From: Prorocentrum cordatum
Taxonomy: Eukaryota; Sar; Dinophyceae; Prorocentrales; Prorocentraceae
Assembly (NCBI GenBank): GCA_963575745.1
Contig: CAUYUJ010020601.1
Location: 1-64,000 of the forward strand
DNA length: 64,000 nucleotides
Direction of reading: 5' to 3'
Shown here: one piece after another, positions 1 to 64,000 of the stretch
Numbering within the stretch: the stretch's first letter is position 1
How the letters are laid out: every line of letters begins with the position of its first letter
The notes under the pieces: model-generated
What the model was told of the DNA's origin: nothing
What the model saw: the letters and a program-made list of their open reading frames with translations, nothing else
Databases searched by the model: none
Position numbers and translations under genes: made by a program

Positions 1-35
1 TGTGTGGGCTGGCTCCTGTTTGGGAGGAGGGGTCG

Positions 36-160
36 GGATAACGATGATGATGATGATGGTGTTGATGGCGACGATCATGATGATGACGATGCCTATGTGA
101 TGATGCTGTTGGTGATGACGGTGATGATGATGACGGCGACAACGGCGATGATGATAAAAG
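36..160. repeat. GATGAT-type microsatellite
   Basis: Imperfect GAT/GAC trinucleotide tract. It opens an acidic-looking reading frame on the plus strand and a hydrophobic one on the minus strand; neither has other protein character, so I treat them as artefacts of the repeat. The stretch from here to position 554 holds no recognisable gene, only the GC-rich motif of the type GGCCCCAAGAGGGC that recurs elsewhere in the window. Confidence 0.7.
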
Positions 161-554
161 CACGGCTCCAGGAGGACCCAAAATCCAAAGACGGCATATA
201 AGAGAAGCCCCAAGCAGTTTCCCAAAGAGTCCCCGAGATGGACCAGAAGAGGGAACCCATGACGCCCGAGACTGCCCCAAGGTAAGTCTCACATGATAGG
301 GCAATGGTGCCGGCGCTCGCTGATTGACGATGGGGCCCCATGACGGCCCCAAGATCTTCAAAGGAGGGGCCGTAATGGCCCTCAGGGGGGGCTGCGACAA
401 CTCTAACGCCTTGATGTGGGCCCTCAGAGGGGGGCCAAGAGCCCCACGTGCCATACGGGGTCATGCTGGAGCCCTCTGGGCAACGGGAGGGGGCTTGGGC
501 TGACCCTCCCGTGTCGCGGCCTACGTGGTGGGGCGGCGGAGGGCCGATGTGGCG

Positions 555-2705
555 CTATATGTCTGCTGACCTCGCTTGGTCTTCCTCGGAGGTCTCCCGC
601 GGGCCCCCGCCGCGGCTGCGATCGCGATGGGGGGAAGTGGATCGCACCGCATGCGGGGGCTTGTTTTTTGCTATTTTGCTGGACCCGTGCGACAGCTGAT
701 CAACAACCATTCGGAGCTTGGGGGTGAGCAGTACTTGTGAAACTTGGCCAACGTCGGCCTGAAAAGAACAGCAAGACTCGAGCACGCATGATCCGTGCAC
801 CAATCGTGGCACATCTTTAACTATACATGTCACATGCGTGGGCGTGCGGTCGACAACTTCCCATTGGGCAACACAACAAATGAGATCTCCGCACGCTGTC
901 GCATGGAAATAGAGCAATCCAAAACCAAAGCTCCCATCGTCAAGATAAAACGACACTGCGTCGCCCATGCACACAACCCTGCAATGTATATAAGCGGATT
1001 TCGCTGTCATGACAGATGCACCATGCGGCAAAACCATTGCAGGCGATAGTGCGTCCATCAATTTCTCCCCAGCGGGCCTGGGCTCCAAAAGGTCTTCGTG
1101 GGCCAACGGGTTTCTCAAGTCGTGGATGTGCTGCACCGTCGCTGCTTCGACCAACCCTTTGTCGAACCCCGTCGTGTTACGACGGGGTTCGGCGAAGCGT
1201 TTGAGGACGCGGTGCTTCCTCTCCATGAGGAAGCACCCTAGGAGCTTGCCGTGATCCAACAATTGTTTCGGCAAGTGCATGCACCAGTGCGACTTTGGTT
1301 TCCAAAGCTCCTCGCCGCGCGCGTCTTTATGTGCACTTAAATGTCGCATGATGGCACCGCCTAGCGCACACGGGTCGACACTTCCCGCGTTGACTACAGA
1401 AAGCATGGAGACCACCTCGCACAGGCGGAGGGCGCTCTCAACCTCCAGTTTGCAAACGCCATCCCCGACGAGATCCTGGAGATACTTCTCCAAGATGGGG
1501 GTGGCCGCGAGCTGCTCGCTAGCAGACCCCCCAAGCGAAAAACTGTTGCTTCCTTTGCACAGCTTCTTTGCTGTCGGGTAGCCGCGTGGAAAGTTCCAAT
1601 GCTGGACGTACGCATCGAACATCTGTCCTCCCAACTTGTGTGTACCCAGTCTGTGCAGCAACTCTCTTGCTTCGTTTATACAAATACCGTCCACGAGGTA
1701 GATGTGCATGTAATCCCAGCGCCACAAAGAAATGCATCTGATATCAAGCGATGCATCTTGAAGTAGGCCTTCCGCTATATAGTTAAACCCGAACCAAGCT
1801 TCTAAGTCATCCAGCGCATCGGGATCGGACGCTGACGCTTCGGCGAGCCTTCTTTGAATAGATTTCACCGAATCGTCCGTGTGAAGTTGGATCTTATCAA
1901 ACTCCAAACACGTCGAGCTGACGAGGAAACCTGTCGGATCTGGCAATAAAACACTGTTCTTCGAAACTACATTGGCGCACATCACGCAACACTTATGACC
2001 ACCGCTTCCTTTGACGTGGGTTGTGTACTTATGCGCCCGTTCATCTTGAATGAACATAGATATACCACCAAACAATAATCTCTGATTGTCTTCGCCTGGA
2101 ATTCTAAACGAAATGCCATTTCGTAGATCGTGTGAGTCGGGTGCGCCCATGAACACTTTTATCAGATATCTCCACAACTGCGAAAGACCACCAGGAAGAC
2201 GGTCGACCTCCGACTGCCGAAGAGCGCAGATGGTAAACCAACAGTATTCACTAGACAACGCATCGTTTGGGAAATCGTTCAGCGTCCAATATATTGCCTG
2301 CGTGCGCCTGAAATTGGCTGTGCTGGGCTGGTTCCCAGGTGTTACTTCATCTGATTACAGCACCAGATGCAACCTGTCTCGTGACAAATCGAGCGTCTTG
2401 CTCAGCAGATCTTTGAACTCTGCTGACGCCTTACAAGCCACCTCCAAGAACCCAAGCGGGTGCTGGATGTAAGCGTAAACTGGCGCCCCTGACGGCACTG
2501 GGATCTTGATCCCCTGCACAAGACGGCCGAACGAGGTCTCTTGGTACGCAACTGATTTCGCGGCCGAGCTCAAGGCGTAAGTGCTGTAGGCCTCGGGCAG
2601 GCCTTGCGTCGACAGCTCATGGAGAAGCTTTGACAACGCAGAGTTCGATATGAACGAATCTCTACCCAAGTGTGCAAGCTTCCTCCGCTTATCGGCCACC
2701 GACAT
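555..2705 (-). pseudogene. Spliced-leader retrogene of a transposase-like protein, broken by one stop
   Basis: A single minus-strand frame of 717 codons runs from the ATG at 2705 (MSVADKRRKL) to a stop at 555 without introns. It is interrupted only by one in-frame TAA at 2357-2355, and the same frame resumes directly after it. The ATG lies one base after a spliced-leader relic, so the locus was probably copied from a mature trans-spliced mRNA and reinserted. Possible domain clues: a CxxC pair (CCVMCANVV), a WRWDYMHIYLVDG block, and a C-terminal W-KPKSHWCMHLP...LMERKHRVLKRF block. These resemble the DDE core and HLP/ERKH region of tnp2/Plavaka-type (CMC superfamily) transposases; that assignment is from memory of the family pattern and only moderate. 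The last 50 or so residues (RSTSPHRDRSRGGG onward) look like readthrough into flanking DNA. If the TAA is real the copy is dead or makes a 116-residue product. Confidence 0.72.
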
Positions 2706-2706
2706 A

Positions 2707-2731
2707 CTTGAGCCAAAATGGCTATATACGG
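2707..2731 (-). promoter_or_regulatory. Dinoflagellate spliced-leader relic
   Basis: Read on the minus strand this is CCGTA-TATA-GCC followed by ATTTTGGCTCAAG. It matches the dinoflagellate spliced leader CCGTAGCCATTTTGGCTCAAG apart from a 4-base TATA insertion after CCGTA; the 17-base block AGCCATTTTGGCTCAAG is exact. It sits one base upstream of the ATG of the retrogene at 2705. A leader sequence encoded in the genome next to a gene is the known signature of mRNA reintegration in dinoflagellates. Confidence 0.9.
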
Positions 2732-2739
2732 GCACCCCG

Positions 2740-4140
2740 TGAGCCCTCGCACGTGGGGGTTCTAGGAGGGGGTGGGGCAGGGCGGGGAGGGGGGAGGTGC
2801 ATCCCCCCCTCCACCTTCACATATACGCGCCCCGCCGCGGCGAGGTGACAACTCTCGGCCGATGGGTCTAACTCAATGCGTTGGTCGCCTTGACGCTTTT
2901 GGGAGCCCACGCGCCACCCCCCTTCGGGGCAATCTTGGAGCCATCTGAGGGGCCCAAGGAGACAGAGCCAATCTAGGGCCCATAGAGGGCCCTCACGACG
3001 CCAAGGGTCCAACTCTGGGAGCCTTGCAGCTCTTGGGGAGGGGGACATACATGCCCCCCCCCCTTCCCCCCCCCCCCCTCCTCCCGCCGCGCCCCCCTTT
3101 TCACGGGTTTACCTTTGGGCACAAGGGGCCCAAGATGGTGCCGAGAGTGATTCCAGGGAGGCCCGATCGAAGCATTAGTGTAGCCATCGGGCACTATTGG
3201 AGCCTTCTTGATCCCCTCGCGGGGCCCCCATGATGCGCCCTCGCGGGTCCTTGTTGGGCGCCGAGAGGGTTTCAAGAGGGCCCCGAGAGGGGCCCGCCGA
3301 CGTGTCCCTTGGGCCCCACAACATCCCCCTTCACAAAAAAAAAACGATAGCACCAGGAGGCACCCGAACAGGCACCAAAGTAGTCAGGAACACATGTTAG
3401 CACAACGGCGGAACGCTGTTCCTGGCCATTGGCTCTCTCAGAGCCACAAGCGGCATGAGAGAGATATGTCAACCTACATGCTAACATATAGTGAGGATGC
3501 GTTGGGCCCCGAACGGTTCTATGAGTGGGCCAATAGGGAAGCGCAAGAGGGCCCCAAGAGGGCACCGCGAGGGACCCACGACTAAGCCATGACCATGAGG
3601 CACCCTCCTAGGGCCATGTAGCCACCCCCTACATGATCATGGCGCCATCTTGGGGCCATGTTGGGTCACCCCATCGGGGCCCTCTTGGAGCCATCTTGGG
3701 TCAGTCGTGACGCCCCCTTGGGGCAAAGTTGGGCGCGTCGCAACGTTCCCCTTGCCAGCCCCTCCTCCTCCATCTCCCCCATATCCTCCGCCTCCTCTTC
3801 CATCTGGATTGGCGTCCCTCCCAGCGGCGAGGAGGTGAGGGGGGGGAGCGGGCGCGCCAGGCATTAGTTGTCGATGAAGACGGATGGAAGGGAGTGGGCG
3901 GATGTCAGATGTGGCGCGATGGGGCCAATCTTGCCGCCCCCTCGCCTCCCGCATTGGCGAGAAAGCGGGGAGGACATTGAGCTCTCAAGCGAGCGCGGCG
4001 AGGCGAGGCGGCTCTCGGGCGAGCGCGGCGAGGCGAGGCGACACTCACACGTCGAGGCGTGTGTAACCCCTGTAAGACGGCGGCCTGCGGCTCCTCGGGA
4101 GTTGCCCTGTCTGCACCTCGCGCATGGTGCATGGCGAAGC
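2740..4140. other. Gene-free GC-rich stretch with dispersed GGGCCCCAAGAGGG-type motifs
   Basis: No frame here shows protein character. The sequence is C-rich (run of C around 3055-3078) and carries many variants of a short motif of the type GGCCCCAAGAGGGC. That motif also recurs at 330-480, 18,430-18,520 and 22,380-22,450, so it is a dispersed repeat rather than local. Short inverted arms around CATGTTAGCA (about 3,391) and TGCTAACATA (about 3,479) suggest a small degenerate fold-back element. Confidence 0.5.
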
Positions 4141-4147
4141 GCAATCC

Positions 4148-4319
4148 CTCTTGAGGAGGAGGATGGGGAGGAGGAGGATGAGGAGGAGGAGGAGGGGGGG
4201 CGGATTCGGAGATGGGGAGGAGGAGGAGGAGGAGGGATGAGGAGGGAAGAGGAGGAGGGAGGAGGAGGGATGAGGAGGGAAGAGGAGGAGGAAGGGGGAG
4301 GAGGAGGGGTGAGGAGGGA

Positions 4320-4350
<31 letters not shown>

Positions 4351-4431
4351 GAGGAGGAGGAGGAGGAGGAGGAGGAGGGGGAGGAGGAGGAGGGGGAGGA
4401 GGAGGGGGAGGAGGGGGAGGAGGTACGGCCT
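4148..4431. repeat. (GGA)n purine tract
   Basis: About 280 bp of GGA/GAGGAGGA repeats on the plus strand. Reading frames across it give poly-Glu, poly-Gly or poly-Ser/Pro depending on frame and strand, which is the pattern of a trinucleotide repeat and not of a gene. Confidence 0.9.
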
Positions 4432-4875
4432 GATCCTCCCGCGGGCAGTGTTATTCTGGACATCCTTGCGGTGCAGGTACGCCTTCCAGCTTTGCTGACG
4501 GGCCTCACTGTCTTTGTTCGTTGCCGTCGCTCAGGATTTCTTCTGCTTAATGCTTTGTTTGGTTGTAGTTGCTTTTGTTTTTTTTTGTTTTTTTTTTGTC
4601 GGGGCAGCCTCGTCCCTAGTGGGGTCCCCGCTCAGGAAACCGCGCTTCACCTTGTCGTGCAGTCTCCTACGCCTGATGTGTGCGTATTCTTCCTCTTCGG
4701 CCATGTCTTTCAGGAATGTGTCCTAGTTCTGTTTTTGCTCGCCGTATTCCACATCTGTCTCTGAATCCTCCTACTCCTCCTTCTCCTCCTCAGCCGCCTC
4801 CTTGACATCCTTCGCCGATGCTGCCGTCTCCCTCTGGTGTTTGGCCGCTCTCTGGTTGGCCCCCCTGGCAGTTGG

Positions 4876-5003
4876 GTTGCCAACGGCACGCCCACGCATA
4901 TCTTGATCAGGTCGACCGCACAGGCCCAATGCAGAGTCGGCGCAGCCGACCCTGGGCCCAAGATCGCCCTGACCAAGATCTGCGTGGACGTGCAGTTGGC
5001 AAC
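4876..5003. repeat. Fold-back element with 39-nt inverted arms
   Basis: The left arm 4876-4914 begins GTTGCCAACGGCACG. The reverse complement of the right arm 4965-5003 begins GTTGCCAACTGCACG. The arms match at 34 of 39 positions by eye and are separated by a 50-bp GC-rich spacer. No coding capacity. This is consistent with a small MITE or other fold-back repeat; no target-site duplication is obvious. Confidence 0.6.
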
Positions 5004-5267
5004 CCCCTGTCCGCGCGTTCTCGTTGGCCCGCCCCTCTGGTGTCGAGCGGTGTCTCGACCTCCCCCATGAGCACATGGGTGCCAGCCCCCCCCCCCCCCG
5101 TTCGCGAGCCAGACGCGGTTGCCCGCAAGACAGATGGGGGGGAGGTCTCCACGCACCCCTCCCCCATCCCTCTACCCAAGGGGCTTGCGCCATGCCCGCC
5201 AACCCCTCCTCCTCACCCGTGTCCTCCGCCTCATCGCTCCTCGCCCCCCGCCCGCCTCACCATCACC

Positions 5268-5375
5268 CTCGTACTCATCATCAGCAGCAGCAGCATCATC
5301 GCCATCATCATCACCATCATCATCAGCATCAGCAGCAGCATCATCATCATCATCATCATCATCGTGTTCATCCCC
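5268..5375. repeat. (CAT)n / (CAG)n microsatellite
   Basis: Interrupted CAT, CAG and ATC trinucleotide repeats, ending in a pure (CAT)n block near 5340-5365. The poly-His and poly-Ser frames over it are repeat translations. Confidence 0.85.
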
Positions 5376-5690
5376 CCATCCTCTTCCTCCACCACCTGCC
5401 CATCCCCATCCCTCTCCTATAACCAACTGCTCCGCAGCCCATCCAACGGGGCCCACCCTAGATGGGTGATTTCGGGGCCCGTCCGATGGCCCCGATGGCG
5501 CCCTTCGGCGTCGCAAAGATCAACCGAACGCGCTTTCTGACAGATCGCATCCCGCGGGAGTTTGCACTGCGTGGACGGCCACACGGCGCCATCAAAGAGC
5601 AACGCCGACCTAGGCAACAATCGCACTGGCTTCAGAACCCCATCGAAACCAGTGCCCCGAGTATCTGCTGCTACGGCAGACACAGCTGGC

Positions 5691-8100
<2,410 letters not shown>

Positions 8101-8151
8101 CCCACCACGCGCGACAGCGAAAAGGCCGGAGAACCGGATGCCGCGGCCCAA

Positions 8152-8169
8152 TTCAGCCAAAAGGCTACG
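8152..8169 (-). promoter_or_regulatory. Degenerate spliced-leader relic upstream of gene B
   Basis: Minus strand reads CGTAGCC-TTTTGGCTGAA. Compared with the spliced leader CCGTAGCCATTTTGGCTCAAG it lacks the first C and one A and changes CTCAAG to CTGAAT; the rest matches. It lies about 50 nt before the ATG at 8100. This suggests that gene B also passed through a trans-spliced mRNA and later regained an intron, or that the 5' end was recombined with a cDNA. Confidence 0.6.
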
Positions 8170-8510
8170 AGAGACGTGCACACGCACGAGGAGTCACACA
8201 GCGCCGCAAGAGGAGGACGGAGGATGATATTATGTCGTAAGGGAGGAAGTGCGATGCGTGAATCAAGAGATAGTCTCGATCGAAAGCCTGTTCTGTGAGT
8301 TACGTACGAGGTAGTCTCGAGCGAGAGCCGCGCCCATATCATACTACAACATAGTGTTATATGTTGTTTGACAAGGAGACCAGAAACGTGTAGTTACCAT
8401 CTGTATGGGGCCCAAGAGGGCTGGATCCGCACACGCTCTCACCCAACCCCCAGGACCAACTAGGGAGGTCAAAGGCTGAGCTCACACTCGTGATGCCCAC
8501 ACCTCGGGTG

Positions 8511-8704
8511 TGCGAGTCCCTGTGGGGGGGTTCGCACACCTGGCCCCAGCCCCCCCACAGGGGTTGGAACAATTGTCCGAGTCCCCACGGCCTTACTTGA
8601 GCACACCTGGTCTGCCCTAAGCAGCCGCTGGGGTTGGGACAATTGTCCCAACCCCTGTGGGGGGGCTGGGGCCAGGTGTGCAAACCCCCCCCTGGGGACT
8701 CGCA
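8511..8704. repeat. Fold-back element with 68-nt inverted arms
   Basis: The left arm 8511-8578 starts TGCGAGTCCCTGTGGGGGG and ends ACAATTGTCC. The right arm 8637-8704 is its near-perfect reverse complement. The spacer is about 58 bp. At the inner edge of the right arm GGTTGGGACAATTGTCCC continues into a complete local palindrome (8632-8653). Non-coding; best described as a MITE or snapback repeat. Confidence 0.75.
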
Positions 8705-9478
8705 CACCTCGGTCGGTTCCACGCTCGAGGGTAAGTACGCTCGGGGTCTGCTACAACATTGCTCTGGTGAACGGATGTTCATCCGCAGATGCTCTGATCA
8801 GATCGCACATGCTGTCTCGTGTTCCCCCCCCCTCGCCCCTCGCCCATATGGCCACCCCCCTGCCCCGACCCCCCACTTTGTCGCCCCGTGACGGAGGGCG
8901 AGTGCCGCGAGAGCGGGTGATAGGACGGAGCGGGCGGGGTGGAGGGGGCGGAGCGATAGGGCAAATGGTCGAGGAAGGGGGCGGGTGATGAGGGATGGGG
9001 AAGTGGAAGTGAGGATGAGGCGGGATTGGACGGAGGAAGTGAGGAGAAGGAATGCCCCAACATAGGGCTGCTTGCGTCTCCGTTCACCCTCGACGGGACA
9101 CCTGAAGAACCCGCCCACTTCTGCTCTACCCTTCAACTTGCAACGCCACCGAATCACCATCAACACTGCTTTCCTTCCTCGGTAGCGGAGCCAAGTGGCA
9201 CACACAATTCAAACGCTAACAGGCTGGCGCCAAACGATTGCCTGGTCGGTCGACCATGAGGGCCGACTGTACGCGGGCCACTCATCCCCGTGGTGCGATG
9301 CAGTGCGCGCCATGGCGCTCCACTGAGTGCAGCCCCACTGCAAACGAAGAGCGGCACAGCGCAACACATCAGGCAGCCAGCAGCGCAGTGAGAACACCTG
9401 CATGTTCACGCACGAATTATGGTCATGGATCGCCCGCATCTTGGTTAGCTGGGGGCTCATCGACCACTCCCTCACAAT

Positions 9479-10152
9479 GGTGCGTGCTCAGCCCTGAACG
9501 CAGCGCACACCTTCGCCATCTTCTGGACACGCGAGAGAAAGTCTGGACCTGGTTTCACTTTCGTGCTTTTGGTATGCCACCTCTTGTTAGCAAAATACTG
9601 GGTCCTCACACAGCTGCGATGCGCGACCCAAGTCACGAACGGGACGTTCACTGTAGGGACGACAGGGGGGCCTCCATCCTCGCCGCTCGGCTCACCATCG
9701 GCGATCATCTTCAGGTTCGCGTCCGTGAGGTGGACGGCAAGCGTGGCCCGATGCAGAGCTGCGGTCAAAACCCACATCTTGTAAGACGAGCCATCCTGGA
9801 GATTGACCGTGATTCCGACTGCCTCGCTGATCTCATCGAACATATGTTTCCTAGGGCGCTTTGGGATAGACTCGGGGCTGCTGCTTGCATCGCGGTCGCC
9901 TAGCGGGTCGTCCTTCTGACTCAGGGCAGCCATGAGCTTGTCCGTCGCAGTGTTCCTCGGCCACACCAACGTCTCGAGCATGGGCCAGTTCCCGTTCAGC
10001 ACCTGCGCACACTTGTGGTTCGACCGATCGATGTGTACGTATTCGCGACCACCAACAACCTCCACTTTTGCAACCCATCCCCCGCTCGGCGGAGTATCAG
10101 GCTCAACCGATATCAGCGCATATCTCCGTGCGATGCACACCATCGGTAGGTA
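9479..10152 (-). CDS. Exon of an unrecognised protein gene (gene E)
   Basis: The minus frame from about 10152 to 9479 has protein-like composition: ISVEPDTPPSGGWVAKVEVVGG, then DEISEAVGITVNLQDGSSYKMWV, then a segment with VTWVAHRSCVRTQYFANKRWHTK that looks like a small beta-rich domain, and a helical end (VQKMAKVCAAFRAEHAP). It closes at a good GT donor (CATT|GTGAGG) at about 9479, so it is probably an internal exon. The start is not visible; the frame upstream of the LPMVCIARRY segment loses protein character near 10150. I cannot name the family. It is unlikely to belong to gene B, which has its own leader relic and start 1.4 kb downstream. Confidence 0.5.
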
Positions 10153-11264
10153 GTCACGGACGTGCGTGCGTGGTAGCGGTGGCCAAAGGCAGGATGGTCG
10201 GGCACAAGCTTGAACCAAAATGCCGACGAGACGAACGACGGTGCGCATGGATTCCGCGCCACTGTCCACACGTCTTCCCATGCACCCCCAAAGTCGCCGT
10301 CGATGCGACCACCGCCCTGTATACAATGCCTCGGCCCAGAGCCCGACGGCCCGATATGGCCGACTGGTCACGCTGCGGCGTGGCCCAAGTACATCAACGA
10401 ACGCCGCCCGAGAGACCAAGACCCACCATCACGGAGACACACAACACATCAACGTGTCGCACGCGTTCTCGGCGCCAACCTTGGAGCGTATTGGAGCCAT
10501 CTTTGAAGCATCGGATGCCTCGGTGCACCGTCTCGCTGAATCTGAGCGACGCGCCGTGTCCCCGCGCGGTCCCCTGTACCCCCAGATTCTGGAGGAATGA
10601 TAATCCCACCACGCTGTTTGGGACCAAGTGGTATGTAAGTTTAAAACATACTGTCGTACGGGGCCAATCGGGGGATCTACATGTCGATGATGGCGCCATA
10701 TGGTTTGAAGATGACGCCGCTGCTTTCGCGGTGGCTTCGGCGCACAGCACATCATAGCATAGCATCACTGAGGATCCGAGCGGCGGAGTGGTGGCGCAAG
10801 CCCTTTCGTGGCACGTTCCAAAACGCCTGGTGCGTTACAGTTGTCCTGCCAAGGCAGTGGTGGTGCTGCATGTTTGCTTGTTTTTGGATGATTGCATGTG
10901 TGCGCCGTGGTGCGCGCGCCCTTCGCGCGTCTCGGCCGACGGGCTACTCGCCAACATATGAGGCCCGAAACAGCATCGCGACACGGGGCGTGGGCCACCG
11001 AGGGCCCGCGCAGGGCGGCCCCATGACCCTCGGGACCTACAACACGCTGTTTAGGTCTTGACCCCTACGTCGTCACTCTCCTCCTTCTCGCTCTGCATAT
11101 CATCCATCCCGTCCGCCCCCCTGCAACCTAATAGTCGTCCCCCCTCCTGCTCCTCACCCTACACCCTCCCTATACCCCCACTCCATCCTGTCTCTTCGCA
11201 GAGATGTGGATGAGCCGAGACTTCCCCAGCAATGCAGGGCAATGGCGAACAGAAAACATTTCGA

Positions 11265-14090
11265 TATAGGTTTTAGATAGGTTCAAAAGTAGGTTCGGGA
11301 GATAGGTTCGCAAGCATAGTAGGTTCCAGGAAGAAGGTGCAACGCGCGGGGAAAACGTGTCATCGGGCAGATAGCCTCCCGTTACTGGGTTTGCCAAAGC
11401 GCGTCGGCGCAAATGCCGCGGGCAGCTAAGTTGGCGAAGCGAATTCGCCAAACTAGCCCTGGCGAGTGCACCCGGGGACGTTCCCTGGCCGCGGTAACCT
11501 CGCCAAGAAGGTTTGCAATGAAAAACGGCGTCAGGGCTGCATTTCAGGCAGGGGCCGCGACACTTTTCGCGCGATGCACCCTCGGGCACTAAACATAGAA
11601 AATCAACGAGAGCGGCTGCGGAGAAGACCTCCGAAAACACGACCCGCCAGAAAAGCAGTCACGACGATGGGCGACCCAAAAATCAATTCGGGCAGCCCCA
11701 GCAACTGGCACGGCGAACAACGCAACTCAAGGATTCCCGGACAAGCCGGGCCGCCACCAACAATAACCCCGTACCAATACCGTGCCCCGGCGGGGTTCGG
11801 ACACGCCATGGCTCCTCCTCATTATCACGGCCGCCCCGCCCAAGGTCATTCTGCCCTCCCCAAAGCCACTCGTTATCAATCACATCATGCTTCCCATCAT
11901 CGCCCCCCTTGCCTCACCATCCTCCCCCTCGTCAGCCGCAGCGTCCACGTTCTCATCCTCCTGCCCCCGATCCTCCCCGCCCTCCCCGCCCCCCCCTCCT
12001 CCTCCTCCTCCTCCTCCTCCTCCTCCCCCCTCCTCCTCCTCCCCCTCATATTCCCCATCTTGTTCCTACCTTTTCCCCCTCATCCCCCCTTCATCCGCCC
12101 CTCATCCTCCGCCCGATCCTCCGGGTCCTCTTGGTCCTCCTCCTCCTACTCCTCTCTCCTGTTCCTCCTTCCTCCTGGCCCTCCGTTTCCTCGACCTGGC
12201 TCTCCTCCTCCTCCTCCTCTTCTTCCTCCTCCACATCCTCCTCCCGGCTCTCCTCATCCACCTCCTCCTCCTCCTCCTCTCCCATTCCTCTTCCTCCTCC
12301 TCCTCCTCCCCCACATTCTCCTCCACCTCCTCCTCCTCCTACCTTCAATCCCTGACCTTCCATGCTTCCGAAAACAGTTTGAAGTAGGTTTGAAATAGGT
12401 TTGAAGTAGGTTTGAAGTAGGTTCGAAGTAGGTTTGAAGTAGGTTTGAAGTAGGTTTGAAGTAGGTTTGAAGTAGGTTTGAAGTAGGTTTGAAGTAGGTT
12501 TGAAACCTACTTTGAGGCCTCCGAAACCTACTTTGAGGCTCCTAAAACCTATTTTGAAGCCTCCGAAACCTACTTTGCGCTACCGAAAACCTACTTTTGG
12601 AATCCGGAAACCTTCTTTGGAACCTACTTTGCAAAAACAAATTCTGCAAACCTACTTTCCGACCTACTTTGGGGGCGCGGTTCCTTGAAACATCAGCACA
12701 CGCTTGCCCGAGCCTTTCCCAGAAGTCGCCCCCGGGGGCGGCGCGCCAAAAAAGGAATCTGCGAAGTACCCCCAGAAGGTGAGCAAACCCAAAACACTTG
12801 TAGGTTGCCCCCGACAGGCGGGAGCCCCCCAAAGGGGGCGGTCTCCCCCCCCCCCCGAGGGTCGAGGATCGAGCGCGATTTCGCTGTCGGGCGACAAGCG
12901 AACGTACCGCGACAGGACAGGGCCTTTTGGCAGCCCCCCCGCTGGCGGGCAGGGGGCCGCCGCCTGGCGCCCTAGGTTCTTCAGAAACCAAACCTGATGC
13001 GGCCGCCCCCCGCCCCCCGGGGCCCCTCCGGGCCCGGCCCGACGGAGGCGCCACTCCCCTTCCGTTTCTCTTTCCTCCTCCCACCTCTCTCCACCTCCTC
13101 TCCTCTTTCACGCGTCCTCATTATTCCAGCCTCCCTCCACCTCCTCCCCCCGGAAACGCCACCTCCCCCCTACCCGCCTTCTGGAGCCCCCCACCCTCCC
13201 GTTTCTGACCTTCTTAACCTTCCTGGTCCTCCCTCTCGCCCCCCCCCTCTCCCTTGCTCGGGCCCGCGGCCCTCGCCCCGCCCTCCATGCCCCACTTCCC
13301 GCTGTGGTCAGACCAAGGGGGAAACGCAATGCCCCCAGATCTCAGGACGGAGGTGGTTTAGAGCGCTTCCTGTTCCAACAACCCCCAGTCTTCCCTTCGG
13401 GGATGGATGCGCCCCTCCCCCCCCCTCCTTCCGGGGCCTGCAATGGGGGGCGGCGGATCGGTGGAGCGCCCGGGACGGTCAAAGATAGAGCCGGCATGAC
13501 CTCGCAGAATGCAACGCGGTCTCACAGATGGTTCAAGATAGCCCAAGATGGATCAACATTGTTTCCCGCATGCTCCAAGAAACCCAAATACCGCTCCGAG
13601 ACCGCCCCAAGCGGCCGCGGAGCCACCCAATAACACCCCCGAGAAGCCGAAATCTTTCCAAATCGTACGAGACACGAATGAATTGGGCCTTTTGGTCCAT
13701 GCGCTTCCGAAGACTTTGGAAGCCTGAAGATAAGCCCCGAAGGAGTCCAGAAGAACCCAAGACAGCGCACTTCACGAATTACTCGGCTGGCTTGCTAGCA
13801 GAAGCCGCGCCTTGCCGGCGGCATTCCAGCATTTCCCCGAGAAGCTTGTTTGGAAAATATCATTACTGACCCGATCCCGACAAGTTACTTTTGATATTGT
13901 GTTCCCGACAACCTTTCCTGGAAAGCTACTTTTGCACATGAATGTCGCATTCCTTTCCCCTGAAAGTTTCTCGCGGCAATCGGTTTCGCCATCCTTTCCC
14001 TTCGAGTTACCTGCGCCGACCACTGTTGCCAGGCGCGCTGCAGACCTACTTCGCCGACCTACTTCAGGAGCTACTCTAAACCTACTTCAT
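11265..14090. repeat. Arrays of a GTAGGTTTGAA-type 10-bp repeat that switch strand
   Basis: Three blocks share one short unit. 11,265-11,345 has degenerate TAGGTTC/TAGATAGGTTC. 12,372-12,505 has about a dozen tandem GTAGGTTTGAA units; directly after it (12,505-12,680) the same unit appears inverted as AAACCTACTTTG with variable 4-5 bp linkers. 14,042-14,090 has inverted CCTACTTC units. The intervening DNA is C-rich (for example C run near 12,846) or (CCT)n around 11,995-12,340. Overall the units point in from the left and out on the right, as in a large fold-back element. No gene recognised. Confidence 0.55.
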
Positions 14091-14403
14091 TTGTTTTGCG
14101 CCTCAAACAAGCCCTGCATTCAAAGGGAAGTCTCGGTGGATGAGGCCGAGAAGGGACATTGGGGCGGAGGGTGTTCTGTCAGAACGGCGTCGCCTGCTGC
14201 AACAGCCCAGGCGCGCAATGCAGCGATCGGTGCTGCAAACGGGCACGGGCGAAACTCGCCCGCTGCGCGGAACTGAGGCCTGCCCACGCGACGGCTGATT
14301 CGCATGATATATTGTGTTGTTGGGGCTCGTTTGGTCCTGGGGTGCCTGGTTGCCCGCGTGGAGGCCATGAAAAAAAAACAGCATGCTCTGAAGCGTCAAG
14401 GGC

Positions 14404-15214
14404 CTACCTCCCCTTCTTGCTCGGGGGACCCTCGCTCGAAGATGGAGGAGTCTGAATGCTGCGCTTGCCGCTTGCAGTGCCTTCAGGCATCTGCTGCAGC
14501 CCGTCGCCCTGCTTGAGCGACTTGGTATTCACCATCACTGGGATTATGAGCTTCGAACTGTCGCGTCACGATACGTCCCTGGACTGCGACAGCCCGAACG
14601 CACAGGTCATGGCAATCTTGAGCGGCCCCATGTTTGCACACGAGCTGTCTGGCGCGGGCGGCGCTGCCCAACACGGAGCCACGAATGGGCGGCTGCCCTG
14701 AAGCTCGAGCTTGCAGCCTAAAAACAATGAAACCGTAACACCTTTGTTGTCAGAAAAACGATGCTCAAGATCCACCGCCGACTTTGGAAGGCTGGCAGCG
14801 GCACCTACGATGGACGTCATCGGAACCAAAGTCAGCTCACCTTTCTTGAAACTCTTGTTTGCTGTCACAGACTCAACGATGCATTTGGGCGCAGATTTCT
14901 TGTATGTGACAGCGACGTCGGCACCCTTCTGAAAATGAGAGTAAGCGGCGGCGTGTCCTATGCGGTACTTGGCCTTCCACGTCTCGATCTCGACATCGGG
15001 CTGGTCCTGCAACGGGTCGGGTGGCCAAAAAGGCGGAAAGAGGGTTGGACGGAGGTGGAGGAACGATGACGGGGGGAGTGGCGAGAGGGAAGGGTGCATG
15101 TACGAATTGTGAATGGGACGGAAGAGGAGGGGGTGGGGGGGGGGGGGGGGGGTAGGCGGGAGCGTGGAGGACGAGGGGGAAGGATGATGCGCGACGTGGA
15201 GGACGGGTGGAGGT

Positions 15215-15248
<34 letters not shown>

Positions 15249-18200
15249 CGGGGGGGGAGGGGGAAAAGGGGTGCGCGTGGCGGGGCAAGGGGGGGAACGA
15301 TGTTTGAGGAGGAGGGCGCGGGGGGAAGTGGTGGAGGGATGGCTGGCAGAGAAAGATCAAGTAGACGGCGTAGGAGGAGAGGAGGAGGCGGAGGAGGAGA
15401 GAGGAGGAAGAAGAAGAAGAAGAAGAAGCAGAAGAAGAAGAGAGGAGGAGGAGGAGGAGGAGGGGGGGAGGTGGATGGTGGACGCAAGCGGGCATGGCTG
15501 GATCGGCCGCAGCGGTCCAGCAGGGACGGTTGCTTGACGATGCTGGCGTTGACGCGCGCGTTGGCGTCCGCTACCTTTCGGGGAAGGAGCACCCCCCCCC
15601 CCCCCCCCCCACCCACCACCCACCACCACGCCAGAAACACCCCAGCCCACGTGCGCCTCAAGGCCTCAGGTGATGTGTCCACTTCGCTCATAGGGCTGAT
15701 AGGGCTCATCGGGCTCATAGGGCCCATAGGGCTCATAGGGCCCATTGGGCTCATAAGGCGCATATGGCTCATAGGGCTCATAGGGCGCCGAGGGCTCATA
15801 GAGCTCACAGATAGGGCTCACAGATAGGGCTCATAGGGCTCATCGGGTTCATGTGGCTCATAGGGCTGATATAGCTCATAGGGCTCATAGCTCATACGGC
15901 TCATTGGCTCATAGGACTCGTAGGGCTCATAGGGTTCATAGGGCTCATATAGCATAGGGCTCATAAGGCTCATAGGGATCCTAGGGCGCATAGGGCTCAT
16001 AGGGCTCATATGACTCATAGGGCTCATAGGGCTCTTGGGGCTCATGAGTGCGCATAGGGCTCATAGGGCTCGTATGGCTCATAGGGCTCATAGGGCCCAT
16101 ATGGCTCATCGGGCTCATCGGGCTCATAGGGCCCATAGGGCTCATAGGGCCCATGGGGCTCATAGGGCTCATTGGGCCCATAGGGCTCATATGGCGCATA
16201 GGGCTCATAGGGCTCACAGGGCTCATAGGGCCCATAGGCTGACAGTGCTCATTGGGTTCAGGGGGGTCATATGGCTCATATGGCTCATAGGGCGCATAGG
16301 GCTCATATGGCTCATAGGGCTCACAAGGCTCACAGAGCTCGTAGGGCTCAGAGGGTTCAGATGGCTCACAGGGCTCATATGGTTCATCGGGCTCATCGGG
16401 CTCATAGGGATCATAGGGCCCACAGTGCTCATAGGGCTCATGGGGCTCATAGGGCTCATAGGTCTCATGGGGCTCATAGGGCTCATAGAGCGCATCTGGC
16501 TCATATGGGCTCAGAGGGCTCATATCGCTCATAAGGCTCATAGGGCCCATATGTCTCATAGGGCTCATATGGCTCATATGGCTCATAGGGCTCATAGGGA
16601 TCATAGGGCTCATATGACTCATAGGGCCCATAGGGCTCTTATGGCTCATAGGGCTCAGACGGCTCAGAGGGCTCATATGGGCTCATAGGGCTCATATTGC
16701 TCATAGGGCTCGTAGGGCTCATCGGGCTCATCGGGCTCACAGTGCTCATAGGACCCACCTGGCGCATATGGTTCATAGGGCTCAAAAGGCTCATATGGGC
16801 TCGTAGGGCGAAATAGGGCGCATGGGGCTCATGGGGCTCGTAGGACTCATAGGGCTCATACGGCTCATAGGGCTCATAGGTCGCATCGGGCTCATATGGC
16901 TCATAGGGCTCATGGGGCTCATAGGGCTCATAGGGCTCATATGGCTCATATGGCCCACAGGGCTCGTAGGGCTCATTGGGCTCAGATTCTCACAGGGCTC
17001 ATAACGCTCATAGGGCTCACAGGGCTCATGGGGCTCATAGGGCTCATGGGGCTCATGGGGCCCATCGGGCTCATCGGGCTCATAGCGGTCCCCAACTAGC
17101 GGCGGCGGTTTGACCCCACCAGCTGGCTGGGCAAAATTGTGGCATGGGCGGGCTCATAGGGCCCCTGGGGTTCATAGGGCGCATATGGCTCACAGGGCCC
17201 ATACGGCTCATAGGGCTCATGCGGGCTTACATGGCTTATAGGGCTCATAGGGCTCATCGGGCTCAAGGGGCTCATGGAGCTCATGGGGCTAGTGAGGCTC
17301 ATAGGGCGCATGGGACTCATGGGGCTCATGAGGCGCATGGGGTTCATGTGGTTCATGGGGCTCATAAGGCTCATCGGGCTCCTAGGGCTCATAGGGCTCC
17401 TAGGGCCCATCTGGCTCATATGGTTCATAGGGCTCATAGGGCTCATAGAGCTCACAGGGCTCATAAGGCTCATAGGGCTCATAGTGCTAATATGGCTCAT
17501 AGGGCTCATAGGGCTCAAAAAGGCCCATGGGGCTCATGGGGCTCATATGGGCTCATCGGGCTCATAGGGCTTATAAGGCCCATAGTGCTCATAGGGCCCA
17601 TATGCTCACAGTGCTCATTGGGTTCAGGGGGGTCACAGGGCTCATAGGGCGCAGGGGGCTCATAGGGCTCATATGGCTCATAGGGCTCATAGGGGTCATA
17701 GGGTTCATGGGGCTCATAGGGGTCATAGGGCTCATAGGGATCATAGGGCTCAGATGGCTCAGAGGGCTCATAGGGCTCATAAGGGCTCATATGCCTCATA
17801 GGGATCGTAGGGCTCACAGGGCGCATAGGGCTCACATGGCAGGGCTCATAGGGCTCATAGGGCTCATAAGGGCTCATAAGGGCTCATATGGGCTCATCGG
17901 GCTCGTAGGGCTTATCGGGCTCATCGGGCTCATAAGGATCATAGGGCTCATAGTGCTCATAGGGCCCATATGCTCACAGTGCTCATTGGGTTCAGGGGGG
18001 TCATAGAGCTCATGAGGCTCAGAGGGCTCAGAGGGCCCATAGGGCTCATAGGGGTCATATGACCCATAGGGCTCATATGGCCCATAGGGCTCATAGGGAT
18101 CATAGGGCTCAGCGGGCGCATAGGGCTCATAGGGCCCATAAAGGGCTCATATGGCTCATGGGGATCGTATGGCTCATAGGGCTCATAGGGCTCACATGGC

Positions 18201-20597
18201 AGGGCTCAGAAGGCTCAGGAGGCTCATGAGGCTCGTAGGGCTCATAGGGCTCATAGGGCTCATAGGGCTCATCGGACGCATAGGGCGCATAGGGCTCACA
18301 GGGCTCACAGGGCTCATTGGCGCATGAGGCCCATAGGTCTCATAGGGCTCATAGGCCAACACAGGCCAGCATAGGCCAACATAGGCCAACAACGGCCAAC
18401 AAAGAGATCCACGGGAGCATCGAACTTGCACTAAGAGGGCCCCAAGACGGCCCCAAGAGGGGCCCAATTGCACTAAGAGGGCCCCAAGACGGCTCCGAGA
18501 GGGGTCCAAGGCGACAGGACCATGTAATCGTCTTGGGGCAGTGTTGCCCCCGCCCCTCCCCACCCCCTCCGGGGGGTCTTGGAGCTTTCTGGTCGAATTC
18601 CGTGCGGGCTCCTTCATCTTCCCTCCTCCTCCTCCTCCGCCTCCTCCTCCTCCTCCTCCTCATCCTCCTCCTCCTCCCCTCCCTCCTCCTCTTCCTGACC
18701 CTCCTCCTCTTGCTGATCCCCCCCTCCTCCTCCTGCTCATCCTCCTGATCAGCCCCCTCCTCCAGACAACATCCCAATCACCAGTCGCCTCAATGCCGCC
18801 ATCATCGTCAACAACAGTCGTAATCTCCCCGCCGCCCAACACCTCCTCGCCATCCTCGCCTCCTCCTCCTCCTCCTCCTCCTCCTCCTCCTCCTCCTTCT
18901 CATTCCCCCCATCGTCCTCCTCCTCAACTCCCCATCCTCCTTTTCCGTATCCGAGCCTGGTACTCGTCGAGCAGCTTCGCTGCGGTCACCGTCGTGATGG
19001 GCAATTTCTTGCCGTGCGGGGCGAGCTTGACGTTCTCGCCAACGAACTCCTTGATGCTGTAGACGATGTCGTTGCCCGCTGCCTGCACGAGCGCGTCCAC
19101 GACAAACCCTTCGTCCGCGAGGCTGGCGTTCACCGCGCCCTTGGCGCTGTACTCGATGAACGCTGCAGCAGCAGCTGCAGGCGCAGACTGACCGTTCTGG
19201 TCGTAGTTGAACGGAGGCTTCAGCGACTTGTCGCCTTTGATCGCTGGGAACTCGAGGTACACGCGATCGATGAAGTGACGAGCGCACGCGTCCATATCCT
19301 TGAACTCCTGGCGGACCTTGGGCTTCTTCTTGAAGATCATCATGCAGCAATTCACTTCGTAATCTGACCTCAGCTTGTTGGCCTTGGCATTCGTGATGTT
19401 TGGAATCTGACTGAGCCACTCTGCCGCTCTGGTGAATCTGTCCTCGGCTTTCATCAACATCGGCTTGTTAGACGCCTTGGCGATGTCCTTCAACTCAGTT
19501 CCCGACGTCAGCTTGCACGCGCCGTCGCGGATGTAGGACTCTGGGCACACGAGCATTGTCTTGGCGAACGCCGTGACGAGCCTGGGACACTGCTTCAGCG
19601 GCAAGCTGGCCAGCTGCTTGAATGTCGTGCCGTCAATGCCGCGCCTGACCTTCAAGCCTTTCGCAAAGTCTACCAGATCCAACAAATACCGAGGCGACGT
19701 TCCACCCGAGAAGTTCACCACGTAGTCGCACACGTCCTCAACTTGGTCCTTCAACCATGGCCTGATCCGCTCGATGGCCAGCGCGACCTTCGGCATATTC
19801 GGGTCACCTGTCAGCTGGGTGTTCTTGAGGATCCTGGCGTGCACCTGCATGAGTGTCTGGACGCGCGTCTGCTGCTTGCGAGCCGCGTGCGCCGCGTGCC
19901 CCGCCTCCTGCAAGAAGTGTGGAAGCGACGGGAATCGCTTCTCCACGCAGCTCCTGATGATCAGGCACTCGATGCCGCGCTCGAGCGGATCCTGGATGGA
20001 GGGGCACATCGCCAGCACCTTCGCTTTGTCAATGCGCCCGTCGGTGCCAGCGAGGTCCTCCTGGTCCGTTTTCGTCTCGTAGTGCAAGCATGCCAACCCC
20101 GACGTCGTATGAGCACACGCTACAGTCAGTCCGACGATGTCGGTATCAGACCACGGGGGCAGCATCCCCTCGCTCGCAGCGATGAGTTCGCGGATATCGT
20201 CCATCTGCTTTGCGCCTGCGGCATCGGGGGCTTTCTCGAAAGCGATGGCATGGCCGACTTCTTTCCACCTCCAGCCCGTCCTCACGATGCAACCAAGAAG
20301 ATCATGGACGTCGAGAACGTCGACGCCTGTGCCGAATCTATTCTGGCAATGCGGCGCCATGCGCGCGCAGCGTACCCTGTCCTTGCATGCGAGGCTCTTC
20401 TCGAGCAGGGTGTCGCAGAGCTTGTCAGCTGCAGCGACAATCTGCGAGGCACATTCGCTGGCATCAACTCCGTCGTATGCCTGCAGCACTGCAGTCACAT
20501 CAGGGGTCACGTCATCAACGGCCTTCTCCAACATCGCCGAGGTGGCCATGCTCAGATATGGAATATGGACCAGAAACGCTGCAATACCGAACATCAT
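14404..20597 (-). CDS. Gene C: two-exon dinoflagellate protein of unknown function
   Basis: Exon 1 is 20597-18957 (start MMFGIAAFLVHIPYLSMATS) and exon 2 is 15006-14404, joined by a phase-0 GC-AG intron (ACCAG|GCTCGG ... TTGCAG|GACCAG). The joined protein, 747 residues, reads ...AAKLLDEYQ|DQPDVEIETWKAKY... Exon 1 is largely helical with scattered Cys (KSLACKDRVRCARMAPHCQN) and a basic segment near FKKKPKVRQEF. Exon 2 holds a compact beta-like region and ends SSSEGPPSKKGR and TAG. One in-frame TGA at 14,568-14,566 (…SQSRDVS*RDSSKLIIPV…) lies 54 codons before that end; the frame on both sides is clearly coding, so it is a late truncation, a CGA-to-TGA change, or a sequencing error. No known domain recognised. 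A weak spliced-leader relic lies just upstream. Confidence 0.7.
14566..14568 (-). other. In-frame TGA in the last exon of gene C
   Basis: The minus-strand TGA follows GACGTATCG, and the codons after it continue the same protein-like frame (RDSSKLIIPVMVNTKSLK) to TAG at 14,406-14,404. A change from CGA would explain it. The product would lose its last 54 residues, including the Ser/Lys-rich tail. Confidence 0.6.
15217..15248. repeat. 32-nt poly-G run
   Basis: Uninterrupted G from 15,217 to 15,248, continuing after one C as another G block. It lies within a purine-rich part of the gene C intron and could form G-quadruplex or triplex structures. Confidence 0.9.
15689..18356. repeat. GGGCTCATA minisatellite, about 2.7 kb
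   Basis: Nearly 300 copies of a 9-bp unit, consensus GGGCTCATA, with point variants (GGGCCCATA, GGGCTCACA, TGGCTCATA) and occasional slips. Because 9 is a multiple of 3, several frames stay open and give SPM, YEP, GLI and AHR repeats; none is a plausible protein. A block containing ACAGTGCTCATTGGGTTCAGGGG-type sequence recurs at about 16,235, 17,605 and 17,970, so parts of the array were duplicated as longer units. A 60-bp non-repeat insert interrupts it at about 17,088-17,147. Confidence 0.95.
18600..18900. repeat. (CCT)n pyrimidine tract
   Basis: CCT/CTC-rich stretch on the plus strand at the 5' end of the gene C intron. The poly-Pro and poly-Ser frames are repeat translations. Confidence 0.85.
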
Positions 20598-20624
20598 GTT
20601 CGGTGGAAACTGAAAGCAAAGCCT

Positions 20625-20645
20625 GGCTGGACCAAAATTGCCATG
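20625..20645 (-). promoter_or_regulatory. Possible spliced-leader relic upstream of gene C
   Basis: Minus strand reads CCATGGCAATTTTGGTCCAG, matching the leader CCGTAGCCATTTTGGCTCAAG at about 14 of 21 positions. It keeps the central ATTTTGG and lies 28 nt before the start codon. A TTTGCTTTCAG that could serve as a trans-splice acceptor follows it. Suggestive, but degenerate enough to be chance. Confidence 0.35.
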
Positions 20646-20699
20646 GTGCCAATGTCTCCTTCTCACTGCCCCTTCCCCCTTCTCCTGACTCCTCTGCCC

Positions 20700-21235
20700 C
20701 CCGCCCGAGACTTCCTATACTCCATACTCAGGAATTGCGCTCCCACCTGAGATCTCCTCGCAACTTACCAGGGAACGGTGCTTCCGCTTGAGATTTCCCC
20801 ACGAATGCTGCATGTAGCTTTTTTTGCAAGGGTTTGCATCAAGCAGACACAGCTTCTTATGATACCAATTCTGATGTATGTTGATGCCGAAATGGCACAT
20901 ATATGCCACTTCGGCAGACTTACCAACTTCAACGGTAACCTAGTTACCCCCACCCCCCTAAGTCAGTTAGGATCCAGCTAGCTAAGTAAGGTGACCTAAT
21001 AACGCTATCCCTGTGATCCGAAATACAAGGTTAGCGCAAGTACGATACTATGTTAGGCCACGGGGGGCTGGGGCATAGCAAACTTGACTATGTACGTGGC
21101 TGTAGATGTAACCGCCAACAGCACGTTACATGCATGTTAACAAAGTTATACTGAAGTTATACCAAACATCTATGTTAACTACATGTAGATATAACCGCGC
21201 GAAGCACATAGGAAACGCACCATCGATTCAAGTAA
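20700..21235. other. AT-richer intergenic stretch without a recognised gene
   Basis: Lower GC than its surroundings, with no long frame and no leader relic. Two short inverted blocks (GAAATGGCACATATATGCC near 20,887 and similar) are present. I see no RNA gene. Confidence 0.5.
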
Positions 21236-21239
21236 CCCC

Positions 21240-21343
21240 TCCCCCCCCCTCCCCCTCGAGAGCCGGGGGGTCACTACCGGATCGAACCCCCCCTCCCCCC
21301 CCTCTCGAAAACCGGAAGGGAGGTCACTACCGGTTCGAACCCG

Positions 21344-21392
<49 letters not shown>

Positions 21393-22205
21393 TCACCGCC
21401 AGCAAACGACTCCGGGCCCCTACCACCATCCTCACCACATCCCCCACTGTTCCTCCCACCGCCACTCACCACCACCACCACCGCCCCTACTGTCCCCACC
21501 AATGCCACCCCACTGTCGCTCTGTCCCCACTGTCCCCACCACTGTTCCCACCACGGTTCCATTCTCCCAACTTTCTCCACGGCCCCGACCACTGCCCGAC
21601 TATACCCATTGTCCCCGCTGTCCCACTGACTCCTCCGCTGTCCCACTGAGCTGTCCCACTGTTCCCACTGTGCATCTGCCCCATTGTCCCACCGCCGTCC
21701 TCGCCACCGCCTTCGCCACTGCCCCCACCACCACTGTGCCCTCCACTGTCCTACTGTTTCCACCACGTCCCCACTGTCCCCACACCACTGTCCCCAACAC
21801 CACCGTCCCCACCGCTGTCCCGCTGTCTCCACTGTTCCCACCGTTGTCCTCACCATTGTCCCCACCACTACCGCCCCCACCACTGTCCCACTGTCCCCGC
21901 CGCTGTCCCGCTGTCCCCTCACCAATGCCCCCACCACCGCCGTCCCAACCACTGCCCGCACCCCCCCCCTCAGTTTTCGAGGGGGGTGGGGGGGGGTTCG
22001 AACCGGTGGCGACTCCACCCCGCCCGGCCGGTTTTCGAGTTCGGGGGGGGGGGGGGGGTCGAACCTGCAGCGACCCCCGCCCTTTTCATGATGAGCTGGG
22101 GGGGGGGGGGGTTCGAACCGGCAGCGGCCCCCCCCAGTTTTCCGGAGGGGGGGGGGGGGGGGGTTCGAACCGGCAGTGGCCCCCCCTGGTTTTCCGCCAG
22201 CAGCG
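21240..22205. repeat. Composite repeat with inverted GGTTCGAACC arrays around a CCACTGTCCC core
   Basis: The left part (21,240-21,345) repeats a unit containing GGTCACTACCGGTTCGAACC next to C-rich runs. The right part (21,960-22,195) holds four or more inverted units with GGTTCGAACCGGCAG and G-rich runs followed by TTTTCCGG. Between them is about 500 bp of loosely repeated CCCCACTGTCCC. It includes a 47-nt C run at 21,344-21,390. The arrangement is fold-back-like. Long frames across it are repeat translations. Confidence 0.65.
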
Positions 22206-22218
22206 GTATAACGCGCTC

Positions 22219-22221
<3 letters not shown>

Positions 22222-22253
<32 letters not shown>
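22222..22253. repeat. (AT)n microsatellite
   Basis: 32 bp of uninterrupted AT directly right of the composite fold-back repeat. Confidence 0.9.
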
Positions 22254-22255
<2 letters not shown>

Positions 22256-22559
22256 CACACAGGTATACACATATAGCTTTGGATGTGGAGAAATGCTCGT
22301 GGTTTCGCCTTGTCGGCCTCCAAGCAATCCCAGACAGGTCCAGAGGCCTTCAACATCGCCCCCAAACGGAACACGGCCCCTCCAAGAGGGCCCCAAGACG
22401 GCCTGAAAGCGCCCCAAGATGGCCCAACACAACTCCAAAGACGGTCCCAAAGGCCTTGGCCTTAGCCTGCTTTGCGGGCGCATATGGTGGCGGCGACTCG
22501 TCCTGATCATGTCTCTTATTAAGCCCGCGTTCCCACGCAACCTGTACCACAGCAGCCGT

Positions 22560-24940
22560 CATGTCAGAGGGTCCAGCAAGCCGGCCTGTGCAAATTCTCC
22601 TGTAGGGTCAGTCTCCTGCTTCCTGCAGGTGTAGCATTCCGACGACTGTGAGTGGGGCTGCTTGCTTGCTCCCTGATCTCAGGCGGTGGTCGGCTGCGCG
22701 ATGATGCTGACCGCGGGAAGCGCGATCGCTGTCCTCCGTGAGCTCGTGGAAGAGCATCTGGGTCGAGACCGAAGCGCGCCGCGCGGTGTCGCCTGGCGCG
22801 CCCCAGATGGCGATCAGCGCCCCATGGTGCGTGGTCGAACACACGAGTCCCGAACGGGCGAATAGGCGCATTCCCTCGAGTGTCGCAATCAGCGGCGTGT
22901 TCTTCCCACGGTTTGCAATCGCACCTGTCCGATCTCCGAAATGTACGCTCGTCCACTGACGCACGTCTCCATGGTCGTGCGTCCACAACCTCGACGCCGC
23001 GCGTCGAGCGCCCTCGACGCGCTCGTCCGCGGCGGCGATGTACTCCTTCATCCGGGAGCCTATCAGGTCCTGGAACGCCGCGGCCGCCTCGTGGCGGGCG
23101 CGGTGTCTGCGGCTGATCGTCGTTTTCGCCCTGCGCATCAGGCGCGCGCAGAGTAATATGGCTTTCATCCTGCATTTTCCAGCGATGCAACTATGTTCCT
23201 GATAATGCCTGGGCACGCGCTGGGAAAATGCTGATTGATGTGCGCCCGGTACCTGTGTTCTGGGGTTTGATTGCTGGCATGTCTGGCATAACATATAGAC
23301 ATGATTCATCCTTGAAGATGTTGCATTTGGCGCGCATACAACCTGGGAGTGCTCAGCGTGCTTGCACAGCAGGATGGTCAGGGCGAATTTCAGAATCGCA
23401 TTCGGCCCGCGCTGGGTCAATTTGATGATTACCGCAGACTTTCCCCGCCCTCCACTCTTCTGCAGGCTGGGTCTGAGACAGGAGTCGGACCGAGTTTGGA
23501 CCATGATGGCAGTGGTCGACGGCGCTCAAAAGCGGGAATTCTTTCCTAGCTCTCGGGGTCGCGCGTCGCGTCGATGCGCGATGGCCAGGATGCCAGCGAA
23601 TTCTCGCTCAGGTTAACCCCGTGGGCCGTGATGAGATCCATTGGCAAGGCAAACTCCATGGTGTGAATGAATATTCCTTCGTCGTGTTCTTGGCAAAGTA
23701 CGGATCAACGTTCCAGAGCATGCACTGCTAATGGTCTTGCAGCCCTGGCCATGGAATCCCGCGCGTCTCAGACTCAGGCATCAGCATCGCCCTCAGGGCC
23801 GCCGGGTCACAATTGGAATGGTCTGGTCGCGCATCTTCACCAAGGTGAAATAAAGCACGTCGTCCTCAGCCACACTTCTTCCATCAGTGCTTTGCGCCGT
23901 CTGTGGGTCACCGCGCCAACGCGGAAAGCGTCCTCCTTAATCGCGCTCTGCCACGTTCACGAACGAGACGCTGGGTGCCCCGTAGCATCACGTCCACAGT
24001 GGTCGAAGAAATCCGTGCCGCATTCTTATAGAAAGACATATGGGCTCTGCGATGGGAGCCGTCTTCCAAGAAAATCCCAATGAATAATTGCCGGCTCTTC
24101 AATTTGAGGCGTAGATTGAAGGCCCCAGCACTATAGAGATGAGGCTGCGAGATCAAATGTGTCCTCATAATCGCACACTGTTCCGTAATGCGTGACATGT
24201 TTATTTTCGGCTACGCAACCGCCATGACCTAGTAGCAGCGATTCACGTTCGGGATCTGGTGATTTGGGTGGTGTTCACGAGTTGTTGGGTCCTCGTCGTC
24301 GGGGCCCGCGGCGTTCGGTCGCGCACCCACGAGCAAATCCTTTATGGTGCATGTGGGGTCCAGCGTGTAGAAGTCCAGAACGTCATGGAGCACAACATGA
24401 GCACATGCATCAATAGTTTCAAGGAAAATACAAATGCTGTTTGACGGTTATACTCGGGGAAGGCCAAATATTATACGGCGTTCGTGGGTAACGCATTCGA
24501 TGAAGCGGCGGGGGCTTGACGTGGTGCGTTCGGACATTCTCGGGCCAAATGTCAAGTGGAGACACGAAGGTTAGGTCGGGCACGCCCCCCTACAGGGGGA
24601 TTTTGGTCGACAACTAAACCAACATCCAATGACAGTACATCTTCAAAACGAATGAGGAAAACGCATCCTGACCTGTAGAGCGACATGCCCAAGTTAACAC
24701 AAATTTGGCCATGCGCGATCTGTCCGTCTCTACCGGTCGGGTCATGTACTCGGCCTTCACCATTGCCAATTGATCTGGACTTATTCCGAATCCCTACTCC
24801 TATGTTTTCCACCCTTACCACCAAGGCACATTTTTTGGTCGGCATCAATACATGATGCCGAATCGTAATTTGGCTCCCCGGCGCCCACTTCGGCCGTCGC
24901 GTCCATTGCCGTTCAGCTTTTCTTTCATAAACAAGAAAAT
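22560..24940. other. No recognised gene; possible decayed coding DNA on minus strand
   Basis: A 298-codon minus frame (22,608-23,504) has ordinary amino-acid composition in places (AFQDLIGSRMKEYIAAADERVEGARRAASRLW), but I recognise no family, start signal, leader relic or splice pattern. The remainder to 24,940 shows no sustained frame. It may be a decayed gene or chance. Confidence 0.3.
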
Positions 24941-24944
24941 TCCC

Positions 24945-25380
24945 GAACTGAGCCGAATCGCCCGAACCGAACCGAAACGAACCGAACCGGCGCGAACTGG
25001 TGATAATTCCAACACACACCGAACCGAACAAAACACGTCCTACTCGATGCCCGAACCAAACTTTTCAAACGGAACCAAAACAGGGCTCGTCGACGTCGCC
25101 GCCACCGCTGCCGTCGTGCCTCCCTCCTCCTCCTACTCCTCCTCCTTTTCTGTTCTTCCGCTCCTTGTTTCCCCCGTCGACGAAGACAGAACTCGCTGGG
25201 CGGTCCGATCAGCGATCTGGCAGAAAACAAGAACCGGACCGAACCGCAACAAAAACCAAACCGAACATACAAATGTGACGAGCCGAACAGAAACGAACCA
25301 GAATGATTACGACTCCGAACCAAACCGAACCGACCCGGAGGCAATTCGGAACTAAACCTCACTGAACCGAACCGGAAACT
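24945..25380. repeat. CGAACCGAA-type repeats in two blocks
   Basis: 24,945-25,065 and 25,225-25,375 are built from variants of GAACCGAACC, separated by about 160 bp of unrelated sequence. The blocks read in the same orientation. Non-coding. Confidence 0.65.
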
Positions 25381-26959
25381 TCCCGCATAAAGCGGCGCAC
25401 GCACCTAACTGGTTTGCGCACGTAGCGCCTCCAATGGCCGTTGTGGCACTGCTCCTCGAGCATGCTGGTCCTCCGGCAAATCCGCCAAGTCCTCCCATGT
25501 GTAACTCGTTTCGCGCTTCAGGTAGACAACGTCCGCGTCCGTACCACCGTCGTCCTTTTCCGCGGGGTTACCCCATAGCGTTGCTGCTGGTGTTGTCCTT
25601 GGAGCTGATGGCGGCGCTGGCTGGGTCCAGGCGGTCAAGTTTCCTTGAGCACCATGGGCCGCAGGCGTAGTCCAGGAACCGGGCGCTGGAACTCCCGCTT
25701 GGCTTTCGTCGGGTTGCGGTGGGTCACCGGGCAAGAAGGTGTCTGCGATGCAAATGTCAGCCTTGGCGCATCCGCCAATTAGTTCGGCAATATTGCCAGG
25801 CATCCTCACGGAAATATCTCTCCGATGTCGTAGTGATTCATTCCAATCAATCTTCCTATTGCTGTTGGGTCTGAGACATCAGTCCACTGAGATGGCTGCA
25901 AAGGGGACGCCACGTCAACCAACGGCATCCGCAGCGCTCGCACTACAGGAGGACGCCTCCACCAACGGCATCCGCAGCGCTCGCCTCCGCATCCGCGTGG
26001 CGAACGCTGGCTGGAGGACGTCTCAGCCAAACCCAACATAATCTGTTTCCACGCGTGTTATTTCTCACACGGGCAGTGTTATTTCTTACACGGGCAGAAC
26101 ACTGTCGATACGTACGTTATGCTGCACTCGAAAGTCCATGAGTTCAAGGCCCTGTTGAATCTGTCGTTCGTTTCCAAGGCGTCCAAATTTTGCGCCAAAT
26201 TGCACAACAAGTAGGTAACGGGGCCCATGCGGACACCATGTGCTTGAACTGTCGAAGAAATCTGAATAATGCGGCAACGAAATCCAAACCAACGCCCCCG
26301 CGTGGGATATCCATTGAAAACCGGCTCCCCGAACCTCCCAAAGGAGCCTCTCAAAAGAAACCTTGTTCCGTTTCGGAGATTTCCAACAATCCCGCTACGA
26401 ACTCCAATCCGGCGCCCTCGCGCGGGACATCCTCCGAAAACCGGCCCCCCGAGCTGTTCCAGGCCCCCAGAAGCCCCCATACGACACATTTCAAACTGGC
26501 GACCTCGCTTTGGACATTCTAAGACTACAGGCCCCCCTAACCTCCTGAAGGAAACACCTGTTCCGTTTCTGAGGGAATCGGGGAAATCCGGCGGAGAATT
26601 CCGAACCGGCGCACTCGCGTCGGACATTCTCGGAATAACGGCCCCCCGAACCTCCTAGAAATGCCCTAAGACGCGCGCCGGGGCGCGCTGGGCATGTCCC
26701 AGTCCAGGGCTCTCTCGGGGCGGACGGTGAAGGCGGATAGACCGGGCGTTGCACGTAGTCGCCCGGGAGCCTCGTCGAAGACATGCGCGATCGGAGCTCC
26801 CATCGTCGCCTCGGATTCTCGCTCGAAACATCCTCCCGAAGTCGATCCCCAGCGCGCGGAAAAGTCAGGCCCCACAGCGCCCCAGGGACCATTTCCTGGG
26901 ATCTGCCGGCGCGCGCGGCGCGCCGGGCGTGTCCCAGTCCTGGCGCCCCCCCGAGGCCC

Positions 26960-27230
26960 CAGAGGATGACGAGGATGATCAGGGAGGAAGACGTGGCAGG
27001 ACGGAGGAGGGGAGGAGGAAGGAGGGAAGGAAGGAGGAGGTGGAGGAGGAGAGTTGGACGAGGTGGCGGTGGCGGTGGAGGAAGAGTAGGAGGAGAAGGA
27101 GGAGGAGGAGGAGGAGGAGGAGAGGAAGGAGGAAGAGGAGGAGGAGGAGGAGGAGGAGGAGGAAGAGGAGGAGGAGGAGGAGGAGGAGGAGGAGGGTGAT
27201 TAGAGAACGATTGGAGGAGGAGGGTGATTA
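26960..27230. repeat. (GGA)n purine tract
   Basis: GGA/GAGGA repeats, followed by a 22-bp direct duplication containing GGGTGATTAGAGAACGATT at about 27,195 and 27,222. Confidence 0.85.
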
Positions 27231-28079
27231 GAGAACGATTAACAACCAGTCATCAGATCCCACCGATATGCAGCTGGCGTACTGGAAAGAGAGCTACCCC
27301 TGTCGGCGCGTCGTGCGCCGCACCGTGTCTGGACTCCCCTCAGGCCCCGCTCCAGCTCGGCAGGGGGCATAGCTCTTCTGGCCTTGAAGGCCGAGGACCT
27401 AATTATGCACCGTGCCGCTCCCGCGTCGAGGATCGACGGCGCCTCGATAGGCGAAAACGCAGTACGGTGCACACACGTCCGCGGACCTAGGACGGCCTTC
27501 CTCCGAAGGCATCAGGCACGACATCTTGCATGCCGACGGGCCCTGGTGGGTGGCATTTGCAAGTCGACCGGCGCCTGGCGAACCGCCCACGCAGCGGGTG
27601 GGCTGAGGGGAGGGGGGGCAAATCATGGCTGGCAGCACGTGCGCGGCCCAAGGGGGGCCCAGGGACGCCATGGAGTAAGAAGAGGCGCCCTGAAAGTTGA
27701 GGAAATATCATGGTCCACGCCAGGATATCCCCCCCCCCCCTGGTCATGACCCCCCTCTTGGCCGCCCTCGACCTGCGGCCCCCGCGCGCAGCCAGGCTGC
27801 TGCTCCTCGACGCCACGCGCGCGGGGGAGGCGAGGAGGCTTGGCGGGCGGCCGTGCGGCGGCGCTCGCTGGAGTGCCCAGGGCCGCCGGACTAGGCTCCG
27901 GTATACGCGGGGGCGGCCGCCTGGAGAGAGCCGCGAGAGCCCGCGTGCTGCCCGGGGTGCGCTGCTGCCCTTTTCGACCCCCCCCCCTCCTCCCTTCCCC
28001 CCGCTCCCGGCTTGTCCCGCGCCGTGACGCCTCTTGCCGCCACTGGACTCCCTTCGAACGATACAGCATGTGTACGGTT

Positions 28080-28967
28080 CCTCCTCCTCCTCCTCCCCAT
28101 CCTCCTCCTCATCCTCCTCCTCATCGTCAGCAGCAGCATTCACTCATCTTCTGTCCTTCCTGGTCCTCCTACCTCCTACGCCTCCGCGTCGTCTACGTCG
28201 TCTACGTTGTCTACGTCCTGCACCTCCTCGTCCTGTCCTTCAATTTCCTGGTTCCCCTCCCCCATCCACCTCCTCCTCCTCTTCCTCCTCGTCCTCCTCC
28301 TCCTCCTCATACTCATCCTTCTCAGCCTGCTCTTTCTCTCATCATCTCCTCCATCTACTCCTCCAACGTCCTCAGTCACGTCGCCATCCCCTCCCGTTGA
28401 TCTCGGACTCGCATCTTCGCTGTCTTCCTCATCCACATACCTCATGAAGTTCCTACTGCTCCTTCTCGTTATCCTTCCACCGTCTCTGTATTATTACTGT
28501 CCTCGTCTCTCCATTACCCTGCTGCTTTTGCTGCGGTTGCTGCTGTTGCCGCTCTACCTCCTCCTCCTCCTCCTCCTCCTCCTGATCCTCCTCTTCCTCG
28601 TCCTCGCCATCGTCCTCCTCCTCCTACTCCTCCTCCTCCTCCTCCTCCTCCTCATCATCATCATCATCATTAGCATCATCGTCATCAGTATCAGCATCGT
28701 CAGCATCATCATCGGCATCATCATCAGCATCATCATCCTCATAATCAGAATCATCAGTATCGCCACCATCATCATCGTCATTGTCATGCTCATAATAATC
28801 ATCAGCATCGTCATCGTCATCATTAGTAGCACCATCATCAACATCATCAGCATAATCAGCCGTATCAGCATCATCATCACCATCATCATCATGATCAGCA
28901 GTATCAGCATCAGCATCATCATCAGCACCATAATCATCATCATCAGCATCATCAGCATCAGCATCAG

Positions 28968-29008
<41 letters not shown>

Positions 29009-29050
29009 GCAGCATCATCATCATTGTCGTCATCACCATCGACATCCTCC
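28080..29050. repeat. (CCT)n followed by (CAT/CAG)n microsatellite
   Basis: About 580 bp of CCT/CTC-rich sequence passes into about 400 bp of ATC/CAT/CAG repeats (28,650-29,050). The very long Ile/Leu-rich plus frame and Asp-rich minus frame over this block are repeat translations. Confidence 0.9.
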
Positions 29051-29201
29051 TCAACATCTTCGTTGTTGATACTCTGCAGCGCGGCCAGATCATAGGGCAT
29101 AGCGGAAAGGATGCAACAAGGCCCTTGGACACCCAGATATAAGCCGAAGATGAAAGCCTGTGGCCCACTGCCCATGGCTGAGGACTACTGGGATGGGCCG
29201 A

Positions 29202-29274
29202 GGGGCAAGGATGCACGGGCGCCCTTGCCGAGCTACCCATTCTCACGATGCGGATTGACTGTGCATCCCCTTTC
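29202..29274 (+). repeat. Direct repeat flanking MITE copy 1, left copy
   Basis: 73 bp containing GGGGCAAGGATGCACGGGCG and ending at the first base before the MITE. A closely matching copy lies immediately right of the MITE at 29,432-29,505 (a handful of substitutions). This is too long for a normal target-site duplication, so a segmental duplication with the MITE at its junction is likely. Confidence 0.8.
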
Positions 29275-29431
29275 GGCGGTGGACAAACCTCCCTTTAGTA
29301 AACCTCCCCTTAGTGAAAGCGGCCTGGGACCGAAACCGGCGGACCTGGACCCGCAAAAATGACGGCCGCGACGCCCTCCCGCGAACCGATTCACTAATCG
29401 ACGTGTCAGGGTAGGAGGTCTATCCACCCCC
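29275..29431 (+). mobile_element. 157-bp MITE, copy 1
   Basis: Starts GGCGGTGGACAAACC and ends GTCTATCCACCCCC, so the termini are inverted (GGGGGTGGA at both ends on opposite strands). Inside are CTTAGTGAAA and TTCACTAAT, a second inverted pair. Copies of the same family at 33,636-33,792 (also 157 bp) and from 63,873 to the window end lie in the same orientation. No coding capacity. Confidence 0.8.
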
Positions 29432-29505
29432 GGGGGCAAGGATGCATGGGCGCCCTTACCGAGCTACCCGTACTCACGATGCGGATTGACTGTGCGTCCC
29501 CTTCC
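29432..29505 (+). repeat. Direct repeat flanking MITE copy 1, right copy
   Basis: Begins GGGGCAAGGATGCATGGGCG directly after the last base of the MITE and matches 29,202-29,274 with few changes. Confidence 0.8.
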
Positions 29506-29509
29506 GCTC

Positions 29510-32400
29510 TCGTCTCTGGCGTCGGCCGAAATAAGGACCGCGCGTGTGCCCGCGGAAGCTCTCGGACACGCACCGCCTGGCGGGAGGCCGCCGGAGGACG
29601 CCCCCGCCAACCGGCCGTCCTGGCCGCTCCAGCCCGGAGCAGCCCACGCAGGGTGGTGGGAGAGAAAGGCGACACGAAGAGGTTTCTTTCATTTTCGCGC
29701 AGCTCGCCAAACACCGTCGGCCTTTTCAAAAGGAGATGCGCCAAGTGGAAAGACACGCCGCGCCGCTAGCGTTGACATTGCAGCACAACTCCTCTCGCGC
29801 AGCAGAAAGGCGACACGAAGAGGACCAGGAGGAGGGAAAGAATCAGGAGGACGACGACGACAAGAAGAGGAGAGGGGGGGGGGGGCAGGAGCAGGACAGG
29901 GCGGACATCCCCCCCCCTCCTCCCCCGCCCCCCCCCCTGCCACGGCGCACTCTCCAGCTTGTGCCATGGCCAGTGTCAGCGCAGGCAAGAGCGGCAGGCG
30001 TTCGGGCAGGAGCCCAGCTGTGATGGAGGACGGCAGCGGGGTGGGGACGGCGGCAGGCAGCAAGCGGGGAGCAGGGTACAAGTCGTAGGCCGAAGTCGCC
30101 AACGTGCTGCTGTCCGCCGAACAGGCTCGAAGGGGTGACCCAAGAGGCCAGGACCCATCGGCATCTGCATCGAGAGATCGGGTCGACTCGGAACGTGCAT
30201 CAAGTCGGGGTGCATCCGCACGGAGTCTGAGCAGAATGAAGTCGGCCGCGCGAAGATGATCAATAGCACATTTATCCATGTTGCCGGTTCCTCGATCCTC
30301 CTCCGCATCCCACCACCACCCAGCACCCCGCTGAGTCCAGCATGCCTCCAAGAACCCACCAAACAAACGTTCACCCGCTGCCCCTCCCTATACGCACACA
30401 TCCCGCACCCCCTCCCCAAGCACCCCGCCGAACTCTCTGGAATACCATCTGGAACCCCGTACACAAGCACCCTGTCCTCGTCCTCTTCCTCCTCCTCCTC
30501 CTCCTCTTTCTCCTCTTCCTGCCCCTCACCCAACCCCACAGCCCCCCCCCCCCGAGTCCACATCCATCCACTTTCTCCTCCTTGCCCTCCTGAGGAGGGG
30601 AGCCAAAGGGGGAGGGAGGACCTCTCCCTTGTGGTTCCCCTCCCCTTCCTCCCTCACCCTCCCTCCTCCTTCTCTCCTCCGTCCCCTCCCCCTTCCTTCC
30701 CTCGTCCCTCTCCTCCTCGCCCTTTTCCCCTCCTGTTTCGACCTGCGCACGGTCCCCCCTTCCTTCCCTCGTCCCTCGTCCCTCGTCCCTCTCACGAGGA
30801 AGAAGCAAACGATAACGTGGCTCTGGAAGCTGGGGCAAACGAGGTAAGACAATGCCGAGGAGGACGTGGAGGAGCAGGAGGAAAACGGAAGGATAAACAC
30901 ATGTCCCGATTCCTGCCTCCCTCCACCTCCTCACCTTCTCCTCTGCCACCCTCCGTCCTCCCACATCCCGGGGTGAACCCTGACCTGTTTGTCTCCGTGC
31001 GGATCCAGCCGTGGCGGCGAGAGGCCTCCACGAGGCAGAACAGAACACGAAGAACGCACGGGTGGGCCGCGCTGTTTCGACTGGCTATGCTGAGATCCTC
31101 GTCCTCCATCCTCGATCATCCCCAACTCAGACGTCGTGCTTGCTCACGTCGTAAATGCCCTGAGGGCTGGCATCCTGAGGCCTGGGCCCCTCCCCCAGGG
31201 CCAGCTCATTCATCCTGTGTCGTTAGAAAGATGAGGAGAGGAGGATGAGGACAGGAGGACGGACGAAGAGGAGGAGGAGGAGGAAGAGGGGAGAGGAGAA
31301 GGATGAAGATCATGGAGAATGGAAAAGCCAGGCGCACCAGGGTGCAAGTTCGGTGGGGTGACAAGATGCACCTGGAGATTGATCAGGATGGCCTTGCCGA
31401 CGGCACGCCAGGACCCAATGCTTGTTGGTAGACTGCGTTTGCTCAATGTGTAGATCGGTATATACCTCTGCTGCTCAGCACGCAAAGACAAGCCCTGTTT
31501 TCGGCCTGGAACAAACCAGTCTCGATTTATGAAGACGCCACGAGCCGCTGGAAAAAAGGTCAAGGAAACGCTGTCGGCCGCAGTGACCGCGCCCCTTGAC
31601 CTGGGCTGGAGGCCCAGTTCCCCAACGCTGCGGGTAGACCCTGGAGACGTACACATTGATCTGGAGAATACTGGTCCGCAGATGGTGACTGAGACTGTGC
31701 TGTATGGGGCCCTGGGCCAGCAAACGCGGCACCTTGCGGCAGCACACTTCAAAGGCATGGTTTTGCAGCGCGGCCCCGATCACACAATTAATCGGCAGCG
31801 AACGGCGCTTCTGACAAGGGAAGGGCAAGAAGGGAAGGATCTGCGCTGGAGGCCTTTCGCAATATGGAGCTGTGCCAGGCTGGCCCGCGCGGCTGCGTAG
31901 CCGTTGGCGCTGAGGTCTGGCTGGCCGCGGCTATGGCGCGGGCTTCGTCCTGCGCGCGAGGCCAAGCTGCCTGGGCTTGCCCCTGTGGTGTCTCGGCTGG
32001 GAGCTCGGCCCAGGTTCAAACCGAACTGAAAATGGCCTTGTGCGGGAGAGTGGAGGACGGCGGCGGCAGCGGCAGCAGCGGCCTCGGCCCAGTTACAGAG
32101 ACACCAGGGGCAGGCTTTCTTGCACGGCGTGCCAGTCGAATCATAGGCGCGAATAGAAAGACAGGCTCAGCCAAACCTTGTGTTGGCTACCCGATAGCAG
32201 TGCACTCCAGCCATCGAGTCAGAGTTTTCAAGGGAGTCGATTCGTGCGTGGCACATGGGCGGTAGGAAACCATAACCTTCCAGAAACTCGACGCAGTGTG
32301 CAGGCAAGAGACCATCAGCAAAGGTCGGACGTTTCGTGAATCCCCTCGAACAGCAGGATTACCCAGTGTGAGTTCAAAGCGTGGGCTCAGCCACACGACC
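29510..32400. other. No recognised gene; C-rich and purine-rich low-complexity DNA
   Basis: C/T-rich tracts (about 30,480-30,770) and mixed sequence. Plus and minus frames of 100-180 codons at 31,200-32,020 have ordinary composition but no motif, leader relic or splice pattern that I can use, so I do not call them genes. Confidence 0.4.
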
Positions 32401-32409
32401 TGACCCCTC

Positions 32410-33630
32410 CAAGGCCCATGCTGGAGGAGGAAGAAGGAGGAGGAAGGTGGAAGTAGGAGGAAGGAGGAAGTAGGAGATGGAAGTAGGAAGGGAGGAGGAA
32501 GGTGGAGGAGGAGGAGGAAGGTGGAGGAGGAGGAGGAGGAGGAGGAGGAGGGAAAGGAGGAGGAGGGCAAGGAGGAGGAGGAGGAGGAGGAGGAGGCCCA
32601 AGACGGGAGCGCATCCGCCGGGAGGCCCCCCCGACGAGAGCCCCAGAGTAACCGCGCCCCGACGCCGCGCCCCTCGGCCTGCGCCCCCCGATCCCCGACA
32701 CCCCGACCCCCTCGGCCCCCCGATCCTCGACCCTCGCCTGCTCGACCCCCGGCCCCCTGGATCCTCGGCCCCTGGATCCTGGACCCCAGGCCCGCGGCCC
32801 CCGAAGCCGCGACCCTCGCCCCCTCGACCCTCGACCCCTGGATCCCTGCGGCACTCAAGTACGAGGCGGCGGGGCGGGGATTCAGCCACCACCACCGCCT
32901 GGGGATCATCTTCGGGGACGTCGGCGGACGATTACACAGGAGGCCAGTCCACAAGACACCTTCCGCAAGAAACCCAGCCCATGAGACCCCAGGACGTCCA
33001 TTGATGTGTGGTGTGGCTCGAGCCGTCGAAGGCCTGGGCAGTCAAGCGGGCGGGGGCCGCGCAGCCAGCCGACGGGCGCAGGGGGCCAGCTGGGCGGGCC
33101 GAGGCCCGCTCTCGGCCTCGCCGAGGCCGCGGCCCTCCTTCCCCCTCCCTGCCCCTCGCCCTCGCCCTCTCCCTCCTCCTCCTCCTCCTCCTCCTCCTCC
33201 TCCTCCTCCTCGTCCTCCCCTGGCCTCCTCCCTGCCACTCCCTGCTCCTCTCCCTCTCCCTCCTCCTCCTCCTTCTCCTCATATTTTTCCTCCTCCTCCT
33301 CCTCCTCCTCCTCCTCCTCCTCCTCCCCTGGCCTCCTCCCTGCCCCTCGCCCCCTCCCTCTCCCTCGGACTCCCCGAGACGTCGGCCCCTCCCTGTCCCT
33401 CTCCCGTTCCCTCCTCCTCTTCTGGGCCCTCCTTTTCCTCCTCCTCCACCTCCTCCTCCTCCACATCCTCCTCCTCCTCCTCTAGGCACTCGTCCTCCTC
33501 GACGTCGCCCGACCTCCCGGCGCGACGGCTGGCTCCACCTTGCCCCCGCGCCCCCGAGACCTCAACCCTGGCGGAGGAGGAAGGAGGAGGAGGAGGAGGA
33601 GGAGGAGCAAGAGGAGGAGGAAGAGGAGTA
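32410..33630. repeat. (GGA)n and (CCT)n tracts
   Basis: GGA-rich 32,410-32,600, a GC-rich segment of repeated CGACCCTCGGCC type to about 32,850, then CCT/CTC-rich 33,170-33,485 and GGA-rich 33,570-33,630. Frames are Glu, Ser or Pro runs. A short non-repetitive piece (32,860-33,040) shows no recognised gene. Confidence 0.75.
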
Positions 33631-33635
33631 ACTTC

Positions 33636-33792
33636 GGGGATGGACAGACCCCCCTTTAGTAAAACGTGGTTCAGTGAAAACGACCTGAGGCCCACACCTG
33701 GCGGGCGCCAAGCAAGGAAAATAACGGCCGCAGCGCCCTCTCGAGAACCGAAAACGGGCAATTCACTAATCGACGTGTCACTGTCCACCCCC
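33636..33792 (+). mobile_element. 157-bp MITE, copy 2
   Basis: Starts GGGGATGGACAGACC and ends CTGTCCACCCCC; the 12 outer bases are inverted with one mismatch. Interior matches copy 1, with CTTTAGTAAAAC and TTCACTAATCGACGTGTCA. It ends 143 bp left of the giant element described next. A (GGA)n block (33,801-33,862) separates them. Confidence 0.8.
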
Positions 33793-33935
33793 GATGATTA
33801 GGAAGAGGAGTATGAGGAGGAGGAGGAGGAGGAGGAGGAGGAGGAGGAGGAGGAGGAGGAGGACCAGTGTAAACCAAAGAGTCATCAACGATGTTGGAGT
33901 TAACCCTCCCTCCAAGCTCCCGTTTCATAAGCTCC

Positions 33936-33966
33936 TAATCCAGAAGCCGCATTAAAGTGATCATTT
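33936..33966 (+). repeat. Left terminal inverted repeat of the giant element
   Basis: 31 bp, begins TAATCCAGAAGCCGC and ends GTGATCATTT. Perfect reverse complement of 57,990-58,020. The immediately preceding bases are GCTCC; the first two bases (TA) may be target duplication. Confidence 0.85.
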
Positions 33967-33977
33967 GTTTTTTGGCC

Positions 33978-34062
33978 CCCCCTCTGTCACAGAGGGGGTC
34001 TGAGATGCCCCCCCTCTGTCACAGAGGGGGTCTGAGATGCCCCCCCCTCTGTCACGGAGGAC
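33978..34062. repeat. Left subterminal palindrome array
   Basis: Three units at 33,978-33,998, 34,010-34,030 and about 34,042-34,060. The core CCCCTCTGTCACAGAGGGG is a perfect palindrome around one central C; the third copy has decayed on its right side. Spacing is 32 bp with linker TCTGAGATGCC. The array starts 11 bp inside the inverted repeat. Subterminal arrays of this kind often serve as transposase binding sites; that role is inferred. Confidence 0.8.
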
Positions 34063-34289
34063 CTCGTTCTGGGTGCTCTTCTGCCACGGGAGCTCCCGAT
34101 ACGATTGGAGACGATAAAATGTGATAGCGGGATGGGGGATTGGAGGGGGAGGGAGAAGAAAACGATGAAGGAGAGGAGGCAACGACAGCACCGATGAAAG
34201 CACCGTTTCTTTTTCCTTCTCCGCTCGGGCAGCGGTCGCCGAGCACGACGGCGCGCGCGAGTCGCCGCCGCTCACGATGCATTGGCAAG

Positions 34290-34309
34290 GCCTCCGCTGC
34301 TGCGGAGGG
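34290..34309 (+). repeat. Hairpin copy, arms CCTCCGC/GCGGAGG
   Basis: Non-coding copy between the left end and the EEP gene's last exon. A second copy with longer arms (CCCTCCGC/GCGGAGGG) follows 43 bp to the right at 34,333-34,352. Confidence 0.8.
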
Positions 34310-34332
34310 TCGACGTTCGGCCGATGAGGCCT

Positions 34333-34352
34333 CCCTCCGCTGCTGCGGAGGG
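34333..34352 (+). repeat. Hairpin copy, arms CCCTCCGC/GCGGAGGG
   Basis: Perfect 8-bp arms around TGCT. It is 20 bp right of the last base of the previous copy and 20 bp from the stop of the EEP gene at 34,372. Confidence 0.8.
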
Positions 34353-34371
34353 GCGGCTCCTGTGCGATGGT

Positions 34372-36917
34372 TCAACTAAGCTTTTCCCAGGGATTGGTTT
34401 CGGGGGGGGGTTCGACCCACCTCCAAGTCGTGGTCGCGACCTCCCAGTGCCCCTGGCCGCTACTCCACCCACTGTGGCTGCTCCACCAGTCACTGGGGCG
34501 TTGGTCGCTGCCGAATGCAACTTGCATGTCGCGCCAGGCGGAGTCGACCATGCGGTCCTGCAGCGAGGAAGCCTCGCCGCTCGGCTGTTGCCACTCGCGC
34601 TCCTCGCCCTCCTTGGTGCGCCACCACTCATCCCTGCGCCACTCCTCGTCTGTTGGTTGCTGCCGTGGCGTTTGTGGCATCCGCTGCTGCGGGGGCTCTG
34701 GCGGCTCGTGGCCGAGGGCAGCGATCGCGCCCGAGATGTAGATGGCGGCGCCGCGCTGCCCTCGCTGCTCCAGCGGCGCAGGCCCTGGAGATGGGCACTG
34801 CGGGGTCGGCTGCCACCTGGGGGGTGATAAATAATTATTTCTATATCCCCTCCCTGTCAACTCCCGCCCCTTCCCGACACTCATTTCCTTATGTCATCCC
34901 TCGTCCTGCTCAGCCTATTCCTCATTCCCTCTCCTCCCTCCTGCCCTCCCCGTGCTCCACCGCCCCTCTCCCCCCCTCCCCCTTTCAACCCCCCGCCGCG
35001 ACCTTCCATCGCCAGCCGCGGGCATGTCGCGGCCGTCGTCCGCGCTTTCGTCTGCCCATCTTGGTGGGCGCCACGCCTGTTGGGCGCGCTCGTCTTGCTC
35101 GTCCCTCTCGCTGTGCTGCTCTGGTGCCTGGCGCTCGGGTCCGTGCTGCTCGGGCGGCAGCGGCGCCCTGAGCGCAGCTGCCAGCTGTTTCTGGGCGCGC
35201 CTGTCTTTCTTCTCTTTGGCTCTCTCCTGCTTCCTCCCCGGCGAACGCACGCTGGCCATGCGCATTTGGAACAGGAGAGGGTAGTGGGCGCCGCCGTGCC
35301 AGCGCCCCTCCACCTCCACGGTCTCTGGCGGGAACGTCTTCTGCAACGCGCGGAAGAGGGTCACCTCGCGATTACTAGAGAAGCGGTGGTCCCCTCTAGC
35401 CTCAGCCTCGGCGCGCCTCAGTTTCTCACTCTCCTTCTCTTGGATCTTGCGTTGGCATTCCTCTGACTGAGTCAGTAAATCCTGGAGGTGCTCGCGGGCG
35501 TCTTTTTTCGGGTAGTAGCAAGAGTAAGGCATCCCAGGGCCTCCGTTCTGGCTGTGGTGCCAGTACGTCGGCTGCGATGATGGGCTGGTGGCGGCCCCCG
35601 CTGCTGCGGGGGCCTCTGCCTTGCTTCTGTTACGGTACCCGATCTCACCGATCACCGACTTGCGTGCGAAGAGCAACCCCGTCTCGTCTCTGTCGTGCAC
35701 GGCGCTCAGCGGCCAGCACAGGGTGTACTCGCCAGGCCTGTTGAGAACGAAGATGCCGCAGCTGTCCAAGCACGGAGTGCCGTCCAATCCGCGCCAGAAG
35801 TACGCTGCTGCCGTCTCCAATCGCATGCCTAGACCCCGAAGACTCGGCAGCGTCTGTGTGAGCGCCATGTTGAAATCCCCACAAAGGATGTCAACGCTGT
35901 TGTCCTGCAAGATGGTCGCCAACCTCGGCCACCACGTCTTGTGAGCCTCGTTAAAGCCTCTGGAATTTTTCGCCGTGTCGCGGTGGAGGTGCACCGCGCA
36001 CACCCGCACTTTCGAGCCGAAGTGGGCGTAGGTTTGATCGAAGTAGAGCTCAACCACCATGATCCTCGAGAACGCTTCCATCTTGCGCCCTCTTGCTGTT
36101 CTGTAGTGGCCGTCGACACTCCTTTCCCAGTGGAGCAGCCGCATTTCGTAACACAGATTTGCGCGCGCAGCGATGCACAAGGACTTGTCCTCACGCCCGC
36201 GCAGGGTCAAGTATTCGTACTCTGGTCGATTCTGGAGCTGTTGGCAATCGCCAACACTCGCAGCACGACTTCCTCTTGCTGTCGCCATCGCTGCTGCGGG
36301 GGCGACAAAAGGCCCACCGCTGCTGCTGCTTTGGCCCTCCGCTGCTGACGCCCCGCTGCTGCGGGGGCGTCCGCCTGCAGCGGCGGTGGTCTCCCTGGCC
36401 GCTGTAGGATTGACTCCATCTGCTCCTCACATTCCGCAAAGCACGCCACGAGAGCAGGGCAATGCCGCAGCTGCAACTCAAGTCTCCGCCGCTGGTCCGC
36501 GTGGTTGGTCTCGCTCGGCATGGAGCCCCAGTTCCCGAACAGGACGGAAAGGTTGCCCACGTTGTCGTTCCGTGGCCTGTTCACGTCAGCCGCTCTTCTT
36601 TCGCAGAAGAATTTTGGCGGGACGGTGTCGCGAAGAACGCATTCGCGCCGCTCGACGTCGTTGGGCGGCCTGCAGCCCCTAAATTCCTGAGGCTCTTCGT
36701 CATCGCTCGGATCCACCACGGAGTCGCCTGGGCGGGTGCGCATCGTAGAAACTTCTGATCGCGCCGCCGCTGCTGAGCTTGAGACGCCAGGCGGCGCAGC
36801 CCCCGCTGCTGCGGGGGTGCCCTCTGGCACAAGGGCCCAAGGACCCTTCCAGGGTTCTGCCTGACCACCTACAGGTCGCCAAATCTTCCCAGATTTCGCT
36901 GTGAACACTGCCATCAG
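34372..36917 (-). CDS. Endonuclease/exonuclease/phosphatase-family protein (frameshifted)
   Basis: Two minus frames make one protein. The first (36,917 to about 36,300, start MAVFTAKSGKIW) carries SVLFGNWGSMPSE and ...ACFAECEEQ, matching the EEP opening strand and its catalytic Glu. The second (about 36,280-34,915) carries EYLTLRGREDKSLCI, VCAVHLHRD and the hallmark ILCGDFNMAL (GDFN), then SAVHDRDETGLLF where the family has its final His. A helical, basic, proline-rich tail follows. An intron or break lies at about 34,830-35,030, after which a Trp-rich segment (DEEWRRDEWWRTKEGEEREW ... WRWVEPPPETNPWEKLS) ends at 34,372. Removing the 26-nt hairpin at 36,282-36,307 restores a single frame. EEP enzymes cut phosphodiester bonds (DNA, RNA or phospholipid head groups); in mobile elements they often nick DNA. 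Its role here is unknown. It is the last gene before the left end of the element. Confidence 0.7.
35593..35614 (+). repeat. Hairpin copy, arms GGCCCCCGC/GCGGGGGCC
   Basis: Perfect 9-bp arms around TGCT, inside the EEP coding region, read as APAAAGAA without breaking the frame. Confidence 0.85.
36282..36307 (+). repeat. Hairpin copy at the EEP frameshift, outer arms GTCGCC/GGCGAC
   Basis: 26 nt: GTCGCC, AT, CGC, TGCT, GCG, GG, GGCGAC. The outer arms pair perfectly across a two-base internal mismatch. It lies exactly where the EEP reading frame changes. Its length is 2 modulo 3, and deleting it joins ...AVGLL|ARGSRAASVGDCQQ... in frame. Confidence 0.8.
36349..36373 (+). repeat. Hairpin copy, arms GACGCCCCGC/GCGGGGGCGTC
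   Basis: 10-bp arms with one extra G on the right, inside EEP coding sequence (read ADAPAAAG on the minus strand). Confidence 0.85.
36800..36817 (+). repeat. Hairpin copy, arms CCCCCGC/GCGGGGG
   Basis: 7-bp arms around TGCT in the N-terminal part of the EEP gene (read TPAAAGAAP). Confidence 0.8.
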
Positions 36918-36927
36918 TCGGCCCCGA

Positions 36928-36947
36928 GGCCCCGCTGCTGCGGGGCC
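36928..36947 (+). repeat. Hairpin copy, arms GGCCCCGC/GCGGGGCC
   Basis: Perfect 8-bp arms just upstream of the EEP start codon chosen at 36,917. The same arms recur at 41,819-41,838 and 56,362-56,381. Confidence 0.85.
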
Positions 36948-37116
36948 CAATGGGCTGCTGCTGCTGCTGGCGGCCGCGGCCGTCGCTCCCTGCCCCCGCG
37001 TTGCAGGGGGGGCGGCCGTCACAGCCGAACTCCCGGGGCCGAAACGGCGGCGGAAGGAGGGGGGCGGGGCGAAGAGGAGGAAGACGGGGCGGATAGGGAA
37101 GGAAAGGGCGGGCAGA

Positions 37117-37322
<206 letters not shown>

Positions 37323-37641
37323 GGACGACGATAACGAGAGAGAGAGAGAGAGGGATAGAGAGAGGAATGATATAATGACCAGGAGAGATCAGGGAGAAGG
37401 AGGGGGGAGAGCAGGAGGAGGGGCGGAGTGATCGACACCCGCGTGGTTTTCTCCCCCTGCCTGCTCTCCCCCTCCTCTCACCTCCTCCCCCGCCCCCCCT
37501 CCTCCCTGTTTCTTCTGCGCAAGGCCTGCGCTACGTCCGCGCGCGCACGCGGCACCTCAGTCGCAGGCAGGTGGGAGGAGCAGTGGCTGCTGCCCGAACT
37601 CACACCCCGCGCCTCGCCGCTGCTGCGGCGGGCCGCGCCTC

Positions 37642-40600
37642 TCAGAGGCCCCCAGCTGCAGGGAACGCAAGCGCCAGGGAGCCAGACAGACGGCGTCGCG
37701 TCTCACTGTGCACAAACATGCTGAAAGCTCTCGGGTTGCCCCCCAAGTACTCGTCTATGACGTTCTGCAACCATGTGGCAAACGTCTCCGGCCACTTTCC
37801 ACCGAAGTCCTCCATGCCAGCGGCGTCCCATTCCCGCCGAAACCAGTCAAAATCTGACCGCTGAGCTGCAGAAAGCCCAGAACCCAAAATCGCAAGGCGA
37901 TTCAGCGCGTCGCACCTCGACGTTCGACCCGCCACGCCTCCGCAGCTGCGAAGGCCCGCGCCCAGCTCGGATAACCCGACATGCTTCATCCTGTGTTTGA
38001 TATCTATGGCTGCCTCTGCGTCTAAGAGTTTGGCTTGCTGTGTCCTCAGCAGCTTGCGCGCTTTCTTTACGTCGTCCCCCAGGCGGGTTAGCTCTTCTCT
38101 GCGCCGCGCCTCGACATCCCGCTGTCGTTTCTCGTTTCTGAGCGTCGCCTCGCGGGCGTCCTCGCATGCTGCGAGGGCTCGCTGAACCCCAGGATCTTCC
38201 TTCGACACTTCACGCACTCGCCTCCGTTCTTTCCGTAATTGCGTCTCCATGAACGTGGCCCCCGCGATGTCGCCCCAGCTGCGCAACTCCTCAGCGATCG
38301 ACGAATACGTTCTCATCAATTCAGACGTCTGCTCCGCAGTTTCCATACGAGACGTCGACAGGCCAGGCGGTGCCTCCAGCGCGCTCTCCCCCGCCGCTGC
38401 TGCGGTGAGACTTTGATTGGCCCATTCGTAGTCAAACTCGCCAGCGGCGCTCCACCCGTCGTCGTCCTCGCTCCCATCATCTTCATCTCCTTCGAGGGCG
38501 TCGACGGAATTGCCACCCTCAGTGCCCCCGCTGCTGCGGAGACCCTCGGCTGCGTCTTCCGCCCCCTCCATGCCATGCCAAATCTTGTCGCCCTCGTCCA
38601 GAGCCGCGTCGTCTCCAAGGTTTGCGAACACGTCGTCGCAGTGGCCGCGTCGAGGGCGCGGGAGGACCAATCGCATGATGTCTTTGTAAGTCCATCTCAA
38701 GCGCCCCGCCTGTACCTCTTCTTCGACCTCCGCTACTGCGGCGGCGACCTTCTTACGCATCCCCAACTTTCTCCAGAAATGGCCTGCCTCCTTGCATATG
38801 CGCGCGTCCAAGTCCGCATCCCACAGATTTGCCTTGAAACCAGTTTCCCAGCACCCGTCTGCCGCAGCCAAGTGAAGACTCATTTGGGACATCACTTCCA
38901 CCATCAAGTCAATGCATTCTAACTTGTCCAGCTGTGGGACGCACTGGCCCAGCCTCATGGCTCTCAGCAGCGCGGCTCCTTCTCTCTTCATGTACTCGCG
39001 CTTGGCGTGTTGATTCAGATGTGTGTCCACAGTTTGGAGGATTGGGGTTACGCCGCCCCCGTGCGGGATGAACACGTACCCTCGAGACCAACATAGCTTA
39101 CTCACAAGCGGGGACAAGTGAGGGCCATGATCATCCGCCATCATAATTCTCCACTCCCGCTGCTGCGGAGGCTCTGGCAGATGAGGGAGGTGGCGGTCCA
39201 GGTACGCGAGCACGCACGGTGTCCGGTAAGACCCCTTGGTGCTGGTGGTCGCCGACACCCATCTGCCGAACCCTCGGCGCCGAAGGTGTTCGAGCAGGCG
39301 CGGCCTCAACTTCTCTCCTCCCCCCTCCGCCTTGAACATGCACTCCATCGGTGGGGGGCCTTCTCTCCGCAGTCGATCCTTGTCGCTCATTGTCATGAAA
39401 TTGGCCGTCCACCGCTCCCGCACCGCGCCGTGGCACTCCACCAGTGGCACTTCGACCCCCGCTACTGCGAGGGTCCTCACGCCAGCTGATCCTGTTTCAT
39501 TGTGGTGGAAAGGCGACTGGTCGAAGTTCTCCATCTCGGGATCCTGCTCGTTGAGTAGCACGCACGCGGCGCGCACCCTAAACACGTTCAGCCAGCCTCG
39601 CTCGAGGCGCTCTTCCAAGACGGGCAGCGGGCACTTGTACTTCCTGTTCGGGTACCGCATGCTGAGGCCGTATTCCTTGCGCCAGGAGGCCCACCAGCGC
39701 GACCTCAACTCCACGGCGGCGGGTCGCTGCCCGATCCGCAGCTGCTGCGTGACGTACTCGCTCATGAGCTCCAACGCTTTGGTCTGGAGCATGCTTTGCG
39801 TGAACCTTGCTATCTTCGCTGGCTCTCTTTGGGTACTTCGCAGTCCACTTTTGATCATCTTCCAATCCACACTGTGCCGAATGGAACTCCACCATTCAAA
39901 CAGAGCTTGCCGCAACCAAGGGCATTTTCGAGCTGGGCCCTGTCCCTGTTGTGGTATCCTTTTCCGCCCTTTCCACTTCAGGAGGCGCCCCTGCCCGTGC
40001 TGCTTCTCGTGTCCCCGCGGCTGCCGAACAGCCTCCGCTACTGCGGAGGCGTATTTCGACGACAGAAAAGCCTTGTGCCAGCGCCGCACAACGTGCGTGC
40101 GCTTCCTGAGAGGGAGACGGGACATGGAACCCCAGTCCCACGCATCCATGAATGAACGCGCCCCTCCATACGGAAAGCGGTCTCCAGGCGTCCAGCCTAA
40201 AGAGCGCATGTGCTCGTCGAAAGCACCCGCTATCTCCATCCTCGAGCACAGGAGCGACGGGACCACCACGCGCTTCTTGTTCTGGGCGGGGGCTTTGCGC
40301 TCGCAGCCGCGGTTCCTGTACCTCAAGAGCTGCTCCTCCCGCTCTGCGGGCATCAACTCCCGAGCTACGTCCAGGGCGCACGCAGCGTCTGTCAGTCCTG
40401 TCCACCATTGGATGGCTTGCACGAGCTCCTGACAGACAGCCTCGGCGTCGACTTCCACCACGGCCAAGTCCTCAGGTGGCGCCGCCGCTGCTGCGGCAGC
40501 ACCGCCCTGTGCTCTCGGAGGGGCGGCGTGGCAAGGCTGCGGGACAAGTTCTTCGTCGTCTAAGGCGCTCTGCAGGCGACGAAGCTCCTGAACGTCATCC

Positions 40601-42315
40601 TGCGTGACTTCTTGTGTCAGGACCATCGCGTCGAGGAACCACGCCAGCCGCACCCTTTGCACGATGTAGTCCGCGATGTCCTGGCGGGCGGGCATGGAGG
40701 AGGGGCAAGGAGACTCGGTGGGGAGGGCACGAGGGGAGAGAAGGGCGGGATGGGAGAGGCATGAAGGCAGAATGGGGAGACAAGGAGGGGAAGAGCATGT
40801 GGGGGCAGCAGAGATGGAAGCGAAGGATCAGGGTGGTCGGAGAGAGCAACTGTCCTGGCGGAGCTCCCTGCGAGACTCTCGCGTGGAAACCTCCTGGGTC
40901 ATCTGCAACATGCAATCCAAACCGCAGTCCCCGTCTGCGACTGTGGACACGACGAACACACCGAGAGCCGAATAGAAACCGTCCACCGTCGAAGCATCTC
41001 CCGTGAAATCCACAAAGTCGGTGGAGACGCCTGCGATAAAATGATTGCATCGAAACAAAGGATACTCCTCCGACACGGGGGCCCAGTCCGGTGGCCCCGA
41101 GTCTCGGGGGGCGGCGCAACACGCGATCGCGTCCACCGCAGGCTCGCGGGTTAACTCCTCTAGTTTCCACGGCGGCAAGACAGCTTTGCAAAGGTCGACT
41201 CTGTTGCGTCCTTCCCACGCGTAGACGCGCACCTTCCGCAACAGCGCAAAGATTACGAAAGCAGAATATCCTATCCACTCTCGGCCTCCCCCCGGCCTTC
41301 CGCGAATACTGCGCGACAGCTTCATCAATTTCTCGAAGCACCTCTGGCCTTGTTCTGAAAGTGCCCCTGCAGGCGCCCCCGCTGCTGCGGGGGCGCCTGC
41401 AGGGGCAACCGCAGCGCCTGCTGTCGCGGCTGTCTGTTCACAGGCGGTAACTGCCGCAACTTCCGCCCCTGGAAGCACGGGCTCCGCTACGTCGCGAACA
41501 GCAAGCGGGGCGGGTTGGGGGAAAGCGACAGGGGCAACCTCCTTTGCTGAGAGAGCTGCTGTTGCCGCGGAGTCCTTCAAGACAGACTCCACTGCGGAAG
41601 CGGCCTCGGCGATTGCGTCGGCGCCAGGCGCGCCAGCAGGACCTACGGACGCCTCCGCTGTGGCGGGCTCTGCAGAAGGGCACGCGCACGGCGCCGCCGC
41701 CACTTCAGGAGGAGGCGCGCACGCTTCCGCTGACGCACCCGCTGCTGCGGGGCCGTCAGAAGAGCCCACATACGGCTCCGCTGCCACTTCAGCAGGGGCC
41801 ACGCACGCCTCCGCTGACGGCCCCGCTGCTGCGGGGCCTTCAGCAGGGCCCACCGACGGCTCCGCTGCCGCTTCAGCAAGGGCCTCGCACGCCTCGGCCG
41901 GCGCCTCCGCTGCTGCGGGGGCCCCCGCTCCTGCGGGCCACCCGCCCGCGCATTGCACTAAATGCCAGGGCGCTTGCAAGTCTGACCACTTATTGCAGTC
42001 CTCGGAACCGTCCGCCAGACGATGGTCGCTGGGACACGACCACTGCGAGCAGAAATGAATATTCTTACACATGCGTCTGCCAGAGTCATAATGGCAAGCC
42101 GCGCCGCTGCTGCGGCGCATAACGTACCCGAATCCGAATATTGTCCCCTTTAGTTTCCGTGGGTTCATGAGCACGAAGTCGGGGTCTTTCTTTTTGTCTT
42201 CTTGGTACCAAAACTCCACAAATTCGCTGGCCTCGCGGTCGTGCCCGACTCGCAGAGGCGCGTTTGCAGGGCGAGCGTCTCCTGGGTCTGGAGGCGGAGC
42301 GGCTGCGGCTGCCAT
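37642..42315 (-). CDS. OTU-protease / DDE-transposase fusion protein
   Basis: Exon 1 is 42,315-40,855 and exon 2 is 40,680-37,642, joined in phase 0 by a 174-nt GA-AG intron; 1,499 residues. Start MAAAAAPPPDPGDARPANAP. Residues about 120-330 are Ala/Pro/Glu-rich with repeated EGPAAAG. At about 452-490 lies VVSTVADGDCGLDCML...ESRRELRQ|DIADYIVQRV, the DGDC-G nucleophile motif (Cys464) of OTU cysteine proteases, interrupted by the intron. Downstream is a DDE integrase core: ENFDQSPFHHNE (D874), IMMADDHGPHLSPLV (D1003/1004), ILQTVDTHLNQHAKREYMK (D1039), the D-D-D spacing and context of DDE_1/pogo-like transposases. A Glu/Asp-rich region and a coiled-coil-like C-terminus follow. OTU proteins remove ubiquitin or process proteins; DDE enzymes cut and join DNA ends. 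The fusion would be the mobilising protein of the element. The three acidic residues are present; activity is untested. Confidence 0.82.
39454..39475 (+). repeat. Hairpin copy with TACT loop, arms GACCCxCGC/GCGxGGGTC
   Basis: Outer arm GACCC pairs with GGGTC around a single C/A mismatch; loop TACT. In the DDE domain, read TLAVAGVEV without frame loss. Confidence 0.8.
40031..40050 (+). repeat. Hairpin copy with TACT loop, arms GCCTCCGC/GCGGAGGC
   Basis: GCCTCCGCTACTGCGGAGGC, perfect 8-bp arms, read YASAVAEAV in the OTU-DDE protein. Confidence 0.85.
40681..40854 (-). other. GA-AG introner-like intron with 11-bp flanking direct repeat
   Basis: On the coding strand CCGCCAGGACA occurs at both edges (40,861-40,851 and 40,687-40,677). 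Splicing as CCAG|GACAGT ... CGCCAG|GACATC keeps one copy and joins RRELRQ|DIADYIV in frame. The 174-nt insert is pyrimidine-rich and non-coding. An exact target-like duplication with splice sites inside it is the signature of a recently inserted introner element. The GA donor is one of the known dinoflagellate variants. Confidence 0.8.
41362..41407 (+). repeat. Longest hairpin copy: 21-bp arms around TGCT
   Basis: The arm on each side is TGCCCCTGCAGGCGCCCCCGC or its complement, perfectly paired, 46 nt in all. It lies in the Ala-rich linker of the OTU-DDE protein (read VAPAGAPAAAGAPAGAL) and keeps the frame. Confidence 0.9.
41819..41838 (+). repeat. Hairpin copy, arms GGCCCCGC/GCGGGGCC
   Basis: Perfect 8-bp arms in the EGPAAAG repeats of the OTU-DDE linker. 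Neighbouring copies at about 41,737 and 41,905 suggest that local repeats of a coding unit spread with the hairpin. Confidence 0.85.
42101..42118 (+). repeat. Hairpin copy, arms GCGCCGC/GCGGCGC
   Basis: Perfect 7-bp arms within the 5' part of the OTU-DDE gene (read VMRRSSGAACH). The same hairpin is kept in the duplicated 5' fragment at 43,978-43,995. Confidence 0.85.
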
Positions 42316-43029
42316 GATGCCGAAGCCATGCGCGCGCACGCGCGGCCGCCCTCTGGTCTCGAGCCCAGCGCTGCAGGGCAAGCAAACGGCCGCATCCCCC
42401 CACAAGGAGGATGTACAAGGGGGCGGGAGGAACGAGGAACAAGGGAGATATGCGGGGACCAGCGGACACACGCCTGAAAAAACACGACCGTCGGCATGCT
42501 TCGCGAGGGTTGCTGCTGTGAGATGGGCTGGTGAGGAGGGGCCCGAACGACTCACACCAGGACGAGCGGCCCGAACGACGCGCAGAAAACTCAGAAGCAT
42601 GCGCACACGAACGAACGCCCCGAACGACTCCGAGAACACCCCCCAGAAAACAAGGCCAGAATGTAGGAAGTCGTCGACATCGTCGTCGAGGGAAGGCGAA
42701 CGCGGCACGGGGGATGATGATAGTCTCCTCTTCCACCGTGAAGCAAGAGCCCCCCCCCAAAAAAAAGCGGGCCGCTCGGGCGTTTGTACTAGACGCCAAA
42801 AGTGCAACATCCCTGCAGGCCGCCTCTGCAGGAATTGAGGCGCAGCCCCTCCCGCAGCCGCACTGCGGATGCGCCAGCGGGCGCGGGGGAGCGGCGGTGG
42901 CGCCAGCGCGCAGCTGGTAGCTGTCCCCTCCTCCCCCCCCATCATGGCGATGATGAGAATGATGAGCATCCTACGATGATGAGGCCCTATGTCCTGTCCC
43001 AGAGTCTCGGGCCCCGCCCTGGGCCGCGG

Positions 43030-43142
43030 GCCACGCCCCTGCGACCGTGTTATATATACATACATATATATAAATACACACATATACGTATGTACATACA
43101 TATACGTCGACACACCATACATACACAATATATACATATATG
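43030..43142. repeat. TA-rich interval (TATATACATA type)
   Basis: About 110 bp of TATA/TACA repeats in the 5' region of the OTU-DDE gene. 42,320-43,030, upstream of the chosen start, is probably untranslated or promoter sequence; the open frame there has no protein character. Confidence 0.7.
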
Positions 43143-43247
43143 CATCATGTAATCAGTCAGCGGAGGCCCGACGCCGCCCAAGACGACCGCACGGAGCGAG
43201 AGGCAGAGCGTGCCTCGAGACAATATTTTCTGTTTCTCAGGGGTTTT

Positions 43248-43739
43248 CTATGGTTGGCGACGCGCCGCCACCTGCTTCGCTTTCGATGCGCCCTTCACGG
43301 TTCCGAGGAGATCCGCCATGGGATCCCGACCTTTTTCTCCCGCTGCTGCGGGAGATCCTGCTGCAACCCCCGCTGCTGCGGAAGCGTTTTTCACAGGAGT
43401 CGACGCTTCATCCACGTTGCCTCCTTCTCCGACGCGAAGCTTCCCAAGCACTTGCTCTAACATTGTCGTTTCGTTCAAGGCGCCCTTCACGGCACTGAGA
43501 CCACGGACCACCTTGAGCATGCACAGGCGGTGCTTTCCGACGGGCACGAAGGCTTCTAGGCTTTCCTCGCCGCCAAAGGGAACATAGCGCTCCTCAAATT
43601 CCAGAGCAAATCCCGATGTTCCCTCGTGACTTCGGCACAGTCCGCCCGTCGCGCAGAGCACCCCCATGCTCGCGTCATCTTGGCGCGCTGCTTTCCCGAT
43701 AACGACATCCCGCCATGTTTCCGATGCCTTGCGTTTCAT
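43248..43739 (-). pseudogene. Truncated paralogue of the 334-residue cargo protein
   Basis: Starts MKRKASETWRDVVIGKAARQ and parallels the intact copy at 45,599 (MKRKAEDTWREVAVGKAARQ) through ...MADLLGTVKGASKAK. It then departs: an extra stretch of about 30 bp near 43,245-43,275, absent from the other copy, shifts it into a stop. Three hairpins (43,336, 43,367, 43,754) match the positions of hairpins in the intact copy. Confidence 0.7.
43336..43355 (+). repeat. Hairpin copy, arms TCTCCCGC/GCGGGAGA
   Basis: Perfect 8-bp arms. The aligned position in the tandem paralogue (45,198-45,215) reads TCCCGC/GCGGGGGA, that is, one arm has changed. Confidence 0.85.
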
Positions 43740-43753
43740 GCCGCCGCGCGCAA

Positions 43754-43773
43754 GCCCTCGCTGCTGCGAAGGC
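43754..43773 (+). repeat. Hairpin copy, arms GCCxTCGC/GCGAxGGC
   Basis: GCCCTCGCTGCTGCGAAGGC, one C/A mismatch. The paralogue at 45,614-45,633 has GCCCCCGC opposite GCGAAGGC, so pairing has decayed further there. Confidence 0.75.
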
Positions 43774-43914
43774 GCCCGCGTTCTAGGTGTCAACTCCCCT
43801 CACTGGTGATCCGCCTGAAAACGGCTATGGAAAGCGGACTCCTCGTCTCGAACAAATCCTCCTACTTCTCATCGGACTCCAAAACCTAACCACTTCTTGT
43901 GGTCGCTTTTCCAC

Positions 43915-44280
43915 GGCCACTGCGAGCATAAATGAATATTCTTCCATGTGCGTTTGCCATATTCATAATGGCAAGCCGCGCCGCTGCTGCGGCGCATAAC
44001 GTAATTACCCGAATCCGAATATTGGTCTCTGTAGTTTCCGTGGATTCATGAGCACTCTGTCGGGGTCTTTAGTTTTGTCGTGTTGCTATAAAAACTCCAC
44101 ATTCGTTGACCTCGCGGTCGTGCCCGACCCGCAGAGGCGCGTTTGCAGGGCGAGCGTCGCCTGGGTCTGGGGGCGGAGCGGCTGCGGCGGCCACGATGCG
44201 GAAGCCATGCGCGCGCACACGCGGCCGCCCTCTTGTCTCGAGCCCAGCGCCGCAGGGCAAGCAAACGGCCGCATCCTCGC
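43915..44280 (-). pseudogene. Duplicated 5' fragment of the OTU-DDE gene
   Basis: Closely matches 42,045-42,410, including the hairpin and the segment coding AAAPPPDPGDARPANAPLRVGHDRE. Its start codon is changed (ATG to GTG) and the frame stops soon after VGHDREVNECGVF. With the neighbouring paralogue it forms a tandem duplication with an offset of about 1.87 kb. Confidence 0.75.
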
Positions 44281-44594
44281 AATGATCCTCCTGTCGGTGC
44301 TGCTAGTGTGATGTTGCTGCTGCTGTTGCTCCTCCTTCTCCTCCTCCTCCTCCTCCCCCTCCCCCCCCATCCTACTGGCCCCAACCCCTCCGCCCCGTCC
44401 TCGCCAGATTCCGCGAGTTCCTCTTTGTCCTCTAGCGCGCGAGCGCTGGAGAGCCGCAGGCTCGCGATCCCCCGCGCGCGCCCTAACCCCTGTCCAGTCG
44501 ACAGGAACCCGCAGGCATCCACCTCAGCGGTCAGCGCGCCGCTGGCGCGGTGCATGCACCGAGTCTGTTTGCACAAAAAAAGCCGTTGTAGCGG

Positions 44595-45599
44595 TCAGCG
44601 CGCCGCTGCTGCGGCGCGCGCCAGCGAGCGGATAACGAGGGCATCACTGCTTGTGTCCTGTTTGATGGCTTTCTGGACCACGTCCTCCAAGAACGCTAGA
44701 AGAACCTGCTTTTGCTGCGCACGGGTGGACTGTTTCAAGGGCGTCGTCACTTCCGTCAACGCCACGCCTGTGGACCATTTCTCCTCGTTCAGATCCTGAA
44801 TCCTGGAGGCCCATGTTCGGCCTGCCATTGGCCCTCCTTTGACCTCCAGTGTCCACATCCCAGACGGGCACCACCTGGTGGTCCACGGGCGCTTCTCGTC
44901 CAAAGCGTCGTCCTCGTCGTCGTCGTTGGGTTCGGGGGCGCTTTTGCCCTGGCTCTCCTCGTACAGGTAATGCAGAAGCCAAGGCAGGTCCTGACTATGA
45001 ACGAGTAGTTGCCCATATTTGTTCTCATACACACAAATCTCTTTCGTGTCGGCCTCATCTGGCTTAGGAGACATCGGCATGGTTACTCTGCAGAGCGTGC
45101 CTCGAGGAAACCCTTTCTGTTTCTCAGGGGTTCTCTTCGCTTTCGATGCGGCCTTGACGGTGCCGAGGAGATCCGCCATGGGATCCCGACCTTTTTCTCC
45201 CGCTGCTGCGGGGGACCCTGCTGCAGCCCCCGCTGCTGCGGGGGCCTCTTTCACAGGAGTCGCCGCTTCATCCACGTTGTATCCTTCTCCAGCGCGAAGC
45301 TTCTCATACAATCGTTCTAACAAGTTTGTTTCGCTCAAGGCGCCCTTCACGGCACTGTGGCCACCGACCACTTTGAGCATCCACAGGCGGTGCTTTCCGA
45401 CGGGCACGAAGGCTCCATTGCTCATCTCGCCGCCCAAGACAACACAGCGCCCCTCGCATTCCAGAGCAAATCCCGCTGCCCCCTCGTGACTTCGGCACAG
45501 CCCGCCCGTCACGCAGAGCACCCCCATGCTCGCGCCATCTTGGCGCGCTGCTTTCCCGACAGCGACCTCCCGCCATGTGTCCTCTGCCTTGCGTTTCAT
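44595..45599 (-). CDS. 334-residue cargo protein of unknown function
   Basis: Complete minus frame, start MKRKAEDTWREVAVGKAARQ, stop directly after a hairpin (...LARAAAAAR, TGA). It holds three hairpins read as AAAGA/AAAGEK. The N-terminal 110 residues look like a small beta-rich domain (MGVLCVTGGLCRSHEGAAGFALECEGRCVVLGG). The middle has ICVYENKYGQLLVHSQDLPWLLHYLYEE followed by an acidic linker (EPNDDDEDDALDEKRPW) and a domain with WTTRWCPSGMWTLEVKGGPMAG. No family recognised. It sits just upstream (5') of the OTU-DDE gene and is partly duplicated together with that gene's 5' end. 44,280-44,595 has only CT-rich sequence. Confidence 0.7.
   Translation of the reverse strand: MKRKAEDTWREVAVGKAARQDGASMGVLCVTGGLCRSHEGAAGFALECEGRCVVLGGEMSNGAFVPVGKHRLWMLKVVGGHSAVKGALSETNLLERLYEKLRAGEGYNVDEAATPVKEAPAAAGAAAGSPAAAGEKGRDPMADLLGTVKAASKAKRTPEKQKGFPRGTLCRVTMPMSPKPDEADTKEICVYENKYGQLLVHSQDLPWLLHYLYEESQGKSAPEPNDDDEDDALDEKRPWTTRWCPSGMWTLEVKGGPMAGRTWASRIQDLNEEKWSTGVALTEVTTPLKQSTRAQQKQVLLAFLEDVVQKAIKQDTSSDALVIRSLARAAAAAR
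44598..44619 (+). repeat. Hairpin copy, arms GCGCGCCGC/GCGGCGCGC
   Basis: Perfect 9-bp arms at the very 3' end of the 334-residue gene; the stop codon overlaps its edge. Confidence 0.85.
45226..45245 (+). repeat. Hairpin copy, arms GCCCCCGC/GCGGGGGC
   Basis: GCCCCCGCTGCTGCGGGGGC, perfect arms. The aligned paralogue copy near 43,367 reads AACCCCCGC/GCGGAAG, so the two copies differ mostly in the arms. Confidence 0.85.
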
Positions 45600-45840
45600 G
45601 CCGCCGTGCGCAAGCCCCCGCTGCTGCGAAGGCGCGCGCGTCCTAGGCGTCGCCCCCCCCTCAAAAGTGAACCGCCTGAAAACGGCTATGGAAGGCGGAC
45701 TCCTCGTCTCGAACAGATCCTCCTACTCCTCATCCGCATCATGCTCCCTCCACGAGATTCTTTCCATCTCATCCAACCCATCCCCCTCCTTCTCTCCGAA
45801 CGAGCACAGCTGCCTTCCCTGTCCCTTGACCGCCCCTCTG

Positions 45841-46110
45841 CCCCTTGAGGGGGGGCCTTGTGTGCTCTGACCGACCCTCTGTCCCCACAGGGGGGGGCGC
45901 CCTGATCGAACGACCACCCCTGTTTCACAGAGGAGGGCGCGCGGAAACGCACGACCCCACCCCCTCTGTGACAGAGGGGGTCCCGCGCTTTTCCGCCCGA
46001 CCCCCTCTGTGACAGAGGGGGTCCCGCGGAAAAGCGCGGGACCCCCTCTGTCACAGAGGGGGTCGGCCTTGTGTGCTTCGACCGCCCCCCTGTCCCACAG
46101 AGCGTCCCGC
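45841..46110. repeat. Central palindrome array of the giant element
   Basis: Three intact units (45,960-45,980, 46,001-46,021, 46,042-46,062) of the same CCCCTCTGTSACAGAGGGG palindrome as at both ends, flanked by degenerate ones (about 45,880, 45,925, 46,087). The first two read TGTGACA, the third TGTCACA. Units two and three are also enclosed by longer inverted arms: GGGTCCCGCGCTTTTCCGC at 45,978-45,996 and its reverse complement at 46,027-46,045. The array centre lies about 33 bp from the exact midpoint (45,978) of the 24-kb element. It separates the 3' end of the large unknown gene from the 334-residue gene. Confidence 0.8.
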
Positions 46111-46239
46111 GAACAGGACGGCAGGGCGATGAGCAGGACGATGAGCACGGAGAGAGGAAAACAGGACACGGGAGGGAGGCGGGAACGGACGAGGGGGGAC
46201 GGAGACGGAGGCGAGGCGCGAGGGGGGGGCAGGACGAAC

Positions 46240-46490
46240 ATAGAGGGAGAGGAGCAGGACGAGACCTGGCAGGGGATATGCACCAGGAGAGAGATCTCAT
46301 GGAGGAAGAGGAGGGGAGGGGACGAGAGGCACTCACATTTTCCGCATTTGCAGGCCCTCGCACTTGCTCCATTTCTCAGCGGCCGCCGCGCCGCCATGAA
46401 AATTGACGTACCACCGACACTACTGCGGCTGATGCGTGACCTCTCCCATCCCTGTCTGGTGCTGTTTCTGCTGCCCCCCTCCCCCCTCCC
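46240..46490. repeat. Dispersed 250-bp segment, copy 1
   Basis: Contains GGCAGGGGATATGCACCAGG and CATGGAGGAAGAGGAGGGGA. It matches 54,590-54,840 closely in the same orientation. It lies downstream of the large unknown gene's likely end and is probably untranslated. Confidence 0.75.
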
Positions 46491-46618
46491 TCTTCGACCT
46501 CCTCTCCCCGCCCTTTTCCTCCTCCCCTCCAGCTGACGGCTGCGGGCTGCGACGGGTGGATCATCGGCCGCTGTCATCTGCCGCTCCGTTTCGCGCACCC
46601 TCCGCTGCTGCGGCGGGA

Positions 46619-49112
46619 TCACACGAAGTGGGCCCCCTGGCCAGGGATTGTCATCTTGCCGCTCTTGGGGGTTTTCCGTCCCTCCTCGGCGTCCTTCTTC
46701 CGTTTCTTCTCCTGCTCTTTCTGCTCCTTTTGCCATGCCTGCTTCTCCTTGTGGGTGTCGGTGGCCCTCTTCTCCTTTGTGGTCTGCAGCATCAGCCGAT
46801 CTCCGCGCACCAGCGGCACCGTGTTGTGCATGCACGGGACAAGCACGCTGCAGACGCGGAGGGGGGGCGGCTGGCTGGCACTTTGTCATTGTCTGGAACT
46901 CTTGTGGTCGAAGTGCAACGTTGAACTTCCAGTGCTCCTGTCCCTGCACTAGCTGGGCTCGGGCAAGTTCTTCTGGTGTCATCCTCTCAACTCCCCAAAA
47001 GAAGTGCAAGGACTCGGTACCTCCGAACTTAAACTGGTACGGATTCTCTTCCTGTTCGGCCTCGCCCTGTGCAGGCGCCGCTGCTGCGGGGGCCGCCTCG
47101 TCGAGCTGCGGACCCACGGGCGCCTCGCCCTGCGCAGCCCCCGCTGCTGCGGAGGCCGCTTCCTGCGGCGCGGGCTTGAGCTCCAGCTCTGGCAATTTGA
47201 AATCAGGTTGTGCCCAATATGTTTCCATTTTCTCGACAGGAGTCGGACGTTTCTCACCGACTAGCACCTCCACTGCCCGCGGATTGCTCGAGACTTTCGG
47301 GAAAATCTTCGCGGTGGGGCAGCAAGGGAAGAGCATCAGTTTCCCCTCGGCGATGTCCCCAGTAGCCACCACATGGACACTCTTGGCTTGAACGTCATAT
47401 TGCATCTGGACGGGTTGGGCGCAAGTGTCCGCGTGACGATGGAAGCCAGTCATGACTTCCGCGATGCTTGCTTGGTGCCACCTGTCTGTGTCGAGATTGC
47501 CAGACGGAGCCGAAGCGTGCCACGATTTCACTGGGACCACCATCAGGCTGTTCACGGGCTTGGACACTTCAGACATCTGCCTGTTCAGAGGCTTGTCTTC
47601 TTCGTTGAACTCTATCAATACTGGCTGCGGGCGAGAGCCCTCGCCACCTCCGCTGCTGCGAGGGCCAGCGGGTTTCTCGGGGGCCGCGGGCAACTTGTCG
47701 GTCCACGGCGCAGGAGGGGGCGGGAACTCTTTCTGTGCGTTCTTTTCCATTTTCTGCCAGGCCTCGCGTACTTCAGCATAGTACGGACGCACTGTCTCGC
47801 ACACGGCCTCCACAACTGCCTCCAGACGAGGTTTGTTAGCCTTCACCCTTACGTACACCTGGTAGAAGGTGTCCGTCGCAGTCAGAACCGCCCCCGCGGT
47901 CAAAGTCGCGCTCTTCTCCTCCCCGTGGGCCTCCGCTGCTGCGGGGGCCAATATGCGACGGACATACCCCAACAAAGAATTGAGCTCCTGTATCCGACTG
48001 TTGCCCTCGCTGTGTCCCCAAGCCGTTTCCGGCGCGGGGCATTGTCCGCACCTCGGCTCTTGCGAGTACGCCCTCATGACAAGGGCTACCTTCACATGGG
48101 GACAATCTATGGGGAGTTGGTTGAGAACGCTCCAGGTGGCTGGTGCCAGGGAACGTATTTTGTGATCCACCCAACGTCGATCATAATCTAGAATTTGCGG
48201 TATGAACTGCCCTGATGCGGCCCCCACGTTGATGACGAAAGTAAACATGTCCTCGAACCATTTGGCCTTGGCGTACTCGGGATGTCGTTGCGCGCAAGCC
48301 TTGAGAACAGTTTCGTACGAGATATTCACGGGGTGTCCTGTCTCAGATCCGCACGATGCTTTCTTGCCCGCCGCTGCTGCGGTGGCGACGAAATCAGCGA
48401 CGGACGTCAGGACCTCGATTTCGTGAGAGGTCACACCTTTTCCCTGTGGGTCGTTCAGGGCCGCGGAAATGATCGCGGGGCCTTGCGCGAAGACGGCATC
48501 GAAGTGAATTTCCCACGAGAGCACCTCGCAAAGCAAACCGTTATCGAGCACGTCCATGAGTTCTGTGAACTTCGGTGCGCGACGCATTTTTGGGATATCC
48601 CAGGAACCACCTGTACCTGTCTGGAACTCCTCCAAACCACATCCTTTGTGGTCTTCGGGAATGACCCACACTGCGCCGTGCTTGAGGTTCAGCAGACCAA
48701 GGGTTAGGGTGCAGTGGCTCAGCGCCCCGTAGTTGAACGTTGACAAGCTTGTGTACGCCGAGCGTAGAGCCTCCACGGACTTCGTTTTCTGCAAGTTGTG
48801 GTCCGCGTGCGCCGTGTACGGCCTGCCATGGAGGCGCTCGTAATCGGCCTTCTTCCCCGCAGGGAGTTCCTGAACAACCACTGCTTCGTGCTGCGCCTCG
48901 TTCAAGAGGAACCTGTCTTTCAGAATGCCACACAGGAGATTAACCACTCTGGCAGCGGAGGGGTACGTCCCACCTCTGTTCTGCGGGTGGACGCAGATAT
49001 CCTCCAAGGAAATTTTGGCCTTCAGCCGCTGGCCCTCGGAGTCCTTCAAGGCATAGCGGCTGCGCAACGTGGCGGCATCATTCAGGGGACCTGACTTGAT
49101 GTCCTCGGACAT
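46619..49112 (-). CDS. Large cargo protein of unknown function (about 830 residues, frameshifted near C-terminus)
   Basis: Start MSEDIKSGPLNDAATLRSRY at 49,112, open to about 46,870. There a 7-G run (near 46,861) coincides with a frame change: the original frame becomes Arg/Ala-rich nonsense, while the alternative frame gives a plausible Lys/Glu-rich tail (RLMLQTTKEKRATDTHKEKQAWQKEQKEQEKKRKKDAEEG) ending at 46,619. A one-base homopolymer error or mutation is the simplest reading. The body is mixed alpha/beta with conserved-looking blocks (TFNYGALSHCTLTLGLLNLKHGAVWVIPEDHKGCG; WFEDMFTFVINVGAASGQFIPQILDYDRRW; PIDCPHVKVALVMRAYSQEPRCGQC). Ala/Pro linkers arise at hairpins (47,074, 47,136, 47,645, 47,928, 48,366). 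No known domain recognised. A fragment of it recurs at 54,474-54,575. Confidence 0.65.
47928..47949 (+). repeat. Hairpin copy with wobble pair, arms GGCCTCCGC/GCGGGGGCC
   Basis: Nine-base arms paired throughout except one T opposite G, which still pairs as U-G in RNA. In the large unknown gene, read LAPAAAEAHG. Confidence 0.75.
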
Positions 49113-49122
49113 CTATCCAGGC

Positions 49123-49142
49123 GCCCCCGCTGCTGCGGGGGC
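49123..49142 (+). repeat. Hairpin copy, arms GCCCCCGC/GCGGGGGC
   Basis: Eleven bp upstream of the start codon of the large unknown gene (49,112), so in its 5' leader. Another copy at about 49,173-49,190 lies further upstream. Confidence 0.85.
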
Positions 49143-49312
49143 AGCTTCCCAAACAGATGTTCCGCGACGGTTGCCCCCGCTGCTGCGGGGCCCCGCTTAA
49201 AGCACGAGTGCCTGTCGCGCGCGCGGACAGAAGGAGGGGCCTCACGGATCCGCGGCCTGCCCGCACTTGAGCAAAAGGAGAAGGAGAGGAAAGGCAGATA
49301 GAGGGAGAGAGA

Positions 49313-49335
49313 CAGAGAGAGAGAGAGAGAGAGAC

Positions 49336-49377
<42 letters not shown>
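49313..49377. repeat. (GA)n microsatellite
   Basis: GA repeats in the 5' region of the large unknown gene. To its right (about 49,466-49,530) are variants of the terminal palindrome (CCCCCTGTGTGAGAGAAAGG and ATCTGTGAGAGAAAGGGG) that have lost symmetry. 49,540-49,880 has no gene. Confidence 0.85.
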
Positions 49378-49382
<5 letters not shown>

Positions 49383-49771
49383 GAACGGCGGGTCGACGCG
49401 GCTTCCTCAGTTTTTCGATGCGCGCACATCCGCCTGAACAGGAGAAGCATTGATACATCGGCCCCCCCCTGTGTGAGAGAAAGGTTGCCCACCCCGAACC
49501 CATCTGTGAGAGAAAGGGGCGCTGTGAGAGTTGCGCGTATGGAAGCGATGATCACTACAAAGACATAATGACGGGCGGGAGGTTGCAGGAGGGAGTGCAA
49601 GGGGAAGCGAAGCAAAGGAGAGAGCAGAACACAGGTGACAGCACAGATGTCGTGTTTTCCCCCACACCGCATGCGATGCCGCACGCGACGCGCAAAACCG
49701 CGCTCCCCCGCGCGCGCGCGAGTGCGCCCCTCCGCCGAGGTCACCCCCCCTCGGCGAAATTCTCGCGACAT

Positions 49772-49791
49772 CCCTCCGCTGCTGCGGAGGG
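49772..49791 (+). repeat. Hairpin copy, arms CCCTCCGC/GCGGAGGG
   Basis: Perfect 8-bp arms in non-coding DNA; identical arms to the copy at 34,333 near the opposite end of the element. Confidence 0.85.
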
Positions 49792-49883
49792 GCGTTCCCC
49801 TTGTGCGCTCGGGATGTCGTGGTCATCCTGAGGACCGTACAATCAACCATGTGGGGGCACTGTCGTGTTCATCCGCCCCGTAA

Positions 49884-50252
49884 TTACATGCGAAGGGGGT
49901 CGGCGCCTTCTTGCCAGGAGCTGCCGACTGGCGGCATCTTGGAACCTAGTTTGTACCACTTGCCCCAATGGTCGCGGTACCAAAGTGCCTGATCGAACCC
50001 ATCGTCATCTTCCACGCCTGTCCTCCGAGCAGTCTTCTCATCCCACAACCCACCACGCTCCAAGACAGCAGGGCTACAGCAGCCCCCGCTACTGCGAGGG
50101 TTTGTTTCTTGGAGCTCGCCTTGCGCCGAGCTAGCGGCCGCGCGGCCGCCTCCGCCGACGCTGCCGTGGGTCGAGCCGCCGCCCCAGCGCGCTTGCTCGA
50201 ATGAGGTCTGTGGTCCGGTTTCCGAAAACCCCTCTTCTCGCCGACGCGGCAT
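49884..50252 (-). CDS. Possible short exon, Trp-rich, unknown
   Basis: The minus frame ends with GLWDEKTARRTGVEDDDGFDQALWYRDHWGKWYKLGSKMPP, protein-like and similar in flavour to the Trp-rich tail of the EEP gene. It includes one hairpin (about 50,083, TACT loop) read PRSSGG. No start signal is clear. It may be an isolated exon or the C-terminus of a gene whose other exons I cannot place. Confidence 0.4.
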   Translation of the reverse strand: MPRRREEGFSETGPQTSFEQARWGGGSTHGSVGGGGRAAASSAQGELQETNPRSSGGCCSPAVLERGGLWDEKTARRTGVEDDDGFDQALWYRDHWGKWYKLGSKMPPVGSSWQEGADPLRM

Positions 50253-50335
50253 CGTCCCGTCCTTGTGTCGGGTTTCCTATTCCTCTTCTCGCCGACGCGG
50301 CATCGCCCGATCCTTGTGTCGGGCTTCCTAACCCT
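50230..50335 (+). repeat. Two tandem copies of a 53-bp unit
   Basis: CTTCTCGCCGACGCGGCATC followed by a short variable part and CCTTGTGTCGGG occurs twice in a row. Confidence 0.8.
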
Positions 50336-50404
50336 CATGGCTGGCGATCTCGAACCCAAACGGCACGGCAGAGATTGGGAGCGGGACAAAGAGGTGACAC
50401 ATGG

Positions 50405-50575
50405 AGCGGGACAGGGGCGGGGAGCCCAGGACGGGCAGCAGGACCGACCACGGGACCGGGACCGGGACCAGCACCCCCGTTCCCGGTCCCGGTCCCGGTC
50501 CCGGCCCCGGTCCCGGTCCCGGTCCCGTGGTCGGTTCTGCTGCTCGTCCAGGGCTCCCCGTCCCTGTCCCGCTCC
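50405..50575. repeat. Fold-back element with GGTCCC repeats at its tip
   Basis: The left arm 50,405-50,467 (GGGGAGCCCAGGACGGGCAG ... GGGACCGGGACCGGGA) is nearly the reverse complement of 50,513-50,575. The tip consists of (GGTCCC)n. Further GGTCCC repeats continue to about 50,640. Confidence 0.75.
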
Positions 50576-50886
50576 CGGTCCCGGTCCCGCTCTCCCCCTG
50601 GTCCCGGTCCCGGTCCCGGTGTCGGTCCTGGCCCCTGCAGGACCCCCCCCCCTCCTCCTCCTCTTGCTCGCCCCCCTTTCCCCCCCAGCAAAAAGCAAAC
50701 GACGACGACGAGCACGGCGACAACGACCGCGATTTCTTCAGCCGCTCAATGCGAGCGCCTGCCTCCTCGCGCGCGCGCGCGCGCGAGCCCGCGCCTCAGA
50801 TCTCTTATGCTAACCCCCGCTGCTGCGGAGACCACCCCTGCGGAGACCACCCCCGCTGCTGCGGAGGTCTCCGCAGCCGCGCGCCG

Positions 50887-53594
50887 TCAGCTGGAGTCGC
50901 TTGAAGGGCTGCGGCGCCGCGACAATGCCTCGAACGCGTCACTGTTGAACGCAAACGTGTCCGCAGGAAGCGGCGACTCCCTGGAGAGGAGCTGCGGCGG
51001 GGGAGGCTGCGGCGGCGGCCTCGGGACGAGCGGCGCTGCCAGAGGGCGGGGCGTCTGCGACTCTCTTGGCAGGAGCCGCTTCGGCGGAGGGTGCGGCGGC
51101 TGGCTCGGGACGAGCCGCGGTGGCGTAGGGTGCGGTGTCTCCTCCAGCGGGGGGGCCCCGCGGCGTCCTCCTCCACGCGGGGGATATGGCGGTGGTGGTG
51201 GCATCATTGGCGGCATGCCTGGCGGACGGCATATCTGGCCTGGGAGGAGCGGGCGCCATGCCCTCGGCCTCAGCATCACCTGACCTGTGTGGGGGGGGTG
51301 CGCGGGCGGCGCGGGCAGGAACCGCCCTGCCCACGCCGCCCTGCGGTCGCCGCCCTCCACCTGCCCACTGCGTCTGGAGCGGCTGCGCCCCCTCTGCTCC
51401 TGCCCTCTGCGTCTGGAGCGGCTGCGCCCCCGCTGCTGCGAGGGCACTCTCCTCATTCGGTCTTTGCTCCTCTGCTCCCGCTTTCTGCGTGTGGAACGGC
51501 TGCCCCCCCGCTGCTGCGAGGGCTTCTTCCTCTTTGGGGTTCTGCTCCTGATATCTTTCTTCTTGTTATTATTCTTCTTCTTCTTCTTGTTTTTCTTCAT
51601 CTTCTCCTTCTCCTTCTTCTCCTCCCTCTCACCTCTGTCAGGGTTGCTCTGTTCGTCCTGGGGCGGCGCGGGGCTGCAGGAGTCGATCCAGAGCGGGGCC
51701 TCGTCGCCCTCAAGCTCCTCCTGGGCTCCGTGCGCCCCCGCTGCTGCGGAGGCTGCTGCTTCAGATTCTGTCTCCGCCTCCTCCTGGTCTCCGTGCGCCT
51801 CCGCTGCTGCTGAGGCTGTTGCTTCGGGTTCTGTCTCCGCCCACTCTCCCCGCTGTTTTTCCCACTTGGCTTCCCGCTTCCGATCCTTCTTCCTGGCCGC
51901 GGCGCCTTTGCCAGACTTCCTGTTCTTGGCTTCTATAAAAACGAACAATGTGTGGCAATGTTCCGTGAGGCGGTTCGCATCCTGGGCCTTGTGGATCACC
52001 CTGTGCAAGTGCGGCCAGTCATATGTATCCTGCTCCTTGCGCTCCGCGTCCGTGAGCCTGACCCAGGTCGGACGCGCCACCCAATCCAACTGGCGGTACT
52101 GCAGGCTGGTGAGGAGCCTCCGCTGCTGCGGAGGCTGGGAATCCTGATTCAACCAGTGCGGCAGATCAGGCTGCCCGCCCGCAGGGCACTCGCGAACCTG
52201 AGCGGGGCCAAGAATCACGATGTAGCGCGGGTGCGTCACGTGACAACCTTTTGTCGGACACCACAAAGCCAAGCCGAGTACGCATGTACCAGACGCGCCG
52301 CAACTTCTGAGCAGCTCCGAAAGATCCTCCCTGCCTGCGTCAAAGATCCCAGCGAGAATACGCACTCGGTTCCACAACGCCAGGTTCCGCAGCCCGTTGC
52401 GGAAGTTCTCGGGCCACGGGTGTCCCGCGAGGCTCGTCTGGTGTCGGAAGAACACGCCCCCACTGCTATGGAGAGTTTGCCTTCCTTTGCTTTCGGATTG
52501 TGAGCCACCGCTGCCAGGGTCACCGACCAGGCCTGAACCAGGAACTTCCCGTGGCAGTGCCAGCGAAGCACCTCGCACTGCTCGACGCGCTCGGGAACCC
52601 AGAGGAGAGCCCCGACGCACTCGCGCGCGACCTCCCCGTGGAAGCCACTTTGGCGGATGAGATCGTCGAGATGTTGCTTCCGCCGATCGCGATTGATGCG
52701 TGCACCAGGCTCGAAGGAGACTAAGACGACCCCTTCGCGCCTGTCCCTGACAGCTGCGACCCAATCCGACAGGGAGGCGCCCGCGCGCAGGACGAGGGAA
52801 GCAAAAGCCAGATTCACGCGCGCCTCTGTCTGCCCCTCCTGCACCTGGTCTTCGTCGTCGTACAGCAGGGGCACAAGAGGCTTGGAATGGCTCGGGCCGC
52901 GCTCTTCCGATGGGAAGTGCGGGCGGCCTTCCTCTGGGAAGCCCTCTTGGACAGGAAGCGCTGGCGACCGAGCCTTCGAGGTCAAGGCGAGAGTCTTGAT
53001 CACGCGGGCCCCCGCTGCTGAAGAGGAGCTTTCACGCGGTTTGCGCGCTGCGATCAGAACCTGCCGTTGTCGCCAATTAGTCGTGCAGGGAGATCTCGGT
53101 CTCGGGTCATCGGAGCCACCCTGTCCAGGCTCGATTACCACTGTGGCGGCGCCTGGCTCCACGGATGCCCCCGCTGCTGCGCAAGCCGCCTCCTCAGCCG
53201 TTATGACTGCAAGGCGGTTGGCGGCGGCCGTTAACTTCCGCGCATCTTCGATCCGGCCATTCTGCATCAATTCCTGAGCAACCAGAAGGCTCTGCGAAAC
53301 GCTTTCCTGGGCACCAGACATCGACGAAAACAATGACCGCAGTTTCGTTGCAACCTCCCCCCCCGCTGCTGCGGAGGCCGGTGCTGGATCTGCCATTCCA
53401 TGCGGAACTGCATCAGGGGCCTCCTCTGGCAGCCCCCGCTGCTGCGGAGACTTCGGCAGAGGTTCCTGCGCGGCTCCAGTCGCGCCAGGCTGCTCCATGC
53501 CCTGGGCCGCCCCCGTCGCGGAGGCGGGCGGGCGCGGCGGGGGGCAGACCTGCAACGGCTGCGGATTCACTTTATCGCAATGCCATCCCTCCAT
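50887..53594 (-). CDS. RS-domain cargo protein of unknown function (single frameshift)
   Basis: Two minus frames overlap. The first starts MEGWHCDKVNPQPLQVC at 53,594, a short Cys-containing N-terminus. It changes frame at a G-run near 52,456, where one base more or less joins KLSIAVG to GVFFRHQTSLAGHPWPENFRNGL. The globular core spans roughly 52,850-52,000 (VPLLYDDEDQVQEGQTEARVNLAFASL; ALLWVPERVEQCEVLRWHCHGKFLVQAW; LRNLALWNRVRILAGIFDAGREDLSELL). The C-terminal third is low-complexity: acidic/Ala repeats, a Lys/Asn run, then RS repeats (RSRTPKRKKPSQQRGGSRS, RGRSRSRRRGQEQRGRSRS) and a proline-rich tail. RS domains usually act in RNA processing or nuclear localisation; here that is inference from composition. 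Hairpins at 51,426-52,136 provide many of the PQQRG and SQQRG units. Confidence 0.62.
51426..51445 (+). repeat. Hairpin copy, arms GCCCxCGC/GCGxGGGC
   Basis: One C/A mismatch at the fourth pair; in the RS-rich region, read PSQQRGRS. Confidence 0.75.
52115..52136 (+). repeat. Hairpin copy, arms AGCCTCCGC/GCGGAGGCT
   Basis: Perfect 9-bp arms, in coding sequence (read SQPPQQRRLLT). Confidence 0.9.
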
Positions 53595-54465
53595 GCGCTC
53601 AAATGACTTTTCCCCTTGCGCCACTCTGCTGCTCCCACTTCTGAACTACCTCATCCCTTCTACCTCTGCCTGCTCCCTCCTCTTCCTGTTCAGTCCTCCC
53701 TCCTCCCTCCAACGCGCTCATTTCTCCTTGCTCCCTTCTCTGCTCCTCCTACGTGGGGCGTTTCACGACAACGACGACGACGACGCCGACGAGAACGATG
53801 ACCACGACGGCGACAACGAGGGCGACGACGACCACGACGACGACGACGAGGGCGATGACCACGACGGCTACCAGCGACGACGACTAGCGACGACGACGAT
53901 CGACGACGACGACGCCGACCACGACGACGACGGCGAGGACGACAACGAGCGACGACGACGACGACAACCGACGCCGACGAGGAACGACGACGACGAACGA
54001 GGACGACGATTACGACGACGAGATGACGAAGGATCGAAGATCGAACCTCGAAGTGCGAAGCTTCGAAATTCAAACTTCGATCTTCGAACTCCGAACTTCC
54101 AGCTTCTAACTGCGAACGTCGCTGGGGTGCCAGGGATGGACTGGGATGGAGGGAAAATGGGAAGGAAAAGCGAGGAAGCGGGAGAGGAAGTTGGAGGAGA
54201 ACGAACAGGCGTGGAGCGACGAGGAACGGGCGGCGAGGAGCCGACGTTGAGGGCGGCGGGATGGGGGGACAGGGAGGAGAGGGGAGACTTCAAAACGAAA
54301 ATCGCGCCACGGCGCCTGCACGCGCGCTCCCGATCTCGGCGGCCGACGCGCGCGCCCCTGCAGAAATGCAACGCGCCCTTAATTCGAGCCCCGCTGCTGC
54401 GGAGCCACCTACTCCACAACCAAATCGTCTGGGGAGCTGTTCGGACCCCAAACTACTAATTAGTT
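53425..54465. repeat. 1-kb direct duplication, copy 1
   Basis: Matches 55,322-56,315 over most of its length in the same order: hairpin and TTCGGCAGAGG, the CTACGTGGGGCGTTTCACGA block, a 250-bp (CGA)n/(GAC)n tract, the CGAAGTGCGAAGCTTCGAAA series, and the AACCAAATCGTCTGGGGAG end. Its left part is the 5' end of the RS-domain gene; the rest is non-coding. Confidence 0.85.
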
Positions 54466-54473
54466 CTTCAGCC

Positions 54474-54840
54474 ACTCGGCTCTTGCGAGTCCGCCCTCAT
54501 GACAAAGGGCAACCTTCACATGGGGACACTCAATGGGGTGTTGATTGAGAACGCCCCATGTGGCTGGTGGCAGGAACGGACGAGGGGGGGCGGATAGAGG
54601 AGCAGGACGAGCACTGGCAGGGGATATGCACCAGGAGAGAGATCTCATGGAGGAAGAGGAGGGGAGGGGACGAGAGCCACTCATAATTAAGCGCACGCAG
54701 GCCCACGCACGTGCCCCATTTCTCAGCGACCGCCGCGCCGCCATGAGAACTGTCGTACCACCGCCGCTAATGCGGCGGATGCGTGACCTCTCCCATCCCT
54801 GTCCTGCGCTGTTTCTGCTACCGCCCTCCCCCCTTCCAGC
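54474..54840 (-). pseudogene. Rearranged fragments of the large unknown gene and its 3' flank
   Basis: 54,474-54,575 matches 48,053-48,165 (translated LNQHPIECPHVKVAL versus LNQLPIDCPHVKVAL). 54,590-54,840 matches 46,240-46,490. The two pieces are joined in the reverse of their order in the source gene, so they were not copied as one colinear block. Confidence 0.7.
54761..54778 (+). repeat. Hairpin copy with TAAT loop, arms CCGCCGC/GCGGCGG
   Basis: CCGCCGCTAATGCGGCGG. The homologous position in the other copy of this segment (near 46,415) reads ACACTACTGCGGCTG, unpaired, so the palindrome was gained or lost after duplication. Confidence 0.75.
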
Positions 54841-54996
54841 CAAGCTCGGGTTTCATGCTCGGAGACGGGCGCGGCTGGCGGCTCTTAGTGCGGGTGCGCG
54901 TGCTGCCTCCAACTCCTCATCCCCCTCCTCCTCCTCTCCTCATCCCCCCTCCTCTTCCTCCTCGTCCTCCTCTATCGGCCCAGCTCCGATCGCCGC

Positions 54997-55308
54997 TCAG
55001 CTCCCCTGGTGCGGCTGGCGGCAAAAGTACCGAATATTGCCTGGGATGTCCTTCACCTTCTTCTTCGACATCTCAAGCATCATCTTGCCCATCTCCTCGG
55101 TGCGGCGCGCCTCCTCCATCATCTGCCGCGCCTGGTCGACGAGCATCTGGCCCTTCACTCCAACGGCGCGTGCATGGCGGCAACGATTGCGCCACTGGAG
55201 AAACCGCGCCACCATGGTCGCCCAGTGCCAAACACTGCCCTCCGTCGTGATGAGCTCGAAGTCATCGACGTCGTACTTGCCCGCGATGCTCGCCATAGCG
55301 GCGCACAA
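54997..55308 (-). pseudogene. Coding fragment between the duplicated blocks, unknown family
   Basis: A 103-codon frame with good protein character: SIAGKYDVDDFELITTEGSVWHWATMVARFLQWRNRCRHARAVGVKGQMLVDQARQMMEEARRTEEMGKMMLEMSKKKVKDIPG, the second half a long amphipathic helix. In a different frame, the sequence just upstream encodes the same N-terminus as the RS-domain gene (EGWKCDKVKPQPLQVC). It may be a second, frame-broken gene of that type. Confidence 0.5.
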
Positions 55309-55321
55309 ACCGCGAAGGAGC

Positions 55322-56315
55322 CTCCTCTGGCAGTCCCCGCTGCTGCGGAGACTTCGGCAGAGGCTCCTGCGCGGCTCCAGTCGCGGAGGCGGGCGGGCGC
55401 GGCGGGGGGCAGACCTGCAACGGCTGCGGCTTCACTTTATCGCATTTCCATCCCTCCCTGCACTCACATGGCTTTTCCCATTGCGCCAGTCTGCTGCTCC
55501 CACTTCTGAACTACCTCATCCCTTCTACCTCCATCTGCACCCTCCTCTTCCTGTTCAATCCTCCCTCCTCCCTCCACCGTGCTCATTTCTCCTTGCTCCC
55601 TTCTCTGCTCCTCCTACGTGGGGCGTTTCACGACAACGACGACGACGATGACCACGACGGCGACAACGAGGGCGACGACGACCACGACGACGACGACGAG
55701 GACGATGACCACGACGGCGACCAGCGACGACGACTAGCGACGACAACGACCGACGACGACGACGCCGACCACGACGACGACGGCGACGACGACAACGAGC
55801 GACGACGACAACGACAATCGACGCCGACGAGGAACGACGACGACGAACGAGGACGACGATTACGACGACGAGATGACGAAGGTTCGAAGATCGAACCTCG
55901 AAGTGCGAAGCTTCGAAATTCAAACTGCAACCTTCGAACTCCGAACTTCAAACTTCGAACTGCGAACTTCGCTGGGGTGCCAGGGATGCAATGGGATGGA
56001 GGGAAAAATGGGAAGGAGAGAACGAGGAAGCGGGAGAGGAAATTGGAGGAGAACGAACAGGCGTGGAGCGACGAGGAACGGGCGGCGAGGAGCCGACGTT
56101 GAGGGCGGCGGGATGGGGGGGCAGGGAGGAGAGGGAAGACTTCTTTACGAAGATCGCGCCACGGCGCCTGCACGAGCGCCCCCGATCTCGGCGGCCGACG
56201 CGCGCGCCCCTGCAGAAATGCAACGCGCCCTTCATTCGAGCCCCGCTGCTGCTGCGGAGCCATCTACTCCGAAACCAAATCGTCTGGGGAGTTATTCGGT
56301 CCCAAAACTACTGTT
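55322..56315. repeat. 1-kb direct duplication, copy 2
   Basis: Second copy of the block at 53,425-54,465, offset about 1.86 kb. The (GAC)n tract is slightly shorter, and the hairpin at 56,238 has gained one CTG, opening its loop. Confidence 0.85.
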
Positions 56316-57453
56316 TGCCACCCGCTGCTGCGGACGCCGAGGGCCTGGTGCTGGACGCCGCGGCCCCGCTGCTGCGGGGCCCCTGAGAGGGCGTCGGCCT
56401 CCCCTTCTCTCTGGCGGCGTCGAACTTGACCTTACGCTCCACACCGAGGTCCTTGTGCCAGCGAAAAGTTCCTGACCCGTCGCTCCCGCCCAAACCCGCG
56501 GTTGGTGGCCTCACCGTGTCCGCGTGGGGGACGAGGGGCAGAGCTTCGACCTTCCTGTCGCCCCAGTGCGGGTGTAAACGGACGCCTGTCCCGTCGTCGC
56601 GGTGCAACACGAAATCCCACATCGGCAGCTTCACTTTCACCCGCTGCCCCGCGAACTGTCGCGCGCGCACAATACTCTGACGCATGTGGTCGTAGCTGTT
56701 TGGCCGGACTTCGAGGGAACAGCCGATCAGAGCCCCGCTGCTGCGGGGCCCCTCCACGACCTCCCTGATATCTTCCTCCCTGAGCGTCGCCACCATCTCT
56801 TGCCACCGCCAAGGGACTTCCTCGTCGCTTTTGAAACCAAAGCTCGTCCTCGCACCGTGGTCGCAAACAGCGACCATGGTGGGCTTCGCATTGTCAAACC
56901 ACTTGGCTTCTGACTCGAACGGGGCAGTTGGGTCTTCATTCAGATGGCGCCACCATTTCAACGCTCGATTGTGTTGCTTAAACGAAGTGCCGAGCCTCTC
57001 TTCATAACTCAAAAAAGAATTAACATCAAACTTCTCAAAATCCTGGGGCCCGCGCGCCGCCGCCGCTGCGGTGGCGCGGGGCTCCTGCGCCGCAGGCGCG
57101 GCTCGGGATCCCGACCCCTCTCCTGAAACTGTGTCCCCAAGTCCTGGTACGTTTCGGAGGGCAGCCCTCACGAAATTATCGAATTCGGGCTTGCCGAGAC
57201 CAGGGGCGCGGGGGCTCACAACGCTAAGCGCGGCGAAGCGAGACGGCCGTTGAGACGAGACCGCCGCCGCTGCTGCGGCGGCAGGGCCATCGCGCCATTT
57301 GGCGTCCTCCGTTGGCGTGTGCCCGTCTTGTCGCCAGTCTCTCCAACCCCTCGCTGACCAATCATGGCCGTCCTCCCAGCCACGCCAGCCGCTGCTGCGG
57401 CTATCCCACCATCCTCCCGCGCCATCCCATGTGTATCCGCCTGCATCGCCCAT
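56308..57453 (-). CDS. 381-residue cargo protein of unknown function, first gene of the element
   Basis: Complete frame from MGDAGGYTWDGAGGWWDSRS to the stop at 56,308. The N-terminal 50 residues are Trp/Gly/Asp-rich (GWRGWEDGHDWSARGWRDWRQDG). Ala-rich linkers arise at hairpins (57,273, 57,387). The central and C-terminal domain (DFEKFDVNSFLSYEERLGTSFKQHNRALKWWRHL; FGFKSDEEVPWRWQEMVATLREEDIREVVEG; VKVKLPMWDFVLHRDDGTGVRLHPHWGDRKVEALPL) looks globular. It resembles nothing I can name. Start chosen as the first ATG after which composition becomes protein-like; the frame upstream toward the right end of the element is repeat-derived. About 450 bp of leader/promoter separates it from the terminal palindromes. 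Confidence 0.7.
   Translation of the reverse strand: MGDAGGYTWDGAGGWWDSRSSGWRGWEDGHDWSARGWRDWRQDGHTPTEDAKWRDGPAAAAAAAVSSQRPSRFAALSVVSPRAPGLGKPEFDNFVRAALRNVPGLGDTVSGEGSGSRAAPAAQEPRATAAAAARGPQDFEKFDVNSFLSYEERLGTSFKQHNRALKWWRHLNEDPTAPFESEAKWFDNAKPTMVAVCDHGARTSFGFKSDEEVPWRWQEMVATLREEDIREVVEGPRSSGALIGCSLEVRPNSYDHMRQSIVRARQFAGQRVKVKLPMWDFVLHRDDGTGVRLHPHWGDRKVEALPLVPHADTVRPPTAGLGGSDGSGTFRWHKDLGVERKVKFDAAREKGRPTPSQGPRSSGAAASSTRPSASAAAGGKQ
56362..56381 (+). repeat. Hairpin copy, arms GGCCCCGC/GCGGGGCC
   Basis: Perfect 8-bp arms near the C-terminus of the first cargo gene (read QGPRSSGAA). A copy with the arms GCCCCGC/GCGGGGC lies at 56,732-56,749 in the same gene (read EGPRSSGALI). Confidence 0.85.
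57273..57292 (+). repeat. Hairpin copy, arms GCCGCCGC/GCGGCGGC
   Basis: GCCGCCGCTGCTGCGGCGGC, perfect arms, read GPAAAAAAVSS. Confidence 0.85.
57387..57402 (+). repeat. Right-most hairpin copy, arms AGCCGC/GCGGCT
   Basis: Perfect 6-bp arms close to the start of the first cargo gene (read GGWWDSRSSGW). No copy was found to its right. Confidence 0.85.
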
Positions 57454-57877
57454 TGCAAGACGATGGCGCAGGCGCGCGTTAGGCCGCGACGGGCCCAGCT
57501 GCACCGGTGCTCGCGGGCGATCCCACGGGCGCGGGGTGGTTTGAGCATAGCGGCGGCGGACGACGCGACGTGATTGGACGGCGGAGAACTTGAAAGGAAG
57601 GGGGGTTGGAAACGAATGAACGAAGTGGACGAAGAGCGGAAATCGAACCAGAGGGAGGCGAAAAAAGAGCGGAAAAGAATAAGGACATGCAGACGAAGGA
57701 GAGTGACGAGGTAGATGGCGGGCCAGAACGGCAACGGAGGATAATGTGGTGGAAATTGTGAAAAGGACGCATGGAACAACACGACGAGGATCACAGACGC
57801 AAAGATGATGAGCGCAGTGGTAGCATGACATATCCGAAATCAAGAAGCAGGATGAGGAGGAACGGGATGACGAGCAA

Positions 57878-57988
57878 CTCTGTCGCAGAGAGCCTCCGAA
57901 CGCACCCCCTCTGTCACAGAGGGCCTCCGAACGCACCCCCTCTGTCACAGAGGGGGTCCGAAAAACACCCCCTCTGTCACAGAGGGGG
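57878..57988. repeat. Right subterminal palindrome array
   Basis: Intact units at 57,936-57,956 and 57,968-57,988, a slightly truncated one at 57,905-57,923, and a decayed one at about 57,878. Same CCCCTCTGTCACAGAGGGG core and 31-32 bp spacing as at the left end; linkers differ (TCCGAAAAACA, CCTCCGAACGCA). The array ends one base before the inverted repeat. Confidence 0.85.
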
Positions 57989-57989
57989 G

Positions 57990-58020
57990 AAATGATCACT
58001 TTAATGCGGCTTCTGGATTA
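57990..58020 (-). repeat. Right terminal inverted repeat of the giant element
   Basis: Reads AAATGATCACTTTAATGCGG ... CTGGATTA on the plus strand; perfect reverse complement of 33,936-33,966. The base after it is C. The last two bases (TA) may be target duplication. Confidence 0.85.
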
Positions 58021-58262
58021 CAGCGGTTCATTTCCTTTTGGGGAACTGCCCCGTTGGAAGACAACCTTGAAGACCCTGAAGCATGCCAAAACATTGTTTT
58101 CGGGATTTCAACGCCACGGATCAACCTGACTGCTGCGTCTTGACGATCTGGAATCGTGCCAGAATACCATTCTGGGACTTCAACACCGCGAATCAACATA
58201 ACTGCTGCACCCGCGTAATTTGAATCCTTCTGAAACACCATTGCTGGTAATGTGATCGCGGG
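58021..58262 (+). repeat. Degenerate 75-bp tandem repeats next to the element
   Basis: About three units with GGGATTTCAACGCCACGGAT and GGGACTTCAACACCGCGAAT, each followed by CAACxTxACTGCTGC. They start right at the end of the inverted repeat. Non-coding. Confidence 0.65.
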
Positions 58263-58690
58263 AATCCGTGAAACTCCTTCACGTTCTGCGAACGCGTGTG
58301 CGCGGCGCTAAGGCGAGAACCACATTGTGGAAAGGAGCCGCCCTCGATCCGTGAAACTCTTGCAATTTCTTACAACGACTGTGCGCGGCGCTGCGGCGAG
58401 GACCACATTTTGATAAGGAGCCGCCTTCAATCCGTGAAACGCTTGAACAATATTAAAATAAGTGTGCGCGGCGATAGGGCGAGAACCACATGTTGAAAAC
58501 GACCCGCCCTCAATCCGTGAAACTCCTTGCAATCGTTTAAAACAAATATGCGCGGCGCTAAGGATAGAACCACATTTTGAAAACGACACGCCCTCAATCC
58601 GTGGGACTCTTGCAATGTTTAAAAAATGCATGTGCGCGGCGCTAGGGCGAGAGCCAAATTTTTCAAACCACCCGCCCTCCAACTGTGTAA
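58262..58690 (+). repeat. Five tandem copies of an 83-bp repeat
   Basis: Unit begins AATCCGTGAAACTC at about 58,263, 58,346, 58,430, 58,512 and 58,596, and includes GTGCGCGGCGCTA and GAACCACATTTTG. Copies differ by 15-25 percent by eye. Satellite-like; no spacer/repeat structure as in CRISPR. Confidence 0.85.
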
Positions 58691-58807
58691 CTGCTGCCCC
58701 TTTTAAGCTTCAAGGCCATACATGGTGAGGAAGTCTCAGGACAAACGCCCGGCCCGCCCTAAAACCAGGCCTCGGGGTGTGACGGGAAGAAGTTATGTAT
58801 CAGAAAA

Positions 58808-59040
58808 AGGAATGGAGGAGGAGGATGGAGGAGGAGGAGGAAGGAGGAGGAGGAGGAGGAGGAAGGGGAGGAAGAGGAGGCGGTATGAGAGGTGAGGATG
58901 AGGAAGGGGAGGAGGAGGAGAAGGGGATGAGGAGCAGGAGGCGGAGGAGGGGGCGCAGGAGGAGGAGGAGGAGGAGGAGGAGGAGGAGGAGGAGGAGGGG
59001 GCGGAGGAGGGGGCGGAGGAGGAGGAGGAGGAGGAGGATG
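58808..59040. repeat. (GGA)n purine tract
   Basis: GGA/GGAGGC-rich sequence; Glu/Arg frames are artefacts. 59,041-60,235 holds no recognised gene; it contains several CGATGCATCG palindromes (for example 59,690-59,703) and C-rich runs. Confidence 0.8.
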
Positions 59041-60239
59041 GGCAATCGGGCCCGTCGACCCACCCCCCAGGACCAGCTCTTCCTTTCAGGCCTCCTGGGT
59101 GGGGTCAGAACAGATGGGGTTGGAGGATTGCACCGCGTCGCCGATGCATCGACGATGCGGCGCGATCCTCTGACCCCGTCTACTCTGACACCATCCAGGA
59201 GGGCTAGATCGACACACTCCCCGGGACAAGCTCTTCATCCCGAGTCCTCTGTTGGCGGTCCTGGGGCCCAGCGAGGACCCCCAGAGGCTGACCATTACAA
59301 AATGCCTCCTGTCGTGATTTTGTGCACGACTCGACCTGGAGATCCGGCGTCGCGGACACATGCAGCGGAGACACGCAACCTAGCGAAAAATCCCGACTCG
59401 AGCCCTAGCCCCAATCTTTCTGCGTCATTCTTCGAGCCAGACCGATATGTGATGGGTTTGGGGCCCGATGTAACAAATGCAACGCCGGGGGCCCGATGCT
59501 GGGGCCCGATGCCGATCTGTGACGCCAGTATGTGAAACAACTGCAACGCTGAGGGGCAACGATAGGGTGGGATAGGCTCAGGGGGGGAAGCATCGAGCCG
59601 GAATCGGCGATACATCGGCGGTAGAGGCTTGATAATCCAGCCCGCTCAGGAGCGATCGGATTCGCTGTCGGGGGCCTATCCCGATCCATCGGCGATGCAT
59701 CGCCGAGTCCAGCTCAATGGCTCCCCCCCAACCTACCCCCCCCCAACTTTGCCCTTGACACGCCCAAATCTCAGGGGATCCGGGGCGTCCAAAAGGGGGG
59801 GTCGCAAATCATGGTCCGAGGGCATGTGCGAGGCCCACGAGGGGAGCAGGGACGTGTTGAGAGAAGAAAAGGGACCACGAGATACGGGGAGACAGCAAAG
59901 TCCCGGCCATGATATCGACCACCCCCCTCAATAGTCGTCCCCCCCATCGCGGCCGCCCCCGAAGGGAGGGGCCCTGGGGCGGGCCGGCCCGGGGGCGAGG
60001 GCCGATTTCGGGCGAGACCGCCTCCCGCCCTCCCCCCCGCGCGGCGCCCGCAGCTGCCCGGCGGGGCGTCGCGCCCCCGGTCCTGCGGCGGCGGGGCGGG
60101 GGAGGGCAGGGGGAGATCGCAAATCGAGACGCGCCCTAGACCGTACCAGCGCGCGATTCTGCGGCGCATTCATGCGCATGCGCGCACGCGCCCAACATCG
60201 TTATCATATGGGATACATGCATTTCGTAGTTTGCTGCTT

Positions 60240-60259
60240 CATATATATATATATATATG

Positions 60260-60322
<63 letters not shown>
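60240..60322. repeat. (AT)n microsatellite
   Basis: About 80 bp of alternating AT with a few interruptions. Confidence 0.95.
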
Positions 60323-60323
<1 letters not shown>

Positions 60324-60589
60324 GTTGTTAATGCAGTATAGTGGGGGGGAAGCTTTCTCCCCTCCTTCGCCCAAGATGCTTTCCCCACTCCCATCCCTGG
60401 TCCTCGCTCGTCTCCGCCCCTCCCTTCCTCCTCCCTCCCCCGGTCCCGTCCGCCTCGACCCTCCGTCCCTCCCTCCCCTCCCTTCCCCCGGATGGCGGCG
60501 GCCTCCCAGTCCGGGGTCGGGCTGTCTGCCACAGCTTTTGAAGCCGGCGTTGGCGCTGCAACTGGCCATGCACGACCCAGACATAGGAA

Positions 60590-60745
60590 GGCACCAACTA
60601 TACACCAACACCGATCCTGGCCAGCATCACCCTGGGCCCAGGATCGGTGTATACGCCCTCCTGCCTTGCGCAAGAAGGCATCTACTCCGATCCTGGGCCC
60701 ATGGCGATCCTGGGCCAGGATCGGTGTTGGTGTATAGTTGGTGCC
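60590..60745. mobile_element. 156-bp MITE with 33-bp inverted ends
   Basis: The left end GGCACCAACTATACACCAAC... (60,590-60,622) is the exact reverse complement of the right end (60,712-60,745 region). The interior repeats CCGATCCTGGGCCC/GGGCCCAGGATCGG, so it folds again. No target-site duplication is evident. Non-coding. Confidence 0.8.
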
Positions 60746-61049
60746 CTCCGAAGACACGGGCGCGCGCCTCGGGCCAGAGGAGACCCGGCAAACTGTGATC
60801 GACACCATCCTCGGGCGTAGGGACGCTGCGGGCGCAGGTTCCGCAGCCGTCCGCCAGGCTGTGAGGGAGGCCTGGGCGGAAGCCCTGCGGGAGTCGGCGC
60901 TGAAGGTGACGGTTCGCTCTCCCGGGAGCTGGTGGCGCCCGTGGTCCAACGGGCGCCGTCTGACAGGAGCACCCTGCCCGTCCCCCGCGCCGCGGCGAAG
61001 GCGCTGGCGGTCGACGGGCTGACTGTCACCTGGGCAATCCTGAACCTTC

Positions 61050-62575
61050 CCCCGTGGTCGACCTCGGCGCGACGATGTGGATGCGGAAGCTCGCTCCCAT
61101 CCGCAGGCAGGGGCCGCACGTCGTGACAGACGTCAACGACCTGCGGCCGATCGGCCACGTCGACGACGCCGAAGGCTTCCTGGACGACCACCGTGGTTGG
61201 CTGACACCCAGAGCCTGCTTGAGGCGTTCGCGGGGGACGTGCAGGCCGAAGGGCTGTCCGACGGTACCTTGATGGCCGCTGGCCTGTTCACAGCGATGCA
61301 GCTGCGCCGTCTGGGGGGGGCACCGCACCGTGCTCCAGAAAGCAGACCTGCTGCACGGTTTCGACCTTGCTTGGCGGGACGCAGTGCAAGTGCAGTTCCG
61401 CTGGGCTCGGCTGCGGGGGCGCCTGTGGCTTGCCGCGGCCGCATACCTTTGCGAGGAAAATGTGCGCCTCCGCATCAATCCGCCCGTGGTCCCCGTGCGC
61501 ATCCTGGGGGCCTTCGGAGTGGGCCCAAGCCGGCTCGCGGGGGTAGACCTTTTCAGAGACCTGATTACGCGCGCTCCTGGACTCGTGTCGCAGGGCGTAT
61601 GAAGGGGTGGCGCTGGCACCCCAAATTCACGCAGGCGGCGCCCTGAATCCATGCTCAAGCTGCAGCTCGTGGACGACAGCTCCACCTTGCAGAACGACGA
61701 GGCTGGCTTGACCAAGTTGAACGGCGGCATGACTGAATTCTGCCACCTGTACCACCACATGTTCACTCTGGCAGCACAAGCCTCGCCGCAATGGCCGTCG
61801 GAGGGGGGGGGGCTGCCAGAAACGCCGCCGCGTATGGCTTGGTAGATGGCGTCCCAGCACGAGCGGTGAACAACTTCGACGTGCTGAGCGTAATCATCGA
61901 CGCTGAGCTGTCGCTTAAGCCCCTGCTCGCCCATGTGTGTGCGCTAAGCTCCGCGAGTCCGCCCAGCGCCTGGTGGCGGGGCTGACCGACCACGGCTTGG
62001 GGATGCCAACGCAAGCGGAGCAGCTTCCAGCCCGCGCTGGAGGCGTCGGCGTTCTACGGAGCGGTACTCTTCGCCTGCCACGCCCGCAACTGGAACGAAG
62101 TTACCACCAAGCTGAACTGGGCCTACTACGAACTGGCTGGAGCTCCGCTGGGCTTACCGCCAGCCGCATCCATGGGCCTTGGGGGGTGACGCGCGTTTGT
62201 TCTTGGAGACACGTTTGTTGACGAGGACTTCGAGCAACATGGCCCTTCAGATCATCATGTCCTGGGCCCGTCGGAGCAGACGCCGATCGCCCCGACGGTG
62301 CGGGCGGCGCTGGCGCGCCACGGCGATTGTTGGCTGCGCGACGCCGCCGCGGTGGCCGCCCTTTTCGGGGTGGGGGCGCCTCAGGAGAGCCTCGCAGTCG
62401 TGGCCCAGGCGGGCGCGCAGGCGCGAGGACGCGCCCTTCTCGGCTGGGCTTTCTCAGACATGTCCCCGCGGATCCGCAGAACCGAGCAGATCTGGTTCCC
62501 GAAACAGCTGGGCCGCTCGAGTGACACAGGCCTCGTGCCCATCGCGGAGGTCCTCCCGTTTCACTGCGACTAACC
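61050..62575 (+). pseudogene. Decayed non-LTR reverse transcriptase, C-terminal part
   Basis: Protein-like pieces occur in changing plus frames: LKLQLVDDSSTLQ (a remnant of the YxDD palm motif), VLSVIIDAELSLKPLLAHVC, GLTDHGLGMPTQAEQLPA, GDARLFLETRLLTRTSSNMALQIIMSW and HGDCWLRDAAAVAALFGV. Their order matches the region from the palm through the thumb and downstream of dinoflagellate non-LTR reverse transcriptases as I remember them. Several frameshifts make it inactive. The upstream part (60,750-61,050) may belong to it but has no clear motif. It is the only recognisable coding DNA on the plus strand. Confidence 0.55.
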
Positions 62576-62939
62576 CCTGGCCCTCAAGCGGGCGTCCTGG
62601 GGGCGAAACGTGTGGCGGTGGGCACCGTGCATGGTGCGTCGCGCGCGTGTCGCTGCAGATCCTGGTCGGGGTTCGGAACCTGCCCACGGAGCGACTGCCC
62701 GACGCGTTCTCCGGCTGTGCGCTGGCGGGGCGGGCTGCCTCCAGCACCTGGTTGCATGGCCTCGCCACGGGGAGCGGTGCAGGCCGCGTGGGCCCGCCGA
62801 AGGGCGAGCTGCTGCTGTGGGCACTGCGGGACGCCCTGGGCGTGGACGAGCTGGCTGACAAGGTGCGGCTGTTTGGCGTGGCTGCGTCGACCTTCGCGCA
62901 GGCATGCTGGCGCCCAGCGTTGAGAAAGGGGGGCCGCGG

Positions 62940-63720
62940 GCTCGCGCGCGCGCGCTGCCTCCCTCCCTCCCTCCCTCCCTCCGTCCCTTCCTCCCCCCCC
63001 CCTTCCCTGGCCTTGGCCCTCCCTGCCTACCAGCACCCTCGCGTGCACTGCCTACAATCACGCCCACAAGCCCTCCCTGCCTACAGGCGTTTCCTCCTTC
63101 TCCGCTGTCCCCTCCTTTGTGCAGGCACGCCTGCAGGCCCTCCCCTGCGTACAGGATTGACTGCAGGCCTTCCCTGCCGACAGGCATGCCTACAGGCCCT
63201 CCCTGCCTACAGGCATCCGCGTCCCGCAAGGTCACGGCCACAAGGCGCTATACCCGCGGGGCCGTTCCGGCTGCGAGAGCCCGTATGGGGACACAGGTCG
63301 GAGGCGTCCGCAGAACAGAGGAGCGCCGCGCACACGCGGGAACCCACCCAAGGGGTCGCAATCCAATGGTCCTTCCGTCCTCCCTCCCTCCCCCCACCAC
63401 CCCCACCTTCGCCCTCCGCCTCCCTGGATTTCTGCCCACTCCTCCGCCCTCCCCACCTCCTTCCCTCCCATCCGCCACTCCGTCCCCGACCTTCCTCCCT
63501 CCTCCCTCCCCCTTGCCTGGCGCCCCCGTCCCCCCCCCCAAACACCGCTTGACAACTCCCCCTCCTCCCTCACCCCCCCCTCCACAACTCAACTCCGTGC
63601 ATCCTTCTTCCTCTTCCTCCTCCCCCGTCCTGCTCCTCCTCCCCCATTCCGCATTCGTCGTCCCGCTCCTCCCCCCTCCATGCCCGCCCCTTGTTGCGGT
63701 CCTCCCACAAAGGCAGGGGA
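62940..63720. other. C-rich low-complexity DNA with CCCTCCCTGCCTACAGGC repeats
   Basis: 63,010-63,220 holds about ten degenerate units of GGCCCTCCCTGCCTACAGGC type. The rest is CCT-rich. No gene recognised. Confidence 0.65.
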
Positions 63721-63872
63721 GCTCCTCGGCCCGGGAGCCCACAGAAGACGCACGCGCTCAATCACAGAATCAAGATACTTCGACCCCCGAGTCCGCGAGG
63801 CCAGCCTCGTGCTACGAACGTTCGCGTAATGCATACCCTCGAAACCAAAGGAAAACTATGCGCGTACGTATC

Positions 63873-64000
63873 GGCGGTGGACAAACCTCCCTTTAATAGA
63901 CCTCCCCTTAGTGAAAACGGCCTGAGACCGAAACCGACGGGCCTGGACCCGCAAAAACGACGGCCGCGACGCCCTCTCGCGAACCGAAAACGGCCAATTC
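63873..64000 (+). mobile_element. MITE copy 3, cut by the window edge
   Basis: Starts GGCGGTGGACAAACCTCCC like copy 1 and follows it through CTTAGTGAAAACGGCCTGAG and GACGGCCGCGACGCCCTC. The right end lies beyond position 64,000. Confidence 0.8.

Follow-up and report, generated by a model that had tools for sequence, protein, structure and literature searches.

Why should one block of some 24 kb in a 64-kb stretch of DNA (the window, meaning throughout the whole stretch analysed) carry a long series of hairpins that point in one direction, share a nearly fixed top and differ from copy to copy in the arms beneath it? The reading that we prefer, with a probability of about one half, is that these are family-specific RNA hairpins whose fold and loop are under selection, carried by a 24-kb transposon of mariner type, on which they might serve as a tag read by a putative partner. 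We infer the RNA level, the partner and the effect of such a tag.

The hairpin series and the pairing of its arms

Strict counting gives 55 hairpin copies in the window, 55 of 55 in sense orientation and none in antisense (Table 1). Exact matches to the core CGCTGCTGCG in the 64 kb number 51 on the + strand and 0 on the - strand and span positions 34,295-57,399, and a variant core, CGCTACTGCG, accounts for four further copies, at 38731, 39460, 40036 and 50087. Read on the gene-sense (-) strand, each copy consists of CGC-AGYA-GCG and five further pairs whose letters are copy-specific; the loop is AGCA in 51 cases and AGTA in 4, both of which fit AGNN. When one mismatch was allowed, a search of both strands found 79 cores, a number reached by none of 100 dinucleotide shuffles (9.8 +- 3.3). 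By placement, coding stretches supported by homologs hold 22 hairpins, further long sense ORFs hold 20, and 13 are found elsewhere; some copies are locally duplicated. A first-pass annotation of the same DNA had described a single orientation, the lack of copies in the rest of the window (0 exact cores outside the block) and the presence of copies both in genes and elsewhere, all of which hold; its count of "nearly 60", on the other hand, is reached only by including degraded copies.

Pairing of the arms outside CGC/GCG exceeds chance, as that annotation had also proposed. Over the 51 copies with the exact core, the total of consecutive Watson-Crick pairs is 139, compared with 83 +- 8.7 when the right arms were redealt (0 of 10,000 shuffles reached the observed pairing), and with sense-strand G.U allowed the sum for all 55 copies is 237, compared with 147 +- 10. 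Pairs of the G.U type fit better when placed on the sense strand than on the antisense strand (z 8.7 vs 6.7). Counted by cell, 245 of 275 arm positions are paired in the 55 copies, against about 200 in shuffles, so that the annotation's self-complementary, copy-specific arms are real overall but fail in 18 of the 275 cells, which are neither paired nor G.U or A.C, and in 12 of 275 that are of the A.C type. The excess is found at arm positions 2-5, position 1 being nearly invariant; at position 6 pairing drops to chance (14 vs 14.0), from which a usual stem of 8 bp follows, and a weak excess is seen at positions 8, 9 and 11 (p 0.03-0.07). The longest stem, that of the copy at 41380, is perfect over 21 bp. 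Computed folding forms the core hairpin in 52 of the 55 copies, and the predicted energies, lower for the sense strand in 30 copies and higher in 24, do not single out a strand.

Table 1. Coordinates in the window of the element, its genes and its hairpins
Feature	Positions	Strand	Remark
whole TIR element, 24,085 bp	33936..58020	-	long ORFs and hairpins read on - strand
left 31-bp terminal inverted repeat, begins with TA	33936..33966	+	
right 31-bp terminal inverted repeat, identical to left	57990..58020	-	
transposase part, 1,017 aa, mariner-like catalytic fold (modelled), 7 hairpins	37642..40695	-	
upstream part of transposase gene, presumed intron between, 5 hairpins	40858..42333	-	homologs P0002, P0004
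second conserved gene, about 750 aa, 5 hairpins	46861..49112	-	
first conserved gene, 5 hairpins	56308..57438	-	
hairpin	34290..34309	-	
hairpin	34333..34352	-	
hairpin, poor arms	34677..34696	-	
hairpin	35594..35613	-	
hairpin, poor arms	36284..36303	-	
hairpin	36349..36368	-	
hairpin	36799..36818	-	
hairpin	36928..36947	-	
hairpin	37613..37632	-	
hairpin	38390..38409	-	
hairpin	38524..38543	-	
hairpin, AGTA loop	38726..38745	-	
hairpin	39153..39172	-	
hairpin, AGTA loop	39455..39474	-	
hairpin, AGTA loop	40031..40050	-	
hairpin	40481..40500	-	
hairpin, 21-bp perfect stem	41362..41407	-	
hairpin	41735..41754	-	
hairpin	41819..41838	-	
hairpin	41903..41922	-	
hairpin	42100..42119	-	
hairpin	43336..43355	-	
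hairpin	43366..43385	-	
hairpin	43754..43773	-	
hairpin	43977..43996	-	
hairpin	44599..44618	-	
hairpin	45196..45215	-	
hairpin	45226..45245	-	
hairpin	45614..45633	-	
hairpin	46598..46617	-	
hairpin	47074..47093	-	
hairpin	47137..47156	-	
hairpin	47646..47665	-	
hairpin	47929..47948	-	
hairpin	48367..48386	-	
hairpin	49123..49142	-	
hairpin	49173..49192	-	
hairpin	49772..49791	-	
hairpin, AGTA loop	50082..50101	-	
hairpin	50813..50832	-	
hairpin	50849..50868	-	
hairpin	51426..51445	-	
hairpin	51504..51523	-	
hairpin	51734..51753	-	
hairpin	52116..52135	-	
hairpin, poor arms	53167..53186	-	
hairpin	53359..53378	-	
hairpin	53432..53451	-	
hairpin	54387..54406	-	
hairpin	55333..55352	-	
hairpin	56318..56337	-	
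hairpin	56362..56381	-	
hairpin	56731..56750	-	
hairpin	57263..57282	-	
hairpin	57385..57404	-	

The transposon that carries the hairpins

The 24-kb block is a mobile element, a transposon bounded by 31-bp inverted repeats. The repeat occurs in 299 exact copies in the 4.1-Gb genome (0 for the reversed control), facing pairs of it lie 22.8-24.4 kb apart in at least 11 cases among the first 100 places listed, and at the occupied sites of 11 of 11 elements TA is present at both ends with no longer shared flank. At 30 other element ends, hairpin cores number 81 in the 45 kb inside and 1 in the 45 kb outside, 27 of the 30 having at least one core inside; the density in unrelated regions, a check that the first-pass annotation had suggested, is thus not equal. 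The hairpins are confined to one block because the block is a transposon: the annotation saw the confinement but missed its cause and the boundaries at 33,936 and 58,020. There is also a 217-bp derivative that keeps both repeats and has no hairpin, and the hairpins are therefore not required in cis for every insertion.

The 1,017-aa protein models as a transposase of mariner type with an RNase H-like DDE/D catalytic domain; the structure model for the second gene (pLDDT 39.8) was too poor for use. A Pfam search of nine ORFs at a threshold of 0.01 gave no match, and solved structures searched by sequence gave a single unrelated one (E 0.33). In the window, no Rfam family reached its gathering score, a tRNA scan found none, and a pattern for the dinoflagellate spliced leader had no match with up to three mismatches. 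Viral relatives were rejected, since none of 26 (A1) and 71 (A2) viral-contig stretches was related; the exact 20-mer hairpin had 0 matches in viral contigs.

Coding sequence and relatives of the element

Within coding sequence the hairpins occupy all three reading frames, and four coding stretches contain 22 cores where 0.55 would be expected from synonymous-codon shuffling with protein and codon use held, results by which an origin in codon runs or low complexity is ruled out. Their occurrence in coding and other sequence and in all three frames suggests that they would act as nucleic acid, most likely as folded RNA. The three AVA peptides of the 1,017-aa ORF are all written GCAGTAGCG, in an ORF that uses GTA for 7 of its 57 Val codons and GCA for 22 of its 115 Ala codons. 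Two of the sites so written, LAVAG and AVAEV, align without indels in the homologs covering them (a statement about these sites only), and some in-frame hairpins sit in alanine- or serine-rich linkers. Among 30 near-identical copies, fourfold sites show 10 differences at 86 hairpin sites and 171 at 1,048 sites outside, a comparison without power that gives no clear constraint at hairpins. In the diverged copy L084 the changed sites are 0 of 84 in the inner stem, 3 of 140 in the arms, 2 of 56 in the loop and 253 of 5,976 in the rest.

A relative that is 35% identical (L001) carries a different one-way hairpin, CGCAATNACG, in 22 sense and 0 antisense copies, with the loop CAATNA and with covariation at arm position 2 (17 pairs vs 11.0); its predicted folding energies are lower on average for the antisense strand. 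The conserved LAVAG is encoded there by CTC GCA GTT GCG GG and in the window by CTC GCA GTA GCG GG, and the GTT spelling in L001 is the older loop type. In 62 homologous proteins, the peptides that would result from CCGCAGTNGCGG in three frames are far more frequent than in shuffles: AVA-type peptides number 321 (vs 9.4), RSxG peptides 127 (vs 5.0) and PQxR-type peptides 45 (vs 10.0), and in 127 of 153 cases the x of RSxG is one of the four residues (R, G, C or S) specified by the predicted NGC codons. Alanine-run peptides are weakly above a reversed-sequence control (164 vs 116), and in P0003, which is 72% identical, the signature peptides are few. From such peptides we infer an AGTN loop in many relatives; as DNA it is seen in four AGTA copies of the window and two AGTN copies of L001. 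Loop consistency within single proteins is not above chance, the deduced fourth loop base agreeing in 93 of 271 same-loop pairs compared with 83 +- 8 when shuffled. A search of the element's own genome with the distant homolog P0010 listed this family alone, 46% identical, among 42 candidates scored.

Rival readings and known systems

The first-pass annotation had offered three mechanisms for copy-specific pairing, of which selection for the fold is favoured by the fixed stem length, the sense-strand G.U pairs, the use of three frames and the 22 cores against 0.55, while plain insertion is disfavoured, at least at conserved protein sites, and template switching ranks low. A mutational or conversion process (quasi-palindrome template switching, or copying of hairpins) that spreads them without selection for the fold might account for the one 21-bp perfect stem and the local duplicates, but it would be expected to leave arms of varied length and most stop at 8 bp; with G.U pairs tolerated, strict orientation, loop changes common across an element and a top retained with rare codons at conserved protein sites, we regard it as very improbable. 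That small mobile hairpin inserts piled up in the element is barely credible, in spite of the many in-frame copies and the alanine- or serine-rich linkers, given the single orientation, the copy-specific arms and the LAVAG and AVAEV sites, which have gained no residues relative to the homologs covering them.

The remaining rivals accept a working hairpin and differ in what it works as. Folded one-strand DNA sites operate in integrons, and the hairpins, being strand-specific, confined to the element and present in coding and other sequence, might likewise act as single-stranded DNA, for example in replication or excision of the element; sense-strand G.T pairs suit single-stranded DNA as well as RNA. 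Mariner-type transposases act on double-stranded ends, however, and the modelled type of the transposase, the hairpin-free 217-bp derivative and the constant agreement of the hairpin strand with that of the long ORFs make this rather improbable. AGNN is the loop class recognised by yeast Rnt1p, and AGCA, AGTA and the presumed AGTN all belong to it, so that a host factor (RNase III or another dsRNA-binding protein reading AGNN, for instance) might bind the hairpins and be exploited by the element or serve host defence. This is unlikely, however: the CAATNA loop of L001 falls outside AGNN, Rnt1p substrates require longer stems, and 55 sites would hardly be retained for an enemy.

If the hairpins are selected RNA tags, the element-wide, sense-strand series would present its near-fixed top, CGC-AGYA-GCG, on five pairs of free sequence, and a putative protein, encoded by the element or by the host, would bind these tops at many sites per transcript. 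Such binding might mark the element's RNA for export, translation, local assembly, packaging or protection from host silencing, and relatives would follow the same plan with other loops (probably AGTN in many, and CAATNA in L001). A wider and tentative proposal, which we hold at well below even odds, is that a superfamily of giant mariner-type elements in marine protists has a family-specific RNA hairpin code running through its sense sequence and proteins recoded to accommodate dozens of binding sites, the loop drifting together with its recogniser as a self/non-self tag, possibly in ribonucleoprotein assembly or export. On the usual view, a cut-and-paste DNA transposon moves as DNA and requires its RNA for little besides translation; a selected hairpin roughly every 430 bases, spread over genes and reading frames, would mean that the RNA of this element bears a second message. 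If so, one-orientation, fixed-top hairpins would be a new handle with which to search for such elements, would account for the odd alanine-valine-alanine and arginine-serine repeats of many plankton proteins that lack annotation, and would amount to a naturally occurring collection of RNA tags, presumably with binders to match; they might also bear on the persistence of giant elements in dinoflagellate genomes.

No precedent for such tags on transposons was found in the open-access literature (one library). Typical IS630-Tc1-mariner members have one gene in 1-5 kb, and the element in the window shares with them the modelled catalytic domain and the terminal inverted repeats, but differs in its 24 kb, its several genes, its 1,017-aa transposase part with a long upstream part, and its hairpins. 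The RPE palindromic elements of Rickettsia are in-frame hairpins in genes, inserts of set sequence; the window hairpins likewise lie in frame within coding sequence, but their arms are copy-specific and they occupy conserved sites without added residues, and identity with small palindromic insertion elements was rejected at LAVAG and AVAEV, the sites examined. Dinoflagellate introner elements resemble the present case in their short inverted repeats and type of genome (PMC10666404). Introners have their inverted repeats near intron ends; the window hairpins, in contrast, lie inside open reading frames and are retained in coding sequence, and with 22 of 55 in homolog-supported coding stretches rather than at intron ends we reject that identity. 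Similar in plan are the packaging signals that RNA viruses (MS2, picornaviruses and hepatitis B virus) carry at dispersed sites, described in PMC6281560 as many same-sense stem-loops with a shared loop motif: on that description free stems, a shared loop motif, one sense and a location in coding sequence are common to both, whereas the viral signals are bound by coat protein and the window hairpins are carried by a DNA transposon and have a loop and upper stem that are far less degenerate.

Hairpins within a mobile element

The block in which the first-pass annotation had noted hairpins of a single orientation is bounded by a 31-bp sequence, TAATCCAGAAGCCGCATTAAAGTGATCATTT, in inverted orientation. 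A search of the genome (4,128,499,153 bases in 21,875 contigs) returned 299 exact copies of this repeat and none of its reversed-sequence control, and facing repeat pairs 22.8-24.4 kb apart occurred at least 11 times among the first 100 places listed. TA at both ends and differing flanks were seen in the 11 elements inspected, the window's own included. The 1,017-aa transposase part has at least 45 genome copies of 98-100% identity, all 45 open (45 of 8,466 candidates scored), which implies a recent spread of the element family; in a separate genome search, three listed matches contained a stop. At 30 repeat-end loci, 81 cores lay within 1.5 kb inside the repeat and 1 within 1.5 kb outside, and 27 of these loci had at least one core on the inner side. 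Derivatives exist as well, a deletion derivative of 7.9 kb (L084) and one of 217 bp (L085:63-279) that consists only of the two element ends with both repeats and has no hairpin. That the hairpins are real and that the block is a mobile element can, jointly, hardly be doubted.

Coordinates of features in the window (all three duplication pairs lie in a range of 84-89% identity at an offset of ~1.9 kb)
Feature	Position (strand)	Remark
Element	33936..58020 (-)	24,085 bp
31-bp inverted repeats	33,936-33,966; 57,990-58,020	
Hairpin cores, all copies	34,295-57,399	
Palindrome CCCCCTCTGTCACAGAGGGGG arrays	33975-34060; 57878-57986	just inside both inverted repeats
Palindrome CCCCCTCTGTCACAGAGGGGG array	45955-46064	mid-element
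ORF	34915-36288 (-)	ILCGDFN motif
Transposase part	37642..40695 (-)	1,017 aa, modelled as mariner-type
DGDCGxD motif	41.0-40.86 kb (-)	ahead of transposase part
Internal duplication	42023-42397 / 43900-44276	
Internal duplication	43203-43873 / 45090-45734	
Internal duplication	53415-54457 / 55316-56312	
Second gene	46861..49112 (-)	
ORF	50887-52764 (-)	arginine-serine-rich stretch
First gene	56308..57438 (-)	
9-bp unit GCTCATAGG array	15686-18355	2.7 kb, ~295 copies

The ILCGDFN motif, which we take to resemble endonuclease/exonuclease/phosphatase domains, lies in an ORF without a match in a Pfam search. The arginine-serine-rich ORF might encode an RNA-binding protein of the element. The DGDCGxD motif, also present in the homologs P0010 and P0011, presumably resembles OTU-type cysteine proteases.

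Origin and constraint of the hairpins

Across the whole window there are 51 copies of CGCTGCTGCG on the + strand and none on the - strand; CGCTACTGCG contributes four more, for a total of 55 cores. On the - strand, where the block also has its long ORFs, these read CGC-AGYA-GCG. At the CGC-NNNN-GCG sites found on that strand within the block the loop is AGCA in 51, AGTA in 4 and GCGC in 8, with every other loop found at most twice. Despite their differing letters, the five outer arm positions pair in 206 Watson-Crick and 39 sense G.U of 275 cells, where re-dealt arms would give 165 and 35; cells of other kinds number 18 against 61 expected, and pairing at position 6 is at chance level. The z-score for consecutive pairing is 8.7 with sense-strand G.U, 6.7 with antisense G.U and 5.7 without G.U. 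Predicted folds form the core hairpin in 52 of the 55 copies, and predicted energies do not choose the strand (sense lower in 30, higher in 24). The hairpins, on average 428 bases apart, are somewhat more regularly spaced than random (CV 0.75 versus 0.97; 1.4% of simulations equally even).

An origin of the cores in protein sequence or codon usage is disfavoured by their use of all three frames (AAA, RSSG and PQQR types) and by their number in four coding stretches, 22 against 0.55 expected in synonymous shuffles that hold protein and codon use. Of the 55 cores, 22 fall in homolog-supported coding stretches, 20 in other long sense ORFs and 13 elsewhere. In the 1,017-aa ORF all three AVA peptides are written GCAGTAGCG. 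Insertion is disfavoured at two of the AVA sites, LAVAG and AVAEV, which align without indels to the homologs covering them, and the hairpins at these sites therefore arose by substitution under protein constraint. Selection for the fold is very probable. When 30 near-identical copies were compared over 6 kb containing 17 hairpins, with gaps counted, differences per site and copy were 0.0010 in inner stems, 0.0037 in arms, 0.0044 in loops and 0.0140 elsewhere; fourfold sites alone had no power in this set. In L084, ~4% diverged, 14 hairpins show 0/84 changes in inner stems, 3/140 in arms and 2/56 in loops, with 253/5,976 outside. No clear compensatory pair was seen between the copies compared; their divergence is too low.

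Hairpin families in relatives

A contig deposited under a Planctomycetia MAG (L001, NHDG01000044.1), presumably a eukaryotic contaminant, carries the eukaryote-type element and encodes a 35% homolog. It lacks CGCAGYAGCG and has CGCAATNACG in 22 sense and 0 antisense copies, both inside and outside coding sequence. In the arms, position 2 shows covariation (17 pairs versus 11.0 expected) and position 3 is near-invariant; the pairing goes no further. The conserved LAVAG is encoded by CTC GCA GTT GCG GG in L001 and by CTC GCA GTA GCG GG in the window. L001 has two copies of CGCAGTNGCG, both in sense orientation. Near the PQxR site each element carries a hairpin of its own, the two being offset by two residues when aligned.

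By frame, CCGCAGTNGCGG predicts the peptides xAVAx, RS[RGCS]G and PQ[SLW]R. In 62 homologs these number 321, 127 and 45, where the last count also admits Q at x and lets the leading residue be P, S or A; shuffled proteins give 9.4, 5.0 and 10.0. Here x is R, G, C or S in 127/153 RSxG peptides and S, L, W or Q in 35/41 PQxR peptides. Compared with reversed sequences (84 proteins), the AVA, RSxG and PQxR types stand at 340 to 73, 150 to 8 and 52 to 24, and alanine runs are weakly in excess (164 to 116). Two further genes of the element follow this pattern: RSxG numbers 18 versus 1.0 in 16 homologs of the first gene, and 5 versus 0.2 in 6 of the second (PQxR 0 versus 0.5); P0076 shows none of the signatures. 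By eye, the GPRSSGAL site of the first gene becomes RSRG, RSGG or RSCG in more distant homologs. The signatures are few in the homolog P0003 (72% identical). Within individual proteins the inferred fourth loop base varies (same-base pairs 93/271 versus 83 +- 8 shuffled), which speaks against a simple picture of one loop per element and agrees with the free N of the L001 loop.

Reading and known systems

Throughout its length the element carries a one-way set of hairpins in which the top is fixed and the arms pair while remaining free in sequence; a relative carries a second such set. We give a probability of about 0.5 to the reading that a putative partner recognises the hairpin tops on element transcripts: the sense RNA would fold into hairpins, the partner would read their tops at many sites per transcript, and loop and partner would drift jointly between families. 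Action as RNA is moderately favoured over action as single-stranded DNA, and candidate roles of such a tag are export, translation, protection and assembly. The transposon itself adds a large new representative to a known group; what is new is the hairpin set, and no comparable set was found in the one open-access library searched. The best analogy for the proposed tag comes from RNA viruses and their dispersed packaging signals (PMC6281560), but no particle is evident here.
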